Assembly: GCA_017506865.1 (NCBI GenBank)
Contig: JAFCMP010000536.1
Location: 1,612,001-1,676,000 of the forward strand
Length of the DNA stretch: 64,000 bases
Direction of reading: 5' to 3'
Source: Tribonema minus
Taxonomy: Eukaryota > Sar > Xanthophyceae > Tribonematales > Tribonemataceae
Each line of letters begins with the position of its first letter. Position 1 is the stretch's first letter. Below the pieces are notes generated by a model. The model saw only the letters and a list, made by a program, of their open reading frames with translations. It searched no databases and was not told the DNA's origin. Below are positions 1 to 64,000 of the stretch, in pieces. Made by a program: the position numbers and the translations under genes.

Positions 1-1552
1 GTGCACGCCCAGCGCGCTGAGCGCTGTCAGCTCGCCCATGCGCGCGGGCAGCCGCTTCAGCGTCCTGCAGCACCCGACGTCGAGCACCCTGAGGGACTGC
101 AGGTCGCAGATGCTGTCCGGCAGGGCGACGAGCTCATCGCACATGCTCAGGTCGAGCCGCGTCAGCGCGCGCAGGTCGCCGAGGCGCGCCGGCAGCACCG
201 CCAGGCACGCGTTGGACACCTCGAGGCTCGTCAGCGCGGACAGGCGGCAGAGGGAGCCGGGCAGCGCAACCACGGCGCACTCGCGCAGCGACAGGCGTGC
301 GAGCGGCGCGCAGCTCGCTGACGCCGTGCGGCAGGCGACTGAAGTTGTGGCACGCGTGCACGTCGAGGGACGTCAGCGCCGCCAGTCCGCCGATGCTCGT
401 GGGCAGGGTCTTGATGGGCAGCTCTTCCAGGAACAGCTTGCGCAGGCTGCGCAGGCTGCCGAGGGAACCGGGCAGAGCCGTCAGGACGTCGCACTGCGAG
501 AGCGTCAGCTCCGTCAGCGCCGCCAGGTCGCCGAGGCGCGGCGGCAGGCTCTTGAGCTCGGAGAGCGACACAATCGACAGCTCCGTCAGAGCCTCGAGCT
601 GAATGAGGCGGGCCGGCAGACCGGTCATTGCACACGATGCCAGGTCAAGACTCGTCAGCGACTTGAGGTTGCCGATCGTGGAAGGCAGGGCTGTCAGCTC
701 ATCGCAGTCCTCAATGAAGAGCTGCGTCAGCGCATGCAGGCTGCCGATGCTGGCCGGCAACGTGCGCAGGCGCCCGCAGCCGCTGATCTGGAGCGTCGTC
801 AGCGTGACCAGATCACCGATGCTGTCGGGCAGCCTGGCTCGCTCCGCATCGCTCAGATCCAGGTCCGTCAGTGCCGACAGATCGCCAACGCAATGCGGCA
901 GCCACTCCATGCCGCCGCGTATGGACATCGACTTCGCCAGCGCCAGCGCGTCCGCGCAGGGGCCGGCCTCCGTGACGCGGACGAGCGCACGCAGCAGCGG
1001 CAAGTCGCTGCTGAGGTCGCACTCAGCGAGGCGCAGCTCCCGCACCGCACGAGGTATGCGCGCTAGCGGCCCTTGAAAAGGCCGCAAGGTGATCACCGTG
1101 ACGTCCCCGAACAGAGAGTCGAACGCGACTGCGGCGCCAGTGGCAGGCGCTGCGGGGCCTGAGGACAGAGCCAGCAGCGGATCCGCCTCGAATGATCCGC
1201 ACAGCTCGAGGTGGATGACCGTCTTGTTGCTGAAGGCGAGAGCGGCTGAAGCCAGAGACCACTGCCGCTGCCCGTCGAGACGCAGGCGTGCAAAAGGCCT
1301 CACCTTCTGGCGCATCAGCTTGCACAGACTCCAGGCAGCTTTTGGCAGCATGCGATTTTGCGCCACCAACGCGAGCGCCCGCACGAGCACGTCCGAGCTG
1401 GCATCCTCGCTCTCTGCCGCCTGGTGCCGCTTTTGTGTCGCTGAATCGTTCTGGAGAGAATATGCACCGGAAACATCATCATGGGAGCCCTGGCCGCCGC
1501 CAGCGGTGACCCCCACCGACCTCGCTAGCTTGACTTGCCCCAAAAGATCCAT
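1..1552 (-). CDS. Leucine-rich repeat protein, copy 1 (frameshifted, 3' end cut by window)
   Basis: This is the paralogue of the LRR gene at 2790-4415. From the ATG at 1552 (protein start MDLLGQ) it reads a non-repeat N-terminal part of about 140 residues and then repeats of about 23 residues of the type LPxxIGxLxxLTxLxIxxC. An in-frame ATG lies further up at 1756, but the matching frame is closed in copy 2, so I prefer 1552. Near position 300-310 copy 1 has one base more than copy 2. The original frame then leaves the LRR pattern, while the LRRs continue cleanly in the shifted frame to the window edge. The copy is therefore a young pseudogene or contains a sequencing error. There is no signal peptide, membrane segment or NB-ARC domain in the visible part. 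LRR proteins are binding scaffolds; the partner is unknown. Confidence 0.7.
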
Positions 1553-2789
1553 CGCCACAACTGGTGTCCTCGCCGATGTGTAGGCCTGGCGACGTGATAG
1601 AGAGGCCGCAAAGCGTGACTGTTTTCGATTGAGCACCTCTTGGAGTCCACAGCAATGGCAGCACAGTCGCTGCTGGAAAGGGGGCTTTTTTTCAGGATTA
1701 AGATGTTGAAGTTTTGAGTTCTTCAACTTGCAGTTGAAGTTAAACATCAGCTTCACCTTGGAGTTGTGTGCCGGCCGGCCGGGAGTGTGACAGAACTTGG
1801 TGGCAACTTGGCTTGGTTCACGACTTTAGTGCCAAAACATGCTATCGTGACAAGGCACCACAGCACTTCCTCTGTGCTTCTGTCGTGAGCATTTCCCTCC
1901 AGTGAGCGTCAAGGAAGAGCATGCAGCGCTTGGTGGTCAAATACCTCAGATCACTAGTGTATTTTAGCATACAAGAGGCGAGACAAAGCAGGTGATATGT
2001 TTCTGGAGGTTTTTGGTGGCAACACAAGCAGGTGCTCTGTCACCTGTGTAGAACTGATAGATATCTGCAGCATTCTGAACAAGGGGCGATTTCAAACCGC
2101 TGCTTGATTCCAGCATTGGTATGTAAGAACTGATGAAGATTCAACTTGCCAATGATTGTAACAGGGGGCCACATCTAGGGCATGCTGGGGGGTATACAAA
2201 GCACCTTCTCCAACTCAGCAGCTGGCGTCATGCATGCACTGCAACTGACTTGTCATGGAGCATAGACCCACCTGCAAAGTGCTTTAACATCCAACAGCGC
2301 GCATGGGAATCATGAAACAAACACCTTTGCACAAGCCATCAACAGTCACAGGGCTCAGGCACGGCAGCAAATCCGCGCATCAGTCCACCGCAAGCACACA
2401 ACATTTGACACTATTTTAACTGTGCATTTTGCACATGCAAGACGGCAAGTATGGTCAATGCATTCACGCGCATGAGCACTTTTGCTGCAAGCAATACGGA
2501 CAGTGCTGTAGCTCTGCTGGCATTTAATCTATCTGCTCATGTAAGCAGTGCTCACTGCATTCCCCTTCTGCTTGTCTCACGCACTCCTACTGAGAAAGTC
2601 ATGTGGAAGTGCACCGCGCTTTGTGCTGGCCTACAGGCAGCTAAGCCAGAAGGCGGTAGGTGCTCACGCCAGTGCGGGCATGGCTCTCCTACCAGACGCC
2701 CCAAACCTGCCTCCGTCCCTCACTGCTTTGCTGGTTGTAACTGCACATGTGGGTTTCTTGCAGGCCCCTCTGCAAAGTGGACGAGGGGG
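1553..2789. other. Spacer between the two LRR genes
   Basis: I see no convincing gene here. The part at about 1553-1765 is shared with the 5' flank of copy 2, including the run of T before a TTGAAGTT-rich block, and probably holds the copy 1 promoter and leader. From about 1766 to 2789 the sequence is unique, moderately A+T-rich, and carries no recognisable coding signal. Confidence 0.5.
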
Positions 2790-4415
2790 TCACCGCGCCT
2801 TCTTGTATGGGTTGTGATTGGACGCCGCGGCGCGAATGGCGTCCGGCGCGCCGTCCAGCAGCCAGGCGCAGCCGTGCACGCCCAGCCCGCTGAGCGCTGT
2901 CAGCTCGCCCATGCGCGCGGGCAGCCGCTTCAGCGTCCTGCAGCACCCGACGTCAAGCACCCTGAGGGACTGCAGGTCGCAGATGCTGTCCGGTAGGGCG
3001 ACGAGGTCTTCGCACCGCCACAGATTGAGCCGCGTCAGCGCGCGAAGATCGCAGAGCCGCGTCGGCAGCGCCGTCAGGAGTGGGCTGAACACGTCGAGGT
3101 GCACGAGCGCTGACAGGCGGCAGAGGGCGCCCGGCAGGGCGGTGAGGCCGCACTCAACCAGCGACAGGCGCGTCAGAGCGCGCAGCTCGCCAACGCCGTG
3201 CGGCAGGCGACTGAAGGCGCGGCACGTGTGCACTTCGAGGGACGTCAGCGCCGCCAGTCCGCCGATGCTGTCGGGCAGGGTCGTGATGGGCAGCTCTTCC
3301 AGGAACAGCTTGCGCAGGCTGCGCTGGCTGCCGAGGGAACTGGGCAGAGCCGTCAGTGCGTCGCACTGCGAGATCGTCAGCTCCGTCAGCGCCGCCAGGT
3401 CGCCGAGACGCGGCGGCAGACTTTTGAGCTCGGAGAGCAACACGATCGACAGCTTTGTCAGAGCTTCAAGCTGACTGAGGCAGGCAGGCAGACCGGTCAT
3501 TGCGCACGACGCCAGGTGAAGACGCGACAGCGACTTGAGGTTGCCGATGGTGGCAGGCAGGGCTGTCAGCCAATCACAGTCCACAATGAAGAGCTTCGTC
3601 AGCGCATACAGGTTGCCGATGCTGGCCGGCAACGTGCACAGGCGCCCGCTGATCTGAAGCGTCGTCAGCGTGACCAGGTCACCGACGCTGTCGGGCAGCC
3701 TCGCTCGCTCCGCATCGCGGCACACCCAGAGGTCCGTCAGTGCCGACAGATCGCCAACGCAATGCGGCAGCCACTCCACGCCGCGACATATGGACATTGA
3801 CTTCACCAGCGCAGGCGCATCTGCGTGGGGACCGGACTCCGTGACGCGGACAAGCGCGCGCAGCAGCGGCAAGTCGCTGCTGAGGTCGCACTCTGCGAGG
3901 CGCAGCTCCCGCACCGCGCGCGGTATGCGCACGAGCGGCCCTTGAAAACGTCGCAACGTGATCACTGTGACGTCCCCGAACAGAGAGTCGAACGCGTCTG
4001 CGGCGCCAGTGGCAGGCGCTGCGGGGTCTGAGGCCAGAGCCATCAGCGGATCCGCCTCGAATGATCCACACAGCTCGAGGTGGATGACCGTCTTGTTGCT
4101 GAAGGCGTGAGCGGCTGAAGCCAGAGCCGGTTGCCCCTCGAGGAGGAGGCGTGCAACAGGTTTCACCTTCTGTTGCATCAGCTTGCACAGACTCCAGGCG
4201 GCCTTCGGCAGCATGCGATTTTGCGCCACCAGCGCGAGCGCCCGCACGAGCACGTCCGAGCTGGCATCCTCGCTCTCTGCCGCCTGGTGCCGCTTTTGTG
4301 TCGCTGAATCGTTCTGGAGATAATCTGCACCGGAAACATCATCATTAGAGCCCTGGCCGCCGCCAGCGGTGACCCCCACCGACCTCGCTAGCTTGACTTG
4401 CCCCAAAAGATCCAT
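2790..4415 (-). CDS. Leucine-rich repeat protein, copy 2 (complete, intronless)
   Basis: An uninterrupted frame of 541 residues runs from ATG 4415 to the stop at 2790. The first ~140 residues are not repetitive (Ser/Gly/Asp-rich start, then an Ala/Leu-rich helical part). Residues ~150-530 are LRRs of about 23 residues, with motifs such as LPATIGNL, LPPRLGDLAALTEL and LPDSIGGLAALTSL, as in SHOC2-like or plant-type LRRs. No signal peptide, transmembrane helix, kinase or nucleotide-binding domain is visible, so it is probably a soluble binding protein of unknown target. It is divergent to ctpA with about 240 bp between start codons, and is the only complete protein gene here without introns. Its intact frame next to the broken copy 1 suggests this is the functional copy. 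Confidence 0.8.
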   Translation of the reverse strand: MDLLGQVKLARSVGVTAGGGQGSNDDVSGADYLQNDSATQKRHQAAESEDASSDVLVRALALVAQNRMLPKAAWSLCKLMQQKVKPVARLLLEGQPALASAAHAFSNKTVIHLELCGSFEADPLMALASDPAAPATGAADAFDSLFGDVTVITLRRFQGPLVRIPRAVRELRLAECDLSSDLPLLRALVRVTESGPHADAPALVKSMSICRGVEWLPHCVGDLSALTDLWVCRDAERARLPDSVGDLVTLTTLQISGRLCTLPASIGNLYALTKLFIVDCDWLTALPATIGNLKSLSRLHLASCAMTGLPACLSQLEALTKLSIVLLSELKSLPPRLGDLAALTELTISQCDALTALPSSLGSQRSLRKLFLEELPITTLPDSIGGLAALTSLEVHTCRAFSRLPHGVGELRALTRLSLVECGLTALPGALCRLSALVHLDVFSPLLTALPTRLCDLRALTRLNLWRCEDLVALPDSICDLQSLRVLDVGCCRTLKRLPARMGELTALSGLGVHGCAWLLDGAPDAIRAAASNHNPYKKAR

Positions 4416-4625
4416 CGCCACAACTGGTGTCCTCGCCGATGTGTAGACCTGGCGACGTGATAGAGAGGCCGCAAAGCGTGACTGTTTTCGACTGAGCCCC
4501 TCTTGGAGTCCACAGCAATGGCAGCACAGTCGCTGCTGGAAAGGGGGCTTTTTTTCAGGATTAAGATGTTGAAGTTTTGACTAATCTTCAACTGCAGTTT
4601 GAAGTTAAACCTCAACTTCACCCTT
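2874..4625. repeat. Direct segmental duplication (copy of about 1-1762)
   Basis: Positions 1-1762 and 2874-4625 align almost throughout: the whole LRR frame, the leader, the T-run and a TTGAAGTTTTGA block just upstream. Differences are mostly substitutions, plus an extra base near 305 in copy 1 and a small codon-length indel. Because the 5' flank is included, the duplicated unit carried its promoter. The two copies are in the same orientation about 1.1 kb apart. Confidence 0.85.
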
Positions 4626-4657
4626 GGAGGTGGGCGCTGCGTGTGTGCGTGGCGACA
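4416..4657. promoter_or_regulatory. Divergent promoter region, LRR copy 2 / ctpA
   Basis: About 240 bp separates the two outward-facing start codons, so both promoters must lie here or overlap the 5' ends. The LRR-proximal part is the duplicated LRR flank. The ctpA-proximal part has CTTCAA/TTGAAG motifs at about 4570-4620. No TATA-like box stands out. Confidence 0.35.
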
Positions 4658-7600
4658 ATGGCAAAGGCGGTGCTCTTTGTTGTGGCGACAGCGTTGGCAT
4701 CGTTCGGCGAGGCGTTTGTCAGCCCTGTCGCCCGGAGCTCATGGACACAGGGCACCTCTTTGCGGCATTCAAGCCGTGCTTACGATAACAGAGCACATAC
4801 AATCATGTCCGATGCTGACTCCAAGCCAAGCTGGAAAGCCATTGCTGCAGCAAGCTTAGCAGCAGCGCAAGTTCTATGGACTGGCTTGCCTGCCATAGAT
4901 ACCTCTGCTTTTGCTGCTCACGCAACGGAGCAGGTATCAACAGCGATTGAGCGTGGGCCCTTCGAGGACGCCTGGGACTACACAAACAAGTAAGCACTGC
5001 TTCCGAAGTGCGATTCCGTCATGCTTCTCACGCCATACAATAGCAAGTGCGCGTTTGGCTGCTGACACGACGACTTGAGAAGGGCCCGGTTGCCCTGATT
5101 TAATTTGCTTGATTGATCATAGAATGCATGTGCCTGGAGCTGTGTGTATATCATTGGTTATTGATATGGCTGCTTTACACGTCGGCAGGTTTTACCTGGA
5201 CCGAAGCCATAACGGAAATGACTGGAGCCAGGTGCGGGAGCGGTACCGGGCGGAGATCAACTCCGGGAAGATGAACCAACGGCAGGCCACTAAGGAGGTC
5301 CGTGTGCGCCTTTCTGTTGCATCAGCGTTGAATCAATGCCATTTTGAACAACAAACTATGCGTCCAGAGCAGCTGCAGGGGCTGCTCACAAATCTGCCGC
5401 CGGTCGTGGTGCAGGCGGGCGCCTATTGTGGTAAGCTCTGGTACGGTCAAAGTTGAAGTAGCATGTGGCACCTGAACAAAGCGTGGATGTGCACAGTCAC
5501 CATTGTTCGGCGCCAACTGCCGCATCAGCATTGGTCCATGAGCATCGCTGCAGCCAGATGGTTGCCTGCATGAAGAATGGCGTTGAGCGTGGGGGCGACT
5601 GCTACTGCAGCTGACCTAGATTCATGGCCTCTTCAAGTTGAGGTGTGGAGTCTCCAGTGTCAGCCTCGTCACCCGACAACACCAAACTCAAGCATGCCCT
5701 TGTGTCATCACAGCGTAATGCGTGCATGCGCCTTCCGTCCATGGCTCGTGCAGCACTGACAACGGCGGCATGGCTCCTATCTTTCCGTTCTTTTTGCCTA
5801 CTGTGGTTATGGTGGCACTGTTTAACTCGTGGCCAACGACTGCAGCAGCGGCGACCACGGTTATTGGTGGAAGGCACTTGCGGCTAACCATCCCTTGTCA
5901 CCTAGAGCTCAACAATCTTTTGATTCTTTTTTTCATTCCGTTCGATTTAAGCCTGGAATGCCGGCTGGCTCGCTACGTATTTCTCCGATCATTGGTTTAC
6001 CACCTTGTCCACGGCCCCTGGCCCGAAGCCGATAGCTGAAGTTTAAGTTCAAGACAAGCACATGTCGTAGGTGCCATCGTGTCAGATGTACCGCTTGTTG
6101 AAGTACTTGTCTTGTTTGTGAAGTTACACCGTGTGCTGACTCGCCTCATGCGATGATGCGACGTGCACGTCTGATTTTGAGGCGCATACGCCTCGCACGG
6201 CTCAGCGCCACGCACTGTGGCCTCGCTCGACGGTCTGCGCGCTGCATCGCGACAGAGCGCACAAAACACAGCGCTTGGCATGGCTCGGCAGTCGGCGCGC
6301 TACACTGCGACAGAGTGCACTGTACATGAATGTGTGCGCCGAAACGCTCGTCTCACACCGCTGACTGAACGCCGTGCACACCTCTCGACATGGCGCCCCG
6401 ATGCAGATGCTGAACCTTCTGGGCGACAAGTACACGCGCCTCATCAGCGCGCAGGTGTACGAGAGCCTCAGCAAGTACGACATGCTCGGCGCGGGCGTCA
6501 TGCTCTCGCCAAACTCGGTGAGCGCTGCCATGAACTCTCACTGGAAATGAGCTTCCTTTGCATTCCAGTGCTTGGTGCCACTTCCTGCCATGAAGCCTAT
6601 TTCAATGTGCTTATTTTTGTTCCAGTGCTCGGCGCAGTCGTCATGCTCTCGCCAAATTCGGTGAGCACTGCCGCGAACTCTCATTCATTCATCGTAAGCT
6701 GGCTTATTTATGTGTTCAGCGCGGGCGTCATGCTCTCGCCAAACTCGGTGAGCGCTGCCATGAACTCCCAATGGAAAAGGGCTTATTGATGAAAACGAAT
6801 CAAAAGATCGTAGAGCACTAGGTGACAAGGTGTGGTCAGCCGCAAGTGCCTTGCATCACATTAATATCACAGTACTTGGTGCGGGCGTCATGCTCTCGCC
6901 AAACTTGGTGAGCACTGTCTCATCTAAAGTGCTTCTCAACATTTCAGTACTTGGTGCGGGGGCCATGCTCTTGCCAATGTCATTGAGCGCTGCCATGAAC
7001 CCTCATCGGAAAGCGGCTTAATAAATGTGCACGGCGCGAGCGTCAGGTTCTTGCCAAACTGGGTGAGCACTGCCATGAAACTCATTGGAAAGTGGCTAAT
7101 TGACACCTCAAAGTATCAGACTACAGTACTAACGCGGGCACCATGCTCTCGCCAAACTCGGTGAGCACTGGCATGAGCACTTTATCCAGCAGCCCTTCAT
7201 CATGAATAGCATCACTTCGCAGCACTCGTGGCACCAGCGGCAGCAGCAGGCGGCGACGGCAGAATATACGGGCGGGCGGACCACGTCATGTAATGGGGGG
7301 GCGAGGCATGCAGTTGAAGTTTTCAACGCCGGAAGTGGCCATGGGCGGCGCCGCGACCGACAGCCTCCCCTCCCGAATCAAAAGAGCAGGCGACACAGAC
7401 CATAAAAGAGCAGGCGTGGCAGAAGACAAGGGCTGCTGCTGCTGCTACCGCTGCTGGTCGGTGCCGCCTGCTTCTTTGATTCAGAAGGGAAGGCTGTCGG
7501 TAGCGGCGCCACCAATGCCCACTTCAACTGCGTGCCTCTCCCCACAACATGACGCGGTGCGTGCGCTCTCATTGCCTGCCCTTGCGATCAGGAGGGCGCA

Positions 7601-10600
7601 CACGCCTACCTCTTCACATAATGACCTGACCCAGACGCCGTCGCCGCCTGCCGTCGCCGCCTGCTCTTTCGATCCAGGAGGGGAGGCTGTCGGTCGCGGC
7701 GCTGCCCATGGCCGTGTTGGCCGTGGAAAAACTTCAACTGCGTGCCCCGCTCCCCAAATGATGACCCGATCTGCCTGCGCTTCCCACCACATCATTTGAT
7801 CAGGAGGGGGGGACACGGCTCTCTCTTCATGTGATGGCTCACTCCGTCTGCCCCTCGTCGCCTGCTCTTTCGATTCAGGAGGGGAGGCTGTCGGTCGCGG
7901 CGCCGCCGATGGCCGCGTCCGCCGCGGAGAAGCGCGGCATCGTCAAGGGCGACCTCGTGACAGCGATCAACGGCATGCCCACGGCCACGGTGAGCGCATC
8001 GAAAATTGAGCTGCTGAAATGCACAGCGGCGCTGCGATGCCGCATGGAAATGCTCTGCGTTGCACACTCCGATCTTTGCCTCCACTGACCTGCTGTGCCG
8101 TGAGCGAGCGTGCTCAGTTGGCAGGATTTGGTCATCCACTGAACCAACTGCTGTGCCGTGAGAGCGTGTGCTCGATTGACGGTCAGAGCTTGCGCTTGCG
8201 CTTGCCTTGGTATCCGCGGCCTCTGTCTCGTGTCGTACGGCCGACAGCAGGGCATGCAGTCTGGCCACGTGGACTTACCCCAATGCTTTCATGGCTGGCA
8301 TCCAGCACCTTTGTTGCCTAGCCAACAACTACCAATGTGAAAGTTAAGAGGTGTTTTACTTGACCAAAGGCTCCTGTGACCGCTTACGCTGCGGCATCTT
8401 ACCCGGTCTTCTGTGCGCTTGCCCCCTTGCACCCCCCCTTCCAGATGACTTCTTTCGACGTCATCGAGTTCCTGTCCAAGTACCAGGAGCCCACCATCAC
8501 CTTCACCATCACCAAGCCGGACGGCGGTGCGTGCGGCTTTGCGTAGCTGCTGCCGCTTGTGTTGTGGCAGCGCGCATCGCAGCATGTTGAGCGTTGATGA
8601 TGTCGATCGTTGCGGCGACGATGGGCAGTGTGCCTTCGCCGCTCTGTCTTTCGAGGGTCACGCATACGTGCTGTTGGCGTGTTGTGGCACCTGCCACGTG
8701 CGCACGCGCGGCGCGGCGTCTGCGTATGGCGCGGCAAGCACGGCATCAAGGCACGCGGCGTGCGCTGCTGCCGTGGTGCGCTTCTAACTCGCACGCGTCA
8801 GAAGACACGCCAGTTGCACGCCCATCTTTCACTTGAAATTGGTCCAGATCCAAGTTTGTTGTAAGCGTAGATCCAAGTTTGTTGTAAGCGTGCGCCACCT
8901 GCACCCCCAGGAAGAGGTCGCGCGGCGCCTTCTCTCACAACACCAACTCACCACCGTCCCAGCCCATTCTGGTCATGCCCAAGCTCTTGTACCTGCGCTG
9001 GTAATTATGCAACTGCTTTCACATGGAACCTATGCACTACAACTGATGCTTTATGCTTAGCTGATCAGAGGTCCTGCCACTCTGCATGGAACAGGGTCGG
9101 AACGTGTGGTGGAGCTGCAGCGCTCGTTTCAGAAGGTCTCCGATCCTGTCGAGTACAGCCTGGAGGCCAAGGATGGGCACAAGGCAGGTGCCGGCACGCC
9201 TCAGTACAAGGGCTTGAATGCGAGTGACAAAAGCATGTGACTCACCGATAGACCTCATATACGTTGAAGTTTGCCGAGAGGTGCTGTACATGTGCGCATT
9301 CAAAGAAGCTGTGCATTCTGACCTGTGGATAAGCCATAGAAGCTCCTTACTCAGTGGTCGCATCGATGTTGTTGATTGTATCCTGATGGACTTCAAACTA
9401 TTACAATGTTTGAATCTGATAAAAATGTTTCACGGGCAGTTAGCGCATCGAAGTGTCAAATGATAGTGTATCGTCACCTCAAGAATGCGCGGCCAAATGC
9501 AGCAGTATAAATTGTTTGCAGGCTTTCGTAACATTTACCGTGAGAGTTGGAGAAGGATTTGGCTGATGATATGGTTGGCCTTCGTGATACTGGGTAACAC
9601 GAGGCAGAAGGAAGTCGGACCACATTAGGACCAGCAGTGCGCAACTGCAGCAGCAGCAGGGCTCCATCGCGCTCGCGCGCAGCCATCAACCCCCCCCCCC
9701 CCCCAATACTCCCCCCCTACACACACCTGAGCACTGCCATGCTGAGCGCTGCCACATTGCTGTGTGTGCGTGCGCGTAATGGCGCAGGTGGGCTACATGC
9801 GCATTAAGGAGTTCAACGCCGTCGTGGTGGACAAGGTCCGCGAGGTGAGCAGGCGCGCCTGCCAAGGAGCGGGTAGGTATTGATTGTGACAGTGAGCATG
9901 CCCCCTGCCCCTTGCGGGCGAGGCGTGCTGTTTCCACATCGACGGCGAGCCCTTCTTCAAGTGCGGGGGATGTTGACGTCGATGAGTGGTGTTTGCGCGG
10001 AGGCCTGACCATGTAGCGAGCGTGCTGGTGCGCATATTCTCCAAAAAGTGTTAGTAGTAGCAAGTAACTTGTACTGATTTCTTTGGTCGTCAAGTTCTGC
10101 TGACTACTGTAAGGAATGACGCGCTCTCCGGAGCAGAGGACGACGGGTGCAGCAGCGCTGGGTCCGGCTGTTTGCTGCTCATTCGGTGAGCAACTCCCAT
10201 TTGGCATGCATGCCACCAGCATTACAGCCCACTGCCGTTCTGTCCGACGCGATGTCAAGAATGAGCGACACTACTCGTTTGCATGTTGTGGGCCATATCC
10301 CCACAACGGTTCCATTTGCGCTTGCTGCATATGCTCACACTTGAAGTATGCTGCTAGTACATGCCGATATAATTGTGCGAGCGCTGCCGTGCTGTGTCTG
10401 CGTTCTGCGCGGAGGCCAGGCGCTCGTGGACTTGCAAGCGCAGGGAGCCGACGAGTACATTCTGGTGAGCACAAGGGTACCCAAAAGCCCCCACTTTTAC
10501 TTGAAATAAAATTAAATGAAACAAGTAATAAAAGAAGTGAGCAAAGGGTGCCCGACCGCCCCAACTTTCAAGTTTGCACGTAGAAGTACAAAGGGCTGTG

Positions 10601-13600
10601 GGGAGCGTACGCTCTTGTTGTATACTTCTGAACGTTACAGTGTATGCTTTATAGTATACAAATAATTTACTCACTTGAAATGATACCTGTTGCAGTATCA
10701 AAGCGACTCCAGCATTCCCTGACATGTGAAAGATTTGATAGCATATATGGCGCCATATAAGGGCACCCAACTGCCCTCAGGGTTTACTTCTTTGATGTCC
10801 TAAAGACTGTTAAAGGTGCATGTAACGTTGACAGCGCATCACAGCGGACAGGTGTTTTGTGTTTTGCACATGGTATTGTTGGCATCTCATGCTGCATTGG
10901 CATCTCATGCTGCGCTGCTCTCAGGAGCATGACAGAGTGGGCGCCAGTACATTCATATATACTTCTATGCAGCAAAGCTGTACTGAATGGCTACATGTGA
11001 ACATGTCGACTACAGCAGCACTTCACAGTATAGGAGCTCGTGCGGTGTTGAAGTTGAAGTTGGTGTGGACCATAACACACACTCCGACTCATACCCTGTG
11101 CTTGAGCAGGCATGCAGATTGGTACTCACTGAATGTGAACATGCGGAGCAGCGCTCAGCACACGGGCACGTCGGCGCTGCGCTCCACACTCCCTTCCTAT
11201 GTGTGCTGCGCCTGAGTTGTGCTGATCTGACTGTTGTGCATCACATGGGAACATCGGTACTGCACGCCACACACCTTTTCTACGTGTGCTGAGCAGTGTT
11301 GCGTTTATTGTCCTGATTGGCCTACTGTTTGTGGCGCAGATGCTGGGCCAGTGATGTGAAGGCTGATGTATAAGCCTGTTGCACCAGTCTCGCATGGTCT
11401 TTAAAGCGCAGTTGCCGCAGTGGCAGCCAGCCCGGTACAGAGTTGCTGATGCAACTGATAATTTACACTTGCTGAGCCGTGTGCTGTTTGTTACTGATTT
11501 TATTACTGTTTGTGATGTACGCAGGACCTGCGCGGAAACGGCGGTGGCGCGTTCCAGAGCGCCCTGGGCATCGCCAGCCTCTTCATGGAGAACGCGCCCA
11601 TCACATATGTGGTACGCACCGCGTGCTCGCTGTAAATGTACAGCGTCTCACGCGTTCGGTAGGCCAGCTCCAGCTGGTAGCCCAACGCACGGGGTTCAGC
11701 TCATATGCACATCATATTCACAAGGCACGGCTGGGTCAGCAGCCGCGCGCGTCAGTCCGCTGTTGGCGCTGACGCATGCACTGGGTCGCAGTTATGCCCT
11801 TGGCCTGTGAGCGCAGCCATGAAGTGCTGCTGCAGCGCCATCATTCATCATGATGTAATGTGACCGACCGCTCTGCACGATGCGAAGGCCCAGCACACAC
11901 GGGGCTGGTGCCTGCAATTCTGTCAACACAGAATGCAGAGAGAAGCTGCGCAGATCCTGGCATCTGCTGAGCGCTGCAGGCGCCTGCTTCTGTCTTCCGC
12001 CTGCTTCTGTCTTCACGCAACACACGCGTATATGCATTCAAGACGCCAATGGTGAGCACTGCTCTCACGAGCGCGATCTTGCTTGAGTGTCTACGGCGGA
12101 CACTGCAGGCACGGTCTTGCCGCAAGACCCCAACCCTAACCCTAAGGGGAGCCTGCCCGAGAGCTGTCTGAGGCCGCACGTGTGCTAAACCTAACCCTAA
12201 CCGCAACCCTAATCCTAGAAATTTGAACGACTTTGAGTAGCGCCATGTGGACAAATAACTGCTCTGATGGCGTACGTCGATGCACTCCATGAAATTCTGC
12301 TTGTGCTGCATCTGCAGATCCTGGCTTTGGTTCAGGGGCTGCACTGCGACCGTTTTTTCAGTATCATACAGCGCTCAGCGCTTGAAGGTGGGACGACACG
12401 TCGCTCGCGGGCTTCATCGTCAAAAGTTGTTTGGCGTTCAGTCATGGTCCATTGTCACAGCGCGTGCACGACCTTTAAGTTCACGCTACATGTGCACTGC
12501 TGCATCTACGAAGTTGGTCACCGCCCCTTCTGCGTTGCTTCTTCTGTCAAATCTTCAAATGTGTTACAGCGGCAGCTGGAATCATTCAACTGGACGCTGT
12601 TGGCCAGTACCCTTGTAGTGGTGTTTCCGCAAAGCTTCAATGTCTGACCAGCGACAGCTTGTTATGCCCAACTGGCACTTCAAAGTGTTCAACAGCAAAG
12701 CATCACAGTACGTCGCCGATCGCTGCTGTGCTTCTTGTTTCTTGTCCAGGTCGACGGCGACGGCAAGAAGGTTGGGTTCAACACCAAGACGGACGCCGTG
12801 AATACCAGCGCACCGCTGGTCGTGTGGATCGACAGAAAATCCGCCAGGTGTCTATGAAAGTCATACTTCAGAGTACAGGAAACAAAATACTAATCGATCC
12901 TCATGAACATACCTCTGCGAGGTAGTGGTTGTACTAGTGAAACTTTTGATACAGCGATAGTTTTTCAGGTCATTTAGTGTACATTGCAATCTGTTGCTAC
13001 TTGCATCTGCGGTCAGAAGTGCAGGCGTGCCTGCCCATGGTGAAGCACTGACAGAACATCTAGTCGACTGCGCAGTACACTTGATGATTGCAGCGGTGCA
13101 AAACTGAAGCGCGGCAGAGCATACGTAGACACCACTGCAAAACAGTTCAGAAAGCAGAGTCGCACTAGCAAGCGCGAGGGTTATCCAGAGGATTTTCGGT
13201 CGATCCACACGAGCAGCGGCACACTGGCGTTAATCGCAGCCAGCACAGCGCTGCTGAATGAATCTGAAGTGGCAATGCTCCTAGTGACAACTGCGGCATC
13301 GCCAGATTCCCAGGTCTCATATCACCATCAGCAGCGACACTGCGGGCACACTCAGCAGCATCAACGCCGGGCGCGGTGTTTGAAAACACCGCCGCCGCTG
13401 CTTAATAGCGTCCAAAGCACTGCAAAGCGCTCAACAGAGAAGCAGACTTCAGCAGCAGATGAGTTCGAAAGCAGGTTTGACTTCGGACTCGGCAGAGCAG
13501 GCAGCATCAGCACCTGTCAAAGCGAAGTCAGATCGGGGCAGGAAGCGGTGGCATGCTCAGCACAGTCGATGGCGCTGACCATGCTCAGCACAGTCGATGG

Positions 13601-16600
13601 CGCTGACCGTGATTGGACGGGGATTCAAAAATCCCGCATTCACTTTGTCTTGGTGCCCTGCGCTGCGGCAGAGAAAATCTGCAGGAGACTTCCTCACAGC
13701 CGAGCACGGCCTTCGCTTCGCAGTTAGGGGGGGTTACAGTGTGTGCAGATGCCACACTAAGGTTGCACCGTAGTCAACCACATAGGGTTAGGGATAGGGT
13801 TAGGGATAGCCTCGCTCCGCTGGCGAGAGCAGGCATGCTCTACATACTCATACAAATGACAACTGCTTCACATACTTATACAAATGACAACCACAGCACC
13901 CACTGCCTGATGGCATGACTCAGGCGCGGCGCATCCGGCATCTACAGCTCCACGGAGTTGCACGCCGGCCTTTGCGGCCCTGCTCACAGTCTCGATCTCA
14001 TGCGCCCCGTCATTTGCAGCGCGTTCGAGGTGCTGGCGGGCTTTGCGGCCCTGCTCGCCATTGAGCATACATACATACATACATACTCTCTACGCAACGC
14101 CCACTGGCCTGCCCTGCTGGTCGCGCTTGATTGTAATGCTTGGCGCCACCGCTGCAACTGTCGCAACCTCAGAGTCGCAGACCGGCCAATGGGCCCTGCT
14201 CACCATCTCGATATCATGCGCCCTGTCATGCGCAGCGCATTCTGGGGTGCTGACGGCCTTTGTAGTCCTGCTCACATCCCAATTTTGCGTGTGTATGTCA
14301 TTTGCGGCACTTCTGAGGTACTCCCGGTCCTCGCAGCCACGCTCACCATTCTCGATCCTGTGTGCCTGTCATTTGCAGCGCTTCTGAGGTGCTAACGGCC
14401 TTCGAGGCCCTGCTCACCACCTCGAACTTGTTCATCTGCTGTGCGCAGCGCTTCCGATGTGCTGACAGGCTTTGCGGCCCTGTTCACCATCTCAATCCTG
14501 TGTGCTTGTCATGCGCAGCGCTTCCGAGGTGCTGCCGGCCTTTGCGACCCGCTCACCACCTCCAACTTGCTTGTCTGTCATGCGCAGCGCTTCCGAGGTT
14601 CTGGCGGCCTTCGTGGCCCTGCTCACACCTCCATGTCTCGCGCATGTCATTTGCAGCGCTTCTGAGGTACTGGTGGCCTTCGTGGCCCCGCTCACCACCT
14701 TGAACTTGTTTGTCTGTCATGCGCAGCGCTTCCGAGGTACTGGCGGGCGCGCTGCACGACGACTGCCGCGCACTGCTCATGGGGACGCGCTCGTTTGGCA
14801 AGGGGCTTATACAGGCCGTCTACGGGTTGGTGAGCGCACCGATATGGTGGCGGCCATTGCCATGGTGTTTGCTGCATGCTCGACGCGCCAACACCTCAGT
14901 GTATATAAACAATACACCATAGCTCATTCGGCAAGGGGCTCATACAGGCCGCATACGGATTGGTGAGCGCGCCGATCATCGCGTTTGCTGCAGTCCCACC
15001 ACGCCAGTATGCCTCAGTATACTTCCTGAGTATGCCCGATGCAACACGCTCATTGACGTGCTTGTGAAGTACCAGCCAACTGACTCAGACACGCGCTAGT
15101 CTGGCAAGCGTGGGCTTGCGAGTGCGCCGGTTGCGGCAGCAATTGCTATAGTGTTGCTGCAGGCTCAATGCGCCAATGCCTCAGTGTATATGCCCAGTAC
15201 GCCAGCTGGCGTGCTTGCTTTGGAAGGGTAACCTCAACTAACTATTGGACGCGTGCATTTGGTGATGGGTGCAAGTAGGCTGTAAAGGGAATGTATGGCC
15301 TGGCAAGCGATGAACTGATTGCCGCGGTAATCACCATGACGTAGATACATGGACACTCATCATGCCGGTGGTCGTGGGCGCCTCCGTGTATACGCCCAAC
15401 TACAACTTTCTTTGGCTGGTTTGACAGTGTTGTTGAGCATCGCTGATGAGAGGGCGCTCATCTGGGGTGGCTCTCATAGGAGCACGAGGCGTCTGTGGGC
15501 TGGCAAATTCAGAACATTGCAACCTGTGTCTCCTGGGAACTTGCATCAGCACATGACATGTCCCAAATCAAGATCACTTCGTCTGGCACTTGCCATGGCG
15601 CATGGTGTATAACAACCGTTATAACTGCCTTGCGTAATGCTGCCAATCTGTGGCCCCGGTTTGACGCATGTTCATTGGTGCTGGCTTCGGTGCATCAAAA
15701 CCCACAACAGCCAGCACTTCACTGCAAGTACAAGTCCTTCACAACATGTGTACTCGGTAGCGCAGACTTCAATTGTGACTCACCAGGCTGCTGCGCTGTG
15801 CCTCTCCCCTGCAGTCTGACGGCAGCGGGCTGATCGTCACTGTGGCGCGCTACGAAACGCCGAGGGGGACCAACATTCAGGTACCGCACTCTACACAAGT
15901 CACTGATCACAGCAGCTTGACATGCTGCGAAAAGTATCAGCAGTTGACGTGGGAAGAACATGCACTGGCAGGGGAGAGAGCAGGCGTTCAGCAGCCATGA
16001 CCCGGATGGTTGTGCTGGCCGTCGTTCGCCGGAAGTGCTCCTGCGCTGGGGTGATGTGCTTGAGGCATCGAAAGTGCGCACAGGCGACAGCACTCAGTAG
16101 GTGTGTCTAAGTGGTACGTGAGCTCTTCGGTCTATCGCCGGTTCAAGCATCAGAGGGTGTGGTCGCTGAGGCAGCGGCGGCAAACCTCAACTCTAACCCT
16201 AGGATGGCCGTTCTGCTGCATGGCTGGTGGCAAGAATTAGCTGTTGACCCCAACCCTAACTTAGCTATCGCGCAGACGAGCGGTCGCGGCCGCTCACATG
16301 ACAGCTGTGCAGCGCCTCGTATGCAGCAGCCCAAGAAGGTAATCGCCGATGTGCTTCTGCCGCTGTCGTACTGGAAGTATATACTTGAAGTAGCTGCTCC
16401 GCGCAATGCAGTGAAGCAGTTGCTGTGCAGCTGTGATCACATCAAGCAGGTCAGAGTATCTAGTTGTACTCTTCAGAGCCAGTTGCTAGCAGCACCGCCA
16501 GTACCCTCGCCTCTTCATATGCTCATATCCAGCCAACACATATGTGCACGCACCTTCACATCACCTACTGTACGTGCTTGAGCTGGCAAAGTTTAAATCT

Positions 16601-17615
16601 CTATGCAGCCACCTCTAGCGTAGCAGTGCTCAACTGTTCTTACGTCATCACCTCAGAGCCACCTCTCTGAGTGGCAATGTTTATGTTTATGACAATGTTT
16701 ACTTATGTCTGCTTGTTGTTGGCAGGGAACTGGGATCCAACCAGACTTGAAAGTGTCATTACCCAAGGTGAGATCAACGCCCAAACTTATATCTAAGTAC
16801 TGCCAAGTACTCAGGAACATGTGCTTATCTATCTATAGACTGGATGTGAATGTATACTTAAAAGTACCTGCAAATGTATCGGAAAGGACCCCAGTGACCA
16901 TGGCTGTGAAGCAAGGACCTAACAGGGCGTCCTTGCGGCTGTTGAAAGTGATGATGCCTTTTATTGGGGGTGCAGCTGACGAGTGCTTGATGATATCTCA
17001 AGGGAGGCTCAGGTGTGCAAGTGCACAACGAGGCAATTAGAAGTCATTAAAATTGGTAAACCCATGCGCTGCTGTAACCAGTTTACGAGCCTGAGAGGCA
17101 CAGCTGCAGAAAAGCGAATGTTGAGCTCAGTTTTCATTCCACGCACATCGTACTACCATGAGCAGTGTTTTGCAATGTCCTCTGCGGCAGTGCCAAATAA
17201 TCACGTCGACGTTTTGAAGCATCATGTGGCGTCAGTGGTCGGGCTTGCAACTCCCTACGGCTGATTGAAGCGACACCACGCTGATGCGTGATTGCAGCAG
17301 TCCAAGAGGCAGCGCAGGGAGCTGGTGATTTGATTTTGCACACAGTGCCTTACAGTCCTCTCTCGTTGGGGCTGCTTGCTACAGTAGCTCAAGCACAATC
17401 GGGTCACTTGTGAGTTGCACAAATGACCTCCACCTCTGCACTGTGGCACAACGCAATGCACGTTCACTGCGTGTTTGACGCTCTGTTTGTGCTGACCGTA
17501 CTCCACGTATCCCCCTCCCCCGCCCTGCCCCCCCCCTCAGATCGGCAAGGCCATCGACCAGGGCAGCTTTGACATTGCGCGCGAGCGGCAACTGACGTGC
17601 CCGCCCTTCGAGTGA
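4658..17615 (+). CDS. ctpA: Carboxyl-terminal processing protease CtpA (plastid lumen, D1 maturation)
   Basis: This S41 serine/lysine protease trims the C-terminus of photosystem II protein D1 in the thylakoid lumen. Exons: 4658-4989, 5189-5297, 6407-6517, 7879-7989, 8445-8526, 9095-9183, 9788-9844, 10420-10464, 11525-11611, 12750-12847, 14727-14829, 15815-15880, 16726-16767, 17541-17615. They join in phase to 468 aa. Intron 6 uses a GC donor (AAG|GCAGGT). Residues 1-19 are a signal peptide ending GEA before Phe20; a Ser/Arg-rich transit part follows; residues ~59-86 are a hydrophobic lumen signal ending AFA. FYLDRSHNGNDW, the PDZ part (KGDLVTAING), LDLRGNGGGAF, KSASASEVLAGAL and GTRSFGKGLIQ follow the family order. 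The catalytic pair is Ser374 and Lys399, with the expected spacing of 25. The Ser374 codon AG|C is split by intron 10. The start is the first ATG giving the signal peptide. Confidence 0.93.
6631..7180 (+). repeat. Copies of ctpA exon 3 end with 5' splice site
   Basis: After the true donor (6518), the exon end GCGTCATGCTCTCGCCAAA and the following GTGAGC recur with donor points at 6661, 6748, 6908, about 6983 (broken), 7063 and 7161. Spacing is about 75-160 bp. Most keep an intact GTGAGC followed by RCTG and the CCATGAA stretch. Confidence 0.88.
7283..7860. repeat. Direct and inverted copies of the ctpA exon 4 3' splice site
   Basis: The junction TTCAG|GAGGGGAGGCTG (true AG at 7877-7878) recurs directly with AG at 7483-7484, 7676-7677 and, shortened, 7802-7803. 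An inverted copy lies at about 7335-7392 (read on the minus strand it gives GGGAGGGGAGGCTGTCGG). The inverted unit extends left to about 7283, matching about 7722-7770. Confidence 0.85.
14011..14726 (+). repeat. ~70-bp minisatellite carrying the ctpA exon 11 3' splice site
   Basis: Units start (first base after the AG) at 14379, 14449, 14519, 14588 and 14657, ending with the real exon at 14727: periods 70, 70, 69, 69, 70. More decayed units lie at about 14020, 14236 and 14308. Each unit has TGCGCAG or TTTGCAG, then CGCTTCCGAGGT or a close variant, then GGCC-rich sequence and a CTCACC-rich tail that forms the pyrimidine tract of the next unit. Confidence 0.92.
14920..14975 (+). repeat. Copy of ctpA exon 11 end with 5' splice site
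   Basis: The exon end TTTGGCAAGGGGCTTATACA, followed by GGTTGGTGAGCGC, recurs as TTCGGCAAGGGGCTCATACA with an intact GGTGAGCGC donor. It is about 130 bp downstream of the true donor at 14830. A weaker copy is seen near 15095-15140. Confidence 0.8.
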
Positions 17616-18275
17616 TAGCGGCGAGTGACAACGGCGCACGGCGCACCCTTTCCTATGAGGGAACACAACACATCTCTGCATGTGGTGGTTCACCACCAGA
17701 GCCTCGTGTCTTGGTCGCACGCATCTCTGCAAGCACATAGAGGCGGCGACAGCAGCTGTGCTTTTTAAACTGATTGAGCATGCTGCAACAGCCGCTGCGC
17801 ACGGTGCCGTCCTTAGATGACTGGAGTGCCAGTCGGTCCGTGTATGCACGGACCCGAATGCCCGTTGCTGCCAAAACCAGCGTGGGGTGGTACCCGCGAG
17901 TTTGTGCAGCACGGCACAGCGATCTGCCATCACACACAACATGACAGCCAATTTACTGCTGCATACATAACCTTGCTCGCCTGCATGATGGCTCTTCTGC
18001 ACCGTTGTGCTCGCCTGCAAATGTTGTCCCGAATACCATACTTTTTATTGAGAGCTTGTGCCCCATGTGGGCACCACGTATTGGAGTTTGTGGTGCATGC
18101 ATTCTGCTCGACCGTGGCAAACAGATGGACCCACCCAACATGTGACCAACAACTGGCATAGCACAATGCAGGCTCAGCGAAACCCACATTGCAATTGCAG
18201 TGGCTCACAGTGGCAGCATTTCAAGAGCAGCGCCAACGGCACCTGATCATCATTTCAGTAATCGTTTTGTGTGTA
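17616..18275. other. Convergent intergenic region ctpA / kinase
   Basis: Both genes end towards this 660-bp stretch. It should hold both 3' untranslated regions. No further coding segment, conserved motif or clear polyadenylation signal was found. Confidence 0.55.
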
Positions 18276-19453
18276 TTAAACTCCATATTTGCCACCGAGT
18301 TCGTCGATATCTTGTAGCAGCAGCGTCGCCATTTCCGCGACCAGGACCTGAGCGTTGTTGCGAGCCAGCTTGACAACTGTCGGGTACAGATTGAACCGCC
18401 GGTCGAGCTGCAGCAAACAAGACACAGTAGCATTGTGCGTTGACGCTGCACGTCAGCGAATGCAGCATGGATGGCAAAGGTACGCAGAGCACTGACAGCG
18501 GAATAGCTCTTGCGCTTGGGACCGCTCGCGTAGAGATGAGCTACCTTTCACATCTGATGCCATGACACCATGTGCTTTGCAAGTATGACCTGACAGCTTA
18601 AGACGGCGAAGACTGAACTACTGCAGATGACTGTTGATCCAGACAGCCTTGTGCCATGCCAGATGATGTGTAAAACGCTGTGCGTTGCCAACTGGTGCGC
18701 ACTGTGCATCTTCAGCAGCGGCTCAGAACCATCACCGCACAGCCGCCACCATGGGGTCACAAACATGGTCGTCATGATCGCCGGTTGAAAGCACATCTCA
18801 TCAATTTTGACAGTCTCAAAGGCACCGATCGCAACTGGCGGGCCTCGAGCATATGCAACGCACTGCACCGTGCACGCGCTTCTCGAGGCGCGAGCGCCTC
18901 TTTCTCCGCCCTGATGCCCACCAGCCCATGAACCAAGTCGTTTGCAAACTTCAAGAAAATTTATACTAGCAGTATCTAAACCGTAGTTGAAGACACAACT
19001 TATTTTTTTGTTACATGATCTGGTAGAAATTGCAGTGAATTGCCGTTTGTGTTTACTTCGAAGTAGTTGAAACTGAAAAATCCCCAAAACGCAAGTGGCC
19101 TGTGGTCTTCCACCATCAGACGCACAGGCATCACGAAGATGACATGCCATTCTCACCACACGCAAGCTGTTCTCATGACCGCCAAAATGGCGCGCATCGT
19201 CGACCCAGTGCTGTGCAAGGGGCACTGGGCAAGTGGAGCGCCCCCGCTTACTGCATGCAGTGCGCAGTTTCGCGCATGCGTTGTCTGAGGCATGCAAGTC
19301 TGCGCTCTGTATCGCTTTACCTCTCTTGGCTTGGGGTGGTTCCTGTAGATAAGCCTTAGCATAGCCAGCAGTGTCTTGCCAACCATGGCCTTGGGGTAGT
19401 GCAACCGGGCCTTGACCTCCTGCACGAATACCTCCGACACGCCAAACGCCTGC

Positions 19454-19487
<34 letters not shown>

Positions 19488-19490
19488 GCA

Positions 19491-19526
<36 letters not shown>

Positions 19527-22500
19527 GCAGCAGCAGCAGCGCGAGAGTATGGCGTTGGTATGATAGAAATTGGAGCAACTTTGCGCTGAAGCGGATGACC
19601 TAATGACCGTCCTCACAAAGAAGGCCTGGGAACTCATGTATGCACAAGCTTGTACTCGACGTGTGCAAAAATTCATGCAGGCATCGGATCATTTTGCATG
19701 CTTGCTGTTTAGAGAAACAGCCATGATGTGCCGTCTGATCAGGAGAGGTACTGTAGTTATGGCCTCACATGAGGCTCACATGGCATGTATGCTAATACGT
19801 TGAAAGTAGTACTATTCCGGTAACGCCTTCGTGATGTACGATGAGAAGTACAACAGATAGGATGCTGGTACGCAGTGAAGTGTGAGGCCATGTGGGTTCC
19901 CTGAAGTCGAGCACAAGCACCACATGATTCAGCAACTTCAACGTTAGAGTCAATCATTTCATTCGTTCAGGTGCCGACATCCTACTGCTATCGCAAGTGC
20001 CCCAAAGCGCCAGCGTTAGCAGCAGAAGACCGCGGTTTGTCGCTTCTGACACTCACAGCAAGCAGCAAGGAAGTACCACCAAGTATGAGTACTAATGACC
20101 GAGTAAACGCTGCACGAGTGGGAGCACCCACCACCCATCGACAATGCGGACACGGGATAAAAACTGCGCACACTGACCTTGACCAGCAGCATGGACTTCT
20201 GCATCATGGTGTGCAGCTCCTCCACCACCTTCTCAAAGTCGGCCTGCTGCGCGGTGCAGAAGAGCGAGATGACCTGCGCCAGCGCGTTCGGCGCCACGAG
20301 CCGGCTCTCCACGCGTTCCGTGTCGTTCAGCAGCCTGCAATAGGGGGGGGGGGTGCGAGTGGGGGAGGGTGCGCGTGCTGAGCACTGTTGCAGTGCGAGG
20401 TACGCGCTCGGAGCGGTCACGAGGCGAAGGACGCAGCGCATTGTGGACCTACTGCAACATACTTCAAAGTGTACTTCTACTTTATGGTGCTCGGGAATGT
20501 CTAGAAGGAAGGACTGCGAAGCATACATAATTTTGAAGAGCTTCACCGCACACGACGCGGTGCCGGTGGGCTCACACGCAGGGGAGCAGGGGAGCATGTG
20601 GAGCGCAGGACCGTTTCCCCCGACGCGCAGCTGCGGCGTGAGGCGTGATCGATGAATTCACCATGACGTGTCAGGGCCAGCTCGTCAGGCCATACACTTG
20701 AAGTACACAACACAGTACCACCTGTCCAGCAAGCGCCAAACTTCAATAAGAACTTGAAGCAGCACTCACCAGGCGGACAGCGACCGTAGTGCGGTGACGT
20801 GCCAGTGCTTGTCGCGCGCGTGGCTGATGATGGACATGTAGAACTCCACGCAGTCGTGCTGCCACAGGATGTCGCGCACGGGCGCGGACGTGTGCGCGAG
20901 GTCGCAGATGATCTCCAGCGCGAATTGTTGCACCTGCGAGTCCTCGTTGATGCACCTGTAGGGGGGGGGGGGGGGGGTATTTTCTAGCATGAGGGACGAA
21001 GCAGCCAGCTGTGCATGGTGCCTTGGAAGTAGAAGTAGTGAAAGCAGGCATTTTGTGCGCCAGGTCGCAGATGATCTCCAGAGCAAATTGTTGCACCTGC
21101 GAGTCCTCGTTGATGCACCTGAGTTTGTGTGCGGGGGGGGGAGGGGGGGGGGAACAGGATGATTACAGAGAGCAACAAGGCAGCGAACCTCTGAATTATA
21201 TTGAATGTATTGGAGGTGGGCATAAAGAGATGCGTGCGGGAGGTGTAGATGATCTCCAGCGCAAATTGTTGCGCCTGCGAGTCCTCGTTGATGCACCTGC
21301 AGGGGGGGGGGGGGGGGGGGGATATTTTCTAGCATAAGGGACGAAGCAGCCAGCTGTGCATGGTGCCTTGGAAGTAGAAGAAGTGAAAGCAGGCAGTTTG
21401 TGCGCCAGGTCGCAGATGTGCACCTGCGAGTCCTCGTTGATGCATCTGTGGGGGCGATGGGGGGAGAAGGGGGGGGGTATACGACGACCACAGAGAGCAA
21501 CGCGGCAGCAAACCTTTGCATGAAAGTGAACGTGTCCAAAGCGGCCGTTGAGAGACATGTACACAAGATCGGAGGTAATCTCCAGCGCAGGTCCAGCGTC
21601 AGGGTAAGCCTTAACCTTAAACCCTACTGCCTTCAACCCTCATAATTCTGGCTAACCCTACCCTCCAATGCTGCACCGCAGAGCCGCCGTATGGCCGTGG
21701 CCGCTGCGTCCGATTGTTGTACGAATGTCCAGACGGTGTCAGCAGCAACATCATTATGGCAGCTGCTTTGCGTAACGGTGCCCACTTCCTTCTGGGCCTG
21801 CAGGGCTGGGCTCCTTGGTGACCGTCCCCCTAACCCTAACCCTAACCCTGCATACCCTTAACCCATATTTGACGCTTACCGTTGCAGGTGAGGCACAAGT
21901 CCCGCAGTGGCCGCGCGCTCCTGGCGTTTCCGGCTGATGCGGCACAGGTAGAACATGCACTGTATCACCTGGCTCTCCATGTCCTGGGGCGCGGTGCGCG
22001 ACAACGAGGGGGGTAGGGTCAAAATTTAATCGGATGAGGCAGAGCGACGCAGGGTTACCACGGAAGCTCCTGTCACTCTGATGTTAAAATTGTCGTCAAG
22101 ATGCATCTGCACGTCCCATGGCTGAAGGCGCGCAGGAGGGACCCCTCTCAGGTACAAGAGTTGAAGGACACATCATCTCTTGAAGTAGTGTGCAGTGGCA
22201 TCAAACAGAGCATCAGAGTGTTGTCGTCATCGCAAGTACCCTGTTTGAAGGTGTTATTGTGCCTCGTGCTCGTGAGAGCAACCTCACTACTCAAGCGCCT
22301 TGTTGTAGTTGCCGATCTCGCTGTTGACAACTGGCAAACATGCTAATTTGCGTTACTATCATGACTTGATTCAAGTGCATCCTCACCTTCCAAACGCACT
22401 TTTGTGATTCAGAAACCTTACACATAGTCATGCCCTACTGCACATCTTCCTTCATGTATACCTACCTTGTCGTGCCATTCTTGCTGTTGACCTTAGGGTT

Positions 22501-25500
22501 GAGGGACAGCTTCCAATCATAAAGAAGCGGGAGACGGATTACGCAACGCACCAGTAGTGCGGACCGGTACCAACAACACAGTGGGACGTCGCCCTGCCGA
22601 CCGAACACCGCCTGTGAGACATTGTTGACAACACCCCATAACGCCCATAGAGTCTATAACGTCACTTTCGCCTGCACTGGCACGCTGCATCAGCTCATCT
22701 GCTGAGCGCTGCTGCGAGAAGGACCTGGACCTGGGCGCGAAGACCAGCAACGCGACCATGAAGTTGGATCCCGCCGCTTCCCTCATGTACACCTACCTTG
22801 TCAGGACCTTGTCATAATTGTTATGCTTGCTCTTGCGCTTAACGGTCAAGGAACCGCACTTTTTATCACTATCACAAAGAAGCGGAACGGACTACGGGAC
22901 GGACTACGCCACACACCTTCAAGTACCGGCATCAACGACTCTAGGATTAGGGTTACGTTCGCTGGTATGTCGCCCCGCCGACCGCAATCCTAACCCTAAC
23001 CCTAACCGCAATCCGAGGCGTCGCAACACGCAGGGCTCGCTTGCTTCACACCGCGCACCTTGTCATAGTTGAGCACGGGGCCGAGCGTCTGGGACGCCAT
23101 GCACTCGCAAACGAGACTTGTGATTTAGAAGCCCTGCGCGCAGTCATGCCCTCCTGTGCAACAGTCATGCTCATGCGACTATAGCCCGCATCGTGGTGAG
23201 GATTGAAGGTAGGCTAGCGCGTACCTTGTCATAGTTGCCGTTTCCGCTGTTGAGCACGGGGACGAGCATCTGGAACGCCATGCACTGCAATAATCACGTT
23301 GCCAACATGACTTTCTTTTTGCTTGTGAGAGCAACCTCATTACTCGTGCGCCTCATCGTAGTGGCCATTCTCGCTGTTTACGGTCAACAAACATGATGAT
23401 GTACGTTGCAAACATGACTTTCTTCGCGTGCATCCTCTCGGACGAACTCTGTGCTTCAGAAACCCTACACGTAGTCAAGCGCTACTGTACATCAGTCATG
23501 CTTAGGCTTATGGTTAGGGTTCAGGTCACGCGTACCTTGTCATAGTTGCCGTTTTCGCTGTTGAGCACGGGGACGAGCGTCTGGAAGGCCATGCACTGCG
23601 CGAGCTGCTCGAGCGTGCTGGGCTCCATGGAGATGTTCTTGATGATGGTGAGCAGCGTCACCATGAGCGCGTGGAACTGCGGCTGCTGCAGCATGGCCTT
23701 CGCCGCGATGTCGGCTATCGCTGCCATGATGCCTGCAGCGTTGGGCAAATGGCGATCAACAAAGCGCGGTCAGAGTACGACGGTCTCTCCGTTCTAGTTG
23801 CACACACTATGTTATTGAAGTTGGCGATGTTCGTCTACTTGAAGTTGATGATGGTGAGGAGCGTCGCCATGAGCGCGTGGCACTGCAGCTGCTGCAGCGT
23901 GGCCTTCGTCGCGATGTCCGCAATCGCCGCCATGATGCCTACAGCAGAGGGCGAATGGTGATCACCGAATCAAGATCAGGACGTGACTGTCTCTGCGTGT
24001 TAGTTGCATGTTATGGTGCTGACGTTGGTGACGGCTGTCTACTGGAAGTTGACGGTGGTCAGGAATGTTGTCATAAGGGCATGAGATTATTGGTGCAGCA
24101 GCGTGGCCTCTGTCAAAACGACCATTATTGCCCATGGGATGCGTGCCATGGCCATGGACACTATAACCCTTCATCAGTACACATGTTGTGGCCTTTCCAG
24201 AAGCTGTTCGCAATATCTGTCAATGAGGTTCAGCGTCTGCACCAGCGCACCATTGCCGCTGCTGAAGCTGCAGCGCGGCCCTTCACGCAACTGACAAAAT
24301 CAATTATACCATTGTAAAAACACACTTCAACGTACAGGTCGCAGGAAGCTCTGCGCAGCTCCCACGAGAACAAACGCGCGGCGCGCGCCGCCGCCCTGCG
24401 GTGGCTACCGCTCGCCGAGCGCTGCTGCCACACGCACGCTACATCGAGGCAGCAACGCTCATCAGATGACACGCTGCAGCGCTGCCTGCCAAGCACCGCT
24501 GAGGCAGCGCTCACTGAGCACTGCCTCGGCGGAGCTCGTTGAGCACTGGCACGTGCAACGCCGAGGCAGCAGCTCTCATCATCAGACAACACGCGCCGCA
24601 GATCGTTGCCACGCACCGCTGAGGCAGCGCTCGCTGGCCATCCCCTCCTTCACCGCCTTGTCCGACTTGGAGAACGTGATGAGTATGTGCGCGCACTTCT
24701 CCAAATACTCCCACACCGCGGCGACGCGCCACCGCGCCGCCGCGTGCCCCTCGCCGCCCCCCGCCGCCGCTGCTGCTGCCGCCGCCGCCGCCGCTGCCGC
24801 CGCCGCGGCGGCGCCGGTCGGCGTGGAGCGCGCGCCGTGTATGGCGCGGTGCAGCAGGTGCGTGAGCGTCTCCTGCGCGCGCGCGGCGGCAGCGGCAGCG
24901 GCGCACAGGGAGCACGCGGCGTCAGCCATGGTCGAATGTGCACTTCGGGTCGACTTACTGAGTCTGTGCGAGGGCAGCGACTCTGGCAGAAGGAGCCGTG
25001 AGCGCCGTCACTGCCGCGTCGAGCTGCGCGCCATGCTCACCGCGCCACGTATGTGCAAGTATTCATGAGGTTTGCGGGAGAAAGAGTTGTGTGGGTGAAT
25101 AAAGCGTGGGCATAGCTGCCCAAAGCATTCTGTAGTGGGCCAGCAGCAGACTTCACTCTCTTGCAACAGTTTAGCGTTGAGTTTCTCACGTAGATTACAT
25201 TGTCGTCAGGTGCTGGTCAATGGGACCGAGCATCGTGGCAGGCGCCAACTAGTGCGCGCGGCTATCCATGAAGTCGCTAAGCTCAACGGCGGGACCTTGT
25301 CAAGCAGCAGGCGCTTCGGGCGCGACTGCGCATGCTTAGACGTGGCCGCGATGCGTCACCAGCCAGCGGTGCAAACATGCACTCAACACAGCACTGCAGG
25401 CCAGCGGGGAGCGAGGACAGAGACGACAGGCACTTCGGGCACACTTATGGGCTGTATGTAGGCTGTCTGTAGGCTGTTGGTTCGTGCGTTTTGCTGCCGT

Positions 25501-28500
25501 TATGGGCACACGATGATTGTAAGAAAAATCAACACTCACCGAGAGGCCATGGGGCCAGACGGCTGGTGCAAGCACGCTAACCCTAACCCTAACCCTAAAG
25601 TGCAGTCGCTACAGTGCAGTCACTACAGGTGTACAGTGTCTGCGTCTGCGCAACACTGGCTCCAAGCTCTCAGGCACCGCTCGACAACCATCGTCAGCAG
25701 ACCACAGCCGTCGACGCACGCATTGAAGTTTATGCAGCACTTCGAAGAGTTAGTGCGTGTAAATGTATGCGTATCTATGCATGCCAACCTCTGCACTGGC
25801 ACAGGCGGCAAAAATCTGCAATTTTTTTTTCCTGTCAAGCTGGCACATGTGTATACTTGTGCAGCACAGCATAGCACTTCAGTTCGTATCAGCAAGATTG
25901 AAGTTCCGTATGGTAAAGTGACGCACCGTGATGCTCGGCAGCAGGCCCAGCCGCAGGAACAGCCGGCAGAAGTCGTTTCGCCGGATGCGCTGCGCGCGGA
26001 GCAACGACGCCGCAGCAGCGCTCAGTAAGGAAACGCACCTCGCCGCAGGAGCTCAAGTGAGTGCGGCAGGTGTGGACAAGGGTTGAGCGCTGCTGAAGTG
26101 ACAGTGCTTACATACCCCGCTGCAGGCGAACGCGCGCATTGCATGCGTGTCCGCAGCTTGCATGCTGCAAGTACACTCTCAGTACACACACAAATGCCAA
26201 GGGGGCGCACAGTGCTCTGCCTGTCGCAGGCGCGCCCGTACCCATGTGTACATGCAGCGCGACACCTCTAGTACACTTGGAGTACATGAGGGTCCTGAAG
26301 CGCAGTGTACCCTGTCACGGGTGCACCCGAACATACATATGTGCATACGTATACACACATACATGTATACATCTACACTTCATACATCGGTGTATATATA
26401 TGTACACTTCACTTCAAAGTAGAATTTATGTACTTCGAAGTACATGCATACTTCTACATGCACACATATATACGTACATGCGTACGTACCTGTAGAGAGA
26501 ACACCTCTAATATGCCGTCCACGCCCGTCTGCACCAGCGCAGTGACCTCCCAGCCGCCCTGGTCCATATTTCGGGCCTCGCTGACGAGGTCCGCAAGCAC
26601 CTGCACGGAAATACGCAGGAAAACGTGCAAGGAAAATGCGTACGGTAGCAGTATGAGGTTTGAGTTTCGCGGTGAGAACGCTGTGGTTTGCTGCCAGTAC
26701 AGTTACAGTTGCACGCTGTTGTATGGACTCCGGGGTGAAGCACAGGTCATCAACCTCCCGCCCCCTCCCCTGCGGCACAGAATGGGAGAGAAGGCACATG
26801 GCAGAGTTGCTTGAGGTATGGCCAGCAGCACTGAGCACTGATGTCGAGACTCGCATCGGACTCGGATTGGGCATGCGCGCCGCGAATGGTTGTCTCAGCA
26901 GTTGATAACAGTCCTGCTGTCCATCAGTGCGTGCATCCATAGATCGTAGGCCTTGCAGTGTTCTTCTCTTTATTCTCAAGCCCTGGCACCTGTCAAGCGC
27001 TCGGGAAATGCCAGCTGGCGCTGCGCGGCATCGAGAGAAGCGACAAACCCTGGCCGCTTCAAGGCTCGCTCGTTGAGTATGTGAGCTTGCCTCGAGTCAT
27101 TGATCAACGGGTACTGGTTTTTAGCAGTGACACTGTGCACAATGTCAAGGTCAAGGTTCCCGAATGTTCTCTACACGGGGGGCAGGCTCGCAGAGAACGA
27201 GCAGTGGTGTGAGTTCCTTTGCAGGGGAAAGGGGTGCGCGCACGAAGCATGCACACTGTTTCGCACCTTCAGGAATCATTTTGACCACAACGGCTACGCT
27301 TCAGCTTCAAGCACATCATTCACTTTCAAGCATGTATAGATGCAACATGCATACCCTCCAATGCCTCCGCAGGTAACAAACGTCTGCAGCATGAGCTCTC
27401 TTGGAACATGGACCTCACTCATATACCCATGCTCAAAGTGTATACTTTGAAGCGCTGTTATTCACCTCTTTTTGGCCAATGAAACAACTTGAGGTGCAAG
27501 CAATGCTTCAACTTGAAGTATAATACGTACATACAAATCTCCATGCCTCCGCAGCTCATAAACATCTGCAGCGTGAGCTCTACTGGACTATGGGCCTCAC
27601 TTATATTCTACTGTTTGATTCAGCGCAGGCAACTCATGCGCGAAGTGTGTGCAGCTGTTTGCCTCTTCTTGCCCAACCATACAACTTCAACTAGCTCCAA
27701 GTCCATACATACCTCCATGCCGCCGCAGCTGATGAACATCTGCAGCGTGAGCTCGCTGGCGCTGCACACCGCCTGCACAAACTTGGCCACCTCCAGCCGC
27801 AGAAGCGGTTTTGCCTGTAGCGCAGCCAGCGAGTCGCGAGTCGAGTCAAAAGTTGTCCTCAGAGTCAACACCAGGTTCGGCATGCCCGGTGAGCTAGGAG
27901 AAGCTTGTACCGGAGGTGAGCACAGCACCCCATTCAATCAATGAGCGAACATGAGCAAACATATGCGACTATCGGGGTATCAAGCCTGCAGCGCAGCCAG
28001 AGCGTAATGTAGCGCATGGAGTCAAAAGTCGTCCTCAGAGTCACAACAGGCTCGGCTTGCCCAGTGAGGTAGAAGCAGTTTGAAACTTGAGGTAAGCACA
28101 AAGGTGAGCGCGTGCGCGGAGCCGCGAGGCGCACCGTGGCACGCATCGTTAGCCGAGCGTCAACTTCAAGTAGTGACGCACACAGCACACTCACTTCATG
28201 AAGCTCACAAGCGTCAACAGCATTTTCTGATGGCCCAGGATGATCTTGACTTACTGCGTAACATGCAGAGCGCGGTCACCTTGCTAGCCCTGAACCTTAC
28301 CCTAACCCTGAATTTGACACTTAATCCAGGAGCACTCGTCATCACCTATCGCAAGGGTGCATGCATGAACGCGCACGAAACAGCATGCGCGCCACTGCCG
28401 TCGAGGTTCTGGTAAGCACGCAGGCCGCCGCGCCCAGCGCTAGAAGAGCAACATGCCAGACGAGCACCATGACGTTTGCGCGGATGCTCAACCGCGATGG

Positions 28501-31500
28501 TCACCTGAGGGTCTCTTGCTTGTTGAGCATCTTCTGGCAGGCACGCGAAGCTGATGATACGGGGGACCAGCCCCACTAGGGCCAGGTGCTCAAGCGCGCG
28601 CGGGTTGTTATGCACCATCTGCGAGCGGACAGTGGAGAGTCACACACACGGCGGCGGCGCAAGTTGCAGTTCCATTTCACTCGCTGAGTCTCTGTGGGCT
28701 CAGTTGTTCCCTTAGAAATTCATACTTGTGAACCTAATGTTCAACCTGCGAGTGCAAGTGGTACACTAACAGGACAAGACATTGCAAGGGGAGCACCAAG
28801 CGTATAACCTGGTCAAATCCGCATACTTCTAAATGACGCTCGTGGCGATGCTCGGGTAGTTGACAAGAGTAGGGTTGCAAAAAAGCGTATTTCCCCACAC
28901 AAATACGCCGTATTTAAATACGCCATATTTCCACTACTTATTTGGCGTATTTGACGTATTTGAGCATATTCTGGCACACGCAGTGTAGCTACAGCAGATC
29001 ACTGGTGTGCAAACCTCAAGCTCAAGTTGAGGTTTGACGCCAAGCACTTGCGCCATGCCTCGTCTACTAGTAGGCGCTCAGGGTTGAGGACAGGGTTAGA
29101 ATGAGGGTCAGGGTTGGGTGTAGCAGCTCGAGCAGCCACAACGACGACGAGGGTGGCGCTCACGCGGTGCACAAGTCTCGAGGTGGCGATGGCAGACAAC
29201 CTCTGATGATGGCGGTAGCGGTGCTGGCGAGGCTGCTGTATCTGCAACAATTCATGTCTAGCGAGCATCGCTGCCTGTGCGGCCATCCATCGGCTGTGTG
29301 GCATCATCCATCGGTGTCGAAGAAAATGCGCGTGCACAGAATAAACGATCATTGGTTGAAGTTCGGCTTAATTGATCATCGAAGAGGGAAGGGAAGGGCA
29401 AGGGCGGCGTGCCGACCCGCAGCAAGGGGGACGGATGCGGCGTTGTCCACACTGCCTTGTCAAGCACTCCGTGGGCATTTGCAAAGGGGTCAGGCGTGAG
29501 GTCACGAGTAATGCTCAAACGTGCCACTTCCTGGTGCTGTCTTGCTGCTGCTGTCCGCGTCAGCAAAGGAGCGCAGTTGACAGGTCTACGACAACACTGT
29601 ATTTGCGGCGTATTTGCTCACACAGATACGTATTTGAATACGTATATACGCCCCCGTACTTAAGTACGCATATGGAGTTTTGCAACCCTAGCCAAGAGAG
29701 ACTCCCCCAGGCGAATGTTGCTGCGATGTTGCGGCATGTGCTGAGTCGCCTCGCGATACCAAAGCGTGTTGTGCGGCTCGATGCTGCGGTGCCGGACCTG
29801 ACTGATCAGGGTCACGAGCGCCTGTGGCCGCGGCAGTGAACCGCGCGATGCTGGCAACACAACAGCACCCTCTGGCAATCTGCAGTCGCCGCAGCGCTCG
29901 CCTGACTGATGGGGGGCATGTGAAGCGGTGGCACATTCTCGTATTTGAATTCAAGCTAGACGGCTGGAGCAGTGCTCCGGGCCTACTGCAGCTCTCTCAT
30001 GAGGGACACTTCAAAAAAGCGGCGAATCCCATGCCTTGAAGTAATTTCAGTCATAGCTGGTGAGTTTTTGGCAGCAGTGCTCCGTGCCCGCAGCAGCGCT
30101 CACCTGATGAATGGGGGACACTGGAAGAAAAGGGAGGCCCCCGAACATTGAAGTACTTCATTCAAGCTAGGTATGTTTGCAGCAGCGCTATGTGTCAGCA
30201 GCAGCGCTCACCTGATTGCTGAGGAACACTTGAAGAAGAGAGAGGCCCCACGCCATGAAGCAGAATTAATCAATGATCATGATTTTATTTGACTTAAATA
30301 CTCTCGCAGCAGCGCTCACCTGATTGATGAGGGACACAATGTGCGGCAGCGCTCCGGGCATCTGCAGGTCGGCCATCTGTATGATGGGCGCGGCGCCGTG
30401 GTCGGCTGACATGATGTAGAAGCGCGCCTCGGGGCACGCCAGCAGCTGCGACGCCTGCAATCATGCAAGTGATACGGGGGGGGGGGGGGGGTCCTTACAT
30501 TCTTTTTACAATGATTCAAAGCATGCATATGAAAGATACGATAGGGGGGGGGGGGGGGGGGGGGGGGAGGACTTCCTTACACTCCTTACAAAATGGTTCA
30601 AAACATGCACACGCAAGACAGGTCCCAAGGATTTGAGTGCCTACAGCCTGGTTTGCTTCAGAATATGAGGGAGCTCATTTAGGGAGCTCAGCGCATGAGC
30701 CCAGGACTTGTGCAGAGACACCAGTGCAACGCGGTAAATTCACCACTTGGTGCTGTGACGGGTACGCAGCAACCACCAACAAATCTGCACTACCCACGTA
30801 CGGCAGATGGCAATGACTTCTCTGTTACATAAGAAATAGTCAGCTCACGTATCATATGCTGCCAAAAAAAGGGCTTCTAAGTACTTCTTAGAAGTATACT
30901 TCTAATGCATTGCATATTCACAGTACTCACCACGTATGTGCATATTGCAATGACCTCGTCCTCGCTGTCGACCTGCTCCAGCTTGCAGAGCTCGCCGAAG
31001 ACGGCCTGCCCGATCCTCGCGTGCATGTCCTGCGCATCATCACAAGACCCAAAGTCAGCATCAGCAATATGATGAACCCTAATCCTATTCATACTTGAGC
31101 ACTAGTAGTGCACGTCGACGCCGGTCATGCCGGTCATTAGTGACATCAACCCTAAATGTCCTGCACACCGTCACGAAACACAAAAAGGATCACCATCAGC
31201 AACAACTTTTGTTTTATGCCTGCCCCTAGCCCTTGATTTCAGTTCCTGAGTGAATTCTGACCCCAATGTTGCCTGCACATCCTGCATGTCAACGCGATAT
31301 GGAAGCGTTAGGGGTGGTTGCCCTATTTCTAGCCCAATTCTAGCCGCAAGTCAATTATGAATCTGATAGCCCTAGTCTACCCTAGGCCTGACGCTGACTC
31401 GCGTGCATGTCCTGCACGTACGAGTCGTCACGAAGCAAGACACTTGCACCATCAGCAGCAACAACCACCCTAACGCCGTTGTGTCATCACGAGACAGAAG

Positions 31501-34500
31501 GCCTATCGTCAGCCAGACCTACTGTTTTTTAAAATCTAGCCCTAATGCTAAGCCAAGCCCCCGGTGACCTTGATCAGTGGCGCAAATCTGTGTCTGCATG
31601 TCCTCGCAACATGGGAGGGCAAGCATCGCTTGCATCAACAGGAATGCCACTGTTGAAACACTAACCTAATGCTAACCCTAAACATGTCGTCACAAGGTGA
31701 CAGGGGTACTGATGAATATTCTACGACTGCACTTGAATGCACTGCATAGTTGTCTGGTTTGGCTGTGTTAGCTTGCAAGCTGAAATTTTGAATAGTTTGT
31801 TGCACACCGTGGGTAGAACATCTACTTGTATACAGCATGCCTCATGTAACTCTCGCCCCCTGCATTGCTGCGCAGTTTGTTTGCTCGTTCCTGATCATAC
31901 TGTACATGACTGCAGACAATCACAAACTGACAGTCTCGTTGCCTGGTAGATGCCGCCCTACTGACATTACAAACTTCAACAATTGATTACAATCAAACAC
32001 TCGGGATACGTGCAACCATGTGCGCATGTCAGCAATGAGACATGCCATCACCATTTGACAGTCCGCCGCACGCTCTCAGTTCGCTTGCGGTCTTTGCTGT
32101 GTTCTTCATCTGATTGATCGCACTCACCCTCTCAGCTCGGTTGCCCAGTTCGTCCTCGTTCTCCTCCACCTCTGCCTCGAAGTCTACGCCGAATGGGTCG
32201 CCGTCCATGCTCGCGCTCGTCTGCGCGGGCGGGATGGTATGTACGGTGCGCGCATCGGACGCATGTTTAGCGTGCTGCCGGTCACGAAGTAACAAAACTA
32301 GCACTTGCAACACTCATGGCTTTGCCACTGCAAGTATAGGACGCACGCCATCACTTCTCATCCTCTTGGGCAGAACGCTGATGATGGAGCTGCGTGTTTT
32401 CCTGCGGTGGGCATGAGACCACATTACCAAGGCGAACTTCAAGGCCCGCTGTGGCCGTGATGGCACGCGCCAAAGGTGCGCTGTGGCCGTGATGGCACGC
32501 GCCACAGGTGCGCTGCGAGTAGGAGGAACCCCGCCATTCTCATGCCAGCATCAATGGCTGCCTGTCAAGAGCGGCAGCAGCGCGCTCACCCTGCCCTGTG
32601 CACTTCAAGTTGCATTTGACAGCGGTTCCCCCATGATTCTCCATCAGGTCAACAGCAGGTCTCGCGCCGCCCTCACCTGCTGTAGCCGGAGCTTCTGCTG
32701 CAGCGTCTTGGCCAGCGACGTACCCTGCATGTCACAGGAACGTGCACGTGCGCCAGCAGCGATACAGATTTGTGGCAGCGCAGGATCAGATGCGAGGCAC
32801 ATGGCACGCTGCGCAGACAAATGTCTCTGTGCACTTTGGCGTTCCTGCTTCGTTTAGCACCCATGCATCGCACGCGCCTGGGGCGTTGACCCACTTTGAC
32901 TTCAACTTCAACCTGATGCACGTACACCAAATTTCCTCAGCACCCGCATACCGCATGCACCCAACCCCCCGCGGACTTGAACTTCACACCTGTTCGCATG
33001 GGCAATGCGCACTGCAAACGAGGCATAGCTACCTGCGTTTGCTCAGCACCACGTACTGCATGCCCCAGCGACTCAACTCTCTGAGCCTCAAACTCGATAC
33101 ATACCAACGTACTTCGAAGGACATACCTCAACCATGGCATCGCTACCTGCACATGCCACCATCTACCGCATGACACAGCACTTGAAATTTAAGAGTCGTG
33201 CTTGGGGGCATGCGCACACACCTGTTTTTCCTTTGCGCGACTCGTCGCCGCTTATGACGCCGCTTCTTATGCATGGGTGTAGCCCATGTACTTGAGACAA
33301 GGCATAGCTACCTGCATTCCATCAGCACCGCACTCCTCTGACCTTGGTGCTTCAACTTCAACTTGATGCTCGCGGCCTGTAATGCATACTTGAGAGTACC
33401 AGTTTTTCCTTTGCGCGGGGCAAGGTCTCGTCGCCGCTAGCGACACCTGGCGGCATCTCCAGGTCATGGCATCAGTACCTGCACTTTCCATCACATACTG
33501 CACGACACAGCACTCTGTAGAAATTGTGCTTGGGGGCATGCGCACACACCTGTTTTTCCTTTGCGCGGGGTGAAGTTTCATCGCCGCTGGCGCATGGATA
33601 GTGCCTACCGCGAAAAGCTACCTGCGTTTGCATAGCGCCGCGTGGTGCACGCCCCAGGATTTCAGACACTTGAGCCTTCGACTCAAACGCATGGTGTGTG
33701 TATGGAAGTACCTGTCTTTCCTTTGCGCGAGGTGAAGTTTCGTCGCCGCTAGCGACACCCGGCGGCATCTCCAGGTCGTCAAACATGCCCAGGTCGTCGT
33801 CCTCCACAAACTTGTGGAGCGCCGTCGCCTGCGGCGTACGACGCGCAAGGACACGGAGGCGGCAGGGCATCGCGGCGATGAGAAAGTACGGCATACGATC
33901 GTTGAGGCCGCTGAGCTTTCGGTGATGACTGCAAGGAATGCAACGGTAATGATGGGACGTTATACGCCAGAGCCGGCGTTCCTCATCCTCGACCGCAAGG
34001 TGACGCGCTTTCACCTGCGCTGTCCACTTTGGCGCACTGCTGGCGCGAACAGTGACCGCCACGGGACGGCCGTATACCTGCCTACCTATACGGCGCGCCA
34101 CATGCACGCATTTGAAGTTCCTATAGGGGACATTCGGTGTACATGGAGAGTGCGGCGCAAGGCTGACGCGAGTCCTTTGAACATTCCGAGGCGATGCCTG
34201 CTCCGGCTTGAGCTGCGCCCCTCACTTTTGGGGGGAGGGGGGGGGGGGGTGCAGGACCTCAGCCTCGTGTGCGAGCGCCCTTTTTTATTATCGTTGCGTA
34301 CACAGTGCTCAGTCGCGCCGCAGGCTGCAGCGCTCAGCGGCCTCTTGACGGTAGGTAGGTACGCTGGCGCTTGGCCAAGGCCTCCATGTTCAGCGGGCTC
34401 CCGGATGAGCAATGAGGCCAGGGGATCACACACAGAAAAGGTTCGACAAGAGGTTATGAAGCAGCCAAGCAGTACCCGCTTGCGGGATCGCGAGCTGCTG

Positions 34501-37500
34501 TCCACCACTTTGATATTTAGGACTGCCGGTCCGTTGTTGACCACTTTGATAATCACAGGCTGACGGTAAGAGCTGCAAGCAGGGTTCAACTTTGAATTAC
34601 TCGTCACACCAGGTGAGGTCTAGGATAGGGCTAGAGGAAGGGCTAGGGTTTCGGGCTAGGGAATAGGGCTAGGGTTTAAGCCGCTCACCTCGTCGCCAAT
34701 CAGGGACTGAGCGCGCGCCGTAGGGTGAAGCAGCTCAAGGTCAGGGCTACGGTTAGGGCTGCGTTTGTTCTGTTTGATGTCATGCCGGGGACATATCTAG
34801 GCAGGGGTAGCGTTAGGGGTAGGGTTGGGGCAGCTTACCTCCTCGCCGATCATAGTCAGGATGCTGCAGCTGAAGGCTGGAGCTAGGGTTGGGGCTGCGG
34901 TTACTAACGCTCCACACACTTTGATGTTTTCAGGCCAAGAATAGATCTCGGTAGGGGTAGAATTAGGGTCAGAGTTGGGGCAGCTCACCTCCTCGCCGAT
35001 CATGGTCAGGGAGCGCGCTGTGGGGTGCTGCAGCGGAAGAGCAGTGGCGTGGCGTCAGATATCGTTTGGCGAGAGCTTGAGGTGCATCCACGTGAACTGC
35101 GAGTGTACTGGTCATGAGAACTGACAGTGTTCTGGTTCGTGCAGGTGATGCACAGCACACCGCTACTTCTGCAGTGTAAGAGTGCACTGAGCGCATGCAT
35201 CGTCATGCGCTGAGGTTGTGCATCGCGTAGACAGCAAAACAATCCCAAAAGAATTTTTCGTTGATACTTTTAGCTGGCGTTCACAAAGAGGCACTGCCCC
35301 TGAAACGCGAAGCAGAGCGCTGCACAGGGCTCCCATTGGTCGAGAGAGATGCCAACATTGCGGAGCCTCATCACGATAAAGACTGGAAAAGCTCATGTGC
35401 ACCAAAGCGCAGGAAACACGGCAAACGTGCAAACCACCAGCGCAGCGCACTGGTGTATCAATTGCAATGGGCGCGTGGCCATGGACTTCACCATGGGCTT
35501 GGAAGGGCAACACAAAAGCATGGCGCTGCCTCCGTCTTTTGCACACACTTCAAGTTCAACTCAACCCCCTCTCAGCACGACTCAATCATACCACACCATA
35601 GCTGTTGTCGTGTTTGGGGGAGGAGTTCACCTCTGTAATGTCACAATGGCGCCACTCACCATGGGCTTGGCGGGGGCGGTGAATCGCGCCGCTTCCTGCG
35701 CGTGCAGATCCTCGTCCCACCCATCCAGGTCGTCCTGGTTGATGTCCCCGTGCGATAGCTTTTTGACTGACAGCGACAGGATCCGGCGGGGGAAGGGGGG
35801 CAAGGGGTGAGGGGGGGGTGAGGGAAGGGGGGGGGGGGGAGTGTGTCGGCATAGATGTGTCAAAGCCCTCACGGGGAGGTCATCAAGGACCCCACAATGC
35901 GCTTGTGTTGAGGCTTGACCCACGCGCTCTGCATGCAGGAACGTGCCCGTGAGACGTGCATGCGCGCCGTGGCGTCTGCACTTTGAGGAACCTTGAGGCA
36001 CTTGTCTGCTGGACAAAACCTTTGCGCCACAGGCAGCACTTTCCAACAGCAAAGTCCGCTCTTACAGCAGCGGCACGCCCAGATTCGTGCACATGTCGAG
36101 CTCTGCAGAACTACTTGAACAGTGCAGTAAGCTCTGCAGAACTACTTCAACAGTGCAGTAGGGCAGGGCTGCACACCTTCGGGTTTTTGCAGCCCTACTC
36201 CGGACCCTTCCATGGCTCTGCGGTGCTGCCGCGCCTCTTCTGAGTCAGGGGCGATGTGCCCAAGCTTGAGCGCCAGGGGCTTGGGCGCGACCGCCGCTGC
36301 ATCTCCAAAGTCTGTGTCCCAATCTTCGTCTGCGGATGTCAACTGCCGGGGCAGGGGGGGGGGGGGGGCGCGGGGGGTGCGATTGCGTGACCAAGGTGGT
36401 TATTTTCCCAATCAATAGTATTGGGGGGGGTGCGCGTTTAAAAGTAACCGCGGCGGTGATCATCCCAACCAACACTATTTGACGTCCCGGACATGGGTTG
36501 CATCATTTCCATTGGATGATAATGCCGGAGTTTGTGTCGCGGTCCTTGTCGGTGGGCCTCAACTGCCGGGGCAGCGCAGGTGGGCGTTTGCAAAACTGCG
36601 GTGGTTATTGTCCCAGTCAACGGTATTTGACATGCATGGGTTGCATTACTCTAGTTGGACTGTAGCGCTGAAGTTTGCGTCCCGGTCTTTATCGAAAGAC
36701 ATTGACTGCCGGAGCAGGGTAGGAGGGGGGCAACAGCGCGTGTGTGTTGGCATAACCGCGGTAGTTCGGAGTGCATTGCGCAAGTGCCTGCGCACATCAG
36801 CTTCAGCTGTGCATACGCGTCAGCTGCCAGAAAAGGGCAGGGGGTGCGGGTGCGTCTGTGTCGCATGCATTAGGTACACCGAGTTGAGGCTTTCAGCAAC
36901 ATGGTGTGTCTCCATTCCACGGCATCAACTATTGCCTGGTGGGCCCGTTACAACAAGGCAACCCTAACGCCAACCCTAAGACCACACCCCGGTGTGAAGA
37001 GGCTTGAGGCTTTGCCATATAAACACCATTGGAGGTGCGCATCAATCCGCCGCTCATGTCAGCTTGAAACGCAAGCCATCCATCATTTTACCTTCCTGCA
37101 CGTTCCGCACGGCAGCTCTCAAAAACCATATCCACGCCTAATTATAACTGCAACACAAAGTTCAACAATTCATGTTCCGCACCGCAACGTCACCTCTGAC
37201 TCCACAGCGTGCCACATGGTGCTGGTGCGTGCGACTGCAGCTCAATGGCCCTGCCAGTGTTGACGCACCAAAATTTCAACCTACAACTTCAGCAAATCGA
37301 TTCCGCACCTGGCTGACTTGCCGCGACGGCGCCTTGGTCTCCGCGCGCCACATGGTGCTGGCGTGCGACTGGAGCTCGAAGGCGCTGCCGCTGTTGATGC
37401 TCACGTTGACGCTGGCGTTGCTGCCGCTCCGCTCCTCTACGCCCTCCTGTATCTGGTCGTACATGTCCTCCAGGTGCTTCTTCTCCCTGCGCGGCGGCGG

Positions 37501-40500
37501 CGACAGTAACCACAACACCATCGCAACTCAAAAATCATACGGAAAGCACTTCTGGTTGTATTGCAGCGGCAGGACAGTGGCGGCAATGTCATTGTGAGAC
37601 AGGCAATGAGCACATCAGCAGCACTGCTGGTTTGTCGTCCAGGTGCTTCTTCTCCCTGCACGGCGGCGGCGATGGTGACCGCAACACCATCACGACTCAA
37701 AAAAGCATACTTTGACGTATGCATCGCACTTCTGGTCATATTGCAGCGGCAGGACAGCGAACTTCAACAACATGAATGTGAGTCAAGCGCACGTCAGCAG
37801 CACTTTCGGTCGTACATGTCCTCCAGGTGCTTCTTCTCCCTGCACGGCAGCGGCGGCGGTGATCACAACAACACCATGACTCCAAAAGCGTACTTTGAAG
37901 TATGAACCGCACGTCTGGTCACATTGCGGCGGCAGGACAATGAACTTCAACAACGTGATCGTGAGTCAAGAGCACGTCAGGCGGCGGCGGTCACAACACC
38001 ACCGTAACTCCAAAAGTGTACTTTGAAGTATGCACCGCATGTCTGGTCGTATTGCGACGGCAGGACAGTGAACTTCAACATCATCGTGAGACAGGCAAGG
38101 AGCCCATCAGCAGCACTGCTGGTAGTATATGTCGTCCAAGTGCTGTTTCTCGCTGCGTGGCGGCGGCGACAGTGATCGCAACACCACCGTGACTCAAAAA
38201 GCATACTTTGGAGTATGCACTGCACGTCTGGTCGTATTACTGCAGCGCAACGAACTTCAACATCATCGTGAGACAGGCAATGAGCACATCAGCAGCACCT
38301 CCGGTGGTACATGTGCCATCTTCATTTTATCATTGCGCAGCGGCAGAGACAGTGGCCGCAACATTATTCCTGAGGCAATGAGCACATCATCAGCGCTCCT
38401 GGTTGTACATGCACTCTCGCGGTTGCTTCTCCATGCGCAGCGGCAAGATCACAGGTGATCACGATGTCAGAGTTTGCTTCGACAGATCATTACGCATCGA
38501 AGTACTACTAGCACACTGTGAAACCAAGTGTTCACGTATGTGTATGCATCAAGGCAATCATGGGTGGCACGGAACAGCAAGAGTCAACCCAGGGCTTCTA
38601 GAACTTGGTAGCAGTGCTTGAAGTATTGACCGCAAATGATGAGCCAGCACTTGCTCACGCCCTTTGCACGCAAACTTCAATGAAATCGTAAACGGGAGAG
38701 TCACCACATGCAGCAGGTGCGACACAGCAGGCGGCGCGTCACACACCTCTCGCTCAGACCCTGCCTGGGCAGCTTGGCGTACGTGCGCACCGTCCTGAGC
38801 ACTGCCTCCCTCTCCGTCAGAACGTGTGAAACCACTTCAAGTATTCAATGACGTACAAGTCACACCAGCTTTTCTTGTCTGACACTCTGCGGACAGCCAC
38901 GCCCGTTGCAGGCACATTTAACGCCCGTTGCAGGCACATTTAACGGAGAGTCACAGCACGAGGCAGGTGTAACATCACGGCGCGGAACGTCACGCACCTC
39001 TCGCTCAAGCCCTCCCTGGGTAACTTTGCGTACGTGCGCACCGTCTTGAGCACTGCCTCCCTCTCGGTCTTGGCGCTCGCGCCTTGGCTCACCAGTTGCT
39101 GCGGCAGCGCGCGGACCGTGGACGCAACAATGAGAGTAAGCAGTCAATGACATCTTGACGACGTTCCAACATCACCATCACAACATCGACTTCTATAGAG
39201 GACCTTAACACTCATGTTGCGCGCCGCAAGAGAAATTGACGATTGTGTTTTTGGCTCACCAACCGCTGCAGCAGAGCGGCGTGCAGAGACACGACCTTGA
39301 CAGTTGCCCGACAACATCTTGAAGATGCTGCACTCATGATGCATGCAGTCATCTGAGTGCTTGCAAAGTACTGCAAGAAGAAGCGGACTTCAGAAGTACT
39401 TGACAAGCGCTCCACTCGCAAGCGAAAATCATAGAAAGTACTCAAAGCAAGTCCGTAATTTTGACAGTGCCCAATCGCTCCCTTCAAAGGCATGCGAAGA
39501 ATGAGCGTGTCATAACATACAAACGATCACCACTACTCAAGCTGTGTTTGTGCATGCACAGCATCGAAACGCCCGCAGTGATATCTGACCACACCATGTG
39601 ACCTGCGCAGAGCCGTTTCGCTCTCTGGTGCATCAAAGTACAATATGAAATGGCAGGCACCATAAGAAGTCCAACGTCGGCTCACACTTCAGGTCTAGCG
39701 TTTAGACACATCGCACCCCACGTTAACTTAACTCTACTCTACGACTCAGTGATCACCAGCTTCTAACTGCACCACCCAGTGAGATGCTACCCGCAAAGCG
39801 TGCAGCGGAAATGGCGCGACTCCAGCGCTGGGCGTATGCTGCAGGTTTCCAGGAGTCAGTGCTCCGGTGATAGGGGCCATATTAGGGTTACATTCACGAT
39901 TCAAGTTACCTTGTCGTCGCCGATCCGCTTGAGGTGGTTCTTGGGGTCTTTGAGCCACTGGTGGGACAGGAGCTCCGCGGCGCCTGAGATGGCACGGGGG
40001 GGGGGGGGGGGGGTGCGCTAAGTGTTGCAGCTGCTGTCGCTGCTGCTGCCGCCGCTGCTGCTATCATTGCCACTGCTGCTGTCATTGCTGCGTTTGTTGA
40101 GGATGTACTGCAGCAACACATAGGTTGAGCAGGGCTGATGGTGCTACTGCTGCGGCTGCTGCTGCTGCTACTGCTGCTGCTATATGTCTTCCTATGGCCT
40201 CCTCTTGAGGTTGCCGCTTGAAGCATGGGCCGTCAGCAGATTGCGGGTGTACACAAGACGGTAGTCTAACCTGCGTGACACTGACTGAAGCAGGATCGCC
40301 GTGCGTCTGCGCATCGCGTGCAGGAGACAGATCTGCGGGGTTCTGCATGCAGAGCTGGAATGTTCCTTGCTGAATTTGACACAAGCTGCATACATAATCC
40401 CTCCGGGTAGCCCGTACTTACGCCACCAGTCTAGAAACCATCACCACAGTGCATGCGTGAAAATGCAAGCGCTGAAGCACTGGCAACAAGCCCGCTCGCT

Positions 40501-43500
40501 CTTGGACTAGGGTTAGGGCCAGGTTCGCAACGGACACTCACTTTTGCGCATGGCGGGCTCCTTCTTGAAGCACTGCAGCAGGAAGTCCTGCAGTACGGCG
40601 GTGATGCCCTCTGGCAGAGGAGGGTGGTCATCCTGCACATGGAAATCAGCCAACAGCAGCGCCTTCAGCCCATGGGGCACACATGCCATAGTACTGCAGC
40701 GCATGGGTGTGCCCTCGCTCCTGAGCGCATACACGCTATGTCTCCACTACAGAACTTGTGTGATGTCATATTTGCCTGCGAAGACCCGCCTCCCCGTGCC
40801 CAAGTAAATGGGGAACAGCTTTTTGACCCCCTGGCAGATGGAATATCATTATGTACACTGGGTCAGCAGGTGAGTGGTAGCAAGGTAATAATGTGGCAAC
40901 ACTCACACGACGCACTTTGACCGTACATCATGCTGAGGTATGTGGAGAACACTATCATACCAATTTGACAACTCGCGCGGTATGTAAGTATGCATCGTGC
41001 GACGGACCGTGCACGCCTGGCTGTGAGTACCAGCATGTGTTTGAGTACTTGTGAGCATCACCAGGCCCCATGACGCAGGTGCGACAGGATACGCACTGGC
41101 GATACCTGCTGATAGACGAAGGTACTTGCAGTGCAGTCAGATGCAGGGCGGTGGCAAGCACAGGCGAGCTAGTGCGTCAAATCACAGGCTTGAAGTTCTT
41201 GGTGAGGGTCCAATCAGCGGTGATTGATAGATGCTGCCCATTCATACTGGTAGCATGTGCTTGCGCCAAGCGTATAGTTCGCCAACATCAGCAACACAGC
41301 ACACATTACTCGCTCGTGCCACTTTCATCGGCAGATGTTCTGCGCGCAGATGCCGCAACCGTGGCACGCACCACCGATAACACCTGCTAACCCTCCTTGT
41401 GCAAACATGACGTTGGGGGTGCAGAATAGGGTTGGGGTCTGTTAGGGTCTGGAGTAGTCATGACCCGCATCCTTGCCCTAGCTGCTGCAATAAATGCGTT
41501 GTGATGGACTCTCACCTGCACAATTTTGTACAGCGCTGTCATCTGCTGCAGGTCGTAGTACGGCGGTTTGCCTGCAGGGGGTTAGGGGGGGGGGGGGGGG
41601 GGGGGGGGTAGGCAATCAGCAAGGTTCAGCATTTGGTGCACACCGTGCAAGGTTGAGCGCAGGAGCAGCAATTGATACTTGATCATAAACACTACAACAT
41701 TGTACGAAGTATGCAAGGTCCAAATATCCGATTGAGGAATGTTCTTCAGCGCTTCTGCATGGTCAACTTTTGACCGCCTTTCACATGAGAGTTGCTGGAT
41801 TTCCACCGCCTTTTGCCTGAGAGTTGCTGCGCGTCACGATGCAACAGTGGCCTGCTGCTCAGTGCTGTCGACATTTCCCTCATATGCGCAGGTGACCTTC
41901 AAACTATGTAGAGACCTGCAGCGCTGCCTGGTCTGATTTCTTCTTTTAGTGTAGCCCTCTTTGGGCGCAGAGCAAAAGTCAACCTCAAGTGCTGGCAGCC
42001 GCACCCGTGAGCAACTCCATGATCGCGCACGCAACGCTCCATGTGGATCGCAGGCACTCGCTGTGCCCTTGGCCTCTATTACCGCAGTCCATGAGGCCCC
42101 CTTGAGTGGAAAAACAGGCATCAACTTTAGGTACTTTGACATCACCTTCAAGTACTAAGCGCCATCCGTGCCTGTGAGCAACTCTCTGATGGTGCAGCCG
42201 ACACTCAATCATATGTTGGACGCGCTTATGATGCTCTTCGTATCATGGCCTCTGTCCATTAGCCCCCCTTGTATGAGAAAAACAGCCAATCTCAAGTAAC
42301 AACAGTTGCACTTGTGAGCAACTCGATGATGGTGCGGCCGACGCTTTTATATGTCTCACACGGCCCGTTGTGCCCTTCAATCTTCATGACCCTGTCCGTG
42401 TAGCCCCCCTTGCATGAAAAAGAAAGTCAACTTCAACTACGGAAAGTCCCACCTGTGAGCAACTCTATGATGGTGCAGCCAATGCTCCATATGTCGCACG
42501 CGCTCGTGGTGCCCTTCATCTCTATGCTGATTCATAGAGAGCCCCTTTTGAGCAACCCCATCAACTTCAACAACTAGTTTGACGTCACCTTCAACTACTA
42601 AGCGCCGTCCGTACCTGTGAGCAACTCTATGATGGTGCAGCCGACGCTCCATATGTCGCACGCGCTCGTGGTGCCCTTCATCTCTATGATCTCTGGCGCC
42701 ATCCAATAGGGCGTGCCCACCACGTCCATGTCCTCGCCCTCTAGGTTGTCGCTGAGCTTGATCGCGACGCCAAAGTCTGCCGTGGAAGGGGTAGGTTTAC
42801 GTCAGGGCTACAATTGGGTCAGAGTCCATCAGCCAATGACGAAAATGCGGGGGCATCAGCAGGTGACTGTTGCCCTCGGAATTGTCACTGAGCTTGATCG
42901 CAACGCCAAAGTCTGGCGGGGTAGGATGAGGGTTACGTCAGGGCTAGAATTGAGTCATACTCCGTCAGCTAATCACGAAAATGCGGGGGCATCAGCAGGT
43001 GTGCGCATTGAGTTTCGCCCTTGGAGTTGTTGCTGAGCATGATCGCGACGCCAAAGTCTGCCGGGGTAGGGTTAGGGTTTGGGCCACACCTGCAGTCTGC
43101 CGGCCAAGGCAAGGCGGTACGCTGAGCTATCGGCAGTACTCTGCGGAGTCCATGACTGCATGAAAGACCACGCAGGTCTCTTCTGTTCAAATGGCGGCAT
43201 ACTATGTAATAACCCACCTTGAATGTAATTATTGGGCGCACGCCCTCCGACATGCCACACCGAAAAGAAAAAACAGGGGGCATTGGGCATTCCTTGCGAA
43301 CCGCTAGCGTGAGGACTTGCGTCCCTGAGTTGAGGTGAAGGTACCCTACATTGCGTGAATGCATGCATGCACAGCGTGGCGCATAACCATGGCTGCAGAG
43401 CCGATGAGATCTTCAGATGCGACGCGACGTGCATCAAGCTACCGCAGTGCACTCGTGACCGCGCGCATTCTGACCGCCACTCCATCAGCCTAGTCAAATG

Positions 43501-46500
43501 ACGAGCAGTTGCGTTTGCGTCGCGGCAGCGCTCAACGTCACAGCGCTCAACGCCGCCGCGAGCGTCCCCGCCGCCTGCCGCGCACCTGCGAGCTTGAGCA
43601 CGCCGTTCTTGGTGGTGAGGATGTTGGCGCCCTTGACGTCCCTGTGAAGCACGCCCTGGTCGTGCAGGTACTTGAGGCCCTCCAGAACCTGCGGTTCAAA
43701 GTTGAAGTTTGAAATTGAAAGTTGAAGTCTCCTATTGAAAATTGATGTTGTGAGCAGAGGTGGCCGTGCCCATGTCTGAGAGGCAAGGCGATGCCTCGGA
43801 ACAAGTTGACGTTTCAAAATTGGAAGTCGAAGCGTTGAGCGAAGTTGGTTGAGTCCGTGGTGTGAGAGGCATGCTGTGCCCTATGACAGGGTAGTTTAGG
43901 GCGGATTTGGTGCCGAGTGCCGAGAAGGGCAATCAAGCACGTGAAATGTGTTAGCAGAGCGGAGCGCGGGCTTTCTATGATTGATCCTGGCGTGCAAATT
44001 CGCAAAAAAAAAACATTGGCAACTTGCACGTGTGCGCATGTAAACACCCTCAAGCATCAGGCTACGTGACAGCAGCGCTCACCTGCGTCATGTATATGGC
44101 CGTCAGCGACTCGGAGAAGTTGCCGAACTTCTTACACATGGCCGACAGGGAGGACTCCATGATCCTGCAGCGGCGAGGGGCAATGCCAAACAGCGTGCAT
44201 TGCTGCAGTTCAGAGACGCGAAGCTCGAGTGGCGGATGCTGCTGAATACTACTAGCCGTGGCGCACGGTACTCAGGTATGCAGGCATGTAGTTTGCATGA
44301 GCTTGTATGAAGGGCTGGGTGAGGGGCGCCACCGGCGCATGCGCCGCGCGTGGCGGCAAGAGGCGTATGTGCACACATCTCACCTAAATATAAAGCTACA
44401 TGCCGATACAGTCGATTGTGCCATGGTCGCCTTGCAACGTCACTGGCACACATCGCACGCTTTTCTGCCGTTGCGGGCAAGGACGCATGGGCGAACGCGA
44501 ACCCCACAACTTTAAGTTCCCCTACCCCTAGTTGCGCAACTGGAGCGCACGACGGCTGACAGGGGTTACAGTAATGAGGACTTCGCCCACCAAACGCTTC
44601 AGAAACTGTGAGCGAGAACGAGTTCCGGGTTGGCGAGCGCTGCAGGCGAGCATCGTCACACAAAAGCAGCCAGCATCAGTGCTCAGCGGAACAGGCACGC
44701 GCGGAGGCACTCACTCGAGGATGATGTGCAGGTGCGTGTCGGTCTGGATCGTGTCGATGTACTGCACAATGTTGGCGTGGTTCAGCTTCTTCAGCAGGTC
44801 GATTTCCATCTGCAGGAGGGCGTCGCGGGGGGGGGGGGGGCAGTGTGTGTGTGGGGGGGGATGCAGCAACATGACACTGCCAAGTGTCCACACAACAAGC
44901 CGATTTGGCCAGACACGTCCAAAACACGATCGGATGTGGGTCTGCAGCGAAGGGTGCGTGCACACTGTGAGAACTGGCGGCTTCTCGCTGAGCCCTGCAT
45001 CTAGCAGTTGTCCTCATCGCTAGAACCGAGGACGGTTCCCATGGTCCCAGCAGCAGCGCTCGGCGCATGACGCAACAACAGTGCTCAACTGCTGCGACGT
45101 GGTGGCGCTTCTTTGGCTACCGGAAGCACGAGTTGGCCACACACAAGGTACTACGTCGTCCTAAACTGAGGCGTGGTGTTTGTTGAGAAGGTTCAGCGCA
45201 CATCAATCTCCAGCGGGTCACCTGAGGCACCTTGCTGACTGGAAGCGTGCTGCGCAGGGCAAGGTTGGTGTCTCATGCTACCGTCATCCATTGGCAAAAG
45301 GGACCGATCTGAATGAAGCTGGTGAGTGCTGGCAGACGCTTTCCACGCGCGCACAAGCCGCTGCGGCGACGTAGCAGGGTCAACGTACAACACCCCCGTA
45401 CATGTTGGCAGTGATGCGTCGCGTTGGCGTTGCTGCGTCATGTACATATGCTACTTGCTGAGGATGGCGACGTTCAGACATTCTGCACGCCGCGTGGTGA
45501 TGCCATTCAACGGAGCATATGTGCTCATGACCTTTCCAGCTTAGGGTTAGGGTCAGGAGGTCACACACTCATACACAGTAGCAGCCTTGAGTATGCCGCT
45601 GCCGTGCAGAGTGCAGGCTCCTGCTTCGCGCAGTTGATGATCCTGCGCTTTTCACACGCCATGCAGAGCCGACTCACCACGAGCACCCAATAAGCTGAGC
45701 TCTCTCGACATACTGGGGTGAAGTTTCAACAGCAGCAACTGCGGGCCGCGCTGCCAGCAGTGCTTGACCAGCAATTTTGCAGCTGCGTGGCATGGGAGCT
45801 GGCAGCTGCCGCAAGCTTTGTGCCAGTCGTTCGGCGGCAGGTGAACGATCGGCAGTGCCGAGCGTTAACTTCACAATAAACTTCAACTTGAATACTGACT
45901 AGCAAAGCAATAAGAGTGAGCATCGCGCTGGCTCAGATTTGACTAATTATACCTGGCCAGCACGCGTTGTGAGTGTTACCACCGTACAAACGCATACGCA
46001 GCCGAACAACAACATCGCCATACGAACAACGTCGCGTTACGAAGAAAGTCACCAACTTTGTAGCACTACAAAAATGAAGCGGGCTTGCATTTTGCGTGCA
46101 ACGCGCACACCATCATTGCACGACACGAAATTTGGGTGTCATAATGTCTCGACATTCAAATCGCCTTGGCGTTTTGCCTGGCAGCCTGAGACAACAGATT
46201 TTTTACAGCAAGGCGTTGCATGACCCGCCCTCAAAGCAGGATCCCTGCAGACACAAGCTCCATTCGAGAGTTGCTGAGAGTAAACAACAAACAAATACTT
46301 ATATGGTACTAAAAACGAAAGGAAATCGTCAAGTTGTGCGTGACGACTGAGACGTGTACAGCACTAAAAGTGCTCTGCTCACCTTGATGGACGCCAACAA
46401 ATCGCCATTGATATTATGCAGCGCCACCCTCTGATACATGACACACATGACTATTGTCAAATCATGTGTTATGACACAGGCGTGTACTTGTTGCGTTCCA

Positions 46501-47010
46501 TTCTGCTCACCTTGATGGACGCCAGCGAATCGCCATTGATATCATGCAGCGCCACCCGCTTCACCGCAACCAGCTCCCCACTGCTGGTATTGAGTGCTTG
46601 GAACACAACACCGAAGCCTCCCCTCCCTATCTCCAGGCCTAATTGCTAAAGCACCATAGAAAAACGGCACACAACACACATAAGATCATAGACAATTCAC
46701 ACTTGCAATCGTACAAAACGTCCCTCACAACATGCACTCAAGGCGTCAAAATGATGGCATGCTTCCTTCACAATCCTCAGGTAATTGAATTTTGTCTGAT
46801 TGACTGCGCTGTGCACATGCAGTGGCAGCAGCAAGCACGTCTTGAGGCACACTTAGTACTTACGTAGGCGCAATGGCCGTTGCTGATGCGATTCGACGAT
46901 GGCTCCGTCGTTGACATCTGGCTGTGGCGCCTGTCCGTGCGAGGTGTGCGGGGAGTCATCTTGGCTCCGCCCTCGGCTCCCGTCTGCACCCTGCCCCGCC
47001 ATGCCAGCAT
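18276..47010 (-). CDS. MAP3K-epsilon / Cdc7-type protein kinase with armadillo-like C-terminus (30 exons)
   Basis: This is a Ser/Thr kinase of the MAP3K-epsilon, Cdc7 and SepA type, which in plants, fungi and slime moulds acts in cell-division and septation signalling. My model joins 30 exons in phase to 1192 aa: residues ~50-315 kinase, ~316-598 an acidic, low-complexity linker, ~599-1192 ARM/HEAT-like helices. The last part follows the plant MAP3K-epsilon C-terminus segment by segment, e.g. [42 protein letters not shown] and [10 protein letters not shown] just before the end. The order kinase then ARM and the length close to the plant protein (about 1300 aa) support orthology. The ATG at 47010 is the first Met in exon 1, but the frame stays open upstream to a TAG near 47077, so an upstream exon may supply more N-terminus. 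Exon coordinates are in the three block entries below. Confidence 0.88.
19451..19541. repeat. CAG/CTG trinucleotide tract at the 3' splice site of kinase intron 28
   Basis: Interrupted (CAG)n on the plus strand, read (CTG)n in the transcript, ends directly at the acceptor CCGCAG of exon 29 (5' end 19449). It takes the place of the polypyrimidine tract. Confidence 0.9.
20956..21480 (-). repeat. Copies of kinase exon 27 start with 3' splice site and poly-C tract
   Basis: The exon start (plus-strand TCGTTGATGCACCTG next to a G run, 20940-20957) recurs at about 21056-21121, 21236-21299 and 21400-21447, each followed on the plus strand by a G-rich run (poly-C before the AG in the transcript). A linked intron block (GACGAAGCAGCCAGCTGTGC) occurs at about 20995 and 21338. 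Confidence 0.9.
22290..23400 (-). repeat. Copies of kinase exon 25 end with 5' splice site
   Basis: The true donor block (plus strand GTACCTTGTCATAGTTGCCG, 23532-23551) recurs well at 23221-23285. Increasingly decayed copies lie at about 23345-23395, 23055-23105, 22796-22850, 22465-22500 and 22297-22340. Most retain CTTGT-ATAGTTG and a GCTGTTGA core. Confidence 0.82.
23846..24175 (-). repeat. Copies of kinase exon 25 start with 3' splice site
   Basis: The exon start region (GGCCTTCGCCGCGATGTC and GCCATGATGCCTGCAG, 23693-23738) recurs at about 23846-23945, close to identical, and in decayed form at about 24052-24160. Confidence 0.85.
26325..26489. repeat. TACATA/GTATAC-rich low-complexity tract
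   Basis: Alternating purine-pyrimidine sequence rich in ACATAC, GTATAC and TATATA lies directly downstream (in gene sense) of the kinase exon 22 donor. A similar ATGTATGT tract follows a phosphatase exon at about 56535-56605. Confidence 0.8.
27350..27605 (-). repeat. Copies of kinase exon 21 end with 5' splice site
   Basis: The exon end (plus-strand CTCCATGCCGCCGCAGCT with AACATCTGCAGCGTGAGCTC) recurs at about 27540-27600 and 27355-27415, roughly 185 bp apart, with weakening donor matches. The upstream intron also has a direct repeat (about 27840-27900 against 28015-28070). Confidence 0.82.
28870..29690. mobile_element. Probable hAT-type non-autonomous element (MITE) in kinase intron 19
   Basis: A perfect 13-bp terminal inverted repeat, TAGGGTTGCAAAA at 28870-28882 and TTTTGCAACCCTA at 29678-29690, bounds an 821-bp segment. 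The flanking 8-mers GACAAGAG (28862-28869) and GCCAAGAG (29691-29698) match at 7 of 8 positions, the size of a hAT target-site duplication. Both ends carry A+T-rich subterminal CGTATTT/AAATACG motifs (about 28885-28975 and 29590-29665) unlike the surrounding intron. I see no transposase frame, so it would depend on a related autonomous element. Confidence 0.72.
29880..30260 (-). repeat. Copies of kinase exon 19 end with 5' splice site
   Basis: The donor block (plus CAGCGCTCACCTGATTGATG, true donor at 30318-30319) recurs with donor points at 30210, 30102 and about 29900, spaced 108, 108 and 202 bp. The partial GAGGGACAC part of the exon is retained in each. Confidence 0.85.
31145..31615 (-). 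repeat. Copies of kinase exon 18 start with 3' splice site
   Basis: The acceptor block (plus GCGTGCATGTCCTGC at 31020-31034) recurs at about 31152, 31270, 31400 (nearly exact) and 31592. CATCAGCA-rich intron sequence follows several of them. Confidence 0.75.
33000..33660 (-). repeat. Copies of kinase exon 15 end with 5' splice site
   Basis: The exon end (plus ACCTGTCTTTCCTTTGCGCG at 33710-33729) recurs with donor points near 33549, 33398 and 33220, spaced about 150-180 bp. The copies include TCGTCGCCGCTAGCGACACC and GGCGGCATCTCCAGGTC at 33398-33464. A linked intron block with ATAGCTACCTGC repeats at about 33026, 33137, 33306 and 33618. Confidence 0.87.
34680..34870 (-). repeat. Copies of kinase exon 14 end with 5' splice site
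   Basis: The 39-nt exon 14 ends at plus-strand CAGCTCACCTCCTCGCCGAT (34981-35000). Related blocks stand at about 34834-34865 (GCTTACCTCCTCGCCGATCA) and 34682-34710 (GCTCACCTCGTCGCCAATCA). Both lie among degenerate TTAGGG-type sequence. Confidence 0.85.
37160..37262 (-). repeat. Copy of kinase exon 11 end with 5' splice site
   Basis: GCCACATGGTGCTGG followed by a GCGTGCGACTG-like block and CTGCCAGTGTTGA repeats the exon 11 end found at about 37340-37400. The donor-equivalent TTCCGCACC is retained at 37171. Confidence 0.75.
37630..38455 (-). repeat. Copies of kinase exon 11 start with 3' splice site
   Basis: The acceptor block (plus CAGGTGCTTCTTCTCCCTGC, true at 37471-37490) recurs at about 37640, 37824, 38138, 38310 and 38400, with a partial copy at 37980. 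It is followed by a GGCGGCGGCGACAGTNACCNCAACACC block. Copies weaken with distance from exon 11. Confidence 0.85.
38747..38822 (-). repeat. Second copy of kinase exon 10 end with 5' splice site
   Basis: The segment encoding [22 protein letters not shown], with a GTGTGT donor, repeats the end of exon 10 (38998-39075) at high identity. I chose the upstream copy because it has the acceptor and full length; use of this copy as a skipped or alternative exon is possible. Confidence 0.8.
42000..42545 (-). repeat. Copies of kinase exon 6 end with 5' splice site
   Basis: The block encoding [17 protein letters not shown] and its donor (true 42615-42680) recurs at about 42455-42530, 42315-42400, 42170-42255 and 42004-42090, spaced about 140-150 bp. 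The nearest copy is almost identical and the farthest is clearly decayed. TAGCCCCCCTTG marks the same intron position in several units. Confidence 0.93.
42855..43075 (-). repeat. Copies of kinase exon 6 start (DFG motif) with 3' splice site
   Basis: Two copies at about 42865-42917 and 43017-43063 encode [14 protein letters not shown] and [14 protein letters not shown] after a GGCAG- or CGCCAG-like acceptor, against [14 protein letters not shown] in the true exon. The intervening ATGCGGGGGCATCAGCAGGT is repeated too. Confidence 0.92.
46381..46435 (-). repeat. Copy of kinase exon 2 end with 5' splice site
   Basis: ACCTTGATGGACGCCA at 46381 repeats 46509-46524, and the similarity continues through the region encoding ALHDIN. 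Spacing is 128 bp. Confidence 0.9.
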
Positions 47011-47341
47011 CCTGCCGGATCCTCCAGCCTTCGCACACAGCAGAGCCTGCTCCGCCAGCAGCCCAAGCGAACTGACCTAGAGGTGAAGTTCAGGTCGGAT
47101 ATAATCTTCTATGAAATGATCGAGCCTGCTTGGAGCACGAGCACCAGCACCAGCATCGCCTTTTCACCCCAGCACGCCACGCATACTATTGGGCTGATAA
47201 GGCGATTGCAACGACGTTGTTTCAACACAGCATACGATTGGCAAATCGCGTGACCCTCAGGCGGCGGGTTTCATGAAACGTTCGAAACGTTCAGATCGGG
47301 AGTGTATATCCATGGGGATGGCATAGCCAGATGAGTCTTAC

Positions 47342-47914
47342 TGCCGGAATGCTCTGAGATGGCGGAATGCGCAGCAGCTGTGACTGGTGGTGGCAGCAAC
47401 CAGACGTTGGGTGGCTGTAGCAGCAGCAGTAGTCATGCGAATAACCCTGGACCCACTGCCCAGCAGGCCAATCACACCCTCAATCGCCCCGGACGATAGG
47501 AGCAGCTTCCTGACAGCACCGCCGCGGTTCCAGAGAGCTTTGAGAAGCACGCTGAGCCTCACAGACATCGTGCATGACGACGCAGTGTTTGGGTCACAGC
47601 AGTTGACAACCCAGCCAGACGCACCAGCAACAGAAGCCGCAGCACTTGTAATAGCAGCAGCAGCAGCAGTAGCAGCAAGTGGAACTGCAGTACCAACAGG
47701 GGCGGCAGCATCGCTCGAGGCATCCAAGGCGGGTGGCGTGCCAGGTGCGGTTGCTGCTGGAGATACGACAGGAAACGCTGGAGCTGCACTTGCTTCCACC
47801 TCACCGACACCCAAGTCCCGGCGGCCAACGTGGTGGTGGCTGCAGCCTGAGGCAAAGATCACCCCAGCCACATCACCTCTCAGCTGCACAGGGATGCCGC
47901 CACAGCTCTCTCCC
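47342..47914 (-). CDS. Candidate upstream exon with armadillo-like segment (5' part of the kinase gene or a separate gene)
   Basis: This is an open 573-nt stretch between a good acceptor (TACCTAG|G) and a good donor (GGCA|GTAAGA). It encodes SCGGIPVQLRGDVAG near its start, then an Ala/Ser/Thr-rich spacer, then the helical segment LSVLLKALWNRGGAVRKLLL and AIEGVIGLLGSGSRVI, which looks like an armadillo repeat. Its donor phase fits an acceptor at 47072-47073 (GGTCAG|T), which would extend kinase exon 1 by SLGLLAEQALLCAKAGG in frame. If joined, the kinase would carry ARM-like sequence on both sides of the catalytic domain. The opposite strand is also open here, and the Ala run comes from a CAG-type repeat, so this stays tentative. 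Confidence 0.42.
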
Positions 47915-48637
47915 CTAGGTACTTACTACAGCTGTATAAATGTCGGGACAGTTGCTCTTTATGTTGTTGGATCAGATGCTCTCAGCGCTGGTGCTTCGTC
48001 AGCACATTGAAATCTTCTCTGCTGTCATTTGCTGCCAAGTACCAATTCTGAACAGCTCGACGACATACAGCCGTCTGCCTCATCAGCAAATTCTACTACT
48101 ATTGAGCAACAGGGTCCGCTACACGCTGAGGCAGTGGGTGGATAATGAGTGCCAAAGTGGTTGTCCTGAAGCTGCATGCGTCAAAGCATGTCAGAGCATC
48201 TGTAGAGAATGAATGCATGCATGCTATGCACCCGCCTTCTGACTAATGTAAATATGGTTATTGGCGGCCATGTCACAATGACCTCACTTCAAGTTGAAGT
48301 TCAGCAACTGCTGTTTCAAGCCGGCGAGCATGCCCGCCACAGGCAGGAGAAGCCCAGCACAAGAGCCACGTTCAGGTGCCGCATGTACTCTTGTTGCGCA
48401 ATGCGGTCGTACTCTGTAGCGAGCGATGGCCAATGGCGCGCACTGCCGACGCTCTGCACCAGCAACGAAAGGCGACTGCCTGCCGCTGCAGTTGGCGACC
48501 GCGGCATCGGCAGGATGAGCTGACGCCTGTGTCATACGTTTTTGTGGCGGCCACAGACTGTTATTAATGCTGTTGCTGCCGGACGCAAGCGCTGGTGTTG
48601 CTCAGTCCGCTGCCGTGTGTTGGCTGCCGCTGTGCAG
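47915..48637. other. Region between the divergent kinase and phosphatase genes
   Basis: Upstream exons and promoters of both neighbours should lie in this area. On the minus strand at about 48316-48507 there is a protein-like stretch (LSLLVQSV, WPSLATEYDRIAQQEYMRHL) that could be a further 5' exon of the minus-strand gene. I cannot define its borders. Confidence 0.3.
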
Positions 48638-51600
48638 GGCTGGCCAGCCCGCCCGCAACGGGCAAGCCGGCGGCGGGAGAGGAGTCGGACTCGGAGGATG
48701 CGGACGCGCCGACCATTGATGTGAGTGCATGTACTTCAAGTACTTGAAAATTCCTGCAGTTCAGAGAGGCCTCATGCTCAAAACTCTGTGTGCTGCGAGG
48801 CAGAGACGCTTGACCCTGGGAAGCAGGTCCGCCATGAGACGCGCGTCTGCCGTAATGGGTAGCTATGGCTGATGACAACTACTGTACCGTTGTCGTCTTG
48901 CACATCAGTGATCAGTCAAGTCTCAGCACCTTGAGTACTTCGAGGCGACACACATAACGCTTGTTCACTTGGTGTCGGCGTGACACATAGCGCTTCTTCA
49001 TCCGCTCTTGGGATGATCACTATGGGGATGTTTTGGCTCGAACTTGGTCTTTCCTAGTGAGGGTCTGCATCCAACCCCAGTTTCCGTTGACTTTCCATTC
49101 TGGATGACAATTTCCATGCCGCCACTTCAAATTCACCGCATCCCTGGGTTGCAGGCCAGCAGGGACACCCATCCAGCCGTTCCTAACGTCGGAGTCGTTA
49201 AGTGATGAACGCGCGTACTTTTGAGGCACGTTCGTGTGCACCTCAATGCATGCTTTCAAGCAAGTGCAGCGTGTCCGCATCAGCGGGCAAGTCCTCGGTC
49301 AGGGGGCATCGGTGTGTGGGCAGAACACGCATTGACCACTACCTACTCTCATGGACTGCGGTTCCCCCTCCCGTGCCAGTGCCGCTACTCGTACTGAGCC
49401 ATGCCGCAACTGCTTCTAAGCCGCCATTCGCTGATGTGGCCGCGCGCGTGCATGCATGCCACGCCTCTTCCTATGGGGGCTTTTGCGCCGCAGGCAGAAC
49501 GTACTGACAATCTCTCTAGTGAACTGCACTTCCGCCCTCATGTGGTTGGCGTGCCCTCGATACCCTGAGCCATGCCGCGACTGCTGCAAGGCGCCATGCG
49601 CTCATGCATCAACGTCTCTCCGCGTGCGCGCGTTCTTGCCGTTACGCGCGACAGATGAACGTCCCAGAGTGCCTGTCCATTCAGGAGGGAGCGGATCCCG
49701 CGTCGGCAAGGGGACTTGCGCCGGCGGAGAGAGTCCGGGTGAGTAGGGTTAGGGTTGCAAGATGGATCGAGGGCTAGGTTTAGGGCACCGGGGGGGCTCT
49801 GTGCTCACGCCCTTGTAGCAATGAGGCTTGCTTTGAGACAGATTGACAATGTAGCGCGTACATGTGCCAACAACAAGGGGGAGCGGGCCCCGGCTCGGCC
49901 AGGGGACTCGCGCTGGCTGAAAGAGTCAGCGTGAGTAGAAGTAGGGTTGGGGTTTAGGATGGAGGTTTGGGGTTAGGGTCGAGGCTCGGGGTTGGGGTGA
50001 GGGCACTGCGGGCTCTATGCTCGCGGCGTCGTTGTGATGCGGCTTGCATCGAGACAGATTGGTAGTGTGGCACATACAACAGGTGCCACCAACAAGAGGG
50101 CGTGGTCCCCGCCTCAGTGAGGGGACTTCCACCCGCCGGAAGGCTCAGGGTGTGTAAGATCAGGCCCAGCATGTGCAAAATCAGGGTTAGGGTTTGGGGT
50201 CAGAGTTCAAGGGCTCGGAGTAGGGCACAGCAGCCTCAGTGCTTGCAAACCTGTAGCGACGAACCCTGTTGAACATATGCGCAGCATCTTGCGCTGCAAC
50301 ATGCTCCTGCGCAACACCCTCCTCCCCCCTCAAGCCCGCACTGGTGTCCAAGCCCGAGGGCACAGTGCAGCCAGGAGTGCTGCACAGCCTGTATACCCTA
50401 AGAGCACACTATACCACCGGCCTCTCCTGAAATCTTTCCGAACATCAACTAATACGAGCCCATGAGTTCACTCAACGCTTGCTCACGGTGGCAACGGATT
50501 TGGGTTCGCCGCGCAGAACCTCAAGCGGCGACTCTCCAGCAGCCACCAGAGGGGGGCATGGCCGGAGCCGCTGCGGCGGCACGTGGACGGCGCGCTGTGG
50601 GGGCTCGCAACGGCAGTGCTCAACAGCGCAGGCGACGATGCAGCAGCGCTCAGCGCAGCAGCAGACGCAGCACCGCTCAGCAGAACCGCAGGCGGCGAAG
50701 CAGCGGCCACAGCAGCAGTGCTCAACGGAGCGGGTGCAGCAGCGCGTGGCGGGAGGGACAGCGCGGCAGCAGCGGCAGCGGCAACGGCGGCGGCGGCGGC
50801 GGCGGCGGCGGCAGACGCGGCAGCAGCGCATGCGGATGAGCCTCAGCGGAAGGGGTCTGGTGTCACAGCGCTCGGCACAGCTGATGAGGCAACGCTCGGC
50901 TGTGGTGCCGGCGCGGCAGGGCTCAGCGACACTGGCAGCGGCGGCAGCGGCGTCCTTGCTAGGGCGCAGGAGCTGGGGTCGCTGCTGGTGCGCGTGGTCA
51001 CGTGGAACCTGCAGGCGCGGGCGACGGCGGGCGCGGCAGCGCTCAGGGAGGAGCTGCTGCCGCCGCTGCAGGTACGGCGCACTGGCGTAGGCTCAGGGTT
51101 AGGTTCAGGATCAGGGCGAAGATAAGGGTTAGGGTTAAGATATCCAAGCCTTATGCTGGCCCTGATCCTGAAGTGTTCAGTGGCGGGATAGCATAGGCGG
51201 GCGGGTGTGGCAGCGCTCAGGGAGGAGCTGTTGCCGCGATTGCAGGTACGGCGCGCTGGCGTAGGCTCAGGGTTAGGTTCAGGATCAGGGCTAGGCTTAG
51301 GGATAGGATGGGGATAAGTGTTCAGCGGCGGCATGGCTTAGGCGGGCGGGTGCGGCAGTGCTCCGCGAGCAGTTGCTGCCACCAGTGCAGGTACGGCACA
51401 CTGGCGTAAGCTCGGGGTAAGTGTCAGGATCGGGCTAGGAGTAGGGTTAGGATTAGAATAAGTGATCAGCGCGGCGAGATAGCTTTGGCGGGCGGGAGCG
51501 GCAGCAGTGCTCCGGCAGCAAATGCTGCCGCCGCCGCAGTTCGACACGCTTGTGAGTTGAGGCACCACGTTGCACAGCCCCCCCCGCACGAGACGGACGC

Positions 51601-54600
51601 GCCCACTAAACCGGTTGGTTCTCGGTAGCCTCAAATGGCTGTTAACATGCGACCGGTGACCGAACATTGGGGACCGCACTGGCGCAGAAGCGCTGCGTCA
51701 GTAGCTGCTACCGCCATTGCTGGTACGACGCTATGATAACTGACAGCGCGGCCACCTCACAGCGGGTACACCAGACGCGCGCACTGACGCGATTCAAGTT
51801 GCTCACATGTCTGTGAGTGTGTCGGCTGCTGTTGTGTAGGGTGAGGGTTGACGTTGAAGTTGAGCTGCAGAAAATGTCGTTGAAGTTATGTTCTGCTCGC
51901 GCCTCTGGGCGTCTCCGCCAGCACCTTGCTGCCAGCCTGCGGCGCAAGTGCAGGGGGCATTCAAACACAGAGCACAGGCAACCGCAGCTTGCGTGCTGCT
52001 TGTGCTGTAAAGGCACCCAGTAAAGCCGGCCAATGAGCCTACAGGTGCAGATGGCACGTGTGAAGTCGCTCAGACTGCACAGAGCATTCTCATGCAGCGT
52101 CTAGCAACTCCCACGTCTCTAAGGGAAGGAGCTACCGCTCCTGGCCCTATGTCTCATTCCGTACAACTCTTCAGCCACCGCTGCTTCAGCGATGGGCAGC
52201 TTCAGGTTTACACAACACTTTCCACCTTGCTCAGCGCTCTGTCACCGCGAGCTGAACACTGCCCCCTTCCTGCTGCCGCGCATTTGCAGCACCACATCTA
52301 CGTGGTCGGCACGGAGGAGTGCGAGAACAGCATAGCCAAGTCTGTGATCATACAGGTAAATAACATGATGTTGTGTCGAGCGGCATGACTACTGCTTGCG
52401 AGATCTCTGTGCGAGGTTGTGCAGAACCGATGTCTCACGAAAGAAAGCAGAAAGCAGCGCACAGCGCACAGAATTGCCGTGAATGCGAGAAGCATTAGCT
52501 TCCGGGGGCAGCGTGTGGGGATGGCGTGTGGGGGTGGTGCGCGCCAGGCTCTAAGTCATAGTTGGGGATGGTGTAATGAAGCACTCAAGTGGAGGAGTGG
52601 ATGTGTGTGGGCAGTGGATTTTGCCCTTTCTGAGCCTGTTGCGCATCGATGAATGTGAGCTGCAAGCATCGACGTACATATTGAAGTGCACTCCTTGAAA
52701 GTTCACCTGTGACGCGTCACAGACACGATGCACTCTCAAAATGGTGTCGCTCGTCGCTCGTCTGCCTTCCCCCTCTCTCCCCCCACGCAACAGAGCAACA
52801 TGTGGCGCACACCGAGGTGTTACTGGTGCCCTTGGAAGGGTCAGACGTGTCACAGCACTCTTGTCATCCCCATTCCCCACCCCCCCTCCCCCCCCCGCCC
52901 CCCTCTTGCAGTCGAAGAAGAACTGGGATGCTCTCCTGAAGGAGACGCTGGGGCCTCAGTATGCCGTGCTCGGCCACGCCCTCCAGGCCAGCCACAACGC
53001 TAACCCTAACCCTAACCCTCCTTCCCCCCTGCCCCCCCCCGCCCCACCCCCACTGCAGTCGAAAAAGAACTGGGAGGCCCTCCTAAAGGAGACGCTGGGG
53101 CCGCAGTACGTCATGCTCTGTGGTCACGCCCTTCAGGCCAGCCACAACGTTGTCTTCGTCCACCAGGCCATCCTGCCGCTGATCAGTCGCGTCAGGTCGT
53201 TTGCCGTGGCGACGGGCCTTGGTACCAAGACCACCAAGCTGGGCAACAAGGGGGGCATTGGAATCGCTGTAGAGGCAAGTATTGGGAGCAGGGTCAGGGC
53301 CTGGCTACAATGCTGTCCCTAGCTGTGCCGCTAGTCTCAACCCTATTTGTAACCTGGCCCTGATGACTGTTGGGCAAATTCACACCCAAACCCACTCTAC
53401 TGTGATGCAGTTGTGTGCGGGCGCGCTGAATACCGGCAGTGTTGCGCGCAGGTGTGTTCACTTCATCACCTGCGTGGCTTCTCTGTCGCTGGCTGACCTG
53501 GCCCGTGACACAATCGCAACCCCACTGCTGCGCAGCGCGCTGTTGTGCATTTAACGGCATGCAGCAGGTGCCCAACGGCCAGCGGAAGCTGCCGTTTAAT
53601 CAACCACTTCAAGTACTGCTGGTACCAGCAGTACACGCCTAATGCAGCTTCGCTACATCATTCCAACAAACTTTGCCGGGGTTCTGCAAGCTCTCGAGCC
53701 CTATCATATGCAGAACTTCAAGCCCATGGCTGTTCTGCACCTTTAAGGCCAGTCAAGCACCGCAGTTCTTGAGCACACATGCGCGTGCTGTCACCCCAAC
53801 CCTAAAAATCCCCCTAACCCTGACCCTGACCCTAACCCTAACTCTAACCCTTACCTTGACCCTAATCGGTGGATGCAGGTCGGCCAGACCAAGGTGCTCT
53901 TCGTCAACGCGCACTTCGCAGCGCACCAGAACCACGTTGAAGAGCGCATCGAGCACTTCCACCAAATACAGCAGGAGCTGCTGGCCGCCTTTGGGCCCGC
54001 GTGCGACGACCAGGTACGAGCAAGCTGCGGGGTGCAGTGCTCAGGCATCAGCAGAATACTAACTTCAAGTTCACCATCCCTCCGACTTCCCCCTGCGAAT
54101 GCGAGGCCGGATGCGCTCGGGCTGTCGCAGCGCATTGCGGCTTCGACTTCGCTGATGCAGAGTTCCTCTCCGCATTTCTGGTTGGTGCGTATGGGGTGCT
54201 TGCGCTGTGTGTGCCGGCTCCATTGCACCTGAGCTACAGAAGTGGAGGAGCCGCACCCGTCTCCTACACTTCTCTAGACGAGACGATACATCACACGATA
54301 ATTGACCCCCATGGATTCATTTCTGGGCAACACAAACGACCACCAGCACGTGTTGAACATGCAGGATGATGCAGAAAAGGCACAGCATCTTACTGTGTGG
54401 GGTTGACGTCAGGGGTTAGCCAACCTTTGCGCACCAGTCAGGTATAGCAGACGATTGCTGTCCAGCTACGCACAACCAACGCAACACTTCCACTCAAAGT
54501 GCGTTGCACTCCTTGACTTGCAGCTTTGAGGAACCGCAAGAAGCCAGTACATCGGTGATTGCGTGAAGCCAGATTAAAAGCAGGAACGTCAGCTCTGCCA

Positions 54601-57600
54601 TTTGCTGACCCAGCGTCAGGCCAACCCTAACCTTCACCTAACCCTGACCCTCGGACCTCATGCTCTGACGCTCACTCCTGCCTCGACATGCTTCGCGCTT
54701 GCTCCTGTAGGACACACATCACAAATGATAGTACTTCGAAGTATCTGTATTTACATATGAGGGCCGTAAGAGGCCAGCTAGTTGAAGCATACATGGCGGC
54801 ACATGAACCAAAAACCTCTGCAGTGCCATGCCTACAACTCAGACTCTGTGCTTCAGGTCCACCCTTGCCACGACACGCTGCTTCTTGCTTGCTGCTGCAG
54901 CCACAACAGGATTGCGCAAAGGACCGGGGGGCTTGGACCACGTGATCGCAGAACCTCAAGCTGTGCCGTAACCTGGAACTTCTATCTGCTGTGCTCTGAG
55001 GCTCACTCTTGCCAAAATACACTGATTCGCAATTGCTCTTGCAGCCACCGCCGGACTGTGGGCCGCTGCGCCCCCTCGACAGCTTCGACCACGTGATCTG
55101 GTCGGGCGACCTCAACTTCCGCATCAATGCGCCGCGCCCCGTGTGCGACCTGCTGCTGCAGAAGGTGAGCGCTGACACGCGGGCGCGCGCACGCGTGCCA
55201 CGCCAGCGTCACATTCTTGTTTGTTTCCATCTTATAATGAATTCCTGGGCTGGTCAAGTTTGAAGTTTGCTAGTTGACAGATTTATATTTTATCCTATCA
55301 GTGGCAGCTGCACGGGCGTTGTGCTGCAGCACGCGGGGACTGGCTGTCGTGCCATTGAGCATATCAGCGCTCAGCACAAGGGGAACACGCGTTTGGTACA
55401 GAATGCAAAGTGCTGCGGAGTGACTTGAAGAAGCAGGAGCGCAGAGCTATTGCCAGCAGCACGAGACACGCAGAGCTGCAGCTGCAGCTGCAAAACTGTA
55501 GGCACAAATGGTAAGGCATACTCATGCGGCCACTCTACGTGCACTGGTGCTTGTGCGCTGCTGGAGGCGCAGCGGCAGATGGCATCATGCCATGCGGGCC
55601 ATGCATCAAACTGTATTTGACACCTGCAGATGAGTGTTCTCATTTTGGAAGCTCGTAAAGTCACGGCAAGGACGCAGAGCTGCGGATACTACGCGCTGCG
55701 TGCTGTGTGTAGCTGCCACTGCAGGAGGTGTGCAGCAGCACTCAAGCATTCACAACCAGTTGGCGGCATGCGCACACGCCTTGAACGACACTGTTAATCT
55801 TCTGACGCTGCCGCGGCCGCGCCGTTCTTTTCATGCGTAGCGGACAAAGTCCTTGTAGCCAACGGGGCAGGCTTGCTTCCTCGCGTAGAATAATCAGGCT
55901 CTGCAGCAAGCAATCACGGTAGGGTGGCAGCAGCTGTACATGCTGTAGACTGACGTCAAAATTTTCTGACACTGCCGTGACCGTGCCCTTCTTGCCTCCG
56001 CGCAGCGCATGCACGAAGTCCTCATGGCCAACGAGCAGCTGTCCATCGCCAGGGCTGAGGGCAAGGTGAGGGTGACATCGGTGGAGCACTGCTGTCAGAT
56101 GGCCTGGAGCTCTGGAACTTGGCCTGCGTCAGGGTCAGCGTTGCAACAAAAGCTGAAAAATTGAACTTCCATGCATTGACAAATTGAATGCATTGGAATT
56201 GTGAGCCAGACACCTGTCGAGGCTCCGTGCCATCTGCGATTCTACATGCTTGTCAGAGTGAAGTTCATGGGCTGCTGAGTCACAAGGTGGTCGCACACAA
56301 GCTTGAACAGTGTTCAGAAACGCACCAAGCTTGTGTACACACGACAGATAAAATCCCAGCTGCCAGGGTCTCATTTCGCACGTCCCCCATCCCCCCTGCT
56401 GTACCAAACAATCACAGGTGTTCGAAGGGTACCAGGAAGGCCCCCTGGGGTTCATGCCCACGTACAAGTACGACAAGGGGTGTGATGTCTTTGACACCTC
56501 GCCGAAGCAGGTGAGGCTCACCAAACAGTCCATATGTGTGCATGTATGTGTGGAATCTATGTATGTATGTACGCACATACATGTATGTAGTGATTGATGT
56601 GCGTGTGGATGCAGTGTAGGGCATGCGATGGCGTTGAAGGGTACCAGACAGAGCATGCAAAATGCAATGGGGCAGGCACTTGTGCAACATCCTGGCGATA
56701 TCTATTGCTACATGCACATAATTGAGAGGAAATATCACATAAACATGATTGTCTGTCCATACTGCGTGTCGTAAAATTTGCCTCGGCTGCACCTCTAGAG
56801 GCCACCTTCAATCTACTGACTGCCTCATTGTGCACTTACGCATCAATGGAGCATCCGTGGACATGACGCGGTCCAACGTGCATGATGCGTTTTTAAAACG
56901 CGCCTCAAGACTGTCCTATGCGACCACAAACACACCGTGCGTAGCATGAATATATATGTGCACACAATAATGTTTTGTGTCGGCGCACTGTGCGCCTCAC
57001 CCGCACACTGGTGTCCCAATAAATACCACTTGCCGCACTTCGCTAAAGTTGAAGTACATAGCACCTGAGCACTGCCTTGCATTTGTCCCTCACGGCTGCT
57101 GCAGCGCGTGCCCGCATGGACTGACAGGGTGCTCTACTGCTCTCGCAGCGGACTGGAGGTGAGTCGGGCTTTGAAGCTTCATGCCACAGTTGCTTCTAGG
57201 AGTTGGATGCAATCACTCCATTGTTGCACTTCACGTGTGCCAGATGGATCGCGTGGTGCTAGCTAGTTGAAGGCTTTGAGCAACAGCTTGCGTGACTTGC
57301 ATCGCTACAAAGTAGCAAGTCCAGGGCCACACGTGCTCCTGCAACAAAGAAAGGGCTTGCCTGAAGCAGCGTGCATAATGTGGCCCAGCTGACAGAAGCC
57401 AAGGTTGGCGCTGCTGCTGCTGAATCGTACCACTTCAAGTTGCAACCTTGCCGTAGTGCTCCAGGGCCGCATGCACAATGACATGCCGAGAGCAGCTTCT
57501 GATGCAACTGCAAGTGCTTTCCAGTGCTGCATTGCCACAAGCTCACCGGCAGAGTTCCAATCTGCGAGCTCATGCCGCCCTGCGCCGGTCATATGGGGAC

Positions 57601-58009
57601 TCTCTGACCCTTACCCTGAGCGCACCCTCTCCCATGCTGCAAGCGGCAGCTGTGAAAATGCGCCACGGCCATTGGCACCCAGCTGCGTACATACAGTGCC
57701 CTGCAACTTGCAAACTTGGCACTGCCTCGCCAGCACTTGCACGCACGCTCTAAGCCCCTGCCCCCCCCCTCAATGCCTTTCTTCAGTCATCTGAGACCCC
57801 CCCCCCCCCCCCTTAATGCCCTGCCCTCCTTGATTTTGCAGCTGTACGAGTACGACGCGGTCACGGACTTGCGGAGCTCAGACCACCGCCCCGTCTTTGC
57901 GACCTTCAGGCTGCCCTTCACGACCCCCCCTCTCAGCCCTCTGCCGGATGCCTGCGGACCTCCCATCAGTTTAAACCAGACCACCAGCGAAGTCTGCTGC
58001 GTGCAGTGA
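48638..58009 (+). CDS. Inositol polyphosphate 5-phosphatase (5' end unresolved)
   Basis: This is a magnesium-dependent enzyme that removes the 5-phosphate from phosphoinositides or inositol phosphates at membranes. Exons: 48638-48720 (tentative, acidic GEESDSEDADAP), 49655-49738 (or from 49685), 50517-51071, 51540-51551 (12-nt microexon), 52290-52355, 53059-53274, 53879-54013, 55045-55164, 56006-56065, 56418-56510, 57105-57158, 57842-58009. All joins are phase 0. Family motifs in order: VRVVTWNLQA, YVVGTEEC, LGNKGGIGIAV, LFVNAHFAAHQNHVEERIE, WSGDLNFRIN, FMPTYKYDKG, RVPAWTDRVLYCS and SSDHRPVFATF: the full catalytic set. The third exon has a long Ala/Gly/Ser-rich low-complexity part. One intron has a GC donor (GAG|GCAAGT at 53275). 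No SAC, PH or Rho-GAP domain is visible. The first exon with a start codon was not identified. Confidence 0.87.
49860..50156 (+). repeat. Copies of a phosphatase exon end (49685-49738) with 5' splice site
   Basis: The exon part GGGGACTTGCGCCGGCGGA and its GTGAGTAG donor (true at 49739) recur with donor point 49931 (intact GTGAGTAG) and about 50148 (decayed). Both are followed by TTAGGG-like sequence and TGTAGC-GAGACAGATTG-type intron sequence. Confidence 0.85.
51185..51551 (+). repeat. Copies of the phosphatase 50517-51071 exon end; the last supplies a 3' splice site
   Basis: The exon end GAGGAGCTGCTGCCGCCGCT followed by GCAG|GTACGGCGCACTGGCG recurs with junctions at 51245/51246, 51390/51391 and 51539/51540, spaced 174, 145 and 149 bp. 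In the last copy the GT is gone and CCGCAG is followed by TTCGACACGCTT|GTGAGT, i.e. the proposed 12-nt exon. Confidence 0.85.
52862..53016 (+). repeat. Duplicate of phosphatase exon 53059-53274 start, with acceptor, ending in telomere-like repeats
   Basis: A C-rich tract, CTTGCAG and the segment encoding SKKNWDALLKETLGPQY through LQASHN (52912-52998) repeats 53059-53149, spaced 147 bp. It then runs into CTAACCCTAACCCTAACCCT and a second C-rich tract leading to the true acceptor. The reading frame stays open across the whole duplicate. Confidence 0.9.
53796..53870 (+). repeat. Telomere-like CCCTAA tract before a phosphatase exon
   Basis: Degenerate (CCCTAA)n with CCCTGA variants fills the end of the intron up to about 9 bases before the GATGCAG acceptor of exon 53879-54013, so it serves as its pyrimidine-rich tract. 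Other short CCCTAA/TTAGGG tracts occur at about 12129, 12187, 13783, 21829, 22988, 25577, 34620-34830, 43066 and 49744. Confidence 0.85.
54695..54985 (+). repeat. Decayed copies of phosphatase exon 55045-55164 start with 3' splice site
   Basis: The block before and after the acceptor (GCTCTTGCAGCCACCGCCGG, then GACCACGTGATC and AACCTCAA) is echoed at about 54880-54970 (TTGCTGCTGCAGCCACAAC ... GACCACGTGATC ... AACCTCAAGCTG) and faintly at about 54695-54725. Confidence 0.7.
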
Positions 58010-59414
58010 CGCAGATGCCACTAGAAAATTTGTACACGCACCGCGGCAATTGGGTCCTGAACACCACAACGCACCTCGGAACAGCATGGCAAACATGCAG
58101 CCAACTACTGAGCACATGCTGCAAATACCGCACCAGCGCCGACCGAACCAGCAGCGAGGCGCCCGCGCTCTGCAATGCGTGACATGAGTTTCACCGCACA
58201 AGCGCTAACGCAAAGGCAAACAAGAGGTCTCAAGCAGTTGCAGCTCACGGCGGCGCTGCGCGGGCAACGCTGTTCGCGCGCGCCGTCACCACCCAGCAAC
58301 ACGCCAATCAGCGACGCTCAAGCGACCGCATTTGCCTGCGACCTGCGCGATGAGCGCTGCCTCCGGGCCATTCCCCGCGGCCGCGCTGCTTGCAATGCTG
58401 GCATTCGCGCAGCGTTTGTGCACGGGCACCCACACACTGCGACGTTGCGCGAGAGCGTGGCCGATGGGACGGTGCTGTCACGCCACGCAACGCAGCCGCA
58501 TGCAGCGTCCCGCGTGCGGACCCACGCCGTCTGCACCGATCAGCGGTCGCGGATGAAGAGAGCGCCATGTGCAACGGCACCAAAGTGTGCCAATGCGGCG
58601 CCGCATGCCTGTAGCTTGCGTATGGTTTGATGTACTTGGGGGATTTCCAGAACTTGTGCGGCCCTGCTTGCGCGCACGCGCGTGAGCATTTTGTAGAAGG
58701 CCGCACTAACGAGGTACGCATGACAGTTTTGACTTCCAACGAAAATTGAACCGCCTGTTTCACAGCGCGCAGAGTCTTTGCCTGCTTGCACATGCCGGTC
58801 GCCTGCCCGCGCGGCAAGGGGGCTAGGTGGCACCATGGTATATTGCGGCCATGTCTGCATACCACTTATCCAGAAGGTGTAGAGACTCAAGTGTCATGCT
58901 GGATGTCATCAAGGACACTGCAAGCATAACGTCGGGGGCTGCACTGGTGTGTTGTGCACTGCTGCAATTAATCAACAATTGCGCGCGTGCCGGGACGTGA
59001 AGGAGGGCAAACACTTCTCTGTATACATACTTTGCATCACAGCAAAAGACTTTGTGATGCAGGGCCGTTGTGCATGCACAAGCGTCCAAATGAATGCTGT
59101 CAAACTACAGCACATAAAGCCGGGTTTTGATACACAAGCTCAAGCTGCTCGATTCAATCGACATGCGCCGAGGTAATGCGCTTTACGTGATGCGGCACAC
59201 ACATCCTCCACTGCTGGCGCTGCGCGTCCACCCTGTGTAGGCATCGACCGGACGTCTCGCACGCAGCGCTTCCATCATCAATGGCAGCACGCAGCAGGCA
59301 CCGCAGCACGACGCTAAGCTGTTCACAATGCGACACGCATTTCCATCATCACAGACAGCGGGGCAGACGTGTACAGCAACACCACCGGTCATTCTTTCTC
59401 ACTCGTGCTTTTCA
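58010..59414. other. Convergent intergenic region phosphatase / GPN2
   Basis: This 1.4 kb should hold both 3' untranslated regions. Long open frames on both strands at about 58170-58870 overlap each other, are Arg/Ala/Cys-rich and show no family motif. I treat them as chance frames in G+C-rich DNA. Confidence 0.45.
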
Positions 59415-62400
59415 TCAAGTGTCGTCGCCGCTCGTGCGGCCCATGTGCCGCTCGCGCACCGACGCCAGGTGCTCGTAGTCCGCCTCGTTGCCGCTGAACG
59501 CGGACTGAAACAGCGCGTTTGCCGCTGCGCGCGGGTCCCTGCCCTGCTGCGCCGCCGCCGCCGCTGCCGCTGACTGCACCACGTACCCGTTGGCCTTGTC
59601 AATCTTGGACAGCACGCGCCCGACGCTTTCGCCGTCCTGAGTAACAGTGAGGGGGGACACCGGCGGCGGCATATGAGACGCGTCGGTGCGTCGGTCCGCT
59701 GCGGCGAGCGACACCGCACTTTCGCGCAATCGCGCTGTGTATGACAGGGGGAAAGTGAACTCGGCGCAGTGGCGCCATGTGGGCTCACTTTTGGACGGGC
59801 ACTGGCGCGCCTGTGAACTTGCTCAGGGTATACACACGCGCGCTCATGCTGAGCATTGCATTCGCAGTACACACCGAGAGCGGCAGGGGGGCGCTGGCCC
59901 GCACAAGGGGGGTGAGCGCCGTGCGATCTGCTTGCATGCTGTGGCGTTATGCTGCATATTTGACCGTGTGAGCACACAATGCGGCCACGCCATGATAACG
60001 TTGGCACGAAAAATGCGTCATCAGGCCTTCTTTAGTTTAGAATGCCAGCACAATGACCTGTGCGCAATTAAAATTGGTGCTCTGAACACGCTTAATGATT
60101 CTGGCCTGATCAGCGTAGTTTTTTGAAGAGCACAAGAGAGTAGACTAGGTTGGCGTTACTCCAACCAATATTCTGATGCCAGCCCTATCCTCACCTGTAT
60201 GTCCAGGGTGGTGAAAGAGACGAGACCAAAGCTCTCCACCACGTCGCAGATCTCCCGCGTGAGGCGTGATAACTTCTTGCTGGTGGCACTCGGCGGCGGC
60301 GCCACGGGCTGCACGCAGGAGACAGCGGCAGCAGCAGTGCTCAGCATTGCGTTTTCAATTTTCAAGCACTTGGCGGCAGTGAGTGTGCCAACCCTATACC
60401 AGCCTCACGGGTTCTGCGTGGCGAGCTGTTAACATGTATACTTTGAAGTAGGTCAAAAGCAGTTACATGCATACCGAATTACACTTGAAACGCTTAGCAT
60501 AGCACTTGGCAGGCACGAGTGCTCATTGCTAGCCTGTGATGCGGGCTGCTTTGAGCTTTCCTTTGCAGCACTACGCTTATCAACATGCAATGCAGCAGTT
60601 TATCGAGGGTGAGTTTATAGAGCGAAGTACAATGCCTGGGTGCCGCCTTCAATAGTTGGTGGTGCAAGGCATAGGGCAACGGTCGCGATGTTTCAGTTTG
60701 ATCTCACGTGTCGTTCCGTTACTAAAGCCGCCAAGATTGGCAAGGTGGCACTAGATCACACAGGGCAGCATCGAAGTTGTGTGATGAGACGAAGGGCTAC
60801 ATTCGTCAGCAAGGCAAGAACCCCTTTGTGTGAAAACATTGCTGTGCCAGCGCTACCAGGTCATACATAGCCTACGCAATTCCCCCCTGCACAGCAGCGC
60901 CAGTCAGCGGAGAAGCGCATTATTCCACACACCGCGAAACCGCCAATGCACGCTACCTGATCTGGCGGCTCCCCTTCCTCTTCGTCTTCGAGGTCGCTGT
61001 CCTCATCGAGGGACCTTGGATGTGACTCTCCTTGTGGCCTTTCATGTGCCCCTTGCAAGTCGCGGTCGAGCTCATCAGCGCCGCGCGCTGGCGCGTCAAT
61101 GTAGTCGAGTATGCGCGTCATGTCTGTACATTCCTGCAGCGGCGGCGCACAGGCGAGGCGCGGGCGGTGGTGATTTTGAGGTTCAGCGGGCAGTCCAAGG
61201 GTTGAGCAGTGCGCAGTTGCAGTTGGACAGATGCAGTATGAAGCTGCAGTTAACTGGTTGGGTCAGCACACTGGGCCTCAGTACTTCAGGTGCAGCAGCT
61301 CAAGGCACGGCGGTGAGTACACAGCTGGACAGATGAAGTATGAAGCTGCGGTCAACTGGTTGGGTCAGCACTGGGCCTGAGTGCTTCACGTGCAGCAGCT
61401 CATCGCAAAGCGGTGGGTACACAGGGGCAAGCAGTGTGGCCTGACGAGCATCACAGGCCCACATCGCATGAAACAGAGCGCAGCAGCAGCAGCAGCGGTT
61501 CACATCATCGCATGCATATCAGAGCAAATGAGTGCCGCAACGTGATGCTAACATCAAACAGCAGACAATGTGCAAGTTCAAGACCCTCAGGCACATGAGA
61601 CTAGGCAACTTCAACTCTATTCACTCACCGTGAAGAAGTCGAGGTTGAACGCCAACGGCCCATACTGCTCTATCAAGTCCACCTGCAGATTCACACAGAG
61701 GGAGCACATTGAGTGGCAGATCTCACAGCATTTGCGACTTTGTCAGTCCCAGCAATGGGGTCGCAAGGCCCCAGCTGAATGGAGCGCCGTGTCTGAGGTT
61801 CCTAGTGTTCATTAGCGATTGTGTGCTGTATCTGGTAGGAAACGCTCACTTGAAGTGCGGTCTCAGCAATGGCCGTGAACTTACACACTTGCATACAGAA
61901 CGACAGGCGTGCACAGAGGTACGTCAAAGCGGAAGTGGATGGTCCACACGTTTCATGGCAGAACACCAGCATCACACACCATGACTACACCCACAAAGCA
62001 CCACAGAGCATATGACAAGGCTTATTGCACAACTGCCTTAAAAAAGAGTCCAAAGCAGTACCTTTGATAGCACGTTGACGTGGGGCAGCTCCAGGCGCAT
62101 CATGGACATGAGCGACACCAGCACCACCGATATGAACCTGGATGCATCACTGCAGCAGCGAGCAACGGGCATAGCACAAAGCACGCACTCCTGAGTGAAA
62201 GGGTGACAACGTCAACACCAACAGTGCAGCACGCATTCGAGTGTGAGATGAGGTGCTTGCGAGCGCAACTTCGCAAATCACTAAACAAGCTGACAGCATT
62301 CAGCAGAAGTTGGACAAGGGCAGCGACAGTACAGTAAGTCATACCATGTACGACATCGACATGGGCGCAGCGCGGCAGCACGTGCACAAAAGTCTGGCAT

Positions 62401-63611
62401 TGCCCCCAGCAACCTCAACCATCAAACATCATTGCGCAACAGCAGTGCACGATGCCCTCGGCATGGCGATCCACCGCCACTGCTAAAAATATATAGTAAT
62501 AACAACCTCAGCAGACCACTGCCGGTGCCAGCGACGCTGACCGAAACACTGTGTAGCCGTGAAACCTCTTTCAGCACGGAATACTGTTATTTTGTTCCTG
62601 TTGAAATTGGTGCAATGCTGATGAGCATGGCATCTTGCTGAGCATGGTATTGGGCACGCTGCATACCTACATACCTGCAGTGATACGCGTCAACCAGGTG
62701 CACCGCTGGCGACAGCGCGGACGGCGGCGGCAGCAGCGGCGCAGCGACGAGAGAGAGAGCGAGAGGAACGCAGAGTCAGTGCAAGAACGCTGTGAAAAAC
62801 TCTGGGGACTGCACCTGCGCTGCGCCTTTTGAGCGTTTGGTGCGGCACGCAGCCTGCCAGCGAGTTCACGAGCTCACGTGCATGTCCCCGAGACCTCTGG
62901 ACACTGCATCACTTGCGAGAAAGTGCCATGCCGTCAAGGTGGAGCAGCGTGCACGCCGCTAGGGGTGGGTGGCGAGCGCGCCGTGGGGCTACGCTCTGGC
63001 TACATGCAAACCCTCCGTGATATCATGACGCAAATGCAAACACCCAAAGCGCTGGCTCACCAATGCATGTGAGATTGAGGAGATCTTGTCGTATCCGAAC
63101 ACATTGGCGTGATTGTTGTTTCGCGGTGTGATGAGTAAGTAGCCTACTGCGCAAGCCCGGCGAGACGGCGTGCCGACATCACGCTCAACTCAGCCACGCA
63201 CACGCAGTATCAGTATGAGGAGGAGAGTATGACTCTATGTGCATGAGGGCACATCTACTTCAAGAATATTTGTGGGAGGCACAAGCGAGCGTTTCACGCC
63301 AGTGCCATGCCTGCAGAGGCACGTAGTAACGCTCGTCCGCTGCGTAAAGCCGTCCTCTGTTGTGGCCACCTGCGCAACTGCCGCAACTGCACATTCTTTG
63401 TGTCACGGTTGTGAAGGTAAATGTGCGCGACGGATTGCTCCAGCCTCACGTGTGGTGCGCCGCTGACACGCCCTTGGGCGCTGTTGAACTTACAAACTTC
63501 AACAGGTGCACAGCTGCACACCATGCGACGCGTACCTGTGAGCCTGTAGTCGTGCTTCTGCAGCGTCTGCACAATGTTCTGTATGCACGTGTAGTGCGTG
63601 AACAGCTCCAC
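59415..63611 (-). CDS. GPN2: GPN-loop GTPase 2 (N-terminus beyond the window end)
   Basis: GPN2 is a small cytosolic GTPase of the GPN family, which assists assembly and nuclear import of RNA polymerase II. Exons in gene order: 63536-63611, 62675-62705, 62062-62137, 61629-61682, 60957-61133, 60195-60308, 59415-59636; the window part joins in phase to 249 residues. The first visible exon begins VELFTHYTCIQNIVQTL, right after where the family has CPGQ, so the P-loop and GPN loop (about 90 residues) lie past 64000. AVHLVDAYHC, LELPHVNVLSK and VDLIEQYGPLAFNLDFFT follow; the base-recognition motif SKVD is split by an intron. The G5-like SFTTLDIQ and ESVGRVLSKIDKANGY are conserved. Exon 60957-61133 contains an acidic stretch (LDEDSDLEDEEEGEPP) not usual for the family, and the C-terminus has an Ala run. 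Confidence 0.9.
61195..61430. repeat. Two-copy tandem repeat of about 110 bp in a GPN2 intron
   Basis: CAGTATGAAGCTGCAGTTAA ... TGGTTGGGTCAGCAC ... GCAGCAGCTCA occurs at about 61225-61295 and again at about 61335-61405, with small changes. It does not obviously include a GPN2 exon edge. Confidence 0.8.
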
Positions 63612-64000
63612 CTGACAGAGCGGACACACAAAGCAGTTAGGCTGTGTGAGACACGCTGAACTTGGTGCTCTACCTCAATGTTAAGGGACGTCGATTCAAG
63701 AAGAGAATGCGCACTTCAAAGCACACGAACGCAGCAGTGGCAGGACATCGTGTGGGCTCCATTGAGGGAGGTACGCGCCCTATGCTCAGGTACAGCACAA
63801 GCCAGCGGCCGGCAGTCCGGAACACAGACGCGTGAGAAAAACGATGGGGCCCTAGAAGGTTAGTGACGGGCATGAATGAAGGTGGGCACCGCCCATGAAG
63901 ACGTACCGTCACACAGACAGAGTGCAAATCATGAGCGCTGGTCACATGCGTGGGCTGATCAGACTGTGGCTCTCCCACATGCGTGGGCTGATCAGACTGT
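63612..64000. other. GPN2 intron up to the window end, with a short direct repeat
   Basis: No further GPN2 exon is recognisable. At the very end ACATGCGTGGGCTGATCAGA recurs twice (about 63947 and 63979), a 34-bp-period direct repeat cut by the window edge. Confidence 0.55.

Follow-up and report, generated by a model that had tools for sequence, protein, structure and literature searches.

Splice-junction copies in the long introns of Tribonema minus and their probable origin by duplication across exon ends

Genes and junction copies in the window

The window, which is the whole 64,000-nucleotide stretch of Tribonema minus DNA analysed here, holds three genes that were rebuilt as a curated set of 48 exons and 45 introns. 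These are ctpA (+ strand, 12 exons, 4658-15880, a model that stops before the last exons), a protein kinase gene (- strand, 26 exons from 44809 downward, with exons upstream of these outside the model and a last called exon that starts at 20955 and whose end was set arbitrarily at 200 nt) and an inositol-phosphatase-like gene (+ strand, 10 exons, 49655-57892, the last exon cut short). The joined exons give Pfam matches that run across exons: Peptidase_S41 in ctpA (8.6e-42), Pkinase over the first 7 kinase exons (1.1e-60) and Exo_endo_phos2 in the phosphatase (2.2e-67). The splice consensus in these genes is CAG/GTGAG...GCAG/G, with one GC-AG intron, after phosphatase exon 4. Two exon calls are weak, namely ctpA exon 6, without standard sites, and kinase exon 11, which lacks an AG acceptor. 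For phosphatase exon 2 the position of the 5' end is tentative, and the acceptor side of this exon was omitted from the copy census, the gradient and the splice-base counts.

Copies of splice junctions inside the introns of these genes are a confirmed observation. Whole-exon queries found 55 copies of adjoining junctions in 21 of the 45 introns. They were mapped at each of ctpA exons 3, 4 and 11, which the initial annotation had singled out as clear cases, and at many kinase exons as well, although the earlier kinase exon numbers cannot be aligned exactly with the present numbering. The features are as follows.

ctpA, with inverted copies on the opposite strand
6407..6517, +, ctpA exon 3, source of the donor-side array (gene model; repeat family 6483-7176)
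6626..7181, +, six donor-junction copies of exon 3, GT in 5/6
7296..7392, -, inverted copy of the exon 4 acceptor unit (reverse-complement score 72)
7465..7730, +, two acceptor-junction copies of exon 4
7879..7989, +, ctpA exon 4 (gene model)
13190..13227, -, inverted copy of the end of exon 10 (12805-12842), 87% over 38 nt (reverse-complement score 51)
13979..14660, +, acceptor-junction copies of exon 11, 6 or 7 by count, period about 70/139
14727..14829, +, ctpA exon 11 (gene model)
14922..15155, +, two donor-junction copies of exon 11, the farther one with GC instead of GT

Kinase
21054..21533, -, three acceptor-junction copies of the last called exon (start 20955)
22291..23288, -, three donor-junction copies of exon 24 (23536-23732)
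23864..23978, -, acceptor-junction copy of exon 24
24459..24527, -, donor-junction copy of exon 23 (24617-24872)
27317..27586, -, two donor-junction copies of exon 20 (27713-27814)
29886..30229, -, three donor-junction copies of exon 18 (30320-30454)
31102..31457, -, two weak acceptor-junction copies of exon 17 (30931-31029), scores 49 and 43
33220..33592, -, three donor-junction copies of exon 13 (33712-33828), GT in all
34653..34879, -, two donor-junction copies of exon 12 (34989-35027)
36529..36740, -, two acceptor-junction copies of exon 10 (36177-36342)
37146..37249, -, donor-junction copy of exon 9 (37309-37486)
37633..38444, -, five acceptor-junction copies of exon 9, tandem period about 183
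38713..38818, -, donor-junction copy of exon 8 (38998-39098)
41978..42526, -, four donor-junction copies of exon 4 (42615-42776), period about 140
42872..43088, -, two acceptor-junction copies of exon 4, period about 136
46374..46560, -, pair of young donor-junction copies lying upstream of the modelled exons, junction read by eye (59 nt, 93% identity, 128 bp apart)

Phosphatase
49874..50164, +, two donor-junction copies of exon 1 (49655-49738)
51196..51731, +, four donor-junction copies of exon 2 (ends 51071)
52881..52982, +, acceptor-junction copy of exon 4 (53059-53274), period about 147
54861..54947, +, acceptor-junction copy of exon 6 (55045-55164)
55802..55870, +, acceptor-junction copy of exon 7 (56006-56065)

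The copies are concentrated in long introns, as first proposed: 20 of the 25 introns of at least 750 nt bear them, against 1 of the 20 below 750 nt, and intron length and copies correlate in the curated genes (Spearman 0.73). A comparison of exon edges with introns against shuffled controls, one of the checks that had been suggested for this claim, gave the following counts. At a score of at least 45, 60-nt exon ends matched their own intron in 13 introns out of 44, with 10 donor and 5 acceptor ends involved, while dinucleotide shuffles, 60 per intron and end, gave none at score 45. Likewise, none of 3620 pairs of exon ends and non-adjacent introns matched (60-nt ends, score 45), and reverse-complement matches of exon ends to their own introns numbered two. 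In the curated genes only 2 matches reached across a whole exon, against the 55 junction copies, and the arrays do not fit splice-functional exon duplication, in which a complete exon is doubled with both splice sites.

A further sample consisted of 17 other 10-kb regions with predicted exons, rather than the whole genome. In two of the tests on predicted exons, near-edge exons (17 and 26) and low-complexity exons (19 and 18) were removed, the 26 and the 18 being those of the test of 182 exon ends. In this latter test a local copy was found for 37/182 exon ends and for 241/3636 non-exon 60-mers, a difference of about three times; the control counts for these predicted exon ends were 0/182 for the reverse complement and 9/182 for the wrong side. 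Repeat families that cross an exon edge occur in 13 of the 17 regions, and some local family occurs in all 17. The junction copies are therefore present well beyond the window, as shown by a sample and not by a census, and may be genome-wide. In addition, when a 1.4-kb stretch containing a young array was searched against the genome, ignoring very common words, the matches were the stretch itself and three short places.

Structure of the arrays

The copies form head-to-tail direct repeats with a period, as in tandem-repeat arrays; unit periods were 136-183 at five places in the three genes, and 100-183 when one further array outside the genes is included. Direct self-matches of the window are mostly local (78/95 within 1 kb), whereas inverted ones are not (4/38). 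The exon part of a copy spans 35-65 nt in the middle half and 24-92 nt from the 5th to the 95th percentile, close to the 25-75 nt given in the initial annotation. Donor copies include the donor site and intron flank, and the flanking intron in copies has a median of 81 nt (5-95% about 5-100, with the query limited to 100 nt). Spacing, for which curated and predicted exons were pooled and the first step was measured from the exon edge, has a median of 133 bp and a middle half of 96-181, in keeping with the recurrence every 70-200 bp noted before. In curated families with at least 2 copies, the distance between the edge of the source exon and the first copy is 76-251 nt.

The copies are also ordered. 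The decay outward from the exon that had been described was recovered, since the nearer copy scores higher in 62 comparisons against 13 in the curated genes, and in 40 against 14 at predicted exons; the nearest copy is the best one in 21 of 31 families, where 11.5 are expected. Predicted exons longer than 260 nt were omitted from these spacing and gradient counts. Of the numbers of copies claimed, one to nine, multiple copies stand, with a maximum of 7 on one intron side. In introns of at least 750 nt, the detected copies account for a mean of 21-24% of the length and for about 50% at most, so that a description of introns as built from copies suits extreme cases only and is overstated on average.

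Copies of 95-98% identity over 36-53 nt suggest that the process is not only old but also recent, and it may be continuing. Several young families, in addition, match over only 36-60 nt, with about 60-140 bp between copies uncovered. A simple tandem duplication would be expected to leave similarity along the entire unit, and thus either the intron flanks decay much faster or the event was more complex. Insertion with target duplication, which would give a short match and an unrelated spacer, was considered for the young pairs; in a paralog example the spacer resembles the flank weakly (24/54). Near-identical contigs (C90, C179, C359 and C467, with loci L011, L013, L034 and L023) were also compared for the presence or absence of copies: a weak local repeat (52 nt, 83%) was over threshold in L011 only, and the alignment contained no matching gap.

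Anchoring at exon ends

Repeat families and repeat coverage were counted after removal of low-complexity and telomere-like repeat pairs, and the positions of the families were compared with a shifted annotation. In the window, 18 of 24 families cross an exon edge, against 11.4 +/- 2.2 expected (p 0.002), and a second count gave 32 of 73 against 17.8 +/- 3.2 (p 0.0007). Because about half of the window families contain an edge under this null, the excess amounts to 1.6-2.3 fold. Other observations count against anchoring: 6 of the 24 merged window families have no edge crossing by a strict rule, 4 of the 17 other regions have no edge-crossing family, and per-base repeat coverage is alike in exons (0.20) and introns (0.20-0.22, at scores 40 and 50). 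Local matches of 60-mers were found at the lowest threshold for 0.185 in introns, 0.234 in exons and 0.207 at junctions, and at score 70 for 0.056, 0.104 and 0.107, respectively, although much of the intron signal comes from the junction copies themselves, which were left in the count; in intergenic DNA the value is 0.025.

One may argue that ordinary random tandem duplication strikes introns without regard to exon ends, that events preserving the mRNA survive, and that copies including an exon end would simply stay visible longer, since the exon does not decay. The even repeat coverage agrees with this account, as do the real constraint on exons, seen in codon positions, which prolongs detectability, and the fact that in a short intron a first duplication of 100-200 bp cannot avoid taking in a junction. 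Age classes, however, run the other way: young families cross edges in 13 of 21 cases against 5.6 expected, and older ones in 37 of 77 against 23.7 (young families of the window alone, 3 of 4 against 2.2). Stronger anchoring in young families is opposite to what easier detection of old exon-anchored copies predicts.

Simulations point in the same direction. With unanchored neutral tandem duplication the edge-crossing fraction was 0.17-0.50 in six settings and 0.35-0.44 in two, and in 6 of the 8 settings it lay under its own shifted null, while with half to four fifths of events anchored it was 0.66-0.89. The observed fraction is 0.75, with a shifted null of 0.48, and duplication, or its retention, thus seems to be anchored at exon ends. 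The observed gradient (0.83 at curated and 0.74 at predicted exons) also exceeds that of unanchored simulations (0.59-0.70). Random neutral duplication combined with detection bias is thus disfavoured by the shifted annotation, the age classes and the simulations, and we consider it unlikely. Nevertheless, the gradient stays at 0.63-0.70 in simulations with anchoring of 0.5-0.95, weaker than observed, and simulated short introns carry copies more often than real ones, from which it follows that the duplication model is incomplete. The settings were our own choice, and the model has no large deletions.

Decay of the copies and their splice signals

The identity of copies to their exons is 0.857, 0.874 and 0.768 at codon positions 1, 2 and 3, and 0.759 in the intron part; this signature shows that the copies decay neutrally beside a constrained exon. 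Many would present decoy splice sites, as anticipated: of the 55 aligned copies, 48 keep GT or AG, and 30 have a splice-site score no lower than the 10th percentile of real splice sites. Whether the copies are themselves functional, kept as splice sites, decoys or stepwise-splicing stations in long introns, was weighed as a rival reading. Besides the 48 of 55 retained dinucleotides, splice-dinucleotide bases in the curated genes match in 97/103 cases against 0.866 at codon positions 1 and 2 (family bootstrap difference 0.03-0.12). Against GT/AG dinucleotide bases elsewhere in the copied exon (323/364), however, the excess is not firm (interval -0.001 to 0.107); it is absent once predicted exons are added (178/206 vs 0.85, p 0.33), some of whose ends may be wrong, and sequence outside the splice dinucleotides decays as neutral DNA. 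We regard a splicing function of the copies as very unlikely. A first count had suggested selection on copied splice sites (54/59 donor and 54/56 acceptor bases vs about 0.80), but it was set aside as not firm after exon constraint, CpG and GT/AG content were considered, and as absent with predicted exons. Copies without a junction span were omitted from this first count and from the 178/206 count, and predicted exons longer than 260 nt from the latter.

Paralogs, gene conversion and assembly

Arrays are present in both of two paralogous prenyl-synthase genes, where 661 of the 763 bases of one intron lie within such repeats. Among the bases that distinguish the paralogs, donor copies at two junctions agree with their own paralog in 24 cases and with the other in 7, whereas for acceptor copies the numbers are 7 and 8, respectively. 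The acceptor copies do not follow their own paralog, and thus the acceptor array may predate the gene duplication. These genes also bear on concerted evolution, in which gene conversion from the exon would keep old arrays similar and would itself produce the gradient and the apparently young copies. The distal flank of copy A1 resembles the flanks of copies B1, B2 and B3 (36/58, 31/42 and 19/24) more than the flank of the exon it derives from (24/54), while around the junction 5 bases of A1 agree with its own paralog and 2 with the other; junction cores are, moreover, better conserved than the remainder of the unit. Yet the distinguishing bases are few, with the exon part of A1 matching its own paralog at 38/48 and the other at 37/48, and gene conversion alone does not account for the greater length of copy-bearing introns. 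Conversion as the general explanation is therefore possible but doubtful.

Tandem repeats are a known cause of assembly error, and an assembly or haplotype-merging artefact could in principle create copies. This origin is extremely improbable, because the copies diverge by 2-32% from the exon with codon-position structure, because edge-crossing families recur in the sampled regions at the frequency given above, and because donor copies of the two paralogs carry paralog-specific bases. Telomere-like repeats have a density of 0.009 in introns and 0.0015 in other window DNA; the reading of such repeats near junctions as break-repair scars was rejected, as the junction effect is inconsistent between the window and other regions.

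A model of intron lengthening

Taken as a whole, the observations are best explained by repeated head-to-tail duplication across the exon-intron boundary followed by neutral decay, to which we assign a probability of about 0.7. According to this model, some 35-65 nt from the end of an exon, together with the intron sequence next to it, would be duplicated repeatedly; the outermost copy would go on serving as the exon and providing the true splice site, whereas the inner one would turn into intron. Each event would add roughly 100-200 bp to the intron and leave the mRNA unaltered if the outermost sites are used, and it would displace older copies away from the exon, where they would decay neutrally. 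New copies would thus be added beside the exon, with splicing presumably at the outermost sites. The events are probably duplications at the DNA level, by slippage, unequal exchange or template switching, for which exon ends would be favoured either as starting points or as places of retention.

The two inverted junction copies, of which that at 7296..7392 is 91% identical over 68 nt to 7857-7924 at ctpA exon 4 and 85% over 98 nt to a direct copy of the same acceptor unit, count against slippage and unequal exchange, which do not make inverted copies. More tentatively, and at somewhat less than even odds, exon ends may be duplication hot spots, and a conveyor belt of fresh copies may be the main route of intron lengthening in this lineage. 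Such hot spots might be tied to splicing, transcription, exon-bound nucleosomes or replication template switching, the last of which could also yield the two inverted copies.

Relation to known systems

Minisatellites consist of head-to-tail, diverging units of tens to hundreds of bp. The junction arrays share this organisation, but each of them is bounded on one side by an exon under constraint, and a splice junction lies within the unit. Tandem arrays as a source of intron structure also link our case to a study of intron origin, which reportedly concerns alternatively spliced human introns and not exon-anchored decaying arrays as a general genome feature.

In recent human paralogs, the account of PMC2812944 describes internal tandem repeats at exon-intron boundaries and 27 intron modifications, discussed there as novel intron formation. 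As in Tribonema, these repeats span boundaries and alter intron structure, and both cases draw on recent paralogs; unlike in that account, the repeats here concern most long introns of the three genes, lie at either end, follow a distance gradient and lengthen existing introns. The initial annotation had linked the copies to intron gain by tandem duplication across AG/GT, a link that is not supported: the copies carry flanking intron, are best beside their own exon and recur in existing introns, which argues for intron lengthening and not gain. Tandem duplication is common to both, and the potato case in PMC4974935 includes existing intron-exon structure; as that source presents it, however, the process yields a new intron, classically from an exonic AGGT, whereas here junction copies pile up within an existing intron and the exon count stays constant. 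Introner elements, described in PMC7789003 for Amoebophrya with Micromonas and Aureococcus also named, similarly bring mass change in the intron content of protist genomes. In that description they are dispersed families common to many loci, whereas the present arrays are private to each junction, with no element shared between loci among the 3620 non-adjacent pairs. Thus, the arrays fit neither the AG/GT intron-gain model nor introners. Exon-anchored junction arrays as a general feature of algal or protist genomes did not occur among the matches listed in a literature search that left subscription journals and preprints mostly outside.

Implications

Intron lengthening is usually ascribed to transposons and unexplained small insertions. 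Here, genes appear to lengthen visibly without protein change through copies of exon edges in their introns. The source sequence is still readable and the order along the intron may record time, so that a single genome allows one to measure how fast, where and by what mechanism introns grow. The arrays also pose a problem for splicing, in which a real donor must be told from up to six similar downstream sites and a real acceptor from up to seven upstream. In such genomes, errors are likely both in the prediction of genes and in the mapping of RNA reads.

Junction copies in adjoining introns

Many introns of three curated genes in the window, ctpA, a kinase and an inositol-phosphatase-like gene (the phosphatase), hold copies of their own exon ends, each duplicating the end of an exon, its splice site and some adjoining intron. 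Donor-end copies were sought downstream of the exon and acceptor-end copies upstream. Of 44 introns, 13 were matched by the 60-nt end of an adjoining exon at a score of 45, a level that no shuffled intron and 0 of 3620 non-adjacent exon-end/intron pairs reached; this bears out the proposal of the initial annotation that introns contain copies of an adjoining junction. Whole-exon queries recovered 55 copies, held in 21 of 45 introns, with exon portions of 24-92 nt (5-95%), and only 2 matches extended over the whole exon. The further claim that most large introns carry such copies also holds, since they occur in 20 of 25 introns of at least 750 nt and in 1 of 20 shorter ones.

Exons were modelled by eye within the window (12 in ctpA, 26 in the kinase and 10 in the phosphatase) and by a simple predictor in other regions. 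Pfam domains continue across joined exons in all three window genes (in the kinase, across its first 7), and the splice consensus is even across them save for a few weak calls; nearly all introns are GT-AG, and a GC-AG intron lies at window 53274, at the end of phosphatase exon 4.

Direct orientation is overwhelmingly predominant among local matches, and two junction copies in the window are inverted:

Inverted junction copies in the window
7296-7392, inverted junction copy
13190-13227, inverted junction copy

Successive copies lie 133 bp apart at the median (96-181 for the middle half, counting the first step from the exon edge), and in most pairs the copy closer to the exon matches it better (62:13 for curated exons, 40:14 for predicted ones). 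Identity between exon and copy is 0.857, 0.874 and 0.768 at codon positions 1, 2 and 3, respectively, and 0.759 in the intron flank, as expected of a constrained exon beside unconstrained copies; judged from these identities, the decay of the copies appears to be neutral. A GT or AG is retained in 48 of the 55 aligned copies, and 30 of the 55 reach or exceed the 10th percentile of scores for real sites. Splice-dinucleotide bases are kept at 97 of 103 positions in the curated genes, an excess that is not firm because GT/AG bases elsewhere in the copied exon are kept at 323 of 364, and that is gone once predicted exons are added (178/206).

Copies beyond the window and probable anchoring at exon ends

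Seventeen further regions of 10 kb were surveyed, 14 at round-number contig places and three chosen for ctpA-like exons, with exons predicted by a model of coding sequence and splice sites whose training set was kinase genes plus the window itself. In a partly circular test at threshold 16, 38 of the 48 known exons were overlapped by a prediction and 32 of them were recovered exactly; false calls inside the genes numbered 1 on the correct strand and 9 on the opposite one. The regional surveys were run at threshold 17. A nearby copy was found for 37 of 182 exon ends versus 241 of 3636 non-exon 60-mers, and for 29 of 96 exons of at most 220 nt. Opposite-side matches were rarer (9/182), and reverse-complement copies of exon ends numbered 0 of 182. 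All 17 regions have at least one local repeat family, and 13 have a family crossing a predicted exon edge. Of the suggestion that the process is genome-wide, recurrence in the sampled regions stands, and its reach is that of a sample of about 0.35 Mb of 158 Mb, the genome being in 554 contigs.

In the window, 18 of 24 merged repeat families span an exon edge, compared with 11.4 +/- 2.2 under shifted annotation; in the other regions 32 of 73 do so, compared with 17.8 +/- 3.2. This excess is only 1.6-2.3 fold, repeat coverage per base is alike in exons and introns, and at low scores, with the copies themselves included in the count, intron-internal 60-mers match locally almost as frequently as exonic 60-mers do, all of which weighs against anchoring at exon ends. 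When neutral tandem duplications were simulated at random positions, the edge-crossing share was 0.17-0.50, and 0.35-0.44 in a second set, against an observed 0.75. The share rose to 0.66-0.89 when between half and four fifths of the events were anchored. All these simulations used settings of our own choosing, included no large deletions and reproduced neither the full gradient nor the scarcity of copies in short introns. In addition, young families cross an edge in 13 of 21 cases (5.6 expected; the window contributes only 4 of the 21, with 3 crossing versus 2.2) and older ones in 37 of 77 (23.7 expected), and this larger excess in young families argues that longer visibility of exon-anchored copies is not its sole cause. 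An exception to the exon-end rule is a young 319-bp tandem duplication (96%) that overlaps no predicted exon, at 3975-4623 of L045, a locus outside the window.

A paralogous pair of prenyl-synthase genes

Two prenyl-synthase genes, at loci L043 (contig C157) and L052 (C490), are 77-88% alike over their longest matched stretches, Pfam supporting the identity of the former. In each gene, donor copies accompany two junctions and acceptor copies accompany one. Self-matches take up 661 of the 763 bases of the L052 intron that separates two of these exons (1106-1868, reverse complement), with donor copies preceding acceptor copies; what is left is almost entirely the final 100 bases upstream of the following exon. 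At bases that distinguish the paralogs, donor copies agree with their own paralog 24 times and with the other 7 times, a pattern suggestive of either independent origin or conversion by the exon. For acceptor copies the split is 7 to 8, and the flanks around one donor copy resemble the other paralog's copies more than the flank of their own exon, so older arrays predating the paralog split are also possible. Within a donor-copy intron, L043:6755-6900 reads like what we take to be a fragment of plastid rpoB, probably plastid DNA inserted into the nucleus.

Other repeats

A 224-bp interspersed element (L043:3371-3594) recurs at 92-98% identity in at least 38 other places in the genome; its ends, TAGGGTTGCAAAAAA...TTTTTTGCAACCCTA, resemble terminal inverted repeats, so it is probably a non-autonomous DNA transposon. 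By eye, an intron of the kinase gene has similar ends near window 29707 and 28880. A second element of about 430 bp (L047:1819-2247; 82-86% identity, at least 39 other places) contains several copies of the motif 'cgctcttatat'. Telomere-like CCCTAA/TTAGGG 9-mers account for 0.9% of intron sequence in the window, 0.15% of its remaining non-exon DNA and 0% of its exon sequence; they are enriched beside junctions there, which is not clearly so elsewhere. The window also holds a 1.77-kb duplication (1-4632; 90% identity, 2.87 kb apart) of what reads by eye as a leucine-rich-repeat-like open frame on the minus strand; an inverted repeat pair in ctpA introns 2/3 (5865-5931 and 6792-6858; 67 nt, 87%); and, outside the three genes, a tandem pair of 100-bp units (61220-61424; 86%) whose edges look splice-like by eye. 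Exon-level matches to chlorophyll-binding proteins number 92 in the genome, which together with the ctpA gene makes it likely that this eukaryote is a photosynthetic alga.

Proposed origin of the arrays and implications

The best account of the arrays is repeated duplication of exon ends followed by neutral decay: repeated local duplication across exon ends would lengthen the introns, use of the outermost splice sites would leave the mRNA unchanged, and the copies would then decay. As a candidate reason why exon ends would be favoured, template switching could account for the direct arrays and the two inverted copies alike. On this account the arrays would behave as exon-anchored minisatellites. 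The initial annotation had linked them to duplication across AG|GT as a route of intron gain, a model that does not fit because the copies carry intron flank and sit inside existing introns; nor do they suit an introner family, since each array is private to one junction. In published work, tandem repeats at exon-intron boundaries alter intron structure in human duplicated genes (PMC2812944), and a potato gene shows tandem duplication that includes intron-exon structure (PMC4974935). In the literature searched, with much of the field outside its reach, no description turned up of exon-anchored arrays as a trait general to a protist genome.

Loci on contigs C90, C179, C359 and C467 are 95-99.8% alike, with kinase matches on the first two at roughly constant offsets, and are haplotigs or recent duplications. 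Their intron-rich parts could reveal segregating junction copies.
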